Assembly (NCBI GenBank): GCA_036924285.1
Contig: JAYKYS010000007.1
Location: forward strand, 12,896,001 to 12,960,000
Direction: 5' to 3'
Length of the DNA stretch: 64,000 nucleotides
Source of the DNA: Asterella californica
Lineage: Eukaryota > Streptophyta > Marchantiopsida > Marchantiales > Aytoniaceae
The notes under the pieces are model-generated. The model had not been told where the DNA came from and did not search any database. It worked only from the letters and a program-made list of their open reading frames with translations. This document shows, piece after piece, positions 1 to 64,000 of this stretch. Each line of letters opens with the position of its first letter. Position 1 is the stretch's first letter. Both the position numbers and the translations under genes were made by a program.

Positions 1-704
1 AAAATGTTTATTGTTATATCCATTCTCTTCGAATTAGAAAAGCACAAACACAAATTCTTATCAGTAGTGCTAATAAAAGGAAATCACTAGAATGATCTTC
101 AGAATACATATGATGATGGTAAGGTAGTTTACAATAGTAAATAATGTTGACTGATCTTAAGACGACCTTTGTTGAGGCAAGGATGCAATAAACCTGAACA
201 TAAAAATAGATTTATATACGAGTTGAATAACAAGGAGAGCAAAATCCTATAAACACCAAATCGTTGACAATAAATCAAGCAAGAAAACAACTGAAGAATA
301 TCTCAGTATTTTTGAAAAATGTCTATCCAAAAGAACTTAAATGAGAAAGAAAAACAAGTTTTATTGTACTGTATTTTAAGAAGGAAGAAAGACGCAAGTT
401 AAATGAAAGATCTAGATCCAGATTCACGGGGATTTTGCACATCCATTGTGAATCTCTCCTCTCGAAGAATAATATGAAAATTCCGGGTTTTATTACAGTT
501 CAGCTTGTGCGTTAACCCAAGAAATTATCATAATCACCTTCTGTGTCATATCTATAATCATGTGGACACAAAGGAAATAATAAGCATAAGTAACCAAGTT
601 AAATACATGTTCCATTTAAAACCACGGTTAGTTCATTTAAATCGACTCAGTACTCAGTCCTAAAGCTCGTTTGAATGTGAGCTTGTTGTGGTTGTTAAAG
701 TTGT
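1..704. other. AT-rich intergenic DNA
   Basis: I see no coding region, RNA gene or clear repeat here. Reading frames are short and stop-rich on both strands. Confidence 0.5.
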
Positions 705-895
705 TAACTTGTCCGCTTTATCCCTTTAAGGGGCATCGGACTGTCCTTTGTGGGTAACCATATCGTACCCAGACCAGACAGCACATACAGCGACTTCTTG
801 CACCTCCAACCGAGAGCAGGCGAGTTTGAACCTCAGACCTTTCGCTTAGAGGTCTGAGACCCAACCAACTCAGCTACCGATCTTCGGTTGTCCAC
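705..895 (-). repeat. tRNA-derived SINE, copy 1
   Basis: On the minus strand the segment around 786-894 has an RNA polymerase III type 2 promoter. Its A box reads TAGCTGAGTTGG and its B box reads GGTTCAAACTC, at about tRNA spacing. A tail with GGTTGGAGGTGCA follows. The same head (GAAGATCGG) and tail recur at 12,600-12,785, and tail-like pieces occur near 61.6 and 62.5 kb. A dispersed family with a tRNA head is the signature of a SINE, mobilised by LINE proteins. A real tRNA gene is unlikely because the acceptor stem does not close. Confidence 0.6.
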
Positions 896-3160
896 CAGTG
901 ATGGTCATTCTTCCTAGAGTCGGATAGATCTTTCCGGTTAGGTGTAAATATCAGTCAGGTTTTCATCACTGTTATTTACTTTTCCCGGTCATCTGAAAAC
1001 TGAACAGGTCATTTCCCGGACATTTGTTCCGTTCTATCGACAAGTGTATACGCAAAGGTTAAATTCTCCAACAGGGAATCTCTAACTTTTGCCGGTTGAT
1101 TTTACCCGGATCTGGTTAAATATTGCAACAACTTCAGAGTTAACCGTAGTTACAGTACACAACAAGGCCCCTGTAAGTGGAAGCAACCAGCCAGTAGGTT
1201 TCTCTTACCTTATGAGAGCACGCGATATTTCAGCGCACTCTTTTCCCGGCGCCGTAACACCGCGCGCCGGTGCGGCGACAAGCAGGGGCCTTCGCTATTT
1301 TTCTTTGAGGGGCCTGGGGCTTTCATGGCCAGGGCCACAGGCGGGAGGGGCTGCCAACAAGTTTGTTGGTGATTTGTTCACTTGCAGTTAAAAGACGTCG
1401 GTAAATATTGCTGGGGCAATATAATAGGGGCACACAAACCTTGGCGGTAAAGGATTCTGGTAATTCCCATAAAACATCTCAGAGGTTTTTGCTGTAACTT
1501 TTACGTACCACTTCTGTACGTATGCAATAAGGCCATTTCAACTTTGGGTGTAAAACATTCCTTAACTCATAAAAAATATTTCAAGTTTCTTTTATAAATT
1601 TTACCACTTTTGGAAGTGTATATAAATTTTACAGTCAGTAGATATTTGCAGTCTAGTGTCCTAAACATCTCCTGGAAACGTTGAAAAATTCTCAAACATC
1701 TACAAAGATTTTGCCTCGCCTAACACAGCTTGAAACTTCAAGATTACTTCTTTTCAATTAACCATGTAATTTTTGTTACGGGAAGAGGTTTGAATGGCAC
1801 TAATAACTCTCATAAACCTCCGGATGTATTGCTGGATCTATGTTAGAAAATGAGATCTCCTTAACGCCATTGAAAAGAATTGAATGATAGGACTACATAC
1901 TGTCTACAGTCACTAACAAATATCGTTCATTTTAAATTTACATTTCTCATCAGAATCCTTTCTTCATCCAGCATGCTTATTCTTTCAAGAATATGCACAA
2001 GCGCAGAATCACGAGAAAATTTTCTTCTCGACATGGTTTGCAAATTGTGATTTGTTTCAAAGTTCTCTAGTTCTCTATAATTAATTTCACTAAATTTAAA
2101 ATATATAATTTAAATCATTAAATTCAAAATTCATTTGATAACTTGATTACACATGCTCATTTTAACCTTCCCAAGAAGAAGAGTTAAAATATAAATTAAA
2201 GCTTTTTGCATAAATAGTTTTTGAAGGCTGTTTGTAAGCAAATTGCCTATGATTAATTTGGTTGTTTCTTGAAACGTTTGCTTTTTTCCTCCGTTTTCCT
2301 AAAATTGCAGTTTGGATGCATATTCACTGCAGTGAAGTTGATAGGGCGACTCAAACTTTTTCTATAACAAAATTTATACCATTCAAACTAGAGGATGTAA
2401 TGCAAAATGTCAGTGACTGCTGAACACCTGTAGTCACTGGATTCATTTGTTTTCAACGGTGTACAAGAAATCTCGTTTACTGCATACACTACATACGTCA
2501 AATGGTGGTGCATAAATTTAACAGCAAAAACCTGAAATAAGCTTACGGTAGTTACAAGAATCCTGGACCGGAAGGGATTCCCATGATTTCCCTAACTTTT
2601 TCTCCAGGGTTTTGCCCTAAACTGTATGGGACACATTTCAGAGATAGTACCTAATTAGAACTACTCAAACCTTGTCCGTAAAGACTCGCGTAACTGAGGT
2701 AAAAGTGTTACTGTCTCTTGACGTAATTTCGATAGTAAACATGGCTGTAAACCTGTTTGCAGCAGTGAAGGTCTCTGCACTCCCCACGATTTCAAAGGTG
2801 AGACAAGTAAAACAGATTACAAGCTGAAAACTGTAATTTACAGTAAAGCCATAAACCAACACCACGGATGATGGCAAACCTTTGGACCAATTTCCGTAAA
2901 CTAATCTATAAAAACAGCTATGGGTAGCGCAGTATTTCCCATAAAACTTTACTATATATACAGCTATAGGTAGCGGCGTAATTTCCGTAACCATTTTACA
3001 GGTTGTGGTTGAGTGGCACTATTTACCTCAATGCACGTCAAACAATATGCACGTAAATGTGATCTTTTGCACGCCGTTGGGAACTAGTGAATCGAGTGTC
3101 TATAGACGTTCTGCGATTTTTGACACGGTCTGAGATGCTCGACTTACGTTTCTTACCTTT
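896..3160. other. intergenic DNA with a small GC island
   Basis: No gene is supported. The only notable part is about 1,236-1,365, which is clearly GC- and CpG-rich (for example CGCGCGCCGG) inside AT-rich flanks. An open frame of 100 codons crosses it but resembles no family I know and is probably chance. Confidence 0.4.
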
Positions 3161-3277
3161 GCTGAGATGCTCCACTTACGTTCATCTTGTCTGACGGGGA
3201 AAGGATTCAGTCCCGGGAACAACTCGCGAATTTTCAGCTGTAAGATCAAGAGAGTGTCAATCCCTACTGTAGATACC

Positions 3278-3562
3278 TTACCAGGACATACGGAGTTTCC
3301 CTATTCTCTCTCCCACACTCAGAAACATGTAAACAAAAGCTGGCACGGTGGAAGGAACCCACTGTTCCGTGAAAGTAAAAGCACAGACGGCTCGACCATG
3401 AACGCATATGACCAGTAGCATACAAGCCATCAACTGTTTCATGCACCCTATCCGATGCAGATATGATATGCGAACTTCTCTGGAAATGTCCGAACCACAT
3501 TCACGGAGAACAAGAAGAGGCAGCCGCAGCAGCAGGAGGAGGCAGAGCCAGAGTAAATGCAA
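3278..3562 (-). CDS. small hypothetical ORF with a leucine-rich N-terminus
   Basis: This is a 94-codon frame whose first 20 residues are strongly hydrophobic (LLWLCLLLLLRLPLLVL), like a signal peptide or membrane anchor. The rest matches no family I recognise. The DNA below the hydrophobic part is a GCAGCAGCAGGAGGAGG-type run on the plus strand, which gives leucine and arginine codons on the minus strand by composition alone. It lies downstream of the EXORDIUM-like gene on the same strand. It may be a small secreted protein, but a chance frame is at least as likely. Confidence 0.13.
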   Translation of the reverse strand: MHLLWLCLLLLLRLPLLVLRECGSDISREVRISYLHRIGCMKQLMACMLLVICVHGRAVCAFTFTEQWVPSTVPAFVYMFLSVGERIGKLRMSW

Positions 3563-3927
3563 ATGCTCACGTTGAATGAGCCCACCAACACATTTTCGAA
3601 CTACATGGAGAAAAGCCGAAGACTGATAAACAATCCCAAAAATGCCTACTTATAGTACTGATAGCCTGATCACGAGGCTAGATGACTAGTAGTACTGAAG
3701 ATCGACATCAACCAGATACAATACAGACCACCAGAAAAAAGAATCGTGTATCTGTTTATGTGAAGCTTTGTCTATGATTATCATCTACTCTCCTGACTCC
3801 TGTGAGAGGGAAAACAACTCGATGCCTAGATCCTATGACAGAGACAAATAAGAACTGAGCTGCAGTGTTCAGCGATGAGATCGGATATGCCGGAGATCAA
3901 GACAACTGAGGTGGCTGGAAGCTGGAC

Positions 3928-4995
3928 TCAGACGTCCTTGGAAACCATCTGAGGAGGAGTGCACTCCAAGTTCAAGGGGTTCCAGAGCGCAGGCAAGAGA
4001 TACTTGCGGCCTTTGACACCGTGAGCGTTGAAGCTACTTCCAGTGCTCTGATCTACGAGAAGCGACCCGGGTTCACCAGGGTAAGCTCCTTCCCCAAATA
4101 TCCCTGCACATGCAGAAGCTGCTTCCAGTGAAGCTCCGGCATCACCCTGATAGTATCCAGAGTTGAAAGGATTCGTGGCTGCTCCAGCAAGCATAATGCC
4201 GAGGTTAATGATCATACCATCGACACCAGCGTCCCCATTGGGAGGTATCAAAGGTTTGATAGCAGGGCTGAACTCAGACGGGGCAAAGGGCCAAATACAT
4301 TTGCTGGCACATTGCGCAACGGCATTTCCCACCCAAGTGTAGATCAGATGGCGTCCGTCTGTGGCATTCAGCGGCTTGGTAGCGAAATGGGAAGCGCACT
4401 GATTTTTGCAGAAGTCTTCCACAAAGACGTCAGGTGAAGTGAGAACCATGTAGACCGCATGATGATTCGTCGGGAACACTCCTTTGGGATGCAGTGAGTT
4501 CAAGACCAGGCTCTCGATGTCGATGATTCGAAGTTTCCCGCCCAGTGAGTATGTCGAGTCGTACATTTCCCCGCCCACTTCCATTGCCTCTGTGACGGGC
4601 GAGCCAACCGAGTCTGTGTATCCATAAGTTAAGCTCCACCAGTCGGCAACCGATGGAGATTGAACGTCATGTGCACCGAACGAGCTCAGAAAGTCGTAGA
4701 CGATCTCGCGCTGGCTTGAGCTCCAGTTTCCGTACAGGATCAAATACAATTTCGCGGTGCCATCGGACAGGAGAGGCCCATTGTGATACGTGAGGAGCAG
4801 AGGATCGGGATCCACCCTTCCTTGTGGATCAGCCTTTCCAGCATTTGCAGAGATCAACTTCCTATCGTGCACCAGCTGCTGGGGCAGACTGATAAGGTGC
4901 TTGGATTCAGCGGGGAAGCGAGCTTCGCTACCAATAATTGCCTGCGCTGTGCTTATCGTCAGCACCAACAATCGAGCCCAATGCCATAGGCCCAT
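3928..4995 (-). CDS. EXORDIUM / PHI-1 family secreted protein (355 aa)
   Basis: This is a complete intronless frame belonging to the plant EXORDIUM / phosphate-induced protein 1 family. These proteins act in the apoplast and are linked to brassinosteroid- and carbon-dependent growth; no enzymatic activity is firmly known. A hydrophobic N-terminus (GLWHWARLLVLTISTAQA) fits a signal peptide. Family motifs follow in order: LTYHNGPLL near residue 68, LYLILYGNWS near 83, the ADWW motif near 116, YMVLTSPDV near 182, paired cysteines in FCKNQC and CASKC, then NGDAGVDGMI near 253, GYYQGDAGAS and ALWNPLNLECTPPQ at the C-terminus. Length is slightly above the usual 300-340 residues, mostly from the N-terminus. 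There are no frameshifts or early stops. The start is the first ATG of the frame, just before the signal peptide. Family assignment is secure; the exact member is not. Confidence 0.93.
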   Translation of the reverse strand: MGLWHWARLLVLTISTAQAIIGSEARFPAESKHLISLPQQLVHDRKLISANAGKADPQGRVDPDPLLLTYHNGPLLSDGTAKLYLILYGNWSSSQREIVYDFLSSFGAHDVQSPSVADWWSLTYGYTDSVGSPVTEAMEVGGEMYDSTYSLGGKLRIIDIESLVLNSLHPKGVFPTNHHAVYMVLTSPDVFVEDFCKNQCASHFATKPLNATDGRHLIYTWVGNAVAQCASKCIWPFAPSEFSPAIKPLIPPNGDAGVDGMIINLGIMLAGAATNPFNSGYYQGDAGASLEAASACAGIFGEGAYPGEPGSLLVDQSTGSSFNAHGVKGRKYLLPALWNPLNLECTPPQMVSKDV

Positions 4996-5137
4996 TGTGT
5001 TTGAAAGCTACGCTTCGAGCTCCACCGATACGTATACTGTAATTCAACCAAGAAGGTCTGTCCTCTGCACTCAGTATTAAGTCACAGATACCTTTCTCTT
5101 CCACGGTCTTCGATGTGAACTGAACTGAGCTAAATGT

Positions 5138-5147
5138 CTATGTATAC
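5138..5147 (-). promoter_or_regulatory. possible TATA element of the EXORDIUM-like gene
   Basis: The minus strand reads TATACATA about 145 bases upstream of the start codon, a plausible distance for a short 5' untranslated region. Only the motif and its position support it. Confidence 0.2.
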
Positions 5148-5950
5148 GGGACAACTGGTGCGAACGAATGAGTAGAAACGAAACCGATTCGGACTGTGTA
5201 GATTCGCGTGTGGAATGTCTTGTCTCTGCATATAACACCCATCGGCTGATCTAACACAGCGTTCTCACTTGTGTTACGAAATGGTACACGGAATGCCTGT
5301 CGGTGTAGTAGGTCATGAAGTACTACAGCTTGAGTGAAGGACGAACACAATACTTAACTGCGTTGCACTCAAATCTGTCGATGACAATGTGCTCGGCTGC
5401 CGCTTACTGTCATCCATCTACATGCTGTGTAAGGTCTGAAGCGCTCTAGAGACGTGACAGGCATGGACCAGACTAAATCTCTCAGTTTAGCCCTCGCTCT
5501 TCAATAATGGGAGAAAACGAGAGAGGCGCTGTAAGAGGATATGCGCAGTAGAAGAATCTGTTTCCCGCTCACCAGAATATAACGGGAGAGAGATACACAG
5601 TAGACGGGGAGAGGAGCGAAGGACGTACTGAGGGTGTTGTAATGAATGACTGCACGGGGGGTAGTTGGCCCTGCACATGTGCCTTGTTCACGTTACGACA
5701 CCGAAGAGAAACTATCTGGTGCAGCTACAAATATGTCAGTAGGACGGAGTGATGGAGATGGACCACAGCAGATCTGTGACTGTTTTATCCCTCAATTGTT
5801 ACCGAGCAAGTTTATTGAACGGGAATGTATCTAGCAATGGTGCAGCAATGGTATCGGCTGCCTGTGTACAAGTGCGTTCTGCACACGAAGCTGGAAGCTG
5901 GAAGGCACTTCCCGTCCACTCCAGCGCGCAAGACGAGCCAGCTCTGAACT
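5148..5950. other. upstream region of the EXORDIUM-like gene, no gene seen
   Basis: Several 60-80 codon frames exist, none resembling a known protein. The stretch is less AT-rich than the flanks and probably includes the gene's promoter. Confidence 0.35.
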
Positions 5951-6089
5951 CATTCTCGGGTGCCACCTTTCATGCGCACGTACGGAGCTGCCATTGACAT
6001 GCTTACCTCACTCGATGTAGAGGAAATTCCTCCAAACGCAGCTTTCTTTGGACCGTCAAGTGGAGTACGTTTTGACAAATCAATGTCAC

Positions 6090-8880
6090 GTTTTCACGTT
6101 GCTCGTAATTGCGTTATTAGTGAAACACGCGAGGCAATGAATAGCCAACGGATGGAAAGAACCATCAGCCTTACAAGGGGAGAAGGAACCGAAGGGCAAA
6201 GCAACCAACGTCCAGAAGGGAGTAAGAATAACTGCGAAAAGCCCGTTATCCGTAGCTCTAAGGTCACTTATCGCTCTTAAAATATCACACATCGGTAAGT
6301 CAAAACTCCTGCATACAACAGGTGCACATGAAATAGCATCACCTACTACAATTGCTCTCATGTGGACCTCACCTGCTAAAGCTCTCTGTAGAGCAATGGA
6401 AACTCGCTGTCTAAAAAACATAGTGCAAAAAGAAAGAGAAAGTGGTACCCCTGACGCCTCTCATGATAAGCTCTAACACAAACTCGAATAAAATCATCAA
6501 ACTCTGAGGTTGTTAGTCCGTATATCTCCAAGACTAAGGGGATGAAGCGATGTCCTCCTTCATACCCCTTACTTGATCACCTTCGCTGTTGTAGTCACGC
6601 TTGCAGTCCATCCTGGGAGATGGGTGATCATTTGTGCCGCCACCTAGTCTCGTATCGGATGCTTGACAATCACATCTGCCACTGAGACCTGATCCTTTCT
6701 CATCATGTACATATTAGCTATCACTGATCTTCTTGTCTGAGGACATATCAATGCTCTCTCCACGTCATGTAATCGCTCTCTCGTGCTAAGACAAACACGA
6801 CGGCCCTGGTGACATCATGGGTAGCTATCCGCTCTTCATCGTGAGGACAGCGAGCAAAGTGTCGATCTGAGATATCGAGTGAGACATCATACTCGCAGAT
6901 AGACAGTGCCAAAGCAATAGGCTGGACCAAGCCTAGGCGGAACCTCTTTGTTGTAGAGAAGATAGTCGGTGCGAGTTGAAACGCTCTAATATAAAGTCGA
7001 GCTATGAGCCAAGACTCTGCGCCCTTGTCCAAATAAGAGCGGAGTCGAACTCTAGTATCCCGTGAGATAGAAAGATCAACTAAGAGCACATGAAGAACCT
7101 GCTAGAAAGTTTCTCTGTGGTTATGAAAATAGTATACCTCTTCGTGTTTATTGCCGAACAAGAATGAGTGCAACGCCTTTGCACAGAAACGGACTTGTTT
7201 GCTTGAAAAGCTTTCTACGCACTTAGATTTGATGTCTCATCATAGAGGACTGTAGTCCACGAGATCCATCAATAGCTAAGGTATCGAATCGAGGATGTGC
7301 CTCGTGTGTCTCAAGAGTCAAACTATATCTTGTCTCACGGAGACACATCTGTAGTGGATAAAAATCATCTTCCACCTCTGTCACATAGCTCTCTATAATA
7401 GGTCTATCTCGTACGAGGAAATGACAACAAAGCCAATGTGTTGAGAGGGCCTAACTACCCAAAAAGGTTATCGGGCCAATCTTCTTCATGGATATTAAGC
7501 CCACCCCGTCATATGATATCGACAAAGATGTATGCCCGTGTGAGAGGTCCTGCCACACACTCAAAGGTCCTAGTCTTAAGATGTCGTAAAAAATATCATG
7601 ATCCTCTTATCAAACTCTCTAAGGCGCGAGATAAAAATAGGAGATGATATTGTGCGGAATAAGGAAGAGGAAAGGATACCAAAAGCAACATGTGGGTCCT
7701 CTAACCTAGGGAGATTCTCGATATGAAAAACGTCTTCCATCAGGACAACATCTAGGAATTGAGAGACTGAGTCCTCTGTAACCATCGGTACTCCGAGGAT
7801 ACGTAAACCATCTCTAGGTGTAACAAATTCTTCAAGGAGCTAGAGGTCCGACGGTATATCTATGAGAGACCAAGCCTTGCACTTTGACACCTTCACTCTC
7901 AACCCTACCAAGGCCAATTGAGAGACAAGGTGGTCAAAGACATCACAGACTTGATCCGCCGGACTTACAATATGCGTGTCATCAGCTAGAGATGGAAAAA
8001 CACAACCTGGAGCAACCAAGGCGGTGGCCAAGAGAGCTCTATAGTCAGCTAAGGCAAAAAGTATCTCTGACGAGTACTTGCAGCGGAGCTGATGAATGTA
8101 ATCCTCTCCATCGAAGGATCGTGCTGGTAATAAAGAAGGGAGGAAGAACCATAGAATGATCGCAAGAAGAGAACGAGAATCGTCATAGATCCACCGTCAT
8201 CCATGAGCTCTTTAAAGATGAGAGCGCATGAAACATTATTAAAAGCATATTCTATGTCCACTTGTAGGACAACCCAATCGGATGGATGTCCAAGAGAGTC
8301 CTAATGCTGAAAGACAAAGACTCGCAATCTCCAAGCGTCGCAACTCCAAAATGATGTGGACAGAGGTTGTCCTAAAAAGTATCTCGAAGCTGAAGAACAA
8401 TAGTATGACTAATAAGTCGTAAGAGAATCTCACATATGACTATCGGTCGAATCTCTCCACCATCCTTCATCATGGTCAAAAGTCTAGCTGCCCCTAGTAC
8501 TTGAGCTATAGAATGAGGAATATGTCTTTGAGCTACTGCTGCCGTTACCTGAAAAAGCTCCGTGAAACCACTAGAGGGGTCGTCTATCAGAAAACAATCA
8601 CGTCGGTGTTCGTAGACCATTCCAGACAGACCTCCAAAAGATAGACGTAGAGATGTATACAAGACATGTGCAAACAAGGATCTATCGAGATATAATGACT
8701 CCTCAAGCTGATAGTCTTGAACCTCAGGTGGTGGGAGATCACCAGGTGTGAGGTGAAGAAAATGCAACGGACTGATCATCTCTTCAATAGGACATGCCAC
8801 TGACAAAGGATGCAGTTTCTCTAGCAGCTCTACTATACTCTCCAATCTGACCTAACATCTTACAACATCGTATGCGAGCG
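6090..8880 (-). pseudogene. decayed non-LTR-type reverse transcriptase
   Basis: Successive minus-strand fragments, broken by stops and frameshifts, form one reverse transcriptase. They run from high to low coordinate. A segment before the palm (8,845-8,372) contains LIDDPSSGFTELF and MKDGGEIRPIV. The palm comes next at 8,261-8,049 with MDIEYAFNNVS. The catalytic block at 8,031-7,840 reads FPSLADDTHIV, with the two aspartates intact. At 7,785-7,576 is LPRLEDPHVAFGILS. A thumb or C-terminal domain at 7,089-6,748 carries ARCPHDEERIATHDVTRAVV, and the tail at 6,421-6,086 ends in VALPFGSFSP. I recall this RT type as a dispersed repeat in seed-free plants. A second copy of only the 3' tail lies at 34,735-34,930. 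It cannot encode a full protein. No target duplication was found. Confidence 0.75.
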
Positions 8881-11800
8881 GAAGATGAGACATCACGTGC
8901 AGAGACAGACTCACTCCTACCTCGTACCGCACATACGGATTCCTCCTATAAGACTGTCCAATCACCAGCACAGAATCTCCAAAGACGGACTGTCACCTCT
9001 TGATGTCTCACTCTGCCACCTCAAGTATAACGGAGGCATCACCGAGGTAGCAAGAGAAACAATAATCACGTCGTCTCGTCTCATATGTTCCATGCTAACA
9101 TGTCGAGAGGTAGACGGAATGTCTGCCTTACCATGTCACTGAGAGCACCGGATAGCCGATGGAACAAACGTGGATAAAGAAAACTCCTCTCGAACCATCT
9201 CTGAATAGTGTCTGTGTGCACTCTCAACTACTCTCATGACTCAGGAGGAATTCCAGGAAGAAAGACTAATGGTGCCATAATGACTACACGTGTAAACCTC
9301 TACTTTTGGCTAATCTGAGCATCCCATGTGGTCCAATCATAGCTCTTGTGCATCTTTCTCACATGAGACTTTATCCCTTACGAGATAAATAAGTGACCGC
9401 ACATCGAACATGGTGTGTCTCGGATCAGTCTCGATCTCATGAGAGAGAGAGAGAGAGTACTCATAGCTAGAAAAGGAACAATATCCAACCAAGCGGCACT
9501 CTCTGATCTGTAGGGATAGAAAACACACTATATGTAGCAACAAGCCCTCAAAAATCTCTCTAAATCCTTAAAGAAGACTCTGGAACCCTAAAACCTCTAA
9601 AAACTTAAAAATATTTAATACTCACTCATTTCTTCACATAATGTATCAATTCTAGAACCAAAGGAAGCAGAAACAAAAAAAGAAAAAATATTATCTAAAA
9701 AGAATCTGCAGAAATCCACCCAACACACTCCACCCTCTCAAATTACACTTTCTTCCCTCCCCTCTCCTCTCTTCCCTGCACGCTCTCTCCCTCGCAATCT
9801 CTCTCAGCACCAACCACTACCACCAGCCATTACGTTATTAGTGGTTGCATAGCTTGCCCTTCGCAGCTTACAAGATAAACAGTCCATACTCCGCATTTTA
9901 GGCCGTCGAGTTCTAAGCCGAGCAGGAGCGTCCGGGCAGAGATTCACGTCAATTTCATACATAAGGACATTTGACAAAGCGTGTTGGATATTTTTACAGA
10001 TCAGTATCGAGAGATTTCAAGTTCAAATTTTTACTCTTGTGCGGCCGCATGTCGCTTGCTTAAGGTCCTCGATGACTCTGTAAATGCGGCCACAAGCCGT
10101 TGTCATTAGGGTCCTTTCCTCAGTAGAAAATCTCCTCTCTCTTAGTTTAGGTGTTAGAGGTTGGATTGGACAGACTGGCAACGATAGCCCACGGTCATGG
10201 AGTGCATCATTAACTCCTTGTCTGTGCTGAATATTACGGAGGTGCAGCAGTCTCATGACTGAAGACTACGGTCCCAGTCCTTCTATCGGCCGCGTTCAAT
10301 ATATTCAGTCTGTCCACTCCGTCTAGTCACACGTGAGAGCTCGATGGACCGCACATGAGAAATTCAAAATGAGATCATTGAAGGTAGAGTAGTAGTGTCG
10401 GATATCATGCAGCTTCTTCAAAGCAATGTGGTGGATTTCTCATGCATCGTGACATCGTGCACGTTGGATCGACAAAGGTGATAAGTACCAACACATTCTC
10501 TCGCTTACTTATTCTCTCCTCTCTTGAGTAGCACAGTATCTCAATCGAACATCAATCAACATCATGTTCTAAATAGCACATTTCTATCAAAGTAGCACGT
10601 CGTGCGAGTTACAAAGTTTACATAATCGTCGAATGAGTCAATGTCGTGACTCTCAGTCTCAAGATCAAGTGCAGACGCGAACAACAGAATCCTAGTGGAC
10701 TTGTGCTAGGTTGTGAACGCTGCGAGTAAGACTTAACGGCTTGATCAAGAAGTCATGAACAAATGAACCCTAAGTGGTTCTCTGAGCCAAGGTTGGAACA
10801 TTGAGTTAGGACATAGGGCCTATCCCAAGACGACCCCAGATGAGCGCTGACCTAAGGGGACAAGTCTAAAAACAGACCAAAACGCAAGACCGAAACATAA
10901 GTCTGAGACGTGGCTTCGAGACGCGGGACCGAGAAGTGGATGCAATGAAGATGGGTCGGACGCTGGTCCGAACCACAAGATCCAAATCTGACGCTGGACC
11001 ATGATTCCTCAGAAAAATCCGAAGTGTTGGAGCTCCAACAACATTTTGGGTTGTGGACGGAGCTCCACTTAAGATCTCGAGGCGAATAAGGTATCCTTGG
11101 AGAGATCTCGACGAGGACTTTTCAATGATATGTAGAACTCCTAGAACTAACCTCCGAGTTGATAATTATGGCTGATAGTGTGGTGGTATAATTTTAAAAG
11201 ATCAAAGAGTGGGACGGGATCATCAATCCCCAGAAGTATAAATGAGAGGGGCTCGATGCTTGGGTGGGCTAGGCCGAGTCACCCTACCTCAGGATTCGGT
11301 GGGCGGACTTTTGGAGCATGAGATGATGACTGGGCTAGTACCAAGACGCATTCCAGTCTAGACTTGGACGTCTGGACTTAGGAACAACCCAAGGGCTGGG
11401 GCAAGACTAGAGAACGGAATGACGGGTTAGACCACCGTTCGAGAGTTTGGACTTAGACGGACATCACAGGCGATAGGGCCGCTAGGTGTGCTGGAGATAT
11501 CGTTTAAGACCCTGGACTTTATGAGAAGTCCGTCCCAAGTCATGTTTTGACTTGTTCATGTTTTGAGATCGACCTAGCCAGGTCTAGGTCGGGACTTAAG
11601 GAATGTTGAGCTTGAGAGTTAAGGAGACGGTCCAGCTCTGGTCCGGACGAAACGAGATAAAGATAAGTGACTTCACAAGTATCGTCCAACAGATACTATA
11701 GATAGACGAACGGACTTGAACCTCATGGAGAACGGACATCCAAATCGCGGTTGTCAATAGAGAAATTGCTACCGTAGTTTTTAGTCATGGAACTAGATGG

Positions 11801-12599
11801 GTAAGCTACGGATCTACTAATCATTACGTCTCATGTGAAAATGTGACATTGATTTGTCAAAATGTGACTCCACTTGACGGTCTTTTTCTTTTCACTGTTA
11901 TGCGACAATAGAGTCGAAGTGCACTGCAAACTAAGTGAAATATCTTGCCTAGTGCAAACCACTTGACTACTCCACAAAAATCTACTCGGACGAAGTGCAA
12001 TTCTAAAGAAAGGGAAAACTTGCCATAGTGAAGAGTAATGGAAAATAGGCGGCAAAATTTAACTCATGATTATCTCTCGCGTTTGTTCTGATGAAAAACA
12101 AAAATAACATCACTGATATGCAATCTTTTGTCATTGTAGAAGCTCACAAGCAAGAAGATTGTGTTTATAGTCAGTATGATATTCATAACCACAAGGAAAC
12201 TGGAGTTGGAGACTAGTTTAATACTTTACACAGACAGCCTAACTCCTTCCAATACAATTATCGAAAAACGTTGTAGTAACAATTTCTCTACAAGTTTCTT
12301 CTTATACATTACTGCAAACCCTTCGTAACTGCAAGGAAATCAAAAAGTCTTGCACTTATCCCGTTCTAGTGATAACTTGTTATATTATTTTGATGAATTT
12401 CTTCTTTGCGCATGAAATGATCCTCGAGTGAACCGTTACTTAGTTTACAGAGCGAAAGGAAAAGCGGGAAAGGTTTCCTCTTCTCCGTTCACTCTGTGTC
12501 CATTGACGAGCATTTCCAGTTTCGGCTTCTCTCATGTCCATTCAAAGGACAGAGAGAGACAAGACGAAATATAAATGATAAATGGTGTTCTCTGTCCCT
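8881..12599. other. intergenic DNA, no gene recognised
   Basis: The first part (8,881-9,550) may be the 5' end of the neighbouring reverse transcriptase element, as minus-strand frames continue without recognisable domains. A GA run lies at about 9,440-9,456. At 10,740-11,720 the sequence is strikingly rich in short GGAC, GTCC and GACTT words, which looks like LTR or satellite-like noncoding DNA. A 16-nt perfect palindrome (TGTTGGAGCTCCAACA) sits at 11,025-11,040. None of this supports a gene. Confidence 0.35.
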
Positions 12600-12785
12600 T
12601 GGGATCTTCGAGGACCATGAGACTGTTCATGTGAATCCATCACAGCGAGACTCGGACCAGAAGCTTCATTAACAATTTGCAGTAGCATGCACCTCCAACC
12701 GTACCTGCAAGGGATTGAACCCACTATTTTTTTTCTTAGAGGACTGTAAGCTAAACCACTTGAGACACCGATCTTCGGATATCGT
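12600..12785 (-). repeat. tRNA-derived SINE, copy 2
   Basis: On the minus strand, head and tail match copy 1 (GAAGATCGG at the head, GGTTGGAGGTGCA after the tRNA part). The B box reads GGTTCAATCCC, nearer the consensus than in copy 1. The A-box region is more diverged (GTCTCAAGTGGTTTAGC). An eight-base A run on this strand lies between the boxes. Confidence 0.6.
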
Positions 12786-13289
12786 ACAACATGTCCTTCT
12801 ATATATGTCTGTGGTTGTGTCGGATGCTCACGAGTCATCGAAGAACTAAAGACAAGGTTCGGTTTCTTAGAACGAGATTCTATTCCAGTGAGACTTCAGA
12901 GTCATGTAACCTCAAAACCGAATCTACGTCATTGCGTGTCTATTGTTGTATGGAGTCACGGTGTCGAGAATCTGAGGATATATAATTCGAGTCTTTGAAG
13001 CGGCCATGCAGCAACCACCTCCTGAGATAGAAGACGAACGAGTACATCCCCTTACACATGCTGAGATTTGATGACTGGATCTATGTTTGCATGATCTACG
13101 TATGTGTTTTTGACATTCTCATTCGTTATTCTGGGCCTCTCTAGTAGGAGAGCCTCTTGGATGATGCATAACATCTCTTGACGTAACTATTATATATCCG
13201 TAAACAACATCACCTGAATGTCGTTGGAAAAAACTGAATCGAATTAGTACACTCGTTCTACCATCCTTAACAATTTCTGAAAGTTAACA

Positions 13290-13810
13290 CTTACATCTTC
13301 TCATATGAACCTTACAAATTCCATTATGGGGAAAAAGTTTGAATGGCACTATTCTAATCGTAGCAACTTACATATCTCAATTACTACCTTTGCTATGGAG
13401 AGTGGAGATGTCCAACACAGTTAGTACTGAAAAGTTTTGGCTTCTACTTCTGTCCACAAACTTCCATCTTTAGAAGATTTCAACTCGCCTTTCAAAAGCT
13501 CTCTCGTTCGCTCTTTTGTAATTAGAGGTCTGCTTCATGTGCAAAACTCTTTCTCATATGAACCTTACAAATTTCATTATGGAAAAAGGTTTGAATGGCA
13601 CTATTCTAAATGTAGCAACTTACATATCCCAATTACTACCTTTGCTATGGAGAGTGGAGATGTCCAACATAGTTAGTGCTGAAAAGTTTTCGGTTCTGCT
13701 TCTGTCCACAAACTTCCATCTTCATAAGATTTCAACTCGTCTTTCAAAAGCTCTCTCGCTCGCTCTTTTGGAATTAGAGGTTCGCTTCATGTGCAAAACT
13801 CTTTCTCACC
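13290..13810. repeat. tandem duplication, about 252-bp unit, two copies
   Basis: The block starting with TCATATGAACCTTACAAATT at 13,301 recurs at 13,554. Both copies continue through the same TCTGTCCACAAACTTCC and GCTCTCTCG phrases, with scattered mismatches. A third copy begins near 13,800 but breaks off within about 20 bases. No coding function is apparent. Confidence 0.85.
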
Positions 13811-14607
13811 TTGCATATGTATCAGCTTATGTGAAATGTGAAAGAATAGAGCAAATGTGTCATATGTGAAAGAGGTACTATGTATTAGTTCAATAAAGTG
13901 CATGGTACATAATCTTCCCTATACCTGCACAGAATAAAGCTATTGATTATAGTAATGACCAAATGATCAAAGTGTTTTATGTTCTTCATAATAATCAGAA
14001 ATATTCTGAATAAGCGGAAAAAGAAATAATGGTTTTAAACTTTCAGAAGCTGCACATTGTGAAAGCTGAGAGCTGAACTTCTTCAAACCAGTATTAAGTA
14101 TTTTCTCTTCTTCTGAATCAACCAGTGGTAAAGAAACAGAAAGTTATAAGATCTCCACTTCTGAATTTCAAGTTTGTTTGTAGAGTACAGCACATGAATA
14201 CTTCAAGAACGATGTGTCGTATGAACAAGCAAAGAAATTGTCAAGATAGAGAGGTACCAGTACTGACAACATAGTTGGGTTGAAAGAACATCTGAGTATA
14301 TTCAATTGTTAAGAAACAAATGAACTGGACCAGATCCAACTAGTGAGTCCTTTTGTGCGCGTGTAAAATATATTTGTCTTATACAATACCTTCATACAAT
14401 AAACACTTGTCCTTTTTGTTATGGAGATAGTTTTTAGTGCGCAAACAAATATGAATATCTATTTATTATTAATAAACTTCAAAGGTTTATTCAAATCTTA
14501 TATCTGTCGGTAGTTTATACAAGACCAACTCCACTGATTGTATGTTAATGTTAAGAGGTCCAATTGTATATGTCAACTCTCTGCGGTTTCTTGCGTCATA
14601 AATTAAA

Positions 14608-14818
14608 GCTAGTCTCGATAGAAAAGAGCTATTGCAACACATTTGTTCTCAAGAGAAATACCGAAGAATGTCAATGACATGTCTCCATTTGTGTCCCGAT
14701 TACTTCTCTCTCGATAGAAAAGAGCTATTGCAACACATTTGTTCTCAGGAGAAATACCGAAGAATGTCAATGGCATGTCTCCATTGCGTCCCGATTACTT
14801 CTCTCTCGTGGTTTCCTA
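14608..14818. repeat. tandem duplication, about 96-bp unit, two copies
   Basis: A unit starting TCTCGATAGAAAAGAGC and ending near TCCCGATTACTTCTC occurs twice in a row with few differences (for example ATGACATG against ATGGCATG). It opens a 66-codon frame with a repeated peptide, which is an artefact of the duplication. Confidence 0.85.
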
Positions 14819-15339
14819 TGCATCTTTTATGAATTGAGAATTGGTCTCTATTGCAAAACTGTGGTCGTGCTTTAAGGAAAGACAAATCACTCTATACATG
14901 TAACATCCAATTGATCTCAAGATTAACATAAAATGGAAATTTTGTGTACATCATTCAGAATGCTTCAGTTTGTGTCTAGCAGTTATTTTATCGTGTGCGC
15001 CATGGACAAGTCAAGAGATGATATACTTATTGCATATAATAGATTTCTAGTGACGATTTGTATTCTCTTCCATGCCATGACACGGTTAACCTTTTCTAAT
15101 AGTGAGGTTCATTTTTCATAGCTCTTTCAGTACTTTCAGTCGGCTCTTTGATGATATAGGTTTCCAATTGATGAGCTATCTTATGTTTCATATGCAGTTA
15201 TCAAACTGGAAACAATTATCTCTAACTAGAAAAATATATTGTCCATTGTATTAAAATCTATAACCATGCATGGTACGCTTGGTACATATAATTTTGTATC
15301 AGGCGATGAACCTGAAAGATTCAGACAAGTATTTCATGT

Positions 15340-16175
15340 GTGAAACATTCAAGTACATTTACGATCTAGTAGAGTCTGACATGATGTCATCTACTTGTCT
15401 TTGTTTTCAAGGTCTTCCTAAAAGAATTATTATCATTAGATAACAAGTAGCGATAGCATTGATACAGTTGACTACTGTAGATCAAATGTTAGGCATCAGA
15501 GAACTTTTTAGCATGAGCAAGCAAATTGTTTCAAGAGTTACCAACGAATTCATTCAGGCTCTTAACAAGAGTGCTCAACATCATTTATAGTGGCATGATG
15601 CATGTAGATGGAGGAGGTGAAAGGAGGCTTCAGGACTATACATGGATTTCAAAATTGTTGTGGTGCTATAGATGCCATACATTTTTTGATCGACTTATCA
15701 CTTGGAGACAGTTCTAATCCTTAGTATGATTACAAATGCAAGACCTCGATCTCACTGCAACAAGTGTAGACACAGATCTAAGATTCAAAGATATTTTTGC
15801 TGATTGGCTAAGCTCGATTCGTGAGACCAGACTTCTAAGAAATTCTAGATTTTTAACAGATGTAGTCTTCCAAAGAAACAAAGTGAATGAACCAGAAGTA
15901 GTCTTGGAAGGTGGTCATAAATTCAAAGAGTACATAACAGGCGGTGGAGGTTATCCATTGCTTTTGTGGTTGACTCCGTTCTCTACAGCTAAAGTTAACT
16001 TCAAACAATACAACTACGTCCATTCATCTACCAAAATGGTAGTAGAAAGAGCATTCAAGAAACTCAAAGGAGTTTGAAGAATACTATCTTGGATTATTAT
16101 CCATCCAAGCAAATGTATATTAGGTCCAATGATTTACAAGTGTTCGGTACTACATAACATTGTGATGGATCAAGC
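15340..16175 (+). pseudogene. PIF/Harbinger-type DDE transposase, broken
   Basis: The order of conserved blocks matches plant PIF/Harbinger transposases (DDE_Tnp_4 type). An N-terminal block reads QVAIALIQLTTVDQMLGI and is followed by FIQALNKSAQHH. The first catalytic block, GFQNCCGAIDAIHF, lies near 15,630-15,690 with its aspartate present. The open part, 15,736-16,077, holds TGGGGYPLLLWLTPF and the C-terminal block SSTKMVVERAFKKLKGV. The frame changes between blocks and a stop lies after AQHH. In the second catalytic block the usual G-D-S/G-G-Y-P is G-G-G-G-Y-P, so the aspartate is lost. After a stop at 16,077, homology continues to about 16,160 (LGPMIYKCSVLHNIVMDQAI). Terminal repeats were not recognised. 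Dead copy. Confidence 0.82.
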
Positions 16176-16360
16176 AATCATATTGATCTATATCTTTTAC
16201 AAGGAGCCACTCCTCATCTTACAAGTTATGGCAGTGTCATAATAATCAAATAGAGGTATATTTCATGACGACAAAGCTAGAGACTAGTCGGCATATAAAT
16301 CAGCCACATGTTGCATGTACATGTGTCAATAAGAGTATCAGAATATGTTCAATTCTTGAT

Positions 16361-16382
16361 CAACTCTCGATATCGAGAGTTG
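16361..16382. repeat. 22-nt perfect palindrome
   Basis: The half-site CAACTCTCGAT is followed at once by its exact reverse complement, with no spacer. It lies about 200 bases beyond the transposase relic and could relate to that element's end, but no matching partner was found upstream. Confidence 0.7.
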
Positions 16383-16859
16383 AAATGTTCATAAAGCGAC
16401 GACGTATTGTTGGATGTAAAAGTTGTGTCTAGGAACACACGAGGTATCTATGTAGAAGGTGTGGTGAAGTAAGAAAGACAAGAAAGAACACACGAGTTGA
16501 GAAAAATGAAGTATCCAATCCTGATCATTGATCAAATTTATTCACCTTTATATATAAGATTTACAAGCCAAACTTTGGAAGTATGTGGATCCTCACAAGT
16601 ATCTCAATCCTATAATTTCTCAACCCATATGTGTAGCTCTCAAAATTCTCTATCCAACGGTACCCAAACCACCCTAAATAGATATCTCCAACAAAAGTAT
16701 TTGACTTCTCTTGCTAGAAAACTTCTCCACTTGTTTCCTGAACTTGAATTTTCTAACACCAGCAGTAACTACTCAGAAAATGCTTTCCGATGATATCTTA
16801 CACATTCCAAGTCGATCTCCACTCAAAAAATTGCAACCCTCCCAAGTCGAAAATCTTCT

Positions 16860-19000
16860 TCAAAAAGGAAGTGCTTGAGGCCTCGCGCACTTTTGTTCCC
16901 AAGTGTTAAAAGTCTTCCCAAAAGTTCAAACGGTCACTGCTCTCTCAGTACGGTTCCAAATCTGATGATTTTGATCTCGTTGGAAAACCACAAAAAAAAT
17001 CTATCCAAAGGTATCAAGCACTCCTCAAACTGATCACTATAGGAAAAACTGTAGCCTTTTGAGTACTCCAATCCATTTTCAAGAGTAGAAGTACACGAGC
17101 TCTCGCGAGCTTTTTGTTTCCAAGTATTTTTCCCGTCACTGAATTGTGCAAGCCCTTGCGAGCTTCTGATTTCCTAAGACAAAACCTGTTCTGACCACTA
17201 AAGTGCGCGAGTCCTCATGCGTTTTTGACCTCCAAGCTCGTAGAGTGCAAGACCCCTCAAGCACTTCCTCGATACTAAGCAAGAACCCATCATGGTTGAC
17301 GGTGTCCGACCTCGACCCAAGTCCCGACCCAAAATCCAACAAAAATTCTGACAAAAATTTGGGAGGCTCTCTACATCTCTCTCAAATTCTTCACGAAATG
17401 ACCCTCGCAAGGTCTCCTTATATACTTGAAGCACCCCACTTGAAGATAATTGTTGTCACACCACCTGTCAACCATGCGATCTGCCACATGTCCATCATAC
17501 GACCATCCACCTTTGTCCAATCATACAGTAAACGTCTATCCAGTCAACACGATTGTGTCCATATCACAACTAATCAAAAACACTAACACGTCATCCAAAA
17601 TCTACATCAGCTTCTTACAAGTCATCGATCTGCCACATAAGCCTTCTTAGTGCCATGTCATCATTTCTCAGTGCCACGTCAGTGCTCACGAGATCATAAA
17701 CCCTAAATCTTCAATCGCACATAATTCTTTCTTTGTAGCTCAATTCGCTAGGATCTAAGAACTAATTTTCATCTATGCAACGGTGTCATATCATATGACA
17801 CAAAAGGTATATCAAGGAGTATGTGAGATATCTAGCTATGGAAATTTCATGGATCGAGAAACACGAACGTCAACGTACGAGCATGAACTTCAAATCCAAA
17901 ATCCTATTTTTAATTGCTGCTAATTATTCATAGAGTTTACATACAGACTCAGTGGTCTCATGTCTTAACACAAATCCTTAAAACCTTGATCTAATGCTAT
18001 AGCTACGTAGTCCTCGAAAAACTAAATCTGACGATACCTAATATGTCTTCTATTTACACTCGTGAAAGAAGCTACGTCACTTCTAAGCCCATGGTCTTCA
18101 AACTCAAAAATCTCCAACCTATTTATCAAAACCTATACTTGAAAAAATCTGGTTGTAAAAATCCGGTTCTGTCAGTACCCAACTAACTTTTCAAACGAAG
18201 TTATGGCACCCCGAAGTGTTTTACCCTAACCGTTCTCCACCAAGGTGAAATTATGCGAGGACCTCCTCAGTTTTGTATGGGGACCTAAAACTTCACCTAA
18301 ACTTCAAACCTACCTAATTTACACCGCTGCTCCAAATCAGTTATTTTTGGTCTTGTTAGAAAGCTTTTGGCAAGCTCTTTCCAACGGACCACTCTTACAT
18401 CCAATTGACTTTCACAGAAATAGTTGTGTATGAAGTTTCAGGCTGAGTCAAGATTGAAAACTATGCGAGGCTCGCACAGATTCGGACTCCTAATCTCCAA
18501 CCTTACCCAAAATACAGAAAATTTCACGAAGGCTAGCATAGTTTGGACAAAAGTTCTCAAAGTTCACCAAAAGTTTCTACCGGTTGTAAAATCATCTATG
18601 TAGTCTCAAATCTAATGTTTTTTGGTGTTATCAGAAAGCTCTTGAAGAGACCTTTCCAATGGTACGTAGCATGCACTGATGTGATATTTGTACAAACAGT
18701 TATGCCACTTTTAAGTTTTCTGACCCTCATTGAAGCTCAAACTGTGCGAGGGCTCATATAGTTTTGCCAGAAAACCTAAGGAAACAGCTGAAAATTTCAA
18801 ATGGTTGTAACTTCCTGTCCTTAAGTCCAAACTTTATGTTCTTGGTATCAGTAGAACGAGCTCGGAAAACAATAATCCAATGGTAACAATAACTCACGAT
18901 TCTGAACTCTGTAACAACCCTTCTGATCATTTTAGGTTATTTGCGACTTCTCAAGACAAAAAATTGTGAAAAGGCTCGTTCATTTTGTTACCGAAGACCC
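16860..19000. repeat. array of a dispersed palindromic word, LTR-like noncoding DNA
   Basis: About ten degenerate copies of a word whose best form is ACTGTGCGAGGGCTCGCACA are spread through this stretch, each often followed by GTTTTG or CTTTTTG. They lie near 16,871, 17,091, 17,146, 17,201, 17,244, 18,250, 18,457, 18,526, 18,738 and 18,961. Between them a phrase of the type TTTGGTnTTATCAnAAAGCT followed by TTTCCAATGGTA recurs (18,341, 18,620, 18,830, 19,440). There is no coding signal. Such phrases are common in plant LTR retrotransposon noncoding regions, so this is probably an old LTR or untranslated region. Compare 42,865-43,783. Confidence 0.55.
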
Positions 19001-19723
19001 AAAGTGACCAAAATGATCCCAATCCAACCTCCCAAGTCTTGCAAATCTAGGCAAAAAATAAACAGTCTCTCGACGCCTTCTCCAATATTTTGTAGATTGA
19101 ATCTTAGAATCCTCAGCTTTTATAGTGTTTGAAAGCTAGGGGTAAAAAGACATATGTTGTCCTCTGTGCGTGCCAAGTGTCATCTATGCATGCATGCATA
19201 TTGTCAAGTGTGTTGGACCGCCAAGTGTTGCATATGCACCGTCAGTCTAAACTGCCATCTCAACGCTAATTCCTCGTTAGTATCTCCGTCCAGTGAGCAT
19301 CCGCCGTGTCAGCATCTTGCTATGTCAGCTTGTCAGATGCCACATCAACCTATCAGACATTCCATCAACATCGTGACGTGTGAAACCTTAAAAATAATAA
19401 CTATTTGTAACTTCGTCCTCTCAACTTCATTCACGATGATAAAAATACCGATTTTGATCACCTCGACAAGAGCTATCCAATGGTGCAGCTCAAAAATATT
19501 TGAAACAATTTGATAAAATCCCATTGTAGAACCTCAGTTTGACACCATAGCCGGTCAACGACACGGCAGCGAGCTCTTCGTAATGGTGATGTCATATCTG
19601 CATTTTGAATAAGTTGCATAAAAATCCTCCCAAACCTTAGTTTTCCATACAAGCTGGTCAATGACACGACAATGATCTCGTCGACAAGAGTTGATCGATA
19701 ATATGATATATTCTAATATTCAT

Positions 19724-19757
19724 AATGTCCCAACTTCCTTTTAGAAGTTGGGACATT
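19724..19757. repeat. fold-back hairpin, 14-bp arms
   Basis: The left arm AATGTCCCAACTTC (19,724-19,737) is perfectly complementary to 19,744-19,757 across a 6-nt spacer. Confidence 0.85.
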
Positions 19758-19799
19758 GTATGAGATTAAAACGAAAAAATAATAACAATGATAGTTAAA

Positions 19800-22700
19800 A
19801 TGATCTAGGCAGAAGGGTCTCTCATCTCTTGTTCATCTAAAGATCAGATGACTTTGAAGTATTGTAGGAGAGTCAACCTCTCGATCATTGAGATCAGATT
19901 ATTACTTACAAATGAAAGCAAAAATTTCTCGACCGTCAAGAGTTAATTATAAAAATATGCAAACGATCAACAGAAATCATCTCAGGCTCTGGATTGTCGT
20001 GAGTCAAAATAAACATATTTCTCTCAAATTGTGAACGAACTATCATACTCTTGATTGTTCAATCTACATCAAAATCAAACTTTGTGGTGCAAACTCTTGA
20101 TATATTCTCAATATCGAGATCTCAGTTTCTTATATGTTTTTCATATAGAGGTCTACATGTTGAATGCCACATGCCTCATTTCCATGTCGAGTTACATTCC
20201 TCAAAAAGCTATACGTTGGCGTGTCATGGACTAGCTATGGTGTGAAACCATAGTCCTTAGAGAACTATTCCTCAACTTACTGCAAACATGGTTTTGACAT
20301 CAACATTAAATAGGTCTTGTTGAGAGGACCAACATTTGTGTTTTTATTGTTGCGAATGAAGCCAAGACTAGAGAATTAGGGCCGCTTTAACTTTTAGGGT
20401 TTGCTATGTCATGATGTTGACGTGGCAGATATGGCACTTTTTCTGAAGTGTCAAAGAGTAAAAAGTACGTAAAAATTAACACATGTCAATTTTTTGCTGA
20501 TGTAGCACTTTTTGTTGACGTGACAACTTGTTCACGTGATGATGACACATGGATTCACTCACTAGATTTTCTGGGAACACCTGAGTCTAAAAGAAGGATA
20601 TTTTTTATTATTTGAGCAAAAATTCTAAAGTATAAGGTTTCCAAAAAGAAGGTGGTTTTTATAACCATATCATCTTTACAAAGACAAAGAAGGTAAACAT
20701 TTATTGTAGAACGTGGTGATTTCATAAAAAACAATATATATATTTTTTCTAAGAAAGTTCTTTTGAAGCTCTCGGTGGATATGAGAATAGAATGTCAGAC
20801 TTGATGGATGGTGAATATTTTATAGTTAAACGAGAATAGGAGTCTTAACATAAATTTCTGGACTTACTCTTTTACTCGCGATCGTAGCACTGATCATAGA
20901 GTTTGCACGTTCTACGTTCAAAAACTGCATAGGGAAGGTCAGTAGTTCAAACATGATTATGTGCGACAAAGAACATATGGAAGACAAAATCTCTTGCAGA
21001 ATCTCATGCAAACTTCTCTTCATTTTTTGTTAGCGTTACGCGACACATAATTCATAGGTGATTGAGAACACAAGGGTTTGGTCGTTGTTGAGTGCATATG
21101 TGTTCGTGTTCATGGATCGCTCGAGAATTAAGCATCTTTGTAGCTTTATACGTAACGTAAGTCGTAAGAGGTAGAAAATCTAGGCAGCCTACAGACATAA
21201 TTAAGTATGCTCCAAATGCTTTCATAGAATCGGTAGGGTCTAGGTCATTAAAATTAAATCGTTAAAATAAATAGATTTGTAGAATAAATAAAATAAGTAA
21301 AATAAATCTAAGCTAATAAATAGTTTGTGCAAAAGTACTAAAGGATTGAATTGGATATTTGGCCTTCGTGCGTTGTTGGTCTTCTTTCTCGATCATGCAC
21401 ACTTTCTACAGCCAGATATCTCATGTATCCCGATCACATCTTTCGTGTCTTACGATACGACAACGTAAAGCACACAAGGAATACGTTGTAGGTTTTAACA
21501 ACTCTTATAATTGAACTTCTGTTTAAAAGATCTATCTTCAAAATTTTATAAAGCATTCATGACTTACGGTTCTATTTTGCAGTGTGATATATAACGAGCA
21601 TGATCACAATATATGAATAACAAACTTGCTAATTTGTTTGTAAAACTCAGAACAGAAGCTACTTGTTAGATGCACTCTATTAAATAAATGATTTAGCAAA
21701 AAATCCCAAAGAGTCACTAATGTTTTCATACCAGTCTTTATTAATTAATTTATGTTATCCAAGATTGCGGAGTGAGCATGTGAATATTTTGGGGAAAAAT
21801 ATTTTCCTCCGAATATTCGGAGTTTGTTGTCACATGAGTAAATCTGATTGACGAAAATCATCGGTGTTGGAATTCGACGAAGAGAGAGTCTTCGTAGTAC
21901 ATTGTCGTGATGTGAATCATTTCACATAGTAAATGATTCACCTCTCTGCTAGGAGTTAGTCTCTCTGAGTGAAGTTAAGACGTCAGAGAAGTCGATCCTG
22001 GAGGCTGTGGACATTGACGGATCCGGGTTACGCTTCTACTCCGACACTTGGGAGTTAGTAGCGGTAGAAGTTAGCTTAATGTTACTCCTAGTCCTTCATG
22101 CATATATTAACACCGTTGTGTTATACGTTTTAAGTCCTAGTAGGCTGATAGTATATGCGGAAACAGAAAAAGTGAAAATGTTTGGTCACGTGGGACAACA
22201 AACCTCAGGCTTAGGGTCATTATCTTTCGAAAAGATCTCTATGAACATTGCAAAATTACGAGACATGGTCGGTACTTTGAGTTCTTTGGAGAGACATGAA
22301 TGGATGATCAGAAACTCAAAATTTTAGAAAACTGCTCATGTGAAGCACCATCACGTTCACCTAGAGAAGCTTCTCATTTTCTATTCAGAAAGATACACGT
22401 ACAAGTTGCATGTCTCTTCTCTACTCGTTTCTGTCCTCTCCTCTCAATCCCTCAATGTCAAAACTGTCCTCAGTCAGAAATTCTCTCTAGCCTTAGTTTC
22501 TATAAACCTCTCTCTAGCTCTCTGATTCCTACTCGATGTCGATAATCTCCTCCATAGTCTCTACTCCAAAATGATCAGAAAAAATCTCTCCTCTAGAGTA
22601 CACTTCTTCTGCAGAAATTCCCTCCAGCCGCAAGCTATGTGTAAACTTCACTCCTCAGCTCTACTATTTTCTCTCTAGTCGATGATCTCCCTACTCGATT

Positions 22701-24700
22701 TTTTGATACAGTAATCTGATAATGTCGTAATGATCAGAGAAAAATCTCTCCTCTAGAGTACACCCCCTCTGGGTTTCCTCCATCCTACGTAACCTTCACT
22801 GTCACCTCACAGGGATAAAAAGTTGCCCTAGACAGATGGCAGCAGGAAAATAAAACACAAATAAAATTCAACACGTAAGAAGACTAGTTCACAAGCTTTC
22901 GCAGACTCATATGTACAAACGAACACCAAGTCGGTCGTACAGTCAGCTTCTTACACCTCGACGCGAGGTAACTCCACCACAGCTACCTCTGACCACCGGA
23001 ATCACCTCGTTTTGACACGTGGACTTATGGTATAATAACATCACAATGGTAATTCTAGAAGTTTTTTGTTATTCTCACGGAATAGAATAATATCCGGATG
23101 AGAGTCTTTAGTCTGATAAAGAACCAAACCCAAGCACAACCTGACAAAATGAATACAACAACAATGAAATAATTCTTGATCAGGGACCCTTCCAAGAATA
23201 CAGATAAAAGATTCGAGAAGACAAATGTATGGATGAATGAAGAATGCAAAATACTACTAATCTTCTTCCATGAAGACAAAAGAACACTAATTTCACATTA
23301 AGGCTTCAAGAATAAGCCCCTACTCTTCCTAAGAAGTGTTGTTCCAACTAAATCTTCGGTCTCAAAGACCCACTCTTATTTGAGAAGCCGTCTTCAAGAA
23401 GAAGCAACCATCTTCCAAACTCTTTTTACAATTTAACTCACTCTCTTCACCTTCACAGTAACTGATTTGTTCTCAGATCTTCGTCCTAACTCTCGTTCAC
23501 GATGTCAAGTTGAGAGTTTTCCTAGGAAGGGCGGAACCTTCTGGCTGTGTTATGACCGTGAAGGCTGTGTTGTGCTTACTCAGAGGAGCGTTGGGCTTCT
23601 GGTTGTGGTGGTTTACTGAAGGGATAGGCTTTTCAAGTTACAACAGAGCACTATGAACACTCACACAGGTCTGTATGAACCTCTAATTTACTCAGAAGGC
23701 AAAGTCAGGTCTAACTGGTAGTAATAGGATCAAGCGGTGAATTTTAACACTCAAGAAGAGAAAAACTATGATGGTTCAGACTCTTGAATTTCTCCTACAT
23801 ATAAAAGAGGGCCGACAGAGCACACACACGAAGTTTCAGCTTGAGATCAAATTCTGACACCAAGATATGGACAGAAAAGTTCTGATCAAAGATATTGCAG
23901 CAGTTTCTGATTGCAGTTTCTGATACTCAGACAACTATTTCGATCTATAACAGAAAATTGGCTCGATCACCCTTTAGAAGATTCTTACAAGATTTGGAGT
24001 CTACATGATGCTGAACACCCTTGTGAAGTTGAGACTCCTGATTGTATACCGTTCTCCAGATCTCGTTCTCTGAAGTTGCTACTCTAGATTGAGAGCTTTT
24101 CAGACCCCCTCTGCTTCAGCGGCCGCCTTGAATTACTCACTCACTCAAATGACTTGAAACATTTTAGACAGTCGTAGCCCCGCTGACAGTGAACGCAACC
24201 ACGAAGGTTTGAAGCGATTTCCTCGATTCTGCTGCAATTGACACTGAAAACCCCAAATCCAACAAAAGTGATGCAATTCTGACTCAACCCGAACTTCAAA
24301 TTGACATAACTCCTTGTTTATTGATCCAAATCGATCAAGAATTTCACTGACAGTGCTTGGGACGACGAGCTCTATCTTCTCGTGCTCTCAGATTTCACAG
24401 TGTCCTCATCAAATTCTCGAACTCTTCTTTAGATCTCTATTTCTAAATTTAAAGTTTTACAAAAGACAAAAATGGACCAATGGGAGTTCATAGCTCCACT
24501 TGGATGTCCTCTAGTGTCCTAATCCACATGGTAACTTAACTTCACTCATAGGCTACCACGTCAGCCCTCCTAAAATGCCAACATAAATCTTAAACTACCT
24601 AAAATGACACGCAACCCTGAAAGTAAACTTAAACCAGCTAGAAAGTGTGCATGGGCGACAAGTAAGTACAACCCATGAGCTTGAACCCCTATCAGCATGG
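19800..24700. other. AT-rich intergenic DNA, no gene recognised
   Basis: Short frames only; the longest (22,007-22,327, 106 codons, with one hydrophobic segment) resembles nothing I know. A hairpin with 11-bp arms lies at 21,912-21,941 (GTGAATCATTT, 8-nt spacer). A block with AAATCTCTCCTCTAGAGTAC occurs twice, near 22,583 and 22,742. The stretch 23,280-24,600 may belong to the Ty3/gypsy relic that follows, but no domain is visible. Confidence 0.35.
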
Positions 24701-24712
24701 AAACCCTAAGTT

Positions 24713-25165
24713 ATGTACATTGAACATCATAGACAAGTAAGAAGTCACTTGCACAAGCGCACAAAGAAAGAGGCTCGTCTCAAGAACAAAGACAGGTTTG
24801 ACAAGACCCACAGGCTCCGACCAAAGCCCATACATGCTGGGGATTGGGTTTTGATGTATAACAGTACGTTAGAGAACCAACACTCTACGGTTGAGAAATT
24901 TTCTAAGAGGTGGTTCGGTCCGTATGTTGTCTTAGAAATGCATCAGAATGCTACTTACTCTTTACAGGAGCTTGATGGTACACCTCTAAGGCTTCCTGTT
25001 GCTGGCAAGCGTATCAAGTTGTTTAGAAGAACGGGAGAATCCGTCGAGCTAGACAAATGTTTGGAGTCAGATCAGATGATGGATGCAGATGCAGATCTGC
25101 TATTTGAAGAAGACGCATGGGACGTCGAAGAGGATGATGGAAATTTAGAAACTCTTGGAGACTAG
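24713..25165 (+). pseudogene. Ty3/gypsy integrase C-terminal fragment
   Basis: This 150-codon frame is the end of a Ty3/gypsy pol polyprotein. It carries the linker HRLRPKPIHAGDWVLMYN, then KFSKRWFGPYVVLEM and the GPY/F-type module ending in LPVAGKRIKLF, followed by an acidic tail. The catalytic core of integrase and all upstream domains are missing, with homology starting abruptly near 24,713. The C-terminal frame is unbroken, so truncation is the main damage. The frame ends about 45 bases before a purine-rich tract that may be the polypurine tract. Confidence 0.88.
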
Positions 25166-25211
25166 TTGAAAGGTTGGCACATACCGGAGGAAGTGAAGGT
25201 TTGGAGGGGAT

Positions 25212-26060
25212 GAATGTCGTAGTGCGTGGCATTCCAGATGATGAAACGGAGCTTCAGAAGACACTCAACTGACATTTGTTTAAGAAGCTGCACCCTAGCT
25301 TATCAAGCTGAGCAGGAGTTAAGCTGAGGCTATATTCGTCAAGCTGCCCCCTAGCTTGAGATTGAGATATCATCCTAGGAAAGAGCGAAAAGTTTCAAAA
25401 TGCCGAGCTCACCGGGAATTCCCGGTGAGCTCTGCACGACGAGTACGACTTCATGCTTTCAGTTTCGAGAGAAAGCATTCTAGGTAATAGTAAGCACAAG
25501 TCTTAGATCATGAAAACAGCGAAAGAGAGAAATCTGTCGATTCTGACTCGTGATTCAAATTCATAATCTGAGAGTACGAGTGCGTTGGTGTTGACAAGTA
25601 CTACAGTTTTGACTCTTTATTCATTAAAAACGGAGTTGTACAGAGATGTTCGAGTAGATAATGCTAGTAAATGTTTCATAGAACATTTTCCCTCAAAAGG
25701 ATATGTACCAACTTTATTTCGTTTTTGAACGGAAACAGAGGCCATCCCAGTGAGAAGGCGCCCACCTCGGAGGAAAGTGATCTCAGGATCAATTCTCCCT
25801 GGCCTGTGTTTCTTATTCCGGCATGTTGTCCTCCTGGAAGGGAGTCTATGTTGGATATGCAGCCACGTCCTGCATATCTAAGGACGAGAGACCAGTATCT
25901 CCCTTAATCGTGGGCTTCCTGGCCTAAGCCTCCGCATGCCACCTTGAATATATCATCGGAGATACTTGGTGCACATATGAGGGGATTGTAACTCCAGTGA
26001 GGTGACCCTATAAGTGTTGAGACTTTGGTCTACATTGGATGACTTGTGGTATATTCAGAG
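25212..26060 (+). repeat. possible LTR of the Ty3/gypsy relic
   Basis: A purine-rich tract (GGTTTGGAGGGGA) at about 25,199-25,211 lies just after the integrase stop and is followed by TG. Some 850 bases on, a CA end near 26,055 is followed by TGGCATCAAAATGGC, which loosely resembles a methionine-tRNA primer site. No second LTR copy was found to confirm the borders. The 28-nt palindrome at 25,406-25,433 lies inside. Confidence 0.35.
25406..25433. repeat. 28-nt perfect palindrome
   Basis: The arm GAGCTCACCGGGAA is followed directly by its exact reverse complement, with no spacer. It is the longest spacer-free palindrome I found here. Confidence 0.9.
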
Positions 26061-26880
26061 TGGCATCAAAATGGCATTGAGAGCCGGGAAACTTTTACTA
26101 ATCAAGGGCCTAGTTTTGCAGGGGGTCTGCTTATCTGATAAGTACGTCGTTAAGGTTTTTGAGGAAAAAACAATTGACGTTGCAAAAAACGTTGCGTATG
26201 AGGTTGCAGGAAAACGTTATGTTTGAGGAGAACATCACGCAGGGAGACATTCTACTTTTTGTTCAAGAGGAAGCCGCCGAGACGCGCGCAGGAGAAGTTT
26301 GGGGACTGAGGAGATCAATTTTTTGAGAGTTTTCAGTTGGGAGGTTGACGTAGAGAGAGGATTAAGAGTTGGAGAGCTTGAATTTACCTACTAGGCTGTT
26401 TTGGAGGTGAATCTGGTGAGCAGAGAACATCTATTTGAACGTAGGAGAAGACATGGACTGAGAGGGTCAGATTTCTGAAAGATTTCAGTGCTGAAGTGGT
26501 TGCAAGAAGAGATACAAGGCGTTGGGGGGTTCAGATCTTCATCAATTGTAGCATTTGGAGAGTAATCTGTTATCTGAAGAACGAGAGAACATTCTGTAGA
26601 GGACTACTGAGTGTTTTCTGTAAGAGATATAAAGCATTTCTTCTATCTGTTACGTCCGGAGGTGGATCTGTCTTCTAGTGGTTGAGACTTGACTTGTTGA
26701 GCAGTAAGTGACTTATAGTCAGAATATAGTCTCTGTGAATGACTTCAGCCGTTGTGGACGAGTTAGTTGGCTCTTGTTTTCTTAATCAATCCCTACCTCT
26801 ACCTCGTGATCGATCACAATCAGAAGGCTCGCCCTTCTTGAGAAGGACTCTCCTCGACAACGTGAAGAGTAAAGTAGAAG
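26061..26880. other. no gene recognised
   Basis: Purine-rich plus strand with frames under 75 codons and no known domain. If the preceding LTR call is right, the first part could be a retrotransposon leader. Confidence 0.3.
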
Positions 26881-26899
26881 AGAGCGGAGAAGATTATGA

Positions 26900-28544
26900 T
26901 TGAGCTGAGTTCATCTTAGACTCTTTGGATGCTGAGATATCTTCTATGAAGAAGCATATGAGTAAAGAGAAATTGGTGAGACATCTAGAGACTTGGGTGG
27001 GTATGATATTGACTCATTTCATGATACATGCGGGTATATTTTCCGAGTCTCGTATCCTTCGGAGTTCTGATCAAATGGACGTGCATATTCAAGATCCTTC
27101 GTCTTCACAACGAGGTCTTCCATATACAATAAGATGTTCTTTTTCCTTTGAGAATTTTGTGCTATGTTCATTTTTTAAGGTCTTCCAAAGTGTAGTAGTT
27201 TTTTCATGTGAAGTTGTCTTTCTGATCAAGTGGACGTGCCTATTCAAGAATCTTCGTATTCCCAATAATATCAAGACCCTCAATCTTCACAGCGAGCTCC
27301 TCCATCATACAGTGAGATGTTCTTTTTCTTCGGAGTGTTTTCTTATGTTCATTTTTTAGAGTCTTCCAAAGTGGAGTAGTTTTTTCATGTGAAGTTCACT
27401 TTAAATGATATTTGCATGTTGAATATTGATATACTTGTTCAACTTTTGCAGGTGAAGAGATTATTCTTTTGGATAGCATCAATCGGAAAAAGGAGGAAGT
27501 TAATGCTATAACCAATACCATCAAGGAGAAAGAGAAGAGCTTGCGAAAAATGTTCTAGAACTCGGAGCTATGAATTACGAGATTTTAGTGGAGAAAGAAG
27601 AAATATCTCGTATACAAGAGTGCCTCGAGTTATTACCTCGTCTTATTCATCTTACTACCATAAGACGTAAGACTCTTATCCTTGATTTGAATGGTCTTTT
27701 GGTTCAAGTGGGGAGGAACGAGGAGTTGATGTCTGCTCGTGAAAAGAGTTACGTAGTAGAGAAGCAATCTATATGATATGTGCCTCAACTTGGAGTAAAA
27801 GCTTTTCTAGAGATTTGTCTAGATAAGTTCCACTTTATCATATGGACATCTCAGACTTTGCTGAACACTGGAATTCTACTACATGCAATGAGCGAAAAGA
27901 ATTATTTACCTCCTGGAGTTACAAATGAAAGATATTTATCCTTCCAGAATCCTAATTTCTTTTATTCATTTTAAAGTTTCCTTTGAAGTTTATATTTTAT
28001 TTCATTTCTCATGATTTTTAACTTTCTATTTATTTCTTGTCTTCTAATTTATTTCTTATTCATTTTTTATTTTTTCCTCTTTTTCTTATCAAGTATGCAG
28101 AGTGTTCGCTCAAGACATGTGTTTCAAGTATAAGATCATTCGAGAAGCAGCATTCAGGAATCATTTATACTTGAAAGATTTCATGATTCTTCATCGGCAC
28201 AACTTGAGCACGAGGGATGTTCTGATGGTGGATGATAGTTCGGTGAATAATTTTACCAATCATCCATTTAATGCTATCCATCTTCATCTTTTTTCTCTTT
28301 TCACTATAGATAGTGATAAAGAAAGATATTTGGAAGCAACTTTGTTACCTTGTCTTCTTCATTGAGGATGTAGTCCAGAGGAGACAATGTCTTATGTGGA
28401 GAGTAGATTTTCTCAGATTTTAGCTCAGGATCCTATTCAGGCTTTAAAAGAGTATTGGAGCCATATTACCAAAGAGGAAGCAGATATTGTACGGAGAGCA
28501 GTTCCACATGCAATATCTATGCATTTCCTTCATCTTCTCAAGTG
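26900..28544 (+). pseudogene. HAD-superfamily FCP1/NIF-like phosphatase, broken
   Basis: A possible 5' exon ends in MSKEKLVRHLETW (26,925-26,995). After a likely intron with acceptor TTTTGCAG near 27,450 comes a lysine/glutamate-rich coiled-coil-like stretch (KEEVNAITNTIKEKEKSL). The HAD domain follows: motif 1 RKTLILDLNGLLV (27,670-27,710), KFHFIIWTSQTLLNTG (27,820-27,870), then a likely intron (27,947-28,094). The C-terminal part carries LMVDDSSVNNF and NHPFNAIH. Plant members commonly have D-L-N-G in motif 1, so that is not itself a defect. Damage is clear: a TAG near 27,556, a frame change before 27,570, and in-frame TGA codons at 27,774 and 28,363, after which homology-like sequence runs on to about 28,544. 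A spliced form avoiding all of these looks unlikely. Confidence 0.7.
27130..27400. repeat. tandem duplication in an intron of the HAD pseudogene
   Basis: The phrase TATGTTCATTTTTTA, then GTCTTCCAAAGTG and AGTAGTTTTTTCATGTGAAG, occurs twice about 180 bases apart, near 27,160-27,215 and 27,345-27,400. Confidence 0.75.
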
Positions 28545-28699
28545 AAAATAGGGAAGATTAAACATTGTGCCGCTTTGAACGTGAAGTTTTGATACACTAT
28601 TACACTTGTTATAATTATGAGGGAAGTTTTGTGACACATGTGTTGTTCATCTGGAAGTTGAAAAGTAATGTTTATTAACAACAAGACACCATCCATAAC

Positions 28700-29430
28700 A
28701 TGGGATTCTACTGCCAAAGTGCCACGAAACATGCGATATTCTGGTCCGCACGCACGACATATACTTATGTAAGCGGCGAAACAGTATGTTCACCCCACAC
28801 AATAACCTCGTGCCAGGCATACACATAGATAAGGGACAAAACAACAAGTTTCGTCGCTTACGAGCGAATCATTACCTGTTTCGTTTCACAACGGGGCGAA
28901 ACAGATTGTTTCGTCGTGCACCAAATAGCCTCACGTAAAGGTGTATACACATATACCTAGGTAAGGGGCAAAACATTACATGTTTCGCTTCACCGCGAGA
29001 CATACCGTAGGCATAAGTAAGGGACGAAACATTACTTGTTTTGCTTCATTGCGAGACGAAACAGATTGTTTCATCTCGCACGACAGGCTCTATTTGTTGG
29101 CATAACACAGATTTCACCCTCTCTTTTTGTATTCGCACTATGTGCCTCGTGCCGGGCATACACGTACACATAGGTAAGGGACAAAACAAGCTATTTTGTC
29201 CTTTACGACCAAAACATTACCTGTTTCGTTTCATAGCGGGGCAAAACACTATTTCGTCCTGCATGAAAACCTCGTGCCGGACATACACATACACATAAGT
29301 ATACACATAGATAAAGAGCGAATCATTACTTGTTTCGTCCCGCACCAAACAACCTCACGAGTGTCTACATGTAAGGGGCATACACATACACCTAGGTAAG
29401 GGGTGAAGGTCCTTTATGAGCGATTTCGCT
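28700..29430. repeat. GTTTCG-rich minisatellite-like array
   Basis: Two short words alternate across about 730 bases: AGGTAAGGGACGAAACA (variants near 28,770, 28,827, 28,958, 29,010, 29,168, 29,306 and 29,390) and GAAACAGATTGTTTCGTC (28,895 and 29,055, with relatives elsewhere). CCTCGTGCCGGGCATACAC-like pieces recur between them. Units are not evenly spaced, so this is a scrambled array, not a clean satellite. Frames crossing it are artefacts. Confidence 0.65.
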
Positions 29431-29639
29431 TCATCGCGAGGTGGTGGTCTCGCGGTGCACATGGCACAGCACACATGTAACGAATGAAACCAACAACAAT
29501 GTTAACCAAAAGTTGGGTATTCAGATTTTTGTGAAATACACATGGAAATGTAGATCTAAGTAGATGAAAACTTTTCTCTACCATATCAAATATGAATTTC
29601 CAAGAACATACTACTCCGCTATACAACCTATTGTTCTGC

Positions 29640-31880
29640 TGTTGGTTACAACTCTCTAAGTCTACGTAGTGCTTCTATAAATTCCGAAATATCCTCCTTT
29701 TGTTGTCTCGAGAGTTCTATTATAGTGTTCATTTTCCAAACAATATTTTTGCAACTACATCTATCTCATCTGCTATCCTCATGAATGACAAGGTCATGTC
29801 AAATAGCCGCTCAATCTCTATAAGCTCCACATTACTCTCAATGTGGACTTGGATTTTTCTACCGATGGATAAAATGTACAACTATCCATTGCAATGACAA
29901 GGTCTTCCAAAATGTCTTGAAATTCATCCGGGTGCTTTCTCTCAAGCTCCACATCAAAGATTGTGAAGCGAGTTTGTTTTGTGCATTCAATCCGATTTTA
30001 AAACGCCACTTCGTGGAGCAAATGATGTTTAGTATTTTATCTTGTTTTTCCTTGTTTAGTCCTTCGAACTTCTAAACTGTCATTCCCAAGAGCTCATTGC
30101 CAACCGTCCACACAATTATTATCGATAATGCGATTTCTACAAGATCCTTCACACTGTAATCAATCAATCCTAGATGAAATCGATATTATTTTCTATTTTT
30201 TTTTTGATCATATGGTCGCCAGATTTTTTGACCGAGCTATGATTGACTGAAATACAACATCTTCTTAACAAAGCTCGCATTCGTATTTGATTCACTTACA
30301 CGCTTAAGACACCCTGTGAAGTTTTATGCAACACAAGAGAAACTCAACTTATATTTTATTATGATTTCAATGAAAACCACTGAAAAAAAACATTATCGAT
30401 ACATTCTTCAAATTCAACAAACGAGCACATCATTTCTATAATTCATCAATTTTCCTCTGACGCACCAAAAACTTAATTCTCTGTATTACATCGTAATTTT
30501 CTACCATTCTAATGATAACGAGAATTTTCTTCGTAGTTAAATCTTGCGATCTTTCGATGATCATTCATCTGCACTTATAATCTGCTGCTTTCTCTTCTGC
30601 ATCGATTCTCTTCTGGAATCAAACGTCATTGTGACACTGTCCTCTCTTTTCCCACCTTTTTCAGTGAGACACATTTTACATCCGATTGTACGTTTTCACA
30701 TGCTGATAGTGACATAACTTATCTTACATGACACAGTATACTACCAGGACAGATTGAAGGTACGATCAAGTAACCATATTTGTGGCAGATTGAGAATATG
30801 ATGAAATAACCAAACGTTAAGAGGGGTATGATCAAGCCAGTTTCTGCCCGACAGAAGAGAAAGTGGTTTGCTTTGGAGTAAGAGAATTATCTGCATCCTT
30901 CCTGTGAAGGAAACCAAGAGAATTATCTTCATCGTTCCTGTGAAGGAAACCAAGAGATCGATTCATGAAACTATTCGAGTCGGGGATTTGTTCTTATTCG
31001 AGTCGGGAATTTGTTCTAATTCTCGCGCATTACACATAAGTAAAAAGTTCCGACGACATTTTACTTGGATTTCGAAATCTGTGCCCAATGTCATATGGTT
31101 GCAGCACAGTCCGGGTTACACCTCGCTTGTTATGCCCTCACCTACGAGGCTTGCAATCTAGGGTGCATACTGTAGCTTCCGATATTTTCATTGCATTTAG
31201 TGACTCCCAATCTCCACTTAAAATTCGTAGGGCGAAGGGAAATAAGCTCTTGGGTTGCAAACTGCATATCCAGCCTACGCGTGGTAAGGACAAGAAATTT
31301 CACAAACATGGTACTTGCACAGTGGTTAAAAGCAGCGTTCATCAGGGAGCTGCGAGATAAGGATTTTTTCAGCTCTTGGCCCTTCTTTTTTCTTTATTTC
31401 AGAACGAGAAACTTACGAAAATTTCCCCCTTCCCCTTCACAATCTACGTGTAGCTACGCTAACGCATTACAGAAATAAAGAGAAAGAAGAAAAAGCTACA
31501 TTTATGTTTTGCTAGCTTAATCTCTCATACATACATTCAGTGCGTATCACCGGAGGTACATTGAGCCACTTGGAATAAAAAAACTGATGATTGAGAATTC
31601 TGATTGTCCATGGGTTTACGGGTTAAAACCCTGAACTACCATAGATACAAGGAACGCAGATAAAGGGATAATCGACGTGACAGTCCGCTATAGAGATTCA
31701 CAAACCCGATTGAAGGTCCAACTTACGTATGAAAACATCCAAACTGAATTGTCTTTCGAAACAAGACAAATACCATAATTTATAGCGAAGATGCATACAA
31801 GGTCCTGAGAAGGCTGGCAGATGGTACTTATCGTGAGGAAATAAGGAATGCCATACTTCGACGATAGCAATGTTCCAATT
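29640..31880. other. no gene recognised
   Basis: AT-rich with short frames. One minus-strand stretch near 29,900-29,960 (DVELERKHPDEFQDILEDL) looks protein-like but matches nothing I know. A 33-bp unit is tandemly repeated at about 30,880-30,957 (phrase CCTGTGAAGGAAACCAAGAG twice). A 90-codon plus-strand frame at 31,088-31,360 is unrecognised. Confidence 0.3.
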
Positions 31881-31889
31881 ATACGAGTC

Positions 31890-32037
31890 GCACAATCCAC
31901 GTCAACAAACTGTTCACCAAGATGACTGTTGATTGCGAAAATGAATATCGATGTATGAACGACACAATCTGCGTCAATAAACTGTTCACCAAAACGACTG
32001 ATGATTGCAAAAATGAATATCGATGTATCAACGACTC
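31890..32037. repeat. tandem duplication, 75-bp unit, two copies
   Basis: A unit beginning CACAATCCACGTCAA at 31,891 recurs at 31,966 with few mismatches, both ending near AATGAATATCGATGTAT. Confidence 0.85.
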
Positions 32038-32039
32038 GT

Positions 32040-33395
32040 GTTCACTCTCATCGAAAACCGAGCATGTCCCAGAGGAAGCAATCATCAGATAGGAGAGGGG
32101 AGAATCAACAGGGATGAGAATAAGAATTCATCCTCTCGACTTGCTGCGAGAAAGCAAGAAGCCAAGTCAGCGACACAAGTGGCCGTTTCGTACGACAGAG
32201 TGGGGGAGGTGATATCTCCTCCATGTCGAGAACGCTGGCAGTGCCAAAGCAAACTTTAAGACAAGAATTAGTATCCTACTAGAGCTGTGGTCCGTTCTAT
32301 TAATTTCACTCTCTATCTTCAGGTAGAAAACATGTCCACGAGGAAGCGTAGACGCATACCTACAGAAGGTTAAGGAAAGAACAATATACAGACTCAGCTT
32401 CTGCCAAGGTCAATACTGATTGCAACTACAGCATGAAGACATGAACAGACGAAAGGCCATCAGAATAACTCGTGGATGTGCATCAGAAGACATCTGAAGG
32501 AGCTTGAAATCATCAGAAGATAAGCTTGAACGCGCACTTCTGAACGCCTATAGTCTCGCTCGATTACTCAACCCTGAAACCTAACGCTCTCGCCTCTTAC
32601 TGAGAACAAAGAAGGATCTAGTTCGTCCTCGGCTACGCTTAATGGTACGGCGCTTGAGAATAGAAGAGCGCTCTGAGAACTGGAAGCGTGCACGGTACCA
32701 CCATGCGGTTTGGAAATTTAGAAGATCGATCAGTGTTTAGACTCATCCTACTTCCCGGGATTCACTATCAACAGTTAGCTATGCATTAAAACAAGAACTA
32801 CGATACACGGGAGTCTTGAATGAGACTTGCTTTCTACTGAATAAGTAGTTTGCAAGGTAAGAGATAATTTGTTCTTCAGACACGGGTTACAGCGGTTACT
32901 TCATAATAAATTCACTATTTCCTGGACAGGACATGACAGTGTAAGGGGAACAATCGTTCCAATACTTCCCGTCGAAAATCTACCCTGCTGAACTATCTGC
33001 CGAGAAGCCTCACAGAGCACAGATTCCAAGTCCCAAGACGCAATCAAAATTTAATACAGACCAGATAGTGGAGCTGAACATTTTGAGCTACGGCGACAAC
33101 CCAAGCGAGTCGGCCATTCCTCAACAAGTAATGCAGTCCCAGTGTTCTCAAGTATAACACTGTGATGAGCCGTTACCACTCCTACCAACTCCGAGTCCAG
33201 AACAGCCACTGATCCAGTACCTACATCTTTCCATTCAGAGGTCGTGGACAGTCAAACCTGTGGGGTATACACGAGCAGATATCATATCAGTACTACGTTC
33301 ATGTCTACCCAAGAGGCAGCACAAATAGTGAATCTGAAGTTCCACGCGCTATCATACTATTCATGAGTGAAAAGAGAGGGAATTACGTATAATAC
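32040..33395. other. region downstream of the eL38 exons
   Basis: No other gene is seen. The last small coding exon and 3' untranslated region of the eL38 gene should lie here on the minus strand. A weak candidate acceptor (GTCCAG) lies near 32,929, but the residues after it do not resemble the usual eL38 C-terminus. Confidence 0.35.
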
Positions 33396-33399
33396 ATAC

Positions 33400-34091
33400 C
33401 AGGGGGCAACGATTGCTTGAGCTTGTCGGCTTTATCGTGATCATGGACGCTCAAAGTGTACAAGTACCTCTTACATCGGACCTTGAACTTAACAACGTCC
33501 TTTCCTCTTTTGATCTTGACCGAGCGGGCGTCCTTGCGCCTCGCCGTCAGGAGGAAGTCCTTGATTTCACTAATCTGCTTAGGCTGGCATAAATATTGCA
33601 GCAATCACGGGTGAGCAAGGTCGAAGACCACCTAATACAACTAGCAAGTGAGAAAATCGCATGCTAATAGGGAACATATGCGGTCAGAGACCTGCGTAAT
33701 CAACGATTAAAACACGAAACATCCAGTGCTCGTGCACCGGACCCAGACTGGCTTTGCCAATATGGTTTCGTCTGACATGCATAACCATCGCCGGCACTCC
33801 TTCCGACTAAAAACATTTCCAGTGTTTCCTCGAACCGAACTCAGACGATACATTACGCTATCCACCAACAATATTTCAAGAAGCACTAAGTGACGCTAAC
33901 AGAGATTGCTGGTTGGACGACAACGATGAAACCCTGTCCGAAACAAATTGATCTTGAACAACCGTTACACTCTTGATATGGAAAGCACAGCACCAAATTA
34001 AGAGTAAACACACGAACTCTGGCAAAATTCTGCCACACTCACGAGGATGACGAAACACGATAGGTACCGCAAGAGCGTTGAGACATACCAT
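33400..34091 (-). CDS. RPL38: ribosomal protein eL38 (60S subunit), C-terminal exon not found
   Basis: The main exon (33,400-33,583) encodes [36 protein letters not shown] and [12 protein letters not shown]. This is eL38, a small protein of the large cytosolic ribosomal subunit, nearly complete (about 63 of the usual 69 residues). It starts directly with the codon after Met. The start codon lies alone in an upstream exon: ATG at 34,091-34,089 followed at once by the donor GTATGT. This gives an intron of 505 bases ending in TGCCAG. A second donor, GTATGT, follows the first base of the last glycine codon, so the final six or so residues come from another exon downstream. Reading through that donor would give a non-family tail (MYYT) and a stop. 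A telo-box lies upstream. The protein is conserved with no frame damage, so the gene is probably active. Confidence 0.9.
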
Positions 34092-34223
34092 GGCTGTAAG
34101 CGTGATAGAGGATTCCAATGTCGAAAAGAGAGAGGCCGAACACCTCGACCGTCTGCCAGATATCGACGACGCGAACTTCCACAGCGAAAAGGGGGGTACC
34201 TGGCACAGCGGCGAGCTTAATAG

Positions 34224-34235
34224 AACCCTAACCCT
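34224..34235 (-). promoter_or_regulatory. telo-box upstream of eL38
   Basis: AACCCTAACCCT on the plus strand, about 130 bases upstream of the eL38 ATG. Telo-boxes are typical of plant ribosomal protein gene promoters and leaders and help growth-linked expression. A TATA-like TATATT lies farther up near 34,357. Confidence 0.6.
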
Positions 34236-34606
34236 AGAAAGGTGCCTCCGACCAGCAGAACCCGATACCACAACGGCACAAACGGTACTCACAAGTTGTC
34301 CTACTTATTATATGTTCTCTTAATTTTGTTGCTATGAGGGAATGCGACGCAGTGAATATATGCATGCTGGATTTAACTCCGGTTTGCTCGCTTATTGTTA
34401 TCGGGAATATATATATACATATATATTAAATACAAAATATATATTAAGTAAAAAAGAATTAAATTATTATATAAAAATTATCTGTTATCCATGCCTGGAA
34501 ACACAAGGAGAATAAAAGATAATCCATAAGTCTTGACCCGAGTGTAGCGCTTCAGAAGATACAAGTCTGAGAATCTATACTATTAATACATTAATATACA
34601 TTGAGG

Positions 34607-34656
34607 TTAATTTAATACCTAACCCTTTCTGATGAAAGGGTTAGGTATTAAATTAA
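34607..34656. repeat. fold-back hairpin, 23-bp arms
   Basis: Arms 34,607-34,629 and 34,634-34,656 are perfect reverse complements across a 4-nt spacer (TGAT); the core of the left arm is ATACCTAACCCTTTC. A second, imperfect hairpin follows at 34,668-34,706 (CTTCTCCATC / GATGGAAG). Both lie just before a truncated retroelement tail. Confidence 0.92.
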
Positions 34657-34734
34657 ACTCCTATATATTCACCTTCTCCATCGGAAGATGGAAGAGATGA
34701 ATATGCAGGTGCTCAGAACATCCTGCTTCAGAGT

Positions 34735-34930
34735 ATAGTGAATTAATAGCCAACGGATGGAAAACCCTGAAAGAATATCAAGGGAAAGAGGGACTTGAAG
34801 GACCAAGCAGCAAATGCTCCGAAAGGGAGAAGAACATCAAGGCTAAGCAACGTTATTTGTAGCCATGTTATCCTTGATATCGCTATATTAGTGCGTGTCA
34901 AAACTATAAAGAATGATTCTCTTACGACTT
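34735..34930 (-). pseudogene. 3' tail fragment of the non-LTR reverse transcriptase family
   Basis: On the minus strand a stretch reads LSLDVLLPFGAFAAWSF followed by IRWLLIH and a stop. It matches the C-terminal tail of the element at 6.1-8.9 kb, and the DNA phrase TAGCCAACGGATGGAAA is shared with 6,142-6,158. Only the last 60 or so codons are recognisable, as in a 5'-truncated copy. Confidence 0.6.
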
Positions 34931-35840
34931 GAGAAATAAAGTCCGCTTTTGGATGAAAGCTCTATGACTAGGTTTGTGTTGCGGCTTTTAAGAGGGGTTA
35001 AAAAGTTTATCTTAACTTTTTTGAATTATGATACTTATAAATTATTACTAAAAGTAGTATTTTCAATCATCGATATATATACTCCGTTCACAATTTTATG
35101 TGCCACATTGAAGTTTCATTTTAGTAGCACGATTTTGAAATTAGAAGAAAGACGATTTAGATCATAGACATGACGTCGATATATATGTTCTATAGTTCTG
35201 AGAAAGATATTGTTATCGATAGTGACAGATGTGAATAAATCATAAGTAGATAGATCATAGGATCGCAATGATCTTAGTCTTTCTGACGAGAGAACAGTGT
35301 TCGTGAACATGACTTCGAAAGTATTCGATACTTCTAAGAAAAGAATAATATGTTTGAATGTTTCCGACTATGAAATTATCATTTATTTGGAAGATCCAAA
35401 AGTTGAGAAGAAGCCGCAAGGGATCGATTTACATCAGATTTGTTTTACTTCATGCGATCAAGTTTCTTGTGTGGCTTTGCGAAAAGAACTCCAAACGTCT
35501 TATTGAGATCTCATTGAATTCAAGATAATCCGATGTATCCATGAGAGGAGACAGATTTCAGATCAGACGATTCGTTTGGACGGTGTGAGCGATTTTAGCT
35601 CACACAGAGGAGGTTTTAGAGGTTTAGTTACCTATGATCAAAAGTTGAAGTTATCTCGATCGTTGAGGATCAGACTCGACGGTTCTTTGAGCCATTGGAG
35701 TCATGAGAGCACAACCTATCCATATCTGAAGATCATTTGGGAAAGGAGGAAGTCCTCCTTTCAAGTTCTTGGTGTCCTGTCGTGGATCGATTAGTCATTA
35801 GACGAGTGCCATCAGTCTGTCTTGAGGTGTAGATGAACAT
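34931..35840. other. no gene recognised
   Basis: AT-rich, with plus-strand frames of 69-72 codons (34,949-35,167, 35,297-35,506, 35,576-35,794) that match no family I know. GTGAGC and GCTCAC form a 6-bp stem at 35,585-35,604. Confidence 0.3.
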
Positions 35841-35849
35841 TCTTAGTGA

Positions 35850-36170
35850 GGCAAAGTAGGACACTAGAATAAAAGTAGAGTGAGGTGGTAGTTGTAAACA
35901 CATGAATTGACTCACATGATCTTTCTCAATGACCTTGGTGTGCTTCAAGAAGTGAATCTGAATCCAAATCCTCGACCCACATGTGTCCTTCTGGAGTTCC
36001 AAACTGATCCAAGTAGTGAGAAGCCATGAAATGGTAGAAGCTGGTTGCCCTCATATTCCCAAGTTTCAAAGAGAACAACAATATCTGCTGTGATCCAAAG
36101 AAATTCTGCTGCAAGTGTTGTCTCTGCATTCCAGCCTTTACAGTTCCAAGAAATGACTCTTAGGATCTGA
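35850..36170 (-). pseudogene. LINE endonuclease (APE), N-terminal fragment
   Basis: The minus strand reads ILRVISWNCKGWNAETT and then ITADIVVLFETWEYEG. This is the start of an apurinic-type endonuclease of L1-like LINEs (first motif W-N-C-K-G, second around the E of FETW). Homology runs to about 35,945 and is then broken by stops. In strand order the fragment follows a reverse transcriptase that stops at the 36,228-36,274 hairpin. Intact LINEs have the reverse order, endonuclease before reverse transcriptase. Confidence 0.65.
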
Positions 36171-36227
36171 TAGCATCATTGAGAGCTAGCTCTCTTACTA
36201 GTGATAAGGACAGGACAGCCTTTCCAT

Positions 36228-36274
36228 CTGCTAGGTGAGAGGATTGAGTACTACTCAATCCTCTCACCTAGCAG
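36228..36274. repeat. fold-back hairpin, 23-bp arms, at a LINE breakpoint
   Basis: Arms 36,228-36,250 and 36,252-36,274 are perfect reverse complements with a single-base spacer. The right arm is coding sequence of the LINE reverse transcriptase (minus strand, FLLGERIE); homology stops inside this structure. Confidence 0.93.
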
Positions 36275-36873
36275 AAACAGTGGTGGCTCTTGCCTAGCGC
36301 CCATGACCATACACTTGGTTTTTCTCCGATTTAAAGACGTATGAGAAGCAACACATAATTGTTCCAAGACATCTAAATGATTTTGCATCTGATCTGGTGT
36401 GCATGCTAAGAGGACAATATCGTCTGCAGATATCAGCAAATTGTTCCAAGACAAATTCGTCTAACGTAACCCCCTTATCGCCTGATTCTAGGAGCAGCTC
36501 ATGCAGCTCATCTATAAAGATGCCAAACAATGTTAGAGACAATGGACATCCTTGAATGACGTCCAAAGTACTAGTCATAAAATCAGGCACCTCTTTAGCC
36601 AATTTGATCTTGACGGTGGAGTAAAGTTGAGCCACTGCATTCCGTAATCCAGTAGAAACTCCAAGTTTCTCCATTCGTTGCCAAAGCCTTTGTCTGCAAA
36701 TAGTGTCAAATGCCTTACTGAAATCAATAAATACAGCGAAGATGGTATTTCTGGAGGTCCTGAAATCGCTCTGTGGTAGCTCTCATAGTCAAGATGTGAT
36801 CGAGAGTGTTAAAGTTGGATCTAAATGCTGCTTGTGTTGGAGCCCTAAGGCCATTATCCTCTGCATAAGAACT

Positions 36874-37080
36874 TGTAGAAAGATCGATACTTCGAGGACA
36901 CTCCAAGAAGAGAGAGAGAGCAAGTAGACAAGGAAGTAAAATAGGAATGAGTAGTATATAGTGGAGGTGAGTACAAGGGAAACCCTAATGGTGGGTTAGC
37001 CCTCTAACTAACTCTAACAACCCTAACCACTCCGGCTAATGGTAGCCGTCGATCTACTAAAGCTTGGGACTATATCAACA
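36874..37080 (-). repeat. Copia 3' LTR (207 bp)
   Basis: It reads TGTAGAAAGATCG...TATATCAACA on the plus strand and matches 41,426-41,656 except for five transitions and one missing segment of about 24 bases. On the minus strand it begins TGTTGATATAG and ends CTTTCTACA. Confidence 0.96.
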
Positions 37081-37093
37081 CTCCCCTTCAAGC
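37081..37093 (-). other. Copia polypurine tract
   Basis: The minus strand reads GCTTGAAGGGGAG directly before the 3' LTR, the expected plus-strand DNA primer position. Confidence 0.8.
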
Positions 37094-37184
37094 TCGTCTC
37101 TACATCTTGTACTCCTAGATAATGTCTGAAAGCATCAAACTTATCTCTAGGCAATGCCTTAGTGAAGATATCGGCAACCTGATC

Positions 37185-39835
37185 TCATGTGCTCACATAA
37201 CTGAGCTCAATCTCTCCTGCAAGGACCTTCTCTCTAATGAAATGATAGTGCACCTCAATGTGCTTCGTCCTAGCATTGAAAACAGGATTGCTAGTTAACT
37301 TCATGCTGCTAATGTTGTCTGTATATACAACAACAAGATCTGTACACTCCACACCAATATCAAATAGCAAACAGCGAAGCCAAATCGATTCGCATGTTGC
37401 ATTCGTTGCTCCTCGGTACTCTACTTCCGTGGACGAGAAAGCAATTGTGGGTTGCTTCTTAGAAGCCCAGCTTATAGCAGCGCTTCCAAGTCCAAAAGCG
37501 TAACCTGACGTGGATCTCCTGTCAGCACTTCCTGCCCAATCAACATCTGTGTAGCCATGTAACAACAATGGTCCACCGTATCGATAGTGAAGTCCGTATT
37601 GCACTGAGAACTTCACGTAGCGGAGGATCCATAGAGAGCCTTCCGTAACTTACATACACGGGAAGGAAACTTAGAATCCTCATAACCAGGAGGTTGCTGC
37701 ATGTAGACCTCTTCCTCAAGATCGCCGTTGAGTAAGGCGTTCTTGAAGTCCATCTGGTGCATCTTCCAACCTTTCTGAGTTGCAACTGCAACTGTTGTTC
37801 GAATAGTCACCATCTTCGCAACAGGAGCAAAGGTCTCCTCAAAATCAACTCCATGTTGCTGTGCGTAGCCCTTAGCTACCAATCTGACCTTGTATCGACA
37901 CACGGTACCATCCGAGTTGCGTTTGACCTTGAAGACCCACCTTGCAACCAATCGCTTTCTTACCCTGAGGTAAGTCTACCAACTCCCAAGTCTGTTGGTG
38001 ATGAAGCGCAGCAAGTTCAGCTTCCATAGCACTTACCCATTGGGCCTTGTGCATCGCCTCCTCAAACGAACTCGGTTCCTATTCCTGAAGACATTGGCCA
38101 TATATGCATGGTACGTAGCAAGAAAACCTTCATGCATATATCTACTCACTAGATCTGCGAGAGGTAATTGGTGCACTAGTCACCTCCTCTTGCAACTGAT
38201 CTGACGTAGACGTCAAGGTCTGGGACAAAGTATCCAGTGGATGTGGAAGATCCACATATCTGGATGAGTCAAACATACGCTACAATAGCACATGTTCATC
38301 CTGTGTAGAAACTACACTAGTTCCACTAGGCTGTGTTACGTGGACTCCAGCGTTAACAACAGCTCTATGTGCAACAGACTCTGATATGGAATCAGTGATT
38401 TCTCCAGATCCTTCACTCAACGTACTACTCTGAGGTACTACAGTGGATTGACTCTTTGGTTCTACAGTAGGTACAGGGATGACTACGACAGGTGCAGGTG
38501 CAAACCAAGACTATAGCTCATCAAAAATGACATCTCTACTGATATAGAACTGCTTGGACGAAGGATTGTAGCACCTATATCCTTTCGTATCAGAAGCATA
38601 ACCAAGGAAGATACATCTATCTACTTTCGGATCTAGTTTCTTACGTCTTTCATCAAATATTTGCACATAACAAATACATCCAAAAACTTTAAGGAAAGAG
38701 TAATCAGGCTTACTGCCTGTGACGACCTCCATCGGTGTCTTGCTGTGGACTGCCGCTGTAGGCGTCCGGTTCATCAGGTATATCGCACATGAAACAGCTT
38801 TTGTCCAGTAAGGTCTAGGCATGGTCTTCTCATTCAACATCGCACGAGCAGCTTCTGCTATGTGTCGATTCTTGCGCTCTGCAACCCCGTTTTGCTGCGG
38901 ACTGTAACTGCAGGTCTTCTGACATCGAATGCCATGCTCACGCAGATATGCATCAAACTCTCTAGAAACTCGCCTCCTCCATCAGATCTCAGACAGAGGA
39001 TAGATGCTCCAGACTGTTTCTCCACCAACTTGCGGAAAGTCTGAAATACTGACAGTACTTCGGCAGAGGACTTGTTTCTCAACAAATAGATCCAAGTATA
39101 ACGCGAATGATCATCAATGAACGACACGAAGTACTGGAAACCGGTCATACTTGGCTGAGAAGCAGTCCATACATCAGTGTGAACAAGCTCCAGAAGCTTA
39201 TTTGCTCTACTACCTGATCCCTTAAAGGGTTGTCTAGCTTGCTTGCCGAATTGACATGCTGCACAGACTCCAATGGATACACTGGATTCGAATTTGGGAA
39301 GACCTGTAACCAGGTCAGAACTCGGAAGGCTTTTCAGCCTCTGAAAGTTCATGTGCCCAATTCGCTTGTGTCAGATGTCAATGTCAGACACTACTGGACC
39401 ACTCTGTCTATACATAGCAGCTTGTAACTTATGCGCAGATGCATCTAGTTTAAACAGCATACCACTCTTGATACCTCGAGCTATGATAGTGTCATTCGAA
39501 TCTTCAATAAAGCATCCATCTTTATTGAAGCGCACTTGCAGATCCTGCTCTATCAACTGTCATACAGATAGCAAGTTTCTAGTCAATGTGGGTACATGTA
39601 AGACATTCCGTATACCAGTAAACGTTGAAGCAGGAATGTCAAGTGGAATGTTACCCTTGTGTTGGATCTTGTGCTTGGTGTCATCTCCTGTTATCATAAA
39701 CTGTGGAGTCTCCACAAGCTCGAGTGAAGTAAACCACTCCCGATGGGGAGTCATGTGATTGGTGGCGCCGGAGTCGATCACCCAGTCAGTCTGTGGCTCG
39801 AAAGCCGCATAACTCCGATGCGTAGTAATCAGCAA
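37185..39835 (-). pseudogene. Copia pol (protease, integrase, RT, RNase H), broken and deleted
   Basis: Protease: DWVIDSGATNHMTPH at 39,835-39,560, with the D-S-G triad. Integrase: VCAACQFGKQARQPF (zinc-binding), then VHTDVW, FIDDHSRYTWIYLL and RSDGGGEF (39,352-38,858), the D-D-E core. The integrase C-terminal part with KVFGCICYVQ lies at 38,840-38,511. Reverse transcriptase N-terminal half: RWVFKVKRNSDGTVCRYK, FEETFAPVAKM and MDFKNALLNGDLEEEVYM (37,951-37,613). RNase H at 37,616-37,185 reads DVDWAGSADRRSTSGYAFG, STEVEYRGA and ARTKHIEVHYHFIRE. At about 37,635 the sequence passes from KALYG straight to ILRYVKFSVQYG. The second half of the reverse transcriptase, including the Y-V-D-D catalytic box, is therefore absent. 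Frameshifts separate most domains. Confidence 0.92.
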
Positions 39836-39869
39836 CTGCTCCGAATAGACATGCTCAGTGACTGCATAG

Positions 39870-40761
39870 CCTTGCTGGTTGCTGTTATCTTGTTGGGGGT
39901 TGTTGTCGTGTTGCTATCTTTGATCGTTCTGCTTCTTGTAGCACTGATTCGCATTGTGGCCTTGCTTCTTGCAGTAGTTGCAGGAACCAGGCGCTCTTCT
40001 CTGATTGTTGTTGGAACCAGACTGTTGCTGGTTCTGCTGGTTCTTTTGATTCTGTTGCTGTTTGCGATTGCTGTTGCTGTCCGCGATCCCGTCCACGTCC
40101 AGCACCTTTGCCACGACCCCTACCTCGAGATCCTCCAGAACCTGCAAAATAGACAGATTCTTGCTGACCCGTCGAAGTAGAACTCCCCAATAGGCGCACC
40201 TCCTCTCCTAACATCATAGGAACAAGCTCATCAAACCGCGGAAGAGGTTCTCTAGTCGAAATCGATGTTATGAACTGTTTGTACTCTGCAGGCAATCCCT
40301 GCAATGTGACTGCGATCAAGACAGTGAGATCAATCTCGACTTTGATAGAAGATAGCTGATCCGCGAGCTGCATGACATGGTTCACGTAGTCGTTGATGCA
40401 CATCGAGCCCTTCTTCACGGTGTTGAACTGCTGCAGCAATTGCAGCTTTCGCGCCTCTGTTCTGGATTGAAACAGACGTGCGAGTGCATCCCAAGCTTTC
40501 TTGGACGTATCGCAATCTTGAATGTGACCGATCATCGATTGCTGAGACTGTCAGCGCGATGTAGTGAATAGCCTGATATGAGCGCTTCTTCCACTCCTTG
40601 AATTTCAGGTCAGAAATTGGCACTTCAGGCGCTTTCTCCTCCTCAGTGATAAGATCTCATAGATCTTGTCCCTGCAGGAAAGTCTTCATCTGGAACTTCC
40701 ACACTTGGTAGTTGTTCTTGTCGAGCTTCTCTCCAGTGATCAAAGACACGGATTCCGCCAT
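39870..40761 (-). pseudogene. Copia gag, broken
   Basis: The likely start ATG is at 40,761, opening MAESVSLITGEKLDKNNY. An in-frame TGA follows GQDL. The UBN2-type gag core (KKAWDALARLFQSRTEARKL, LQGLPAEYKQFI) lies at 40,535-40,200. A Gly/Arg- and then Gln/Asn-rich stretch leads to the zinc knuckle CNYCKKQGHNANQC (CX2CX4HX4C) near 39,960, which is in another frame. The knuckle would bind element RNA in the particle. Confidence 0.9.
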
Positions 40762-41413
40762 AGCTGCAATGTCGAAATTACGCTGTTCTCTACACGGAAA
40801 AATCTCACAGAACCTTCACAAAACTCGTCTCTCCACACTACGCGATCAATAGTTGTCACAAGTCACAACGAGGCGACTCCGCGAACTCCTCCTGCAGCGA
40901 CAACAAGAAAAGAACCTGTCCGCGAACTGTACGTGTACAAAACACGACGGAAACGTCGAAAGAACACACCAAGAAAGGTCAAAACTAGACTAAACAAGGT
41001 CAGAAATGGGTGTGCGACCCCTCAAAATTTTCCAAATTTTTCAAAACCCAAAACCACCCATATTCGGAACAGAATTTGTTTTAGACTCAAGTCCTAAAAC
41101 TTTCGTCTTGATCGAAAAAGATCCGATTGAAAATCTGCCGCTGGAAACCTCCAAATCGACTGAAACTTGGCCCAGTACACAATTCGCACCTTCTGAACAA
41201 GACAGCCATAAAGGGCTGGTCGACAGATTTCAACGAGAAAAATCGTCTAGGTCTCCGAAATCGCGTTCAAAGTTTCTGGTGGCGAAAGAAACGGTTTCGT
41301 CTCATCCGAACGCATCAGCAGGATAGTGCTCGACATCGGGCACAACTCCGGCTGCTCTCTCATGTACTCCAAACTCCATCTTGCTCATCAGCAAGGGACA
41401 CACACTCTCACCA

Positions 41414-41425
41414 GCTCTGATACCA
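41414..41425 (-). other. Copia primer-binding site
   Basis: TGGTATCAGAGC on the minus strand, directly inside the 5' LTR. This is the classic sequence complementary to the 3' end of initiator methionine tRNA, used to start reverse transcription. Confidence 0.93.
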
Positions 41426-41656
41426 TGTAGAAAGATCGATACTTCGAGGACACTCTAAGAAGAGAGAGAGAGCGAGTAGACAAGGAAGTAAAATAGGAAT
41501 GAGATGAGAGAGGCTTTGCCTCTCTCTGTATATATAGTGGAGGTGAGTACAAGGGAAACTCTAATGGTGGGTTAGCCCTCTAACTAACTCTAACAACCCT
41601 AACCACTCCGGCTAATGATAGCCGTCGATCTACTAGAGCTTGGGACTATATCAACA
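41426..41656 (-). repeat. Copia 5' LTR (231 bp)
   Basis: Pairs with the LTR at 36,874-37,080. It carries about 24 extra bases containing a small hairpin at 41,506-41,526 (GAGAGAGGC, TTT, GCCTCTCTC) just before a TATATATA run. Confidence 0.96.
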
Positions 41657-42864
41657 GAACTTAGACGCATCTCAAGGAGTCTGCCCAACACCTTAGCGAA
41701 CACACTAGAAACCATTACTGTTTTGTAGTTCTGTATCTATTTTCTATCTCCAGATTTGAAGATAGGCATAACCCTTCTAGCGGTCCAACCTTCAGGCAGT
41801 CCTGTAGTTACATAGAAATTGAGAGCTGCAGTAAGGACTAAAATGTAGAGTTGAGCCTCCCCCACCTGAGCAATTCAATTGACAAACCCTCTATGTCCTT
41901 TGCTTTGTCCAAAGCAAGCATATATAACACATGTGAGACTTCAGCTTCTGAAACGGAGATGGTTTCAGTTTGAGGGCAATGACATGGATAAAGAAGTTGA
42001 AAAACCATACAATGATTCTACATACTTGAACAAGGTTGCTTGATCAAAATCACTTGCAGGTTGCCTTGATTGTAATCTGGTCCAAAATGTCTTGGGCTTT
42101 TCCATAAACTCCTCCACCAGTCTGAGTTGTTGCTGCTTGAGATAAGATCTTTTCTTCTCTCTGACCATCCTTTTGTACACATTGAAGGCTTGAATGCGAT
42201 TTACCTGAGGTGTTGTCATGACTACTTGACGTGCCTTGTGGTATAAGTCATCAAACCATGGATGCGATCCCAATGATCTTGTTGACTTCTTGATTGAGAA
42301 AGTCTGAGCAGCAGCTTCCAGTATCTACTGTTGTAGATCGTGGTGTCCCCCTTGTTTCTGTTTGGTTTCTGCTATGATAGTGGACAAGTGTGAGCTTCAA
42401 ATGTGGAAGCTCTAGTAGAATCTAGGATGAACAAGGAATGAGCTTTGGTGATGTGCGGCTGTTTCTCCAAGGTAATAAGAGGAAACTGAAGATGAAATTC
42501 TAAGGAAAAGTGATCAAATTCTGGTTGCAACGAACAGATTTCAAAGAGAGATATCTTTTGTACGGAGGCAGGAGAGGTCAAGAGATAATCAATGGTACTA
42601 GTACCCTGGAAATTTTGAAATGTAAAACCAGTGGAAGAAGGAAATCTACTGATACCATTCAGGATTTTCAAGGCACAAGTACTACCCAAGTTTTGAAAGT
42701 GTTCAAACATGGTATTAGTTTCTAGATCATGAGATTGCTTAGTCCACTCGTCTTCACTACTTTGCTCAATATCTTGCCAGACTGAAGAGTGTACAGGAGG
42801 AAGTGCAGTGAACAGATTTGACATTTAAATCTCCAACCAAAAAGCACATCGCCTAGGTCAAGTT

Positions 42865-43783
42865 GAAAAGTGGTTCACTGATCACTTCTAGAAACTTTGG
42901 GACGATTCAGAGTGGACGGCAAGAAGTGGTCCAACGATCACTTCTAGAATTGAGGAGAGGAGTTAGACACAAATTTTGAGAAGTGATCGACCGGTCACTT
43001 ATAGAGATCAAGAGAGAAGAGACGAAGACAATATAGAGGTGAGCTAGCAAAGGACGAGAAGTGATCGACTGATCACTTCGATGATAGAAGAAATTGCACG
43101 GATTCCAAGAAGTGATCCATCGCTCACTTCCGAAGATCAGAAGAAGGAGAAGGTGGAGGTTGAGAAGCGATCCATCAATCACTTTTGGAAGTTTTGAGAA
43201 GGTTTGGAGCGACAAGCGAGAAGTGATCACTTCTGAAACTGAGAGGAAAAGTTGGCATAGATTTCAAGAAGTGGTCCATCGATCACTTATGAAGATCAAA
43301 AGGGAGAGAAGATCGAGGACAAAAGTGATTCACAGATCACTTTTGAATGTTTTTAGATCTTGAGACCGAGATCTTGAATGTTTTGAGATCATTTGGAGCA
43401 AGTGCTCAGAAGTGATTCACCAATCACTTCTAGTTCTCTTTGGAAGTTTAGCTTTTGGCGCGGAGTACAAAAAGTGATGTTTTGTCAAAGAGCAAGAGGG
43501 TGGCACAACTCCAAAAAGAGTTTTAAATAGTGATCCACGGATCACTTCTCGAATTTTATCATTCACGAAAGTGAAAAACTTGTAGAAAACATCAGTTTTT
43601 GACAGGGTGTAGTTAAAGCTAAGGAACTTGGTTGGAGAATATCTTGGTACCGTTGGAAAGCTAAGGATGAGATATTTTTGATACCACCAAGATATTTAGA
43701 TTTACACTTGAATTGAGTTCAGTGCAAATTTTTCCATTCTGTACTAGGGTTATTTGATAGAAGTGACCCGTGGATCATTTCTT
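42865..43783. repeat. array of 12 palindromes of the type GAAGTGATC-n5-GATCACTTC
   Basis: Copies are centred near 42,877, 42,934, 42,990, 43,069, 43,119, 43,174, 43,227, 43,279, 43,333, 43,420, 43,538 and 43,771. Most spacings are 50-57 bases, then widen. The arms AGAAGTGATC and GATCACTTCT are conserved, while the central bases vary (CAT, GAC, TCA, CCG). One copy (43,219-43,234) has no centre and is a 16-nt perfect palindrome. Flanking text is purine-rich and not repeated exactly. A Ty3/gypsy gag relic begins about 350 bases downstream on the plus strand, so this is probably noncoding LTR or leader sequence of that element. Nothing supports a protein. Confidence 0.85.
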
Positions 43784-44129
43784 TTTTTGTGACGGCTGTA
43801 TATTCATGTAGGGAAGTCCGCTGGAGGTAAATTTGATACCATTGCGAAGGATTTTTTGAGTATCTCCCATTGAGCTTGTTAGATTTGGATTTTGTTCGGG
43901 AGCTTAAGAACCACATACTCTGAAAGTCCAGCTGTAATTACATTATAGAGGAAGCTTATAAGTGTAAATAAATTCATTTTTGGGTTGCAAAAGATGATTT
44001 GGTGTTGGCTACATTCGTTCTGGTCTGACGACATCTCTCACAGCTAGATACCCGGTGTATACCTAGACACACTTCATGCAAATAGCGATACGATATGGTG
44101 GGGAACTCGACGTGAAAGTCTAAGGTGGA

Positions 44130-44560
44130 GATTTGTCGAAGGTTTCAAAAGAGAACATTGCAGCCATAAGTGGGGACAGTTTTGACAAGGCAAGCAGATC
44201 GGGATGATTGTTAGGCGTGCAGCTGGATCCAACAATTGCACAAATGTTCCAAGCGTTCACGTTGTTTTTGCAGCAGCAGAAAGCAACTGAGTGAAAGGAG
44301 GCCATGATGACGAATCCACTACAAGCGGTAGTTGCCAAGGCCGACCAATTCGACGGGAGGGATGTCTCTAAATACTTGAGATTATGTGAAGGAGATGGAG
44401 CAGAATCGCGTTGTCGTGGTGAGAGTCGCTCTTGGGGAGGACGGACCGTCACTGATTTTGAAACTGATCAGAAGAAAAACAGACTGTCGTCAACTCAAAT
44501 TTGATCTCTTGCATCCACCAAATCAAACCAGACACTCAAATATGTGCACATATGTCTTTC
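44130..44560 (+). pseudogene. Ty3/gypsy gag N-terminal fragment
   Basis: Plus-strand reading gives LDPTIAQMFQAFTLFLQQQK, a stop, then NPLQAVVAKADQFDGRDVSK and YLRL. After a frame change it reads YVKEMEQNRV. This is the start of the gag capsid region in plant Ty3/gypsy elements (F-D-G-R-D-V core). The rest of gag and all of pol are absent downstream. It could be the 5' part of the same family as the integrase piece at 24.7 kb, but nothing proves that. Confidence 0.7.
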
Positions 44561-47500
44561 ACGACTCAATAAACTTTATTCCAATATCAATTTTACCACC
44601 AAAATCTTAAGTGATCAAAAACCTCTCCTCTCACTCATGCGCGTCTCTCCTCTGCTCTCAATCCCGTTCTCTGTTCATCAAATTCACCTCCAAAACAGTC
44701 TAGTAGATGAAATTCAGACCCCTGACTCTTATTTCTCTCTCTATGTCAACCTCCCAACTGAAAATTCTTAGAAATTTGATCCAATGACGATCAAAAGTCC
44801 TTCACAGACTATCAAATCAATCTCTACTCAATAAGACTACGTCCTGTCCATTCAAAAGATAGTTTTGCTTCCAAAACAGTATAATAGACAAAGTTCAAGC
44901 TCCTAAACACTTGTCCCTCTCTTCGCGACGACCTCTCAATTCAATTGTCTCAGAAATTTGATCTTCTCAGCTCCAAGCTTCTCCTTCACATCCCCGACGG
45001 CTCCTCTTCTCTGGGAAAAAAATAGCATACCTCCTACACGACATTTCACCCAACGTCGACTATTCTCTTCCAACTACTGGACAAAACTTTCGAACACCTC
45101 TCCTGAAAATCACACCATACTTCCTCGACGGTATCTTACATTTCGCACTTTCTGAAATCATTGGTGTATCTCCGATCGTCTCGACAATGCATCCCACTTT
45201 TATAGCACATTGTTGTTTCAGAAAGAGTTATGAACAATGTAATCCAGCATGTCGCGTTTATTAGAGTGTATGAGAGAATAGAGTCTTAACATAAGAATGT
45301 GTATCATTCACACTTTCTCTTCTCGTCCAAATAAGTTAATCTATAATCTAAAAATGCTTTTCTATACTCAGATTTTTCTTTGAGACATTCCTCGTATGCA
45401 GAACTCAGAACTATGCACTTTACTACTTCGAGCTGATTCTAAGTCTCATCTCTCAACCTTGCTCGAAAATGTTACTTTCAGTATTGCTCTACTAGATCAT
45501 CTCCAACACTTTCTTCATCTTCTTTGTCACCTTCAGTGTCCGGTTCAATCTCTGATACGCCATGAGCTGCATGATGTAAATCTTCATAAAGAACCTCCGA
45601 TTGTTGATATCTCATCAATTGCTAATCAGCATACTTTGAATCATCTATGTATTCATCATCATCCAAGCATGTGATAGATAAGAGTAGTCTGTTCTACTTC
45701 ATCATCATCTAAACTCAACGAAGATACAACAGAAGGATCGATGTTAACTATGCTTCCAAACACATCATTCATACGATCAAAATTTGGACAATGAGCATTC
45801 AACTTTCATTCCAAGGTAACACTGTTCGTCATCTCAAGAACTGTCTTTTAACTTTTGCGTCTTCTTATACATATCGATGTATCGAGTCACACATTTCTTC
45901 AATTCTTCACAGGTGACTATAGAAAATCCATCTAGTCCAGAAATATGTACCGCCATGATGTTGAAGGAATAGCTTTCTTCAAAGTAAGCTCAACTAAAAG
46001 TGATTGTTTAAACTTTTCTCTCGGACCGGCGTATCTGAACACACCATCTGAAATCATAAGTCAAGTTGAATTTAATATACTTAACATCAATATGTATTAT
46101 TCTTATACAGAATTTGGAGATGAATAAGGTTGGAAATTCATGGCTAGCCTTTGGACCTTTGATCGAAAGAGGGCTATCCTTTTTGCTTGGAATGCCTTTT
46201 TCAATCTCTAAACGTGTGGTTCAAATGTGATACCAAGTCGAAGATTATTACAAAAACATTAGCTTGAATAATCTCAAATTTCTGTTATCTCTAAATCCAA
46301 TTTGAAGCTACTGAAGTCAAATCTCTTGGAACAGATTCGTAAAGGATATTCGTAATGGATATCAGTCCGAATGTGTATTCGAGAGCATGACCAAAGTTAC
46401 TTCTGAACTGCCAATTCCATCCACACGTCACAAAAATTTATTTGGAAAAGTAAAACTCTAAATATCAAAAACATATACATAACTTCTTTATTCTAAGTAT
46501 ACATGCTACACCATTTATCGTAATCAGGATGGATCCAAAATTACTATGGATCATAATTTAGTCTAGACCTCATAAGTACATACTATTTTGTGTGATTGCA
46601 AAGAAAAAAAACCTCCTTTATATTAATATGGAATATATCCACATCAATATAGGTGTATGACATACACCTATATTAACGTCAAAAGACTTAACCTCATATA
46701 CTCTTATCATCTTGAACATTCTTTTTTACTCAGAGCAAAACAAATTTTTTAAGGGACAAGATGTAGAAGACGTGGAATGTTTTTAGAACAGATTCATTTG
46801 TTCTTCAGAGATAAAACAAACATGCTTTGAGAGTTGAAAAAGCTGGAGATGGTGAAGAAAGCTCAATGGTTCGATAGTTTACGTAATGATATATCTTGGT
46901 CAAGTAAACTGAAACATATGAGGTCCAGATATATTTTGCAACTAGTAGCGAAATGTAAATGCACAACTATACGTGTTCAAAATTATCTTTGGTCGAACAT
47001 CTATGATCCGATGTGATATTGCTCTTGATGTCACTAGAAATTGATATGAAAAGCAACTAAATTGAGAGTTATAAATTACTATACAAAAACATACAAAATA
47101 TTTTGAAAGTGAATCGGTGACTCTACATCACGAGCTTCTGAAGTTCGAGGAGGAGAAAGCAAACAATATTTCAGTTCTAAATTACTTTTTGGTATAATAC
47201 CACTTTGAGAATGTGAGAATATTTTATTTATCATACTTCAGATGTGCTTCCGATTTTAAATTATCAAAGATTTTACTATTTCAATCCTATTTTATATTAA
47301 GAAAACATTTTGTCTCTACAGCTAAATTGAAGTGAATGAAAACTAAAACATTCAAACCTATTATATTGTACACCGATTAGTATGTCACATAATATAGTAG
47401 ACCATACTAATTCTTGTGAACTAGATCTTAACGTCTTCATGTTTTACATGACCAAGTAATTACTATAAACGGTGTAGCTCTATCTACCATACGGAATCGT

Positions 47501-48480
47501 TAGCATTATTAGTTGAGGTGCTTAGACCGGACCTCTTTGGAATATAATGCGAATTAAAGTTTATAAATCTTATTTCTTTTGAGTGAAACTTTCAGTTTTC
47601 TGATTACGATTGATGAACCGAGTGAGAATAATCTACATTTTCTAGTGCATTGAATAGAATTCATTTGACTAGAATAATCTTTATATTATCATCTGATATT
47701 TTCGAATGTAATGGAGAAAAACAGAAAATGATTATATGTATGTGTGTTGTGTGTCACTTGGTTAGACAAAGATGTATGTCTCTATAAGTACTCTTGGTAA
47801 CAAAAATACATTTTATGGTTTGCTTTCAACGAACAAACATTTTAACCGATTAGAAAAGAATGTTCTTCATTGCATGTCAAAGCAAACTGGTTAGTACTGA
47901 TGGAGAAATGTAAAGAAAAACTTAAAGCTTCTTGGAACCAAACAACATCTTCTTTGCAATGTGAAGCATACGGTTAGGAAAAAAGGAATATTCCCCTTTC
48001 ATACCCACACTGGAGGTTTAGAAAAGCTTTGCACACAGTGGCACTAGTTGAATAGTCAGGACTTACACATGTTACTTCCAACGAAGCACGTCAATTATCC
48101 CACCAGAAAGAGTCAACTCGCATTTCTGTGGAACTGGGAAGTCATTTATCAGCTTCTCGGTGCACTGCTCCTTTGAACGCGTATCTTTCCTGCTAAGAGC
48201 AATAAGAATGCCCAACTACCTAAGCACATGCTGGTAAAACCTTAGATACAAGTCTCGTATACATAGATCTAGCATCTTACATATCTCACCATCTTACTAC
48301 CCGCGGATAGACTGATGATATTCTATCTGCGTGACAGTCAACTGCTTCTGTTTCGTTTAGAATGGTAGAGTACACCAGAACAAGAGACGCCTTAACTTTT
48401 CACCCTTTTCAACCATTTAGTCGACTGATTCTCAACCTCACTCACCGCTCAGCTGCAGTGAACTAGTATTGCTTAGTTTT
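44561..48480. other. AT-rich DNA with weak internal repeats, no gene recognised
   Basis: At 44,690-44,965 a unit of roughly 180 bases is repeated (phrases CCAAAACAGT, TAGTAGATGAAATTCA and AGAAATTTGATC twice). From 45,400 on only short frames occur, none recognisable. A hairpin with 14-bp arms and a 1-nt spacer lies at 46,646-46,674. Confidence 0.4.
46646..46674. repeat. fold-back hairpin, 14-bp arms, 1-nt spacer
   Basis: AATATAGGTGTATG (46,646-46,659), one A, then its exact reverse complement (46,661-46,674). Confidence 0.88.
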
Positions 48481-48786
48481 CTTTCCTTTCCTTTTTTACT
48501 AACGTGTATACCTCGTGGGGCGTTACAGCCTACATACGCAAACATGGGTGCCTAAACACTTTGGAGATCACGTATTCTGGACTCTTCGTCGCGCTCCTTG
48601 AAACTTTTCCTTTAACTCAAACCCATCCAGCCGGCCAGCCGTCCAGCCAGAGCGCGGGGTCTATGGTCTAAAGGCCACGGCATCCTCTTGTCTTTTGACT
48701 GACCACCATCTCCATTATCTCAGAAGGACGAGCCAAATATCTTCGATTCCGACCATATCTGCAGTGAAAAGGCGTGGAATCTCCTG

Positions 48787-49077
48787 TTGATGACCTGTAA
48801 TGCGCCCCATTCGAGTTGTATTTCACGCAAGACGCTTATTACTGCAAAGGCGAAATGGTTAATACACCGGCGTACTACGATCATCCAAGGGCTGATCTCG
48901 CCTCAGACCTTCAAGTTGCTCGATCACTGGTCGATATGCTTGAGCTGCGGCATGGAATGGGCGAAAGGCAAGAAACAAGTAATATGTTCTGGCGCAAACA
49001 CCATGATGATTCTTGCAACGTCAGTTTTGCATGACAGGTTGCGCTGTTATAGAAACAAGACCGAAAATCCTCCTTGA
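48787..49077 (+). CDS. unrecognised ORF in a GC-richer segment
   Basis: Two overlapping plus-strand frames (96 codons from 48,787; 72 codons from 48,816) cross a segment richer in GC and CpG than its surroundings (48,600-49,300). The second reads YCKGEMVNTPAYYDHPRADL and SLVDMLELRHGMG, which looks protein-like, but I know no family for it. The segment lies beyond the 3' end of the SOS1-type gene on the opposite strand. It may be an exon of an unseen gene, or untranslated DNA. Confidence 0.15.
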   Translation: MMTCNAPHSSCISRKTLITAKAKWLIHRRTTIIQGLISPQTFKLLDHWSICLSCGMEWAKGKKQVICSGANTMMILATSVLHDRLRCYRNKTENPP

Positions 49078-49449
49078 CAACGATAATCTACAAACGCCAT
49101 ATGAATACCGTCCCAAGCTTGTTAGCAGCCCCATCCGCCCGTAGCCTGGCTTGGCGTCGGGTCCTCTTGCATGGCGGACTCAGTTCGTGAAAGGGCAGCA
49201 GCGTTCAGCTGCAAAAAACCCCACAGCGACTAGTATGTAGCGTCGCGGACCTAACCCGCTTCTTGCGGTAATAAACCAAAGTAAATATGGATAACCGTCC
49301 CTTCCACCAACCAACAATAGCTGACACGCATTCTGTCCGTTAAATTCATTTCAATATGCTGAACTCCAGGGATGAAATAAAGGAAAGCATGGACCCTCTC
49401 CCGCTGAGGAGAAAACAATGCCAGCTTGCTCCGTCAAAATCTAGCCGCA

Positions 49450-49475
49450 ACGTCTTCATCTGGTAGTGAAGACGT
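49450..49475 (-). other. hairpin just after the SOS1-type stop codon
   Basis: Arms ACGTCTTCA (49,450-49,458) and TGAAGACGT (49,467-49,475) pair perfectly across 8 nt. In the minus-strand transcript this stem begins 1 base after the stop codon, in the 3' untranslated region. Confidence 0.5.
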
Positions 49476-49476
49476 C

Positions 49477-52400
49477 TCAAGACCAAGTGGTGGTCTGGTT
49501 AGACGCGAAAAGCTTGCTTGGAGATTCGATTTCCACCACAATCTGATCGTCATCTCCTTCCGAATCGATACTGATTCCTGATCGGGTTCTCACCATAAGA
49601 CGGGGCCATTCTGCGGGAGATGGGGCGACTACCAAGTTGCCCTGACTATGAACCTTCCTTTCATGAGCATTTACTTTCGGTGCCGACGCTTTTAAAGCAT
49701 ACGCTGACGAGAACCGCTTCGCCGGTGCTTGATTCCCAACAGCTGGATAAGAGTGGCTTCGAGGCTGATGCACATTTTGGAAACTACGGAGTTTGCCAGT
49801 TCTCGCTCCCTTGATTGGAACCTTACTCGACACCTAGAGCAGTGAAACAAAACTTTAATCATCTAATCTAAGTTCGCAACCCGTCGGCCGAGTCAAACCC
49901 ATCACTGGTCACTCTTATTCTATAAACTATCCCAATCGTAGGCCTCAGAAATTCTGAGCATACAAGCATGAGTCTACGCATTGCAACGAGATACACTGCA
50001 CGTCATTTTGAAGCTAGGGGCATTCTGACAGGTAAATCAGTAAATACAGAAACTTGAGAGCACGAGCATGATCCTCACGTGCTGAGAAACACGCAATCGA
50101 GAAGTGACTACTTCATATCATACCTTACTTCCATAAACGCTGAGTTCCATCGCTTTGGCGGAGTAACTTGCCGAATGGGATTGAGTACCGCCAACTGATT
50201 TGGTTGCGCCGTCACTAGATTTCCACGAGCCTAGGTATTCGGAACCGAAGCGCATCAAACCAGCAGACTCGTTCATACTCAAACTCTTCCGAAGGGGATT
50301 CAAGGATAGGAAAGGAGTTGACTGGGAGGAATAAAGATTAATAAACAGAACCCGACAGCGGGCTTCCACATGGTAGAAAATACTCTGAGGTATGATGCTA
50401 CTTGTCCTGCTACCTGCAGCAGCTGATGCCAAATGGAAAATCAGGTTGGTGTCTTCGAGTGGTGCCTTCCTAGATCTCTTAGAAAATCAAGCTGGACTTC
50501 AAATTTATAACACATAGCATTCTTTAGCATTCTTCATGCGTCTATCGATAATTTTCTATGCTCACAAATGCCTTGCCTCGCAACGAACCAGGTTAACCAT
50601 CGTACTGAGACCTACCTAAGCGTCCACGTGAATTCACGTACTAAACAAATGTCAAATTCTACCAGGGTCACTTTTGTAGTGTTTTACAACTTCCCCTTTT
50701 CGCCAACTATCTCAGTGTCAAAGTACGACAGCTCCTGTATCCACGATGATGATGAATGCATCCACGTTTGGATATATAAATCAATCGAAGTCAGAGATGC
50801 AGTTTTACTAGATCGTCCGAAAGCATGAATAAGGAGGATGATATCTAAAACTGTCAGTAAACGGCGGATCGTTCCTTCTTTAACCTCGACCAACTTTATA
50901 AATACTCGTTCTGTAACCTTGGCGCACTGGTAAAGAAACTCTCTTCTAGTGGATAAGTCAGTTCAGGATCACTTATTACACTTTCATACACGGAGGAGAG
51001 ATGCACTCATTTAGAACTGCATGCCCTAGCCTTTCGACCAAAGACCCCGCGCCGTGGCTGAACGGTGCTAGACACACAGGAGAGGCACTCAGACGTATAC
51101 ATTAAGACTTGCATGCCGTAGCTTTCGACTTTAGACCCCGCGCCCTGGCTGAACAGTGCTAGAAACAAGGATGGGTTGAGAAGATGAACACAAGGTAGAA
51201 GAGACAGCTACCTGAGGAAGCGGAGACTTACCCAAGTAGTAAGAAGACTTACCGTAAAGCACATTCGTCCTCACCTTCCAAGTTTCAGAAAGGAGGGATT
51301 AACTAAGTCATCAACCGAAGAGACTTTGTCAGGCTGACCCCAAAAGAGTTGGACAACAAGGCAGCTGCTTGGGGTTTGGACTCCATGCGACTAAATCTTG
51401 TTAACAAGTGCCGTTGATATCAGCCTTCTGATGTCATTAAATTGGTTTCTTCGAACAGCAATTTTATACAGTCTACCAGATAATGCACAGAGTCTCGTCC
51501 CCATCTTGACAGAGAGAACAGACCTTACTCTGCTGGTTCATCCTATTCATCCTGGTGTTCGACGGGATGCTACCTGCTTGAAACTTAAAACTTCAACCTA
51601 GTACCTAGGGTAGGGGTTCCTCTAAGGAAAGCTTGAAGCCTGGTTCCGGGTCAACTTCCGCCAAAGCGAAGGATGACTTTTATGATGCCTCCATCTCTGT
51701 CTTATGTCGGAAAGCCAGCCCATTGCCTCTTGCAGTCTTATCCATCTCGACTTCAGACATGCTCCAGAAATTCTCCAATAGCTCTGCTGCTCTCACAATT
51801 TCTTCTCTGTCAGTTTGCTAATAAGGAGATCCCTTCTAAGTGAATTAAGGAAGTTTTCAATCATGTCTCGTATTCCCTAGTTAGAAATCTCTGTCAATGA
51901 AAAGATTGGAAAAGAATAGGTACCTCTACTGGCAATATGCAATTCTGCACTTGAGAGGAGACCAGCGGGAGCACCAATTACATCACCCTCCTTTCCCTCT
52001 TGCTTGAGGTAACCTTCAAGCAAAATCCCAATCCTACCAGTCTCCAGCTCAATCGTTTCTCCACGAATATACGTGCACATGCTAGATCCTTCCGCTATTA
52101 GAGCTCGCAGCTCCTGCATGGTGGTGGCTTCAAAGTGCTGAGGTAAGACAAGCTTAGCCAGGACCAGGGCACTCTCCTACAAACACAAGCAATAGCCAGT
52201 CACGTAAGACCAATTCCAGACAAGAATACAGCAAATCTAACTCAGTTCGTTAACATGTAGGCATGTCTACGATGGGAACAATTCTTCCTCTGCACATGCC
52301 TCAAATTTTCCATGAGACTCGATATTCCAAGGAAACTAAACCCTCGAAACAATAGAGTTGTATAGAAGTCCAAATTAGCTACTCTGATATATAGGAAGCG

Positions 52401-55400
52401 TATTAAAGAAGAAAATACTTTCATGCTACACAGAAGACAACCTTGCAGGTCCTGGTGCTGGTGGAAACTACGTCCAAGCAACGAGGCGGTAGTCCATACC
52501 TGCCAGAAGAAGTCTTCAAGTTCAGTATCACTTGAAGACAGAGTGGCCATCAGCCTAGCACTGTCAATAAAGAAACAGTGTGCAACCGAATCTGCTGTAA
52601 CGGTGCAGAGGCGTGGCCTGCCACTCAAACATTCATAGAGACCCAGCGTACTGCCATGAGGGAAGGTTGGGTGCAGCAACTGTCGTCCTGTAATTTCCTT
52701 TCGACTCCACTGTTTGAAACACCCATATATTAGAGTAGGAAACAGGTCTGAGGTCTCTAAAGACGATCGTATGCACCACCTCTCAAAGCAGCTGCCTGGA
52801 AACAGAAGTTGTCATCAACAAACACCTCAAGTACTTTTACAAATAATAAATATACATCTCGTCACAAACATAAACAGCCGGTTGAGAAAGAGTATGGTAC
52901 ACACCTTCACAGAGCCGTTGGCAACGAGCCACACACCGTCTGCTTCTGAATCCTCCGTATAAAGTGGAGTTTCTCGAAACATCATGCACTCTTTTGCAGC
53001 ATTCATAAGAGTTTTCTGCATACGGGTTGGAAGAGCTCCGAAAAATGGCTGGTTGTTCAAGACGTCGTGTGCTGATTGCATTCTCACAACAGGAGGTTTC
53101 CCTTGCAGTTTTTTCAAGTCTACCTGCTCTGTCCCGTCTGATTAGAGACAAGTCCAGATCTGGTAATACATGCTCTGACTAAGCAATGTAAACTCGATAC
53201 TGCATTCTGCAGCTAAACATCATGCACCTCTCTGGATCTTGTGAAGATGTCCGAAGACCACGCAGATACTCCTAAAAGGTAAAAGACAAGCGGGCCTTTT
53301 GATATGCATTCATCAGACTGAACTCTCGCCCTTGACGTCCGCACAAGCAAGCTACCTTTCTAAGCATAACGCGGGCTTCTCGAATCAGAGCCGAAGGAAT
53401 AGACGTGCGTAAGACAGATCAATCATATCTAAGCGGGCGTTCGTTTCCTTCAGAAATGACTTCTATTTCGGGACTGCTAATGAACCGACAGAAAACGATC
53501 CAGGGACTTCTCATTCGCCGGAACGATCTACCTGGATCATATCGTGTAGGTGAGTGGTCTCCTTTGCCGCCAGAAGTCCGGCTTCTTCAAGACTCTTGAC
53601 ATAATGACTCAGGCGTACCAAAACGGCATAAGTTACCTGCTTGGTTTTTATAACACGCAGGACCTATCCCAAGAATGAAGACAAAAACTTTAGTACCACG
53701 AGTCAGGCACCAGAACGACTTTCACCTGCATAAGGGGGTAAGGCTTACATATCCAATCGGTAAAATTCTCCGCGGAGAAAAGCCTGAGTGTAACACCTGC
53801 ACTGGTCAAAACTCGTGTTAGAAAGGAACTGCACTAATGCTAACCTGGGGGAAAAGAAGCCGGACATCCTCGAGGAAGCGCCTAGCCTCAACTTCCTCAT
53901 CCTCACTTTCTTTGATCACAAAATCCGCTACTTCACTTTCTCCTGGATACCAACGACAACAAAAAAAAAACGACGCGAAAACATCTTTCATAAAAATTGC
54001 CTTGCAGACGACGATGGTAGAGTACAGAAAACTCATAACTGCCAGAACAATGAGGCCTTATCCGCTCAAAGTACGCTACGAGGAAATTCTGAGAAACGAC
54101 TGCGCATTTTACTGACCTGTAGTCACTAAGATAGTCCCCGATTGGCAAACGACGATGTTACTTCCACAACACTCCTTGCAAGTGACGGTTCTCTTTTACT
54201 GGCAGAAAAGGAACTTCCAAGCTGATGCGACTTACCAATAAACTCCCGAAGTTGCCGCCGTGCTTGTCTGTGAGCCCGAAGAAAAGCTGCAGCGATATAG
54301 CAACCCAGCTCCAGCCTAACCACAGTAATGAACGATAGAAGACGTTGTGGCAGCATAGAGGAACCCCTCCACTTCAAGTAATGTGGGACATAAACGTGTG
54401 GTTGGAGACCTTTCCAGTCAATCATGGGTTCATGATGAGCTACCTGCAAGAAAATCACGGCAAATAAATTCTCAATCGAGTAAATCCTGAACAGGCTCTT
54501 TTCACGGGAAGTCCTTGCGTCGAGCCAAACCGGTCATTCAACCATCATCATGCTAATACGTGATTCCAGTCACGAGGAGATGAGAACACATACCAAATCC
54601 AGCGATTCGTCCACAGATTGCATGAGTAGCGTCGCCGATGTTCGCGTAATACGACCCTCATCCAGCATTTCCCAATATGCAGCCTGTACACCTGCATGAT
54701 CAGAAGCAGTGAGTTTCACGCTGATAGTTTGTCTCCGGTACAATGGTTTCTTCTCCATCAGCAGTAGAAACCCGAGTCCCGCTACTCCAAGGAGCGGGTT
54801 AATGTGGCAGCCACAATCAACTCGAAACAAAATTCTTTCGCACGTCCAACGGACACTCCGAAGGAAGGCCACTGGTTGAAAAGCTCAGGAGGGAGAGGGG
54901 CCGTTTATTAGCCAGTTTACCAGGAACCACCTAAGAACATGCCGTGGCCTTCAACCATAGATGGCTGGCTGGACGGTGCTAGAACAAGAATGAGTTTAAG
55001 AAGAAGCAGAAGAGACAGCTAGCTGAAGAGGGCAAGACTTACTCAAGTAATAAGACGGCTTACCGTAGAAGACATTCGTCCTCACCTTCCAGGTTTCAGC
55101 CAGGAAGGATTTAACTAGATCATGACAGAAGAGATTTCTCAGGCTGACCCCAAGGTGTTGGACAGCAAGGCTGCTTTTTGTTTCGACTCCAGGAGACTGA
55201 ATCATGTAAACAACTCCTTTCATCAGCTCCCGTATGTCACTGAATGGCTTGGTGTGAAGTATTACAATTCAGATGACGCACACTATCTTCGGCCCCATCT
55301 TCAGACCGAGTACACACCTAACCTTCCTGGTGTTCAAGGGGATGCTACCTGCTCGAAACTTAAAACTTCAATCTGGGATTCCTCTAAGGTAGGTCTTGAA

Positions 55401-56008
55401 GTCAAGTACTTCGGGACAGACTCTGGTCAAGGAGAAAGACGAATTTTCTGATGTTTAGGGTTCGATCTGTGTCTTATGTCGGGAAAGTTGCCCATTGAAT
55501 CCTTCAATCTTATTCATTTTGAGTGCAGAAGTGTTCTAGAGCTTGTCCAATAGGTCTGCTACTCTCAGCTTTTCTCCTATCTTCCTTGTCCGAGTCTTGG
55601 CTTGTTTAATGGTCTATCCTGCACCAAAGTGATGTTAAACACCTCCTCTCAGTTGCATCGCCACTTGAGCTTCGGGATCTCCCTTCGGTCTTCTAGTCGT
55701 TCTAAATCAACTCCTCCTGCACCGCTACTCCCGGAGAGCTTTCACTGCATAGCCTCCAGCCGAGGTCTTCGCTTCGTATTACCATCTCAAACAGCAGGTC
55801 TATATTCGAGTAAAGGCCTCGAATATAGACCTGAGGGACTGTCGGCGTCTAGCCGACGGAAGTTTGACGCAATAACAGGTCTGTGATGCCCTTAGATGTT
55901 CAACACGCGCTACACTGATGGACTCAACGAGTTTATAACCTGGGCCGAAAGGTCTGGGTAATCTTTTCAAAATCCATCGTGATGGGGATAGATCATTGCA
56001 ATTATTGA

Positions 56009-56082
<74 letters not shown>

Positions 56083-56083
56083 A

Positions 56084-56118
<35 letters not shown>

Positions 56119-59100
56119 AGTTCGGATCGTGGCGACGATCCGAACTCTTCAGGTGTGCAGGAATACGCTTCGTTTAGCTATTGATGTACCTGTGCAGACA
56201 AGGAAATTGCTCAACCGATTTACCTTACGGTGGCCCTTCGACAGTACGAGAGATGTGGCCCTTCTACATACTTCTCCCTTCAAAGGGTTGGAACTCTCAG
56301 AGAAGAATTCCAATCCTAGGAAGGTGCAACATTTCACTCTCGGAACGAGGTCTGAACCCCACTCCCAGTTCCTGTGACGGTCTACTTTCTCCCTTGTCCC
56401 ACTATATAACCATTACCCCACATTTTGAGACACTCGTCTCCAACTCACACCACATCACACCATATTTTGCACAAGTTAAACATCTTTGTGATGGATCCGG
56501 TGGATGAATTGCCGGTACACCGATACACCTGTCGACTGTCCTCTATCCAACTAATTCCAACAAATCGCTGGCGAAAATGTTGAAAAGGGTGGAGAAAGAA
56601 GGCAGTCTTCAGCCATCCCTTGATCTACCCCGAAAGGATCTGATGTTTGACCTTGATCAGTACCGCAATCTTGGTGAGGTCACCTTGGTGGTATAGCTTC
56701 TCAACTACCCGCCACATCTTCCCTTGTGTGCTGCATTAATACAGACGGTATGACAGCCATCTCCATACGGTATCCTGAGCCGTCTTCACATCAAGGAAAA
56801 ACAGAAGTGGGCTTCCCTTCTTTCTTAGGCCTTGGACAATCTGGCTTAGTGTGTAAGAGTTCAACAGACCCTCGTTGTCTTCTGAACCAGCTAAAAGAAC
56901 TGTGCCAACATGATTCAACTTATCGCTTGACCACACCACAGTCAATCTCGTCAGACTAAGACCTCAACGGATCCATTCGAGCAGCAGTGACGTTCCTCTG
57001 GCTCCACGGACTATGTACCAATTCTGCCTTAAATTGCCACTAACCATCAGAGCTTGACTGCCTTTCCTCTTTTACCCCTCTTAGCCTATGCCGGGTTATC
57101 CTAACTATGAGAACAGACTCACCTCAGAAGACAAAATGTGAATAATTCCGGCGATAAAGACTGTCTAATAAACCAAAGTCCGAAAGGTCCCAGAGGAGTT
57201 GCGAAGTACCATTCAAAAAGCGTATTCTAGTGTCTTGCAGGATTAACCTCCGACTTTCCTCTCCAGAAGCACTTGCTCCATGAGGATGCGCAGGAGCTGT
57301 CACGTCAGCCGGATATCGCAAGACGCTAACATACTTGCACACAGTTGACCATTCTGCCGGCCCTAAATCTTCATCCTCTCCCAGCTCCTGAAACGACTCG
57401 AGAGCTTTTTCATACATTTCATATCTTACGTATTTCAAAACCAGCTCCTGCATTGCACAACAAAAGAATTCGTCACGCCCAAAAGAAAAGGAATTATACA
57501 AAGATGTAAAATGCGTTCGTAAAAGTCCGAAATCTCATCAACGCGTTGAGATTTATATAGCGTCAACTGGTTTACGATGCATTGATTCTGCTTCCTTCAT
57601 TGTACATATACTAACCCGAAACAAGGCAGAGCTCTGAGAACCAGTTTCTGATGCAAGCTCACCAATCACCCAATTAACTGTCATGCTCTTTTATCATATT
57701 TCTAACCTCTCTTTGCTAGGTACATGAAACTCAAATTTGAGCTCCTACAGTACAATGTGAGCTTCAAACTCCAAATTTAACAGCATCAGGGAGCCTCAAT
57801 AAAGGTTTCTAGTAGTACACATAGCACTAACTTGCTTTAACTGAAGTAACCTTGCGTAAGCAGTCAAAGAAAATTTGTAACTTATCCTTAGTATAATCGA
57901 AGCTGGGTTGCAAAAGCACTGTAACTTGTTGACTATTCCCATACCACATCCAGGAAAGCAGCCAGACATAAGTTAAGAGCCTCAATGGCGAAAAAAGAAC
58001 GGGATTTGAAACCGGAAAGAAGAGAGTTATTATACATGAGTTCAACTCCAATCAGTAAAAGCAGAGGGAAGTGGCACGTGAAATGAACGAGCAGCCAGGC
58101 AAACGAGTATACAGTATAACCGGCCTAAAGTTATATCCTGTATAAAGTTATCAAAATTTGACTGTCCCAAGATGGGACAACAGGATAAGTTATAACCTCT
58201 GTGTTTAAAATCATAATTTTTCAGCAAACCAACTCTCCTCTAGAATAAAAAATCCTGATCTGTATTCTCACTACGTGCTTCTACGAAACATGTCCAAAGT
58301 AGACTGGAACCTAGATGCACTACTACGCTTTGCACAGTCATGATAATATGTTGCTCTCTTTGATGTGAAGAGGTTGCCAACTTCTATAGCTCACAATTCT
58401 AATCCATGAGTTGCCGCTTTTCTGCCTCAACCTTCGTTAGGTTATAACTCTTCCTAAGTAATACTTTTTGTCCGAGCCATACGTTATAACTTTACGGAGG
58501 TTAAAGTCTACAAACAGTTTGTCGCACAAAGGTCACTGATGGAGCTGTAGGTAATGAGTAGGTATACACTCAAGAACCTAATACCACAAGATACTGGAAA
58601 AGCACATACATTCATACGTCGAGAATGGCAGATTTTATCTAGTACTTAGGTAGCTCGCAAGTAACCCGGCCAAGATACTGGAAAAGAAAATAGAAACACA
58701 CCTTTGTTTCAGAAGTGTGATCCATGCCTAGCGCCTTGAGTAGAAACTGAGTCGTGGACCCATTGATAATCAGAGTCAAAAACACAACTCCGCCTGTGAA
58801 AAAGACGAACTACCGCATACAAACAAGACGCATCAGACCACCACACCTCCCACACGAGATGCATATGACAGTACAATAACAACAGATGCGGCCGTAGACT
58901 GAAGCCGTTGCTTGATCGAATGCGTGAAACCTGAAATACATATTCAGTACTTCTGAAGCCAGAGTGTTGAATGGACATATGCTGGTCTATGTGATTAACA
59001 ATTAGTGTTTAATAGCTGGAGATATTATATCCAGCTCGAGTTTGCACCGAAGACTTTGTGACATGTCAACGGCCTGAATCTGAAGGAGCTGTGTGGTAAA

Positions 59101-60170
59101 ATTATCATCATGAGTGGTGTGTTTTCCGGCTCTCAATCTCGCAAGCAACACAAGATCCTCAAACGTCTTTTCAGTTAGAACATAGCGGAATGGGACTCAC
59201 GAAGTAGGAGAATTTAACTTCGCGTTACACAAATGATGAAGAACTTACTTCATTCGGTTTACATTTACAGCCTTCTGACTGAAACAACAAGTAAATATCG
59301 AGCATTGCAGTAGATGCCTTCATACATGGAGATGGACACGAGGTAAAAAACCCAGCTGCAGAAAACAAAAGAGAACTCTCTTAACTCTCCTGAAATTTAG
59401 AGCATATACAACAAGAGTAGACAACCAGGCACTTACCTGATTCTCTGTCCTCTTGGTGATCAGAGTATATCCTGCTGATTCTGCTTCGCCTACTTGCTGC
59501 AAGACACGAATTGAAGGTCAAGTGACTTTGTTCACCGTCCTATTCTATCGAATAACTTCTGACACTAACTTCCTCAGGGTGATAAGAAAATCTAAAACAG
59601 CTGAGAAAATGAAAATTGTCAGGTTCAACGTTCCAACTTCTGAACGTTATAGACATCGCAGGACTCATAACAGACAACTACCCGATATGCGCACGGCGAG
59701 GAAAGGAATTATTGCCAGTGCGGGGTACCGCATTGGCAATAATTCCTTTCCAATCAGAGTTATTGCCAATGCGGTACCCCGCATTGGCAGTAACTATGAT
59801 GACTGAATTTACAGCATCGAAAGCAACGTAAACAGAGTTTCTTCGTGCGGTACGGACCTTCAGCTAATTGCAGTTCTCAGCTGAAACGCTGTATAACAAC
59901 TACACAGTTAAGCACTCCAGAAGAGAATAAGAGGCGAGCGGTATTGATGTACGCACTGTCTGGAGATGGAAACAGTATAACTCACAGCCACAGATAAGGA
60001 GAGTGATAAAGCAACAGCTCCACGAAGTCCTGACCAGATAAGCATAGTTGCTTCCTTCCAGTCCATACCGTAACCAAAGTACTTCAACCCTGGGTACAGC
60101 ACGACGACTACCACCACTCTCGACAGCTGAAGGGCGACATACAGCAAAACCAGATATCCCCAATCCTTTC
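49477..60170 (-). CDS. SOS1: SOS1-type plasma-membrane Na+/H+ antiporter, C-terminal 13 exons
   Basis: SOS1 exports sodium across the plasma membrane in exchange for protons and is activated by SOS2/SOS3-type kinase phosphorylation of its tail. I traced 13 exons, 5' to 3': 60,170-59,986; 59,496-59,437; 58,809-58,702; 57,447-57,210; 54,691-54,594; 54,443-54,236; 53,942-53,845; 53,663-53,532; 53,123-52,905; 52,709-52,500; 52,176-51,924; 50,422-50,124; 49,833-49,477. All junctions are GT-AG and phases agree, giving about 820 residues to the stop. Exon 1 has the last transporter helices with YGMDWKEATMLIWSGLRGAV; exon 3 has FVFFTGGVVFLTLIINGSTT. Then come ELVLKYVRYEMYEKAL, VQAAYWEMLDEGRI and VLRVIKTKQVTYAVL. 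The cyclic-nucleotide-binding-like domain contains HPTFPHGSTLGLYECL and HCFFIDS. The tail ends in an acidic run and IESPSKLF, matching the regulatory S-P-S site. Exon 2 (60 bp) is less typical. Exon 12 may start at 50,413 instead (tandem acceptor). Some 330 N-terminal residues are missing. Confidence 0.93.
51020..51815. repeat. dispersed repeat, copy A, in an SOS1 intron
   Basis: Shares ordered phrases with 54,936-55,590: GTGGCTGAACGGTGCTAGA, CAGAAGAGACAGCTA-like text, CACATTCGTCCTCACCTTCC, TCAGGCTGACCCCAA, GATGCTACCTGC, CTTAAAACTTCAA and GTCTTATGTCGG. Inside copy A the first 60 bases are duplicated (51,021 and 51,112). There is no coding domain; it looks like a nonautonomous transposable element. 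Confidence 0.75.
54936..55590. repeat. dispersed repeat, copy B, in an SOS1 intron
   Basis: Second copy of the repeat at 51,020-51,815, same orientation, with many substitutions and some length differences. It lies in the 2.5-kb intron between exons 4 and 5, just before the rRNA fragment. No terminal repeats or target duplication could be fixed. Confidence 0.75.
55795..55833. repeat. fold-back hairpin at the left edge of the 18S fragment
   Basis: Arms CAGGTCTATATTCGAG (55,795-55,810) and its exact reverse complement (55,818-55,833), spacer 7 nt. 18S homology starts at or within a few bases of the right arm. Confidence 0.93.
55834..56134 (+). rRNA. nuclear 18S rRNA gene fragment (3' domain), degenerate
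   Basis: The plus strand matches the 3' part of nuclear 18S rRNA. It runs from the GGACTGTCGGCGTCTAGCC helix through GGCAATAACAGGTCTGTGATG, CATCGTGATGGGGATAGATC, GGAATTCCTAGTAAGCGCG and TTTGTACACACC to ATTGAATGGTCCGGTGAAG. It is a dead copy. Bases are missing after CTTAGATGTTC, there are substitutions such as ACCACCCGTC for ACCGCCCGTC, and both the 5' three-quarters and the last 100 or so bases are absent. It lies antisense within an SOS1 intron, with a fold-back hairpin at each end. Confidence 0.93.
56115..56150. repeat. fold-back hairpin at the right edge of the 18S fragment
   Basis: Arms GAAGAGTTCGGATCGT (56,115-56,130) and its exact reverse complement (56,135-56,150), spacer GGCG. The left arm and spacer are 18S sequence; the right arm is an inverted copy of it replacing the expected 18S continuation. 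Confidence 0.95.
56500..57010 (-). pseudogene. LINE reverse transcriptase fragment in an SOS1 intron
   Basis: The minus strand reads LNSYTLSQIVQGLRKKGSPL, LFFLDVKTAQDTVWR, then WRVVEKLYHQGDLT and QGMAEDCLLSP. These match the L1-like reverse transcriptase palm (F-F-L-D-V-K-x-A-x-D-T-V-W-R). The frame shifts at least twice and the catalytic A-D-D block is absent. It differs from the LINE at 36-43 kb in these blocks, so it is another family. Confidence 0.75.
58515..58660. repeat. SINE-tail-like and 'CATACGTCGAGAATGG' repeat pieces
   Basis: 58,520-58,592 (GAGCTGTAGGTAATGAGTAGG) matches 61,545 and 62,440. Next to it, ATTCATACGTCGAGAATGG at 58,610 recurs near 60,770, 62,862 and 62,948, each time followed by CAGATTTTATC or a variant. 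Confidence 0.7.
59700..59794. repeat. four alternating copies of one arm (double hairpin)
   Basis: Arm 59,700-59,723 pairs with 59,728-59,751 (24 bp, one G-T mismatch, 4-nt spacer). Arm 59,759-59,774 pairs with 59,779-59,794 (16 bp, one mismatch, 4-nt spacer). All four contain ATTGCCAATGCGG or its complement, in alternating orientation. It lies in the intron between SOS1 exons 1 and 2 of this window. Confidence 0.93.
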
Positions 60171-61448
60171 CTGAAGAAAAAATATATCAGACTACGCAAT
60201 TTGTTGAGCGATAATTTACAGAATGAAGAATTCCAAACCTTTACGAAATACGAGTAATGGACGACTTACTGAAACTGTAAAGAAGTGTTACACGCTAACA
60301 CAAACAGACTCACGCTGTTTCCTCACATTGTTATTCATTATTTGTACACTTCTTGCTTTTACTTCTGATGATAAAAATCTATACTTATCTGACCATTGCA
60401 TAGACCTTAAACGAGAGAAGGCCGAAAGTAGCGCAGAGAGGTCGGAAATGGCTTTACGACGCACACGACATGTCCGATCGATCCCCTTCCTCTTTGACGT
60501 TTACATACATTTGTCCAATTCATGCATAATCTTACAGCACATCACGACCAGATAAAGCGAGACCGTCAACACGCACTCAAAAAGATAATTCATGCAGTGT
60601 GAGTATTCGTGTAGAAGGGTTCGGCCCTTCTTTCGTAAAGAAATCTCCGTCGAACCCAAGGAGGACTCGACAGAGTGAGGTGTATATTGGTACACAGGAA
60701 CGGCAGATTGGACCACACCCACACACTGAAGGTAACCCCCAAAAACGCAGTGAACCCGGTGAAGTACATATATTCATACGTCGGGAATGGCAGATTTTAT
60801 CAAGGACCAATTTACGTACATCTTGCTGTAGTAAAGATGGGTGTGAATGTATGCTATCTTCAGTCGTGAAGATAGCTGATGTCTGTAACCAAAAGGTGTA
60901 ACCCGGCATAGTATAGCACAGGGCACGATGCTGGGGATGGTACTTCCAGGTATGGAGGTGCAAATATATGAGACATGTACAATATGCAGTGCGGACAAAA
61001 AGCAGACTGTATCATCTATGTAAGGTGTAATATTAGCCAATAATAAGCAGCTTTCTGAAAAACAGTAACTTCGCCCGCACACTTAGATAACCCCCAAATA
61101 GTTTTGAACCAACCCAAGTACCAAGTGAGTAACAAAGAGTGGTAACATGTATGCTAACTTGGTTCGAGAAGTCAGCGAATGTAAATACCCGAGGTCAGGC
61201 CAAGGAGAAATGTGCAGGGAAAGCACATTTCCAAAATGGTACCCCCAGGTAGCTGTAAGACAGAAAACAAGTACAAATTGCGATGCCTAATGATCTGAGC
61301 GAGAGAGCAGCTATAACTGTGTAATATAGGTCGATAATTCGGGAAACAGAGAACATGAAGGGCAAGTTATCTAGAAAATGAGAAACTTAAACACAAACAT
61401 AAACATACAAAACAAAAAACATACATCGTCCGGAGAGCAAACAGGAGG

Positions 61449-61501
61449 CATCAGGGAATAATCGAGCACACATTTACAACGTGCTCGATTATTCCCTGAT
61501 G
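61449..61501. repeat. fold-back hairpin, 21-bp arms
   Basis: Arms 61,449-61,469 (core AGGGAATAATCGAGCAC) and 61,481-61,501 are perfect reverse complements across an 11-nt spacer. Confidence 0.93.
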
Positions 61502-61524
61502 AAGGTAGAGGTTAGAAGCAATTC

Positions 61525-61700
61525 TCCCAACAAGAGTCACGGACGCAGCTGTAGGTAATGAGTAGGTGTACACTGAAACACCTAAGTACCACAAGGTACA
61601 CACAGAGCATGCAACAAACAATCTCCTGCCGCATGCACCTCAACCGACTCCCTGCCTTCATCAGCACCCAACAGGAAGGGTTAGGCAATAGATGAGTAGG
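61525..61700. repeat. SINE-related repeat, copy a
   Basis: Shares GAGCATGC, GCATGCACCTC-AACCG and CTTCATCAGCA with 62,425-62,580, and the GCACCTC-AACCG core with both tRNA-headed SINE copies. No tRNA head is visible. Confidence 0.55.
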
Positions 61701-61714
61701 AAAAGTGATCACGC

Positions 61715-62368
61715 AAAGTTGAGGACTTTTCCAACTCAGCAGGGCCTTACCGCCAAGCCAATAATACAGTAAGATATAAGGACGGGAGCATCACATGACT
61801 ATAGTTGACCCATGTATGCAGTATGTTACGAACTCCTAAATTAACTCGCAAAATAGGAACCGGATAAACGATCACCAGAAGTGGGGGTTACGAAGGCGAA
61901 ATGCAAACCTGTTCGTAAGTCATATGTTAACAAAAGTGAGGACTTTTCCAACTCAGCAGGGTCTTATCGCCAAGCCAATAATACAGTGAGATATAAGGAC
62001 GGGAGCATCACGTGACTATAGCTGACCGAGGTATGCAGTATATTACGGACTCTTAAATTAACCCGCAAAATAGGAACCGGAGAAACGATCACCAGAAGTG
62101 GGGTTACGAAGGCGAAATGCAAACCTGTTCGTAAGTCATATGTTAACAAAAGTGAGGACTTTTCCAACTCAGCAGGGTCTTATCGCCAAGCCAATAATAC
62201 AGTGAGATATAAGGACGGGAGAATCACATGACTATAGCTGACCGAGGTATGCAGTATATTACGGACTCTTAAATTAACCCGCAAAATAGGAACCGGAGAA
62301 ACGATCACCCGAAGTGGGGTTACGAAGACGAAATGCAAACCTGTTCGTAAGTCATATGTTAACAAAAG
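61715..62368. repeat. tandem repeat, about 216-bp unit, three copies
   Basis: Units begin GAGGACTTTTCCAACTCAGC at 61,721, 61,938 and 62,154. Copies two and three are almost identical; copy one has more differences and one indel. The unit contains AATAATACAGTGAGATATAA and GTTCGTAAGTCATATG. The repeated 66-67 codon minus-strand frames here are a by-product. Confidence 0.93.
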
Positions 62369-62424
62369 GGCGCAAACCAACGAGCACAGGTAACCAAACC
62401 AGAAAACTGTAACGACCTATTTTC

Positions 62425-62585
62425 TACACGAGGGTCCCTGACACAGCTGTAAGTAATGAGCAGGTGTGCACACAAATACCTAACTACCACAAGTTACACT
62501 GCAGAGCATGCTGTAGAACACCCTTCCCGCTGCGTGCATCTCGACCTGGTCTCTGACTTCATCAGCAGAAATAATATAGATAAGT
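62425..62585. repeat. SINE-related repeat, copy b
   Basis: Second copy of 61,525-61,700. The text right after it (GAAGGCATTTCCAACTCAGC) also matches the start of the 216-bp unit, so a larger segment was duplicated. Confidence 0.55.
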
Positions 62586-62849
62586 AGTAAAAGCGATCAG
62601 TAGAAATTGAAGGCATTTCCAACTCAGCCGGGCCTCGTCGGTCAAGAGTTTCTGTTCAGTTCCGGGCATCTCAGCACAAACTCCTGTCTTTGTGTAGTGG
62701 TAGATCAGCGAACTTGGCAGATAAAGTCATATAGACATTATAAAATGGTACACGGGTAGAGAAGTTTTCTGAGAAAACTATAACTTCCCCCCAGGTAAAC
62801 CCCAAACAAGTAAGAAGTGACTAACAAAGACAGGTAACATGTATGCTAA

Positions 62850-63980
62850 CTTGGTTTGAGAAGTTATATTCATACATCCAGAATGGCAGATGTTCTCAAG
62901 GACCACTCTCTAGTATAGAGGTAACACGCAATTGGCCCGGCCAAGAACATATATTCATACGTCGAGAATGGCAGATTTTATCAAGGACCGCTCTCTAGTA
63001 CAGAGGGAAATACTCGGCCAAGTACATAGTAAGTATCCAATAGGGGCCGAATGTGCGCTAACAATGCCGACTGGAGTTAGCGAATTATTTTATAACAGGA
63101 GGGTGTGCCGATGGGAATGTGTCACATTTCCAGAAACGGTTCCCCTTGGTATGAAGTCGAATGCGAGTGGACAATGACAAGAGAACAAATGCAGTATGTA
63201 TCGGTGCAACCTGATCGCTTCTAATGTAAAAGCTAATGTAAACCCCAATGCAGAAATGAAGACAAACTAGATTTGTATACTACAATACTGAAACAAGCGA
63301 AGGCTATCAAGGCACAACGTAGATGCAGATAGCGAAAAGAAACCCACGCAGGAGAGAGTTAGTTTAAGTGAGTTGAGGAGCACAGATTTAGCGAGTGAAT
63401 AGAAGGAGAAGGCCGACAGGGTAGTAAAAGAAGAACGTATATTTATCAGTCCGGATGCCGACTGGAATTAGCGATTATTTTATGTCTAGTGCGAAGCACA
63501 TTTCCAGAAAAAGGTTCCCTTTCGTATCAAGTCGAATGTGACAGGGCAATGACACAAGAACAAATGCAGTATGTACTGTGCAGTCTGCTCGCTTCAAAGA
63601 AACAAATGTGAACCCCAATGCAGAAATGAAGACAAACTAGCTCTGTGATACAGTATAGAAATAAGCGAAGGCTATCAAGGCAGAACGTAGAAACGTAGCG
63701 ATAGAATCCAGCGCAAGAGATAGAGAGAAGCAATTAGTGGCCGAATGTGCGCTAACAGGAGGGTGTGCCGATGGGAATGAGTAGTGCGAAGCACATTCCA
63801 AAAAAGGTTCCTCTTCGTATGAAGTCGAGTGTGACATAGCAATGACAAGAATGCAAATGCAATATGTACCGATGCAGTCTGATCACTTCTAACGTAAAAA
63901 CCAAATTTAACCCCCATGCAGAAATGAAGACAAACTAGCTTTGTGTAATACAATCTTGAAATAAGCGAAGGCTATCAAGT
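62850..63980. repeat. block repeated three times at the window end
   Basis: A block with GGTGTGCCGATGGGAATG, AGTCGAATGTGAC-like text, AAATGCAGTATGTA, CCCCAATGCAGAAATGAAGA and ending ATAAGCGAAGGCTATCAAG occurs at about 63,060-63,313, 63,450-63,681 and 63,741-63,980. Preceding it, ATTCATACGTCGAGAATGG occurs twice (62,862 and 62,948). Confidence 0.8.
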
Positions 63981-64000
63981 CAAAACGTAGATACCGATAG

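What the first reader, a model, noticed from the sequence alone, without database searches (positions are those of the whole stretch)
16361..61501. Many near-perfect fold-back hairpins scattered through the window
Inverted repeats with long arms and tiny spacers occur at 19,724, 21,912, 34,607, 36,228, 41,506, 46,646, 55,795, 56,115, 59,700, 59,759 and 61,449, plus spacer-free palindromes at 16,361 and 25,406. Arms reach 21-24 bp, most with no mismatch. For random sequence, 64,000 start points times about 12 spacer lengths times 4^-16 gives roughly 0.0002 expected hairpins with 16-bp perfect arms; I count at least six. Sequences differ from one another, so this is not one transposon family. 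A process that copies a strand end back on itself (fold-back priming, polymerase-theta snap-back, or template switching) would make unrelated hairpins like these.
Basis: partly seen in the sequence, partly recalled or inferred. Interest (0 to 1): 0.78.

Follow-up and report, generated by a model that had tools for sequence, protein, structure and literature searches.

The report
Fold-back copying scars in liverwort DNA
Several of the short, near-perfect hairpins in this liverwort chromosome are scars where a DNA end was copied back on itself during repair or replication, and comparing repeat copies shows which arm was there first and which was added.

Summary
In detail: 8 window sites have perfect arms of 14-24 bp and spacers of 12 or less; Markov controls give 0-0.1 per 64 kb. 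Three of the 13 listed features (34607, 21912, probably 16361) are inherited parts of repeat families.

Ten sites, seven in the window, have an informative sister copy. In eight (window 25405, 46646, 55795, 56114, 61449; elsewhere L002:2714, L046:305, L105:6227) one arm is old and the other is a new inverted copy of it. One (19724) is a hairpin-sized gain with the new arm unresolved. One (41506, 9-bp arms) is present whole in one LTR and absent from the other.

The best case is a 304-bp piece of 18S rDNA inserted in a repeat with a fold-back at both joints. The host is probably a complex thalloid liverwort (one protein) and encodes polymerase theta.

The fold-back idea is supported. The event type is known (template-switch mutation; fold-back templated insertion). 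What stands out is the density, roughly 1 per 23 kb in the part sampled. Whether that means a high rate or long persistence, and repair or fork, stays open.

The parts
55795..55833 (+). Left joint of the rDNA insertion: arm 1 55795-55810 (old target sequence), loop 55811-55817, arm 2 55818-55833 (new inverted copy)
   Evidence: Empty-site copies L071-L074 run from the left flank through arm 1 into the right flank at 56152; arm 1 identity 9-14 of 16, arm 2 0-2 of 16. L038 also lacks the insert but has an extra 20 nt within arm 1
55834..56137 (+). Inserted fragment of nuclear 18S rRNA gene (3' part)
   Evidence: Rfam RF01960 over 55914-56016, E 8.9e-20; 92-95% match to longer dispersed 18S copies and 99% over 209 bp to rDNA contig L014
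56114..56151 (+). Right joint: arm 1 56114-56130 is native 18S, loop 56131-56134, native bases to 56137, then 56138-56151 = new inverted copy of 18S; target resumes at 56152
   Evidence: L014 (rDNA) and L010-L013 have arm 1 (14-16 of 17) and go on differently after the loop; arm 2 6-10 of 17, of which the first 3 bases are native
61449..61501 (+). Fold-back scar: arm 1 61449-61469 old, loop 61470-61480, arm 2 61481-61501 new, replacing about 18 nt
   Evidence: All 7 fetched paralogues (L075-L081, of 40 scored matches) fit arm 1 at 16-18 of 21 and arm 2 at 6-8 of 21, both flanks aligned
25405..25441 (+). Spacer-free palindrome: arm 1 25405-25418 old; net 24-bp insertion from 25418/25419 to 25441/25442 = 18-nt inverted copy plus about 5 nt filler
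   Evidence: 8 paralogues L082-L089 (of 9 fetched) match arm 1 at 11-13 of 14 and have a gap over all of arm 2; L089 aligns on the left only close to the scar. L090, aligned, is left out because its left side does not align
46646..46674 (+). Fold-back scar, spacer 1: arm 1 46646-46659 old, arm 2 46661-46674 new, probably grown from an old quasi-palindrome (TATGAACATA in L096 and L099)
   Evidence: L096-L100 (5 of 6 fetched): arm 1 8-13 of 14, arm 2 2-3 of 14. L101, aligned, left out: it does not align on the right
19724..19757 (+). Hairpin-sized gain relative to three distant paralogues; which arm is new is unresolved
   Evidence: L091-L093 align on both sides with a net gain in the window; arm 1 0, 7, 8 of 14 and arm 2 6, 4, 2 of 14
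36227..36275 (+). Longest perfect hairpin (arms 24, spacer 1), just beyond an open frame on the minus strand that looks like a reverse transcriptase (label recalled, not searched)
   Evidence: Only self hits in the genome search; not testable
59700..59800 (+). Zigzag of about four passes of one sequence in alternating orientation
   Evidence: Three overlapping hairpins; only self hits in the genome search
34607..34656 (+). Hairpin that belongs to a high-copy family of about 340 bp (window about 34380-34720), with a second consensus hairpin near its end
   Evidence: 39 other scored copies at 81-86%, many with the reverse self-match over query 214-290; alignment of 14 of 29 fetched copies; clusters
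21912..21941 (+). 11-bp hairpin that is shared by copies of a repeat starting near 21903
   Evidence: 39 other scored copies at 96-98% over about 198-205 bp; hairpin cluster of 5 loci
41506..41526 (+). 9-bp hairpin in one LTR of a Copia-like element (label recalled), absent as a whole (24-bp gap) from the other LTR at about 36874-37080
   Evidence: LTR alignment; gain or loss not decided
16360..16383 (+). 12+12 palindrome, part of a repeat; most of it is present in paralogue L092
   Evidence: 96.97% over 33 bp in L092

Best explanation
The single-locus hairpins are scars of inverted templated DNA synthesis. A 3' strand end folds back on itself (or switches to the opposite strand), anneals by a few bases, copies about 14-24 nt of nearby sequence, is released, and is joined to the other side, often by short microhomology, with loss of 0 to about 28 nt. 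Repeated rounds give zigzags, and a copied or captured fragment from elsewhere, here 18S rDNA, can be added between two rounds. Shown: which arm is old and which is new at 8 of 10 informative sites, with insertion or replacement at the joint. Inferred: the strand-end fold-back itself, that the untested single-locus hairpins arose the same way, and that most events are end joining of a broken DNA end by polymerase theta or a polymerase acting like it (about 0.6 for broken ends). The confidence below is for inverted templated synthesis, whatever the setting.
For: Read by eye from these alignments: 56114 starts from a 2-bp CG stem; 46646 starts from an existing 4-bp inverted repeat seen in some paralogues; the return joint shares 3 nt at 61449 (ATG), 46646 (TAA) and L002 (GAG). 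At 55795-56151 both hairpins have the new arm on the same side, as one strand synthesised left to right would give. Three non-family sites are zigzags (59700, L046, L105). A polymerase theta exon is present: the best 7 of 60 listed PDB matches of L106 are all Pol theta, E 4e-26 to 9e-24. Purified human Pol theta starts stem-loop synthesis from two terminal base pairs (PMC11292364, abstract and passages), and yeast makes inverted duplications of mostly about 5-34 bp at breaks by fold-back (PMC11724301, abstract and one results section).
Against: 41506 is absent as a whole from its sister LTR, which does not fit old arm plus new arm. 19724 is unresolved. For L002:2714 the two more distant copies L007 and L008 do not discriminate (11 and 11-12 of 20). 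The spacer-free palindrome at 25405 and the 1-nt spacers at 36227 and 46646 are too tight for simple self-folding and fit a switch to the opposite strand better. 61449, L002 and 25405 show no clear starting stem. Joints at 55795 and 56114 share only 0-1 nt. Nothing identifies the polymerase. No raw reads or other strains could be checked. Most of the sampled hairpins were not tested.
Confidence: 0.85

Rival explanations
1. The same inverted copying, but at replication forks (short-range template-switch mutation between nascent or parental strands) rather than at broken ends. This is a rival on the setting, not on inverted copying as such.
For: Near-equal replacement at 61449 (about 18 nt out, 21 in), tight or zero spacers at 25405, 36227, 46646, growth from a quasi-palindrome at 46646. 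Template switching is known to create perfect hairpins (PMC8794818, abstract and one section).
Against: The rDNA fragment with fold-backs at both joints and 4-6 lost target bases, and the L105 zigzag at the meeting point of two unrelated repeats, look like end joining.
Confidence: 0.35
2. The hairpins are one or more families of mobile inverted-repeat elements (MITE, Helitron-like end, foldback element).
For: 34607 and a second hairpin near it are consensus features of a high-copy family; 21912 is shared by family copies; 50 and 27 of 147 imperfect hairpins in the sample fall into two clusters of this kind. 41506 is present or absent as a unit.
Against: The 8 resolved single-locus hairpins have one arm that predates the hairpin; no target duplication was seen in the alignments. 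36227, 59700 and L010:2566 have only self hits.
Confidence: 0.05
3. Assembly or library artefacts.
For: No reads could be inspected; fold-back chimeras are a known artefact class (recalled).
Against: 25405, 46646, 61449 and L002:2714 lie inside repeats that align on both sides; 25405 carries a change in one arm relative to the copied sequence; zigzags and an rDNA insertion occur.
Confidence: 0.04
4. Hairpins kept by selection (microRNA or regulatory stems).
For: Perfect stems of 20-24 bp are of suitable size; template switching can make microRNA loci (PMC8794818).
Against: Those with paralogues sit in diverged repeat sequence and are unrelated to one another; no expression data were available. 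The only Rfam match in the window at gathering score is the 18S piece.
Confidence: 0.03

Closest known systems
Short-range template-switch mutation (four-point model), great apes and RNA genes: PMC7954356 (passages), PMC8794818 (abstract, one section)
   Same: A nearby stretch is copied in reverse complement in one event, making a perfect hairpin; length gain, replacement or loss.
   Different: There found by comparing species; here by comparing repeat copies in one genome, among hairpins picked for long arms (14-24 nt; great ape median copied length 12), with multi-turn zigzags.
Fold-back templated insertions at double-strand breaks in yeast: PMC11724301 (abstract, one section)
   Same: Short inverted duplications (most about 5-34 bp) by fold-back; other end joined with 0-5 bp microhomology; distant insertions also occur.
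   Different: Induced breaks in yeast needing Pol delta, starting from a 10-bp imperfect inverted repeat with a 41-nt loop; here natural scars in a plant genome, short loops and little starting homology, enzyme unknown.
Polymerase theta stem-loop synthesis in theta-mediated end joining: PMC11292364 (abstract, passages)
   Same: Start from two terminal base pairs, short inverted insertion, then joining through the new end.
   Different: In vitro, human enzyme. In mammalian cells inverted-repeat insertions are under 7% of a class of repair sites (passage).
Quasi-palindrome correction (seen in listings and in a passage of PMC7954356)
   Same: 46646 probably grew from an existing imperfect inverted repeat.
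   Different: Other scars show little or no starting repeat.

Membership tests
Template-switch mutation (four-point, any mechanism) | New segment is the reverse complement of a nearby pre-existing segment, absent from the ancestral state | tested here: met
   8 of 10 informative sites; 19724 unresolved, 41506 present or absent as a whole
Template-switch mutation (four-point, any mechanism) | Single event flanked by collinear sequence on both sides | tested here: inconclusive
   Both flanks align for 25405, 46646, 61449 and L002:2714, and for 55795 to 56152 once the insert is left out; not for 56114 alone, L046 and L105, which are joints between different sequences
Theta-mediated end joining with templated insertion | Fold-back starts from about 2 bp of terminal pairing | tested here: inconclusive
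   Seen at 56114 and 46646; not evident at 61449, L002:2714 or 25405 (by eye)
Theta-mediated end joining with templated insertion | Return joint with short microhomology and small deletion | tested here: inconclusive
   3 nt at 61449, 46646 and L002; 0-1 nt at 55795 and 56114; deletions 0 to about 28 nt (by eye)
Theta-mediated end joining with templated insertion | Depends on polymerase theta | not testable with these tools
   A Pol theta polymerase-domain exon is present at C102:2883946-2884320; dependence needs mutants
MITE or foldback transposon | Whole hairpin inserted as a unit with target duplication | tested here: not met
   One arm pre-exists in sister copies at all 8 resolved scars; no duplication seen in those alignments. 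41506 differs as a unit, without a decided direction
MITE or foldback transposon | Many copies with the same hairpin | tested here: inconclusive
   Not met for 36227, 59700 and L010:2566 (self hits only); met for 34607 and 21912

The most novel reading that the evidence does not exclude
This liverwort lineage makes fold-back copies at an unusually high rate relative to point mutation, as if its break repair or its single-strand protection were biased to fold-back synthesis, so that tens of thousands of datable inverted scars (about 23,000 by simple extrapolation of 11 sites in 249 kb to 517 Mb) and fragment captures with fold-backs at both joints are written into the genome.
Probability: 0.3. 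Interest if true: 0.72.

Novelty: new member of a known kind. Interest (0 to 1): 0.52.

Why it matters
Repeat families give built-in ancestral states, so one plant genome could supply thousands of resolved fold-back events with start stem, copied length, turn number and return joint. That would let one ask which polymerase and which setting (break or fork) makes such scars in nature, and how new perfect stems, the raw material of small RNA genes, arise. A land-plant archive of this density would be useful if it proves unusual; if other plants look the same, it is an ordinary but under-used record.

Tried and rejected
One mobile hairpin family for all: rejected, because one arm is old at each of the 8 resolved scars and three searched loci have only self hits. 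34607 and 21912 as separate events: rejected, they are family features; 16361 probably likewise, from one paralogue. L052:2251, L068:2141 and L069:2934 dropped as relatives of the 34607 family. L047:666 is shared with L070 and sits where a related family has a hairpin, so it may be a family feature; it is still in the count of 10. L048:2261 was dropped as AT-rich, L025:66 and L061:928 were kept though AT-rich. L056:1843 and L061:1848 lie just past the end of a 34607-type element; no fetched paralogue spans them, so no verdict. L010:2566 has only self hits. A strand preference: all five resolved window scars have the new arm to the right; L002 has it to the left. With so few this is not significant and I make no claim. 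A TPRT origin of the 18S insert (cDNA of rRNA made by a LINE enzyme): not favoured, because the old arm at the right joint is the 18S side, against the direction that cDNA synthesis from the right would give; not excluded. An age profile from mismatched arms was tried (147 imperfect hairpins in 209 kb against 29 in three simulations) but family copies and short arms blur it; no conclusion. A density comparison with other plants was not possible: no eukaryotic genome collection is on hand. Papers: listings; I saw nothing on natural fold-back scars in liverworts there, which covers only those term sets, the listed rows and that library.
Full report
Observation. The hairpins are real as sequence. 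One search found 17 perfect hairpins with arms of at least 10 and spacers of at most 12, and printed the 12 with arms of 11 or more; 8 have arms of 14-24. The mismatch-tolerant scan listed 11 places, among them these 8, and showed that 59700-59800 is a set of overlapping hairpins. Ten simulations each at Markov order 1, 2 and 4 gave 1, 0 and 0 hairpins with arms of 14 or more in all; one hundred each at order 1, 2 and 3 gave 0.02, 0 and 0 sites on average.

Where it lies. The window is contig C627:12896001-12960000 of a 517-Mb genome. An open frame at 3928-5007 (minus) is an EXORDIUM-like protein (PF04674) whose best relatives are Marchantia paleacea (74%) and Riccia fluitans (72%), so the host is probably a complex thalloid liverwort; this is inference from one protein.

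How many elsewhere. In 65 other loci (209 kb, fetched as repeats with their neighbourhood, hence not random; one search also held four short ones, 210 kb in all) one search lists 33 rows with arms of 13 or more. Leaving out members of the 34607 family and its relatives, the CAGGTTT array, L048:2261 and AT runs, and arms of 13, I count 10 sites: L002:2714, L010:2566, L025:66, L033:1147, L046:305, L047:666, L052:409, L056:1843, L061:928, L061:1848. L025 and L061:928 are AT-rich; L047 is shared with L070 and may be a family feature. Four 10-kb stretches gave 1 site in 40 kb, a zigzag at L105:6227, listed as three overlapping rows. Together 11 in about 249 kb. The extrapolation to about 23,000 per genome is rough.

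Which are inherited. The 34607 hairpin is part of a family of about 340 bp with 39 other scored copies at 81-86%, many with the same hairpin. 21912 lies in a repeat with 39 other scored copies and the hairpin is shared by at least 5 loci. 16361 is largely present in paralogue L092. These are not separate events.

The rDNA insertion. Between 55818 and 56151 lies an insert that other copies of the host repeat lack. The fetched copies L071-L074 run from the left flank through arm 1 of the first hairpin into the right flank at 56152, with 4-6 bases between that the window has lost; L038 also lacks the insert but has 20 extra bases within arm 1. The insert holds an 18S rRNA gene piece (RF01960, E 8.9e-20). 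At its left end arm 2 is the inverse of the target's own end. At its right end the 18S sequence, which in rDNA contig L014 reads on past GGCGACG, instead turns back and copies 14 nt of itself before rejoining the target. So both joints carry a fold-back, and in both the copy is on the same side, as a single strand synthesised from left to right would leave.

The other scars. 61449: all seven fetched paralogues (of 40 scored matches) fit arm 1 (16-18 of 21) but not arm 2 (6-8 of 21), and both flanks align; about 18 nt were replaced by 21 nt of inverted copy. 25405: eight paralogues match arm 1 (11-13 of 14) and have a gap over arm 2; the 24-bp gain is an 18-nt inverted copy plus about 5 nt. A ninth fetched copy (L090) does not align left of the scar and was left out. 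46646: five paralogues match arm 1 (8-13 of 14) and not arm 2 (2-3 of 14), and three of them (L096, L098, L099) show an older short inverted repeat from which it may have grown; a sixth (L101) does not align on the right and was left out. 19724: three distant paralogues align on both sides and the window has a hairpin-sized gain, but the arm identities (0-8 against 2-6 of 14) do not say which arm is new. L002:2714: here arm 1 is the new one; L004, L005 and L006 match arm 2 at 19-20 of 20 and arm 1 at 10 of 20, while the more distant L007 and L008 (11 of 20 for arm 1, 11-12 of 20 for arm 2) do not discriminate. L046:305: two tandem units of about 90 bp both hold arm 1, and after the second the sequence turns back on itself twice.

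Results that do not fit or are undecided: 41506 is present whole in one LTR and absent from the other; 19724 is unresolved; 36227, 59700 and L010:2566 have only self hits; 39502 had no paralogue in the held sample; most of the sample hairpins were not tested.

Mechanism. The common denominator is inverted templated synthesis next to old sequence. Two settings can do this. Fold-back of a broken end fits 55795-56151, 56114 (2-bp start), the zigzags and the 3-nt return joints. A switch between strands at a fork fits the zero and one-base spacers and the near-equal replacement at 61449. I put about 0.6 on broken ends for the majority and 0.35 on forks. A polymerase theta exon is encoded. One exon each of the other two DNA_pol_A loci matches Pol I-type polymerases best; these are probably organellar enzymes (recalled).

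Known or new. Fold-back insertions of mostly about 5-34 bp occur at yeast breaks (PMC11724301: abstract and the section on local fold-back read). Pol theta extends stem-loops from two terminal pairs (PMC11292364: abstract and passages). Template switching creates perfect hairpins (PMC8794818: abstract and one section) and explains 4017 events among great apes, with a median copied length of 12 in the best-supported set (PMC7954356: passages). So the kind is known. I saw no report of such scars in a liverwort in the listings, which is a narrow search. The density cannot be called a high rate: liverworts may simply keep perfect hairpins longer because they mutate slowly (recalled), and no other plant genome could be scanned here.

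Noticed in passing
L010-L013 (matches to window 55833-56137): Dispersed 18S fragments at four loci share the same downstream chimeric joint, a hairpin (ACGACATGTCGG...) and a common flank, as if an rDNA piece had become part of a repeat family.
   Followed up: partly
L017:1730-1990, L019:1730-2010, L031:1376-1450: Arrays of short hairpins with the motif CAGGTTT...AAACCTG next to 18S fragments; 19 of 147 sample hairpins fall in this cluster.
   Followed up: partly
window 13298-13808, 14613-14808, 30880-30957, 31891-32035, 61715-62368: Several tandem duplications of only 2-3 copies (periods 252, 96, 36, 72, 216 bp; 89-96% matches), another possible repair signature.
   Followed up: no
window 34380-34720; L042-L070: High-copy family of about 340 bp with two consensus hairpins near one end and no terminal inverted repeats that I could see; class unknown.
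   Followed up: partly
L056:1843, L061:1848: Perfect hairpins some 10-20 bp beyond the end of two different copies of the 340-bp family, perhaps fold-backs made at insertion.
   Followed up: partly
window 41506 and 36874-37080: The two LTRs of a Copia-like element (label recalled) differ by a 24-bp hairpin-bearing stretch.
   Followed up: partly
window 25405-61501: All five resolved window scars have the new arm on the right; too few to mean anything, but worth testing against replication direction.
   Followed up: no
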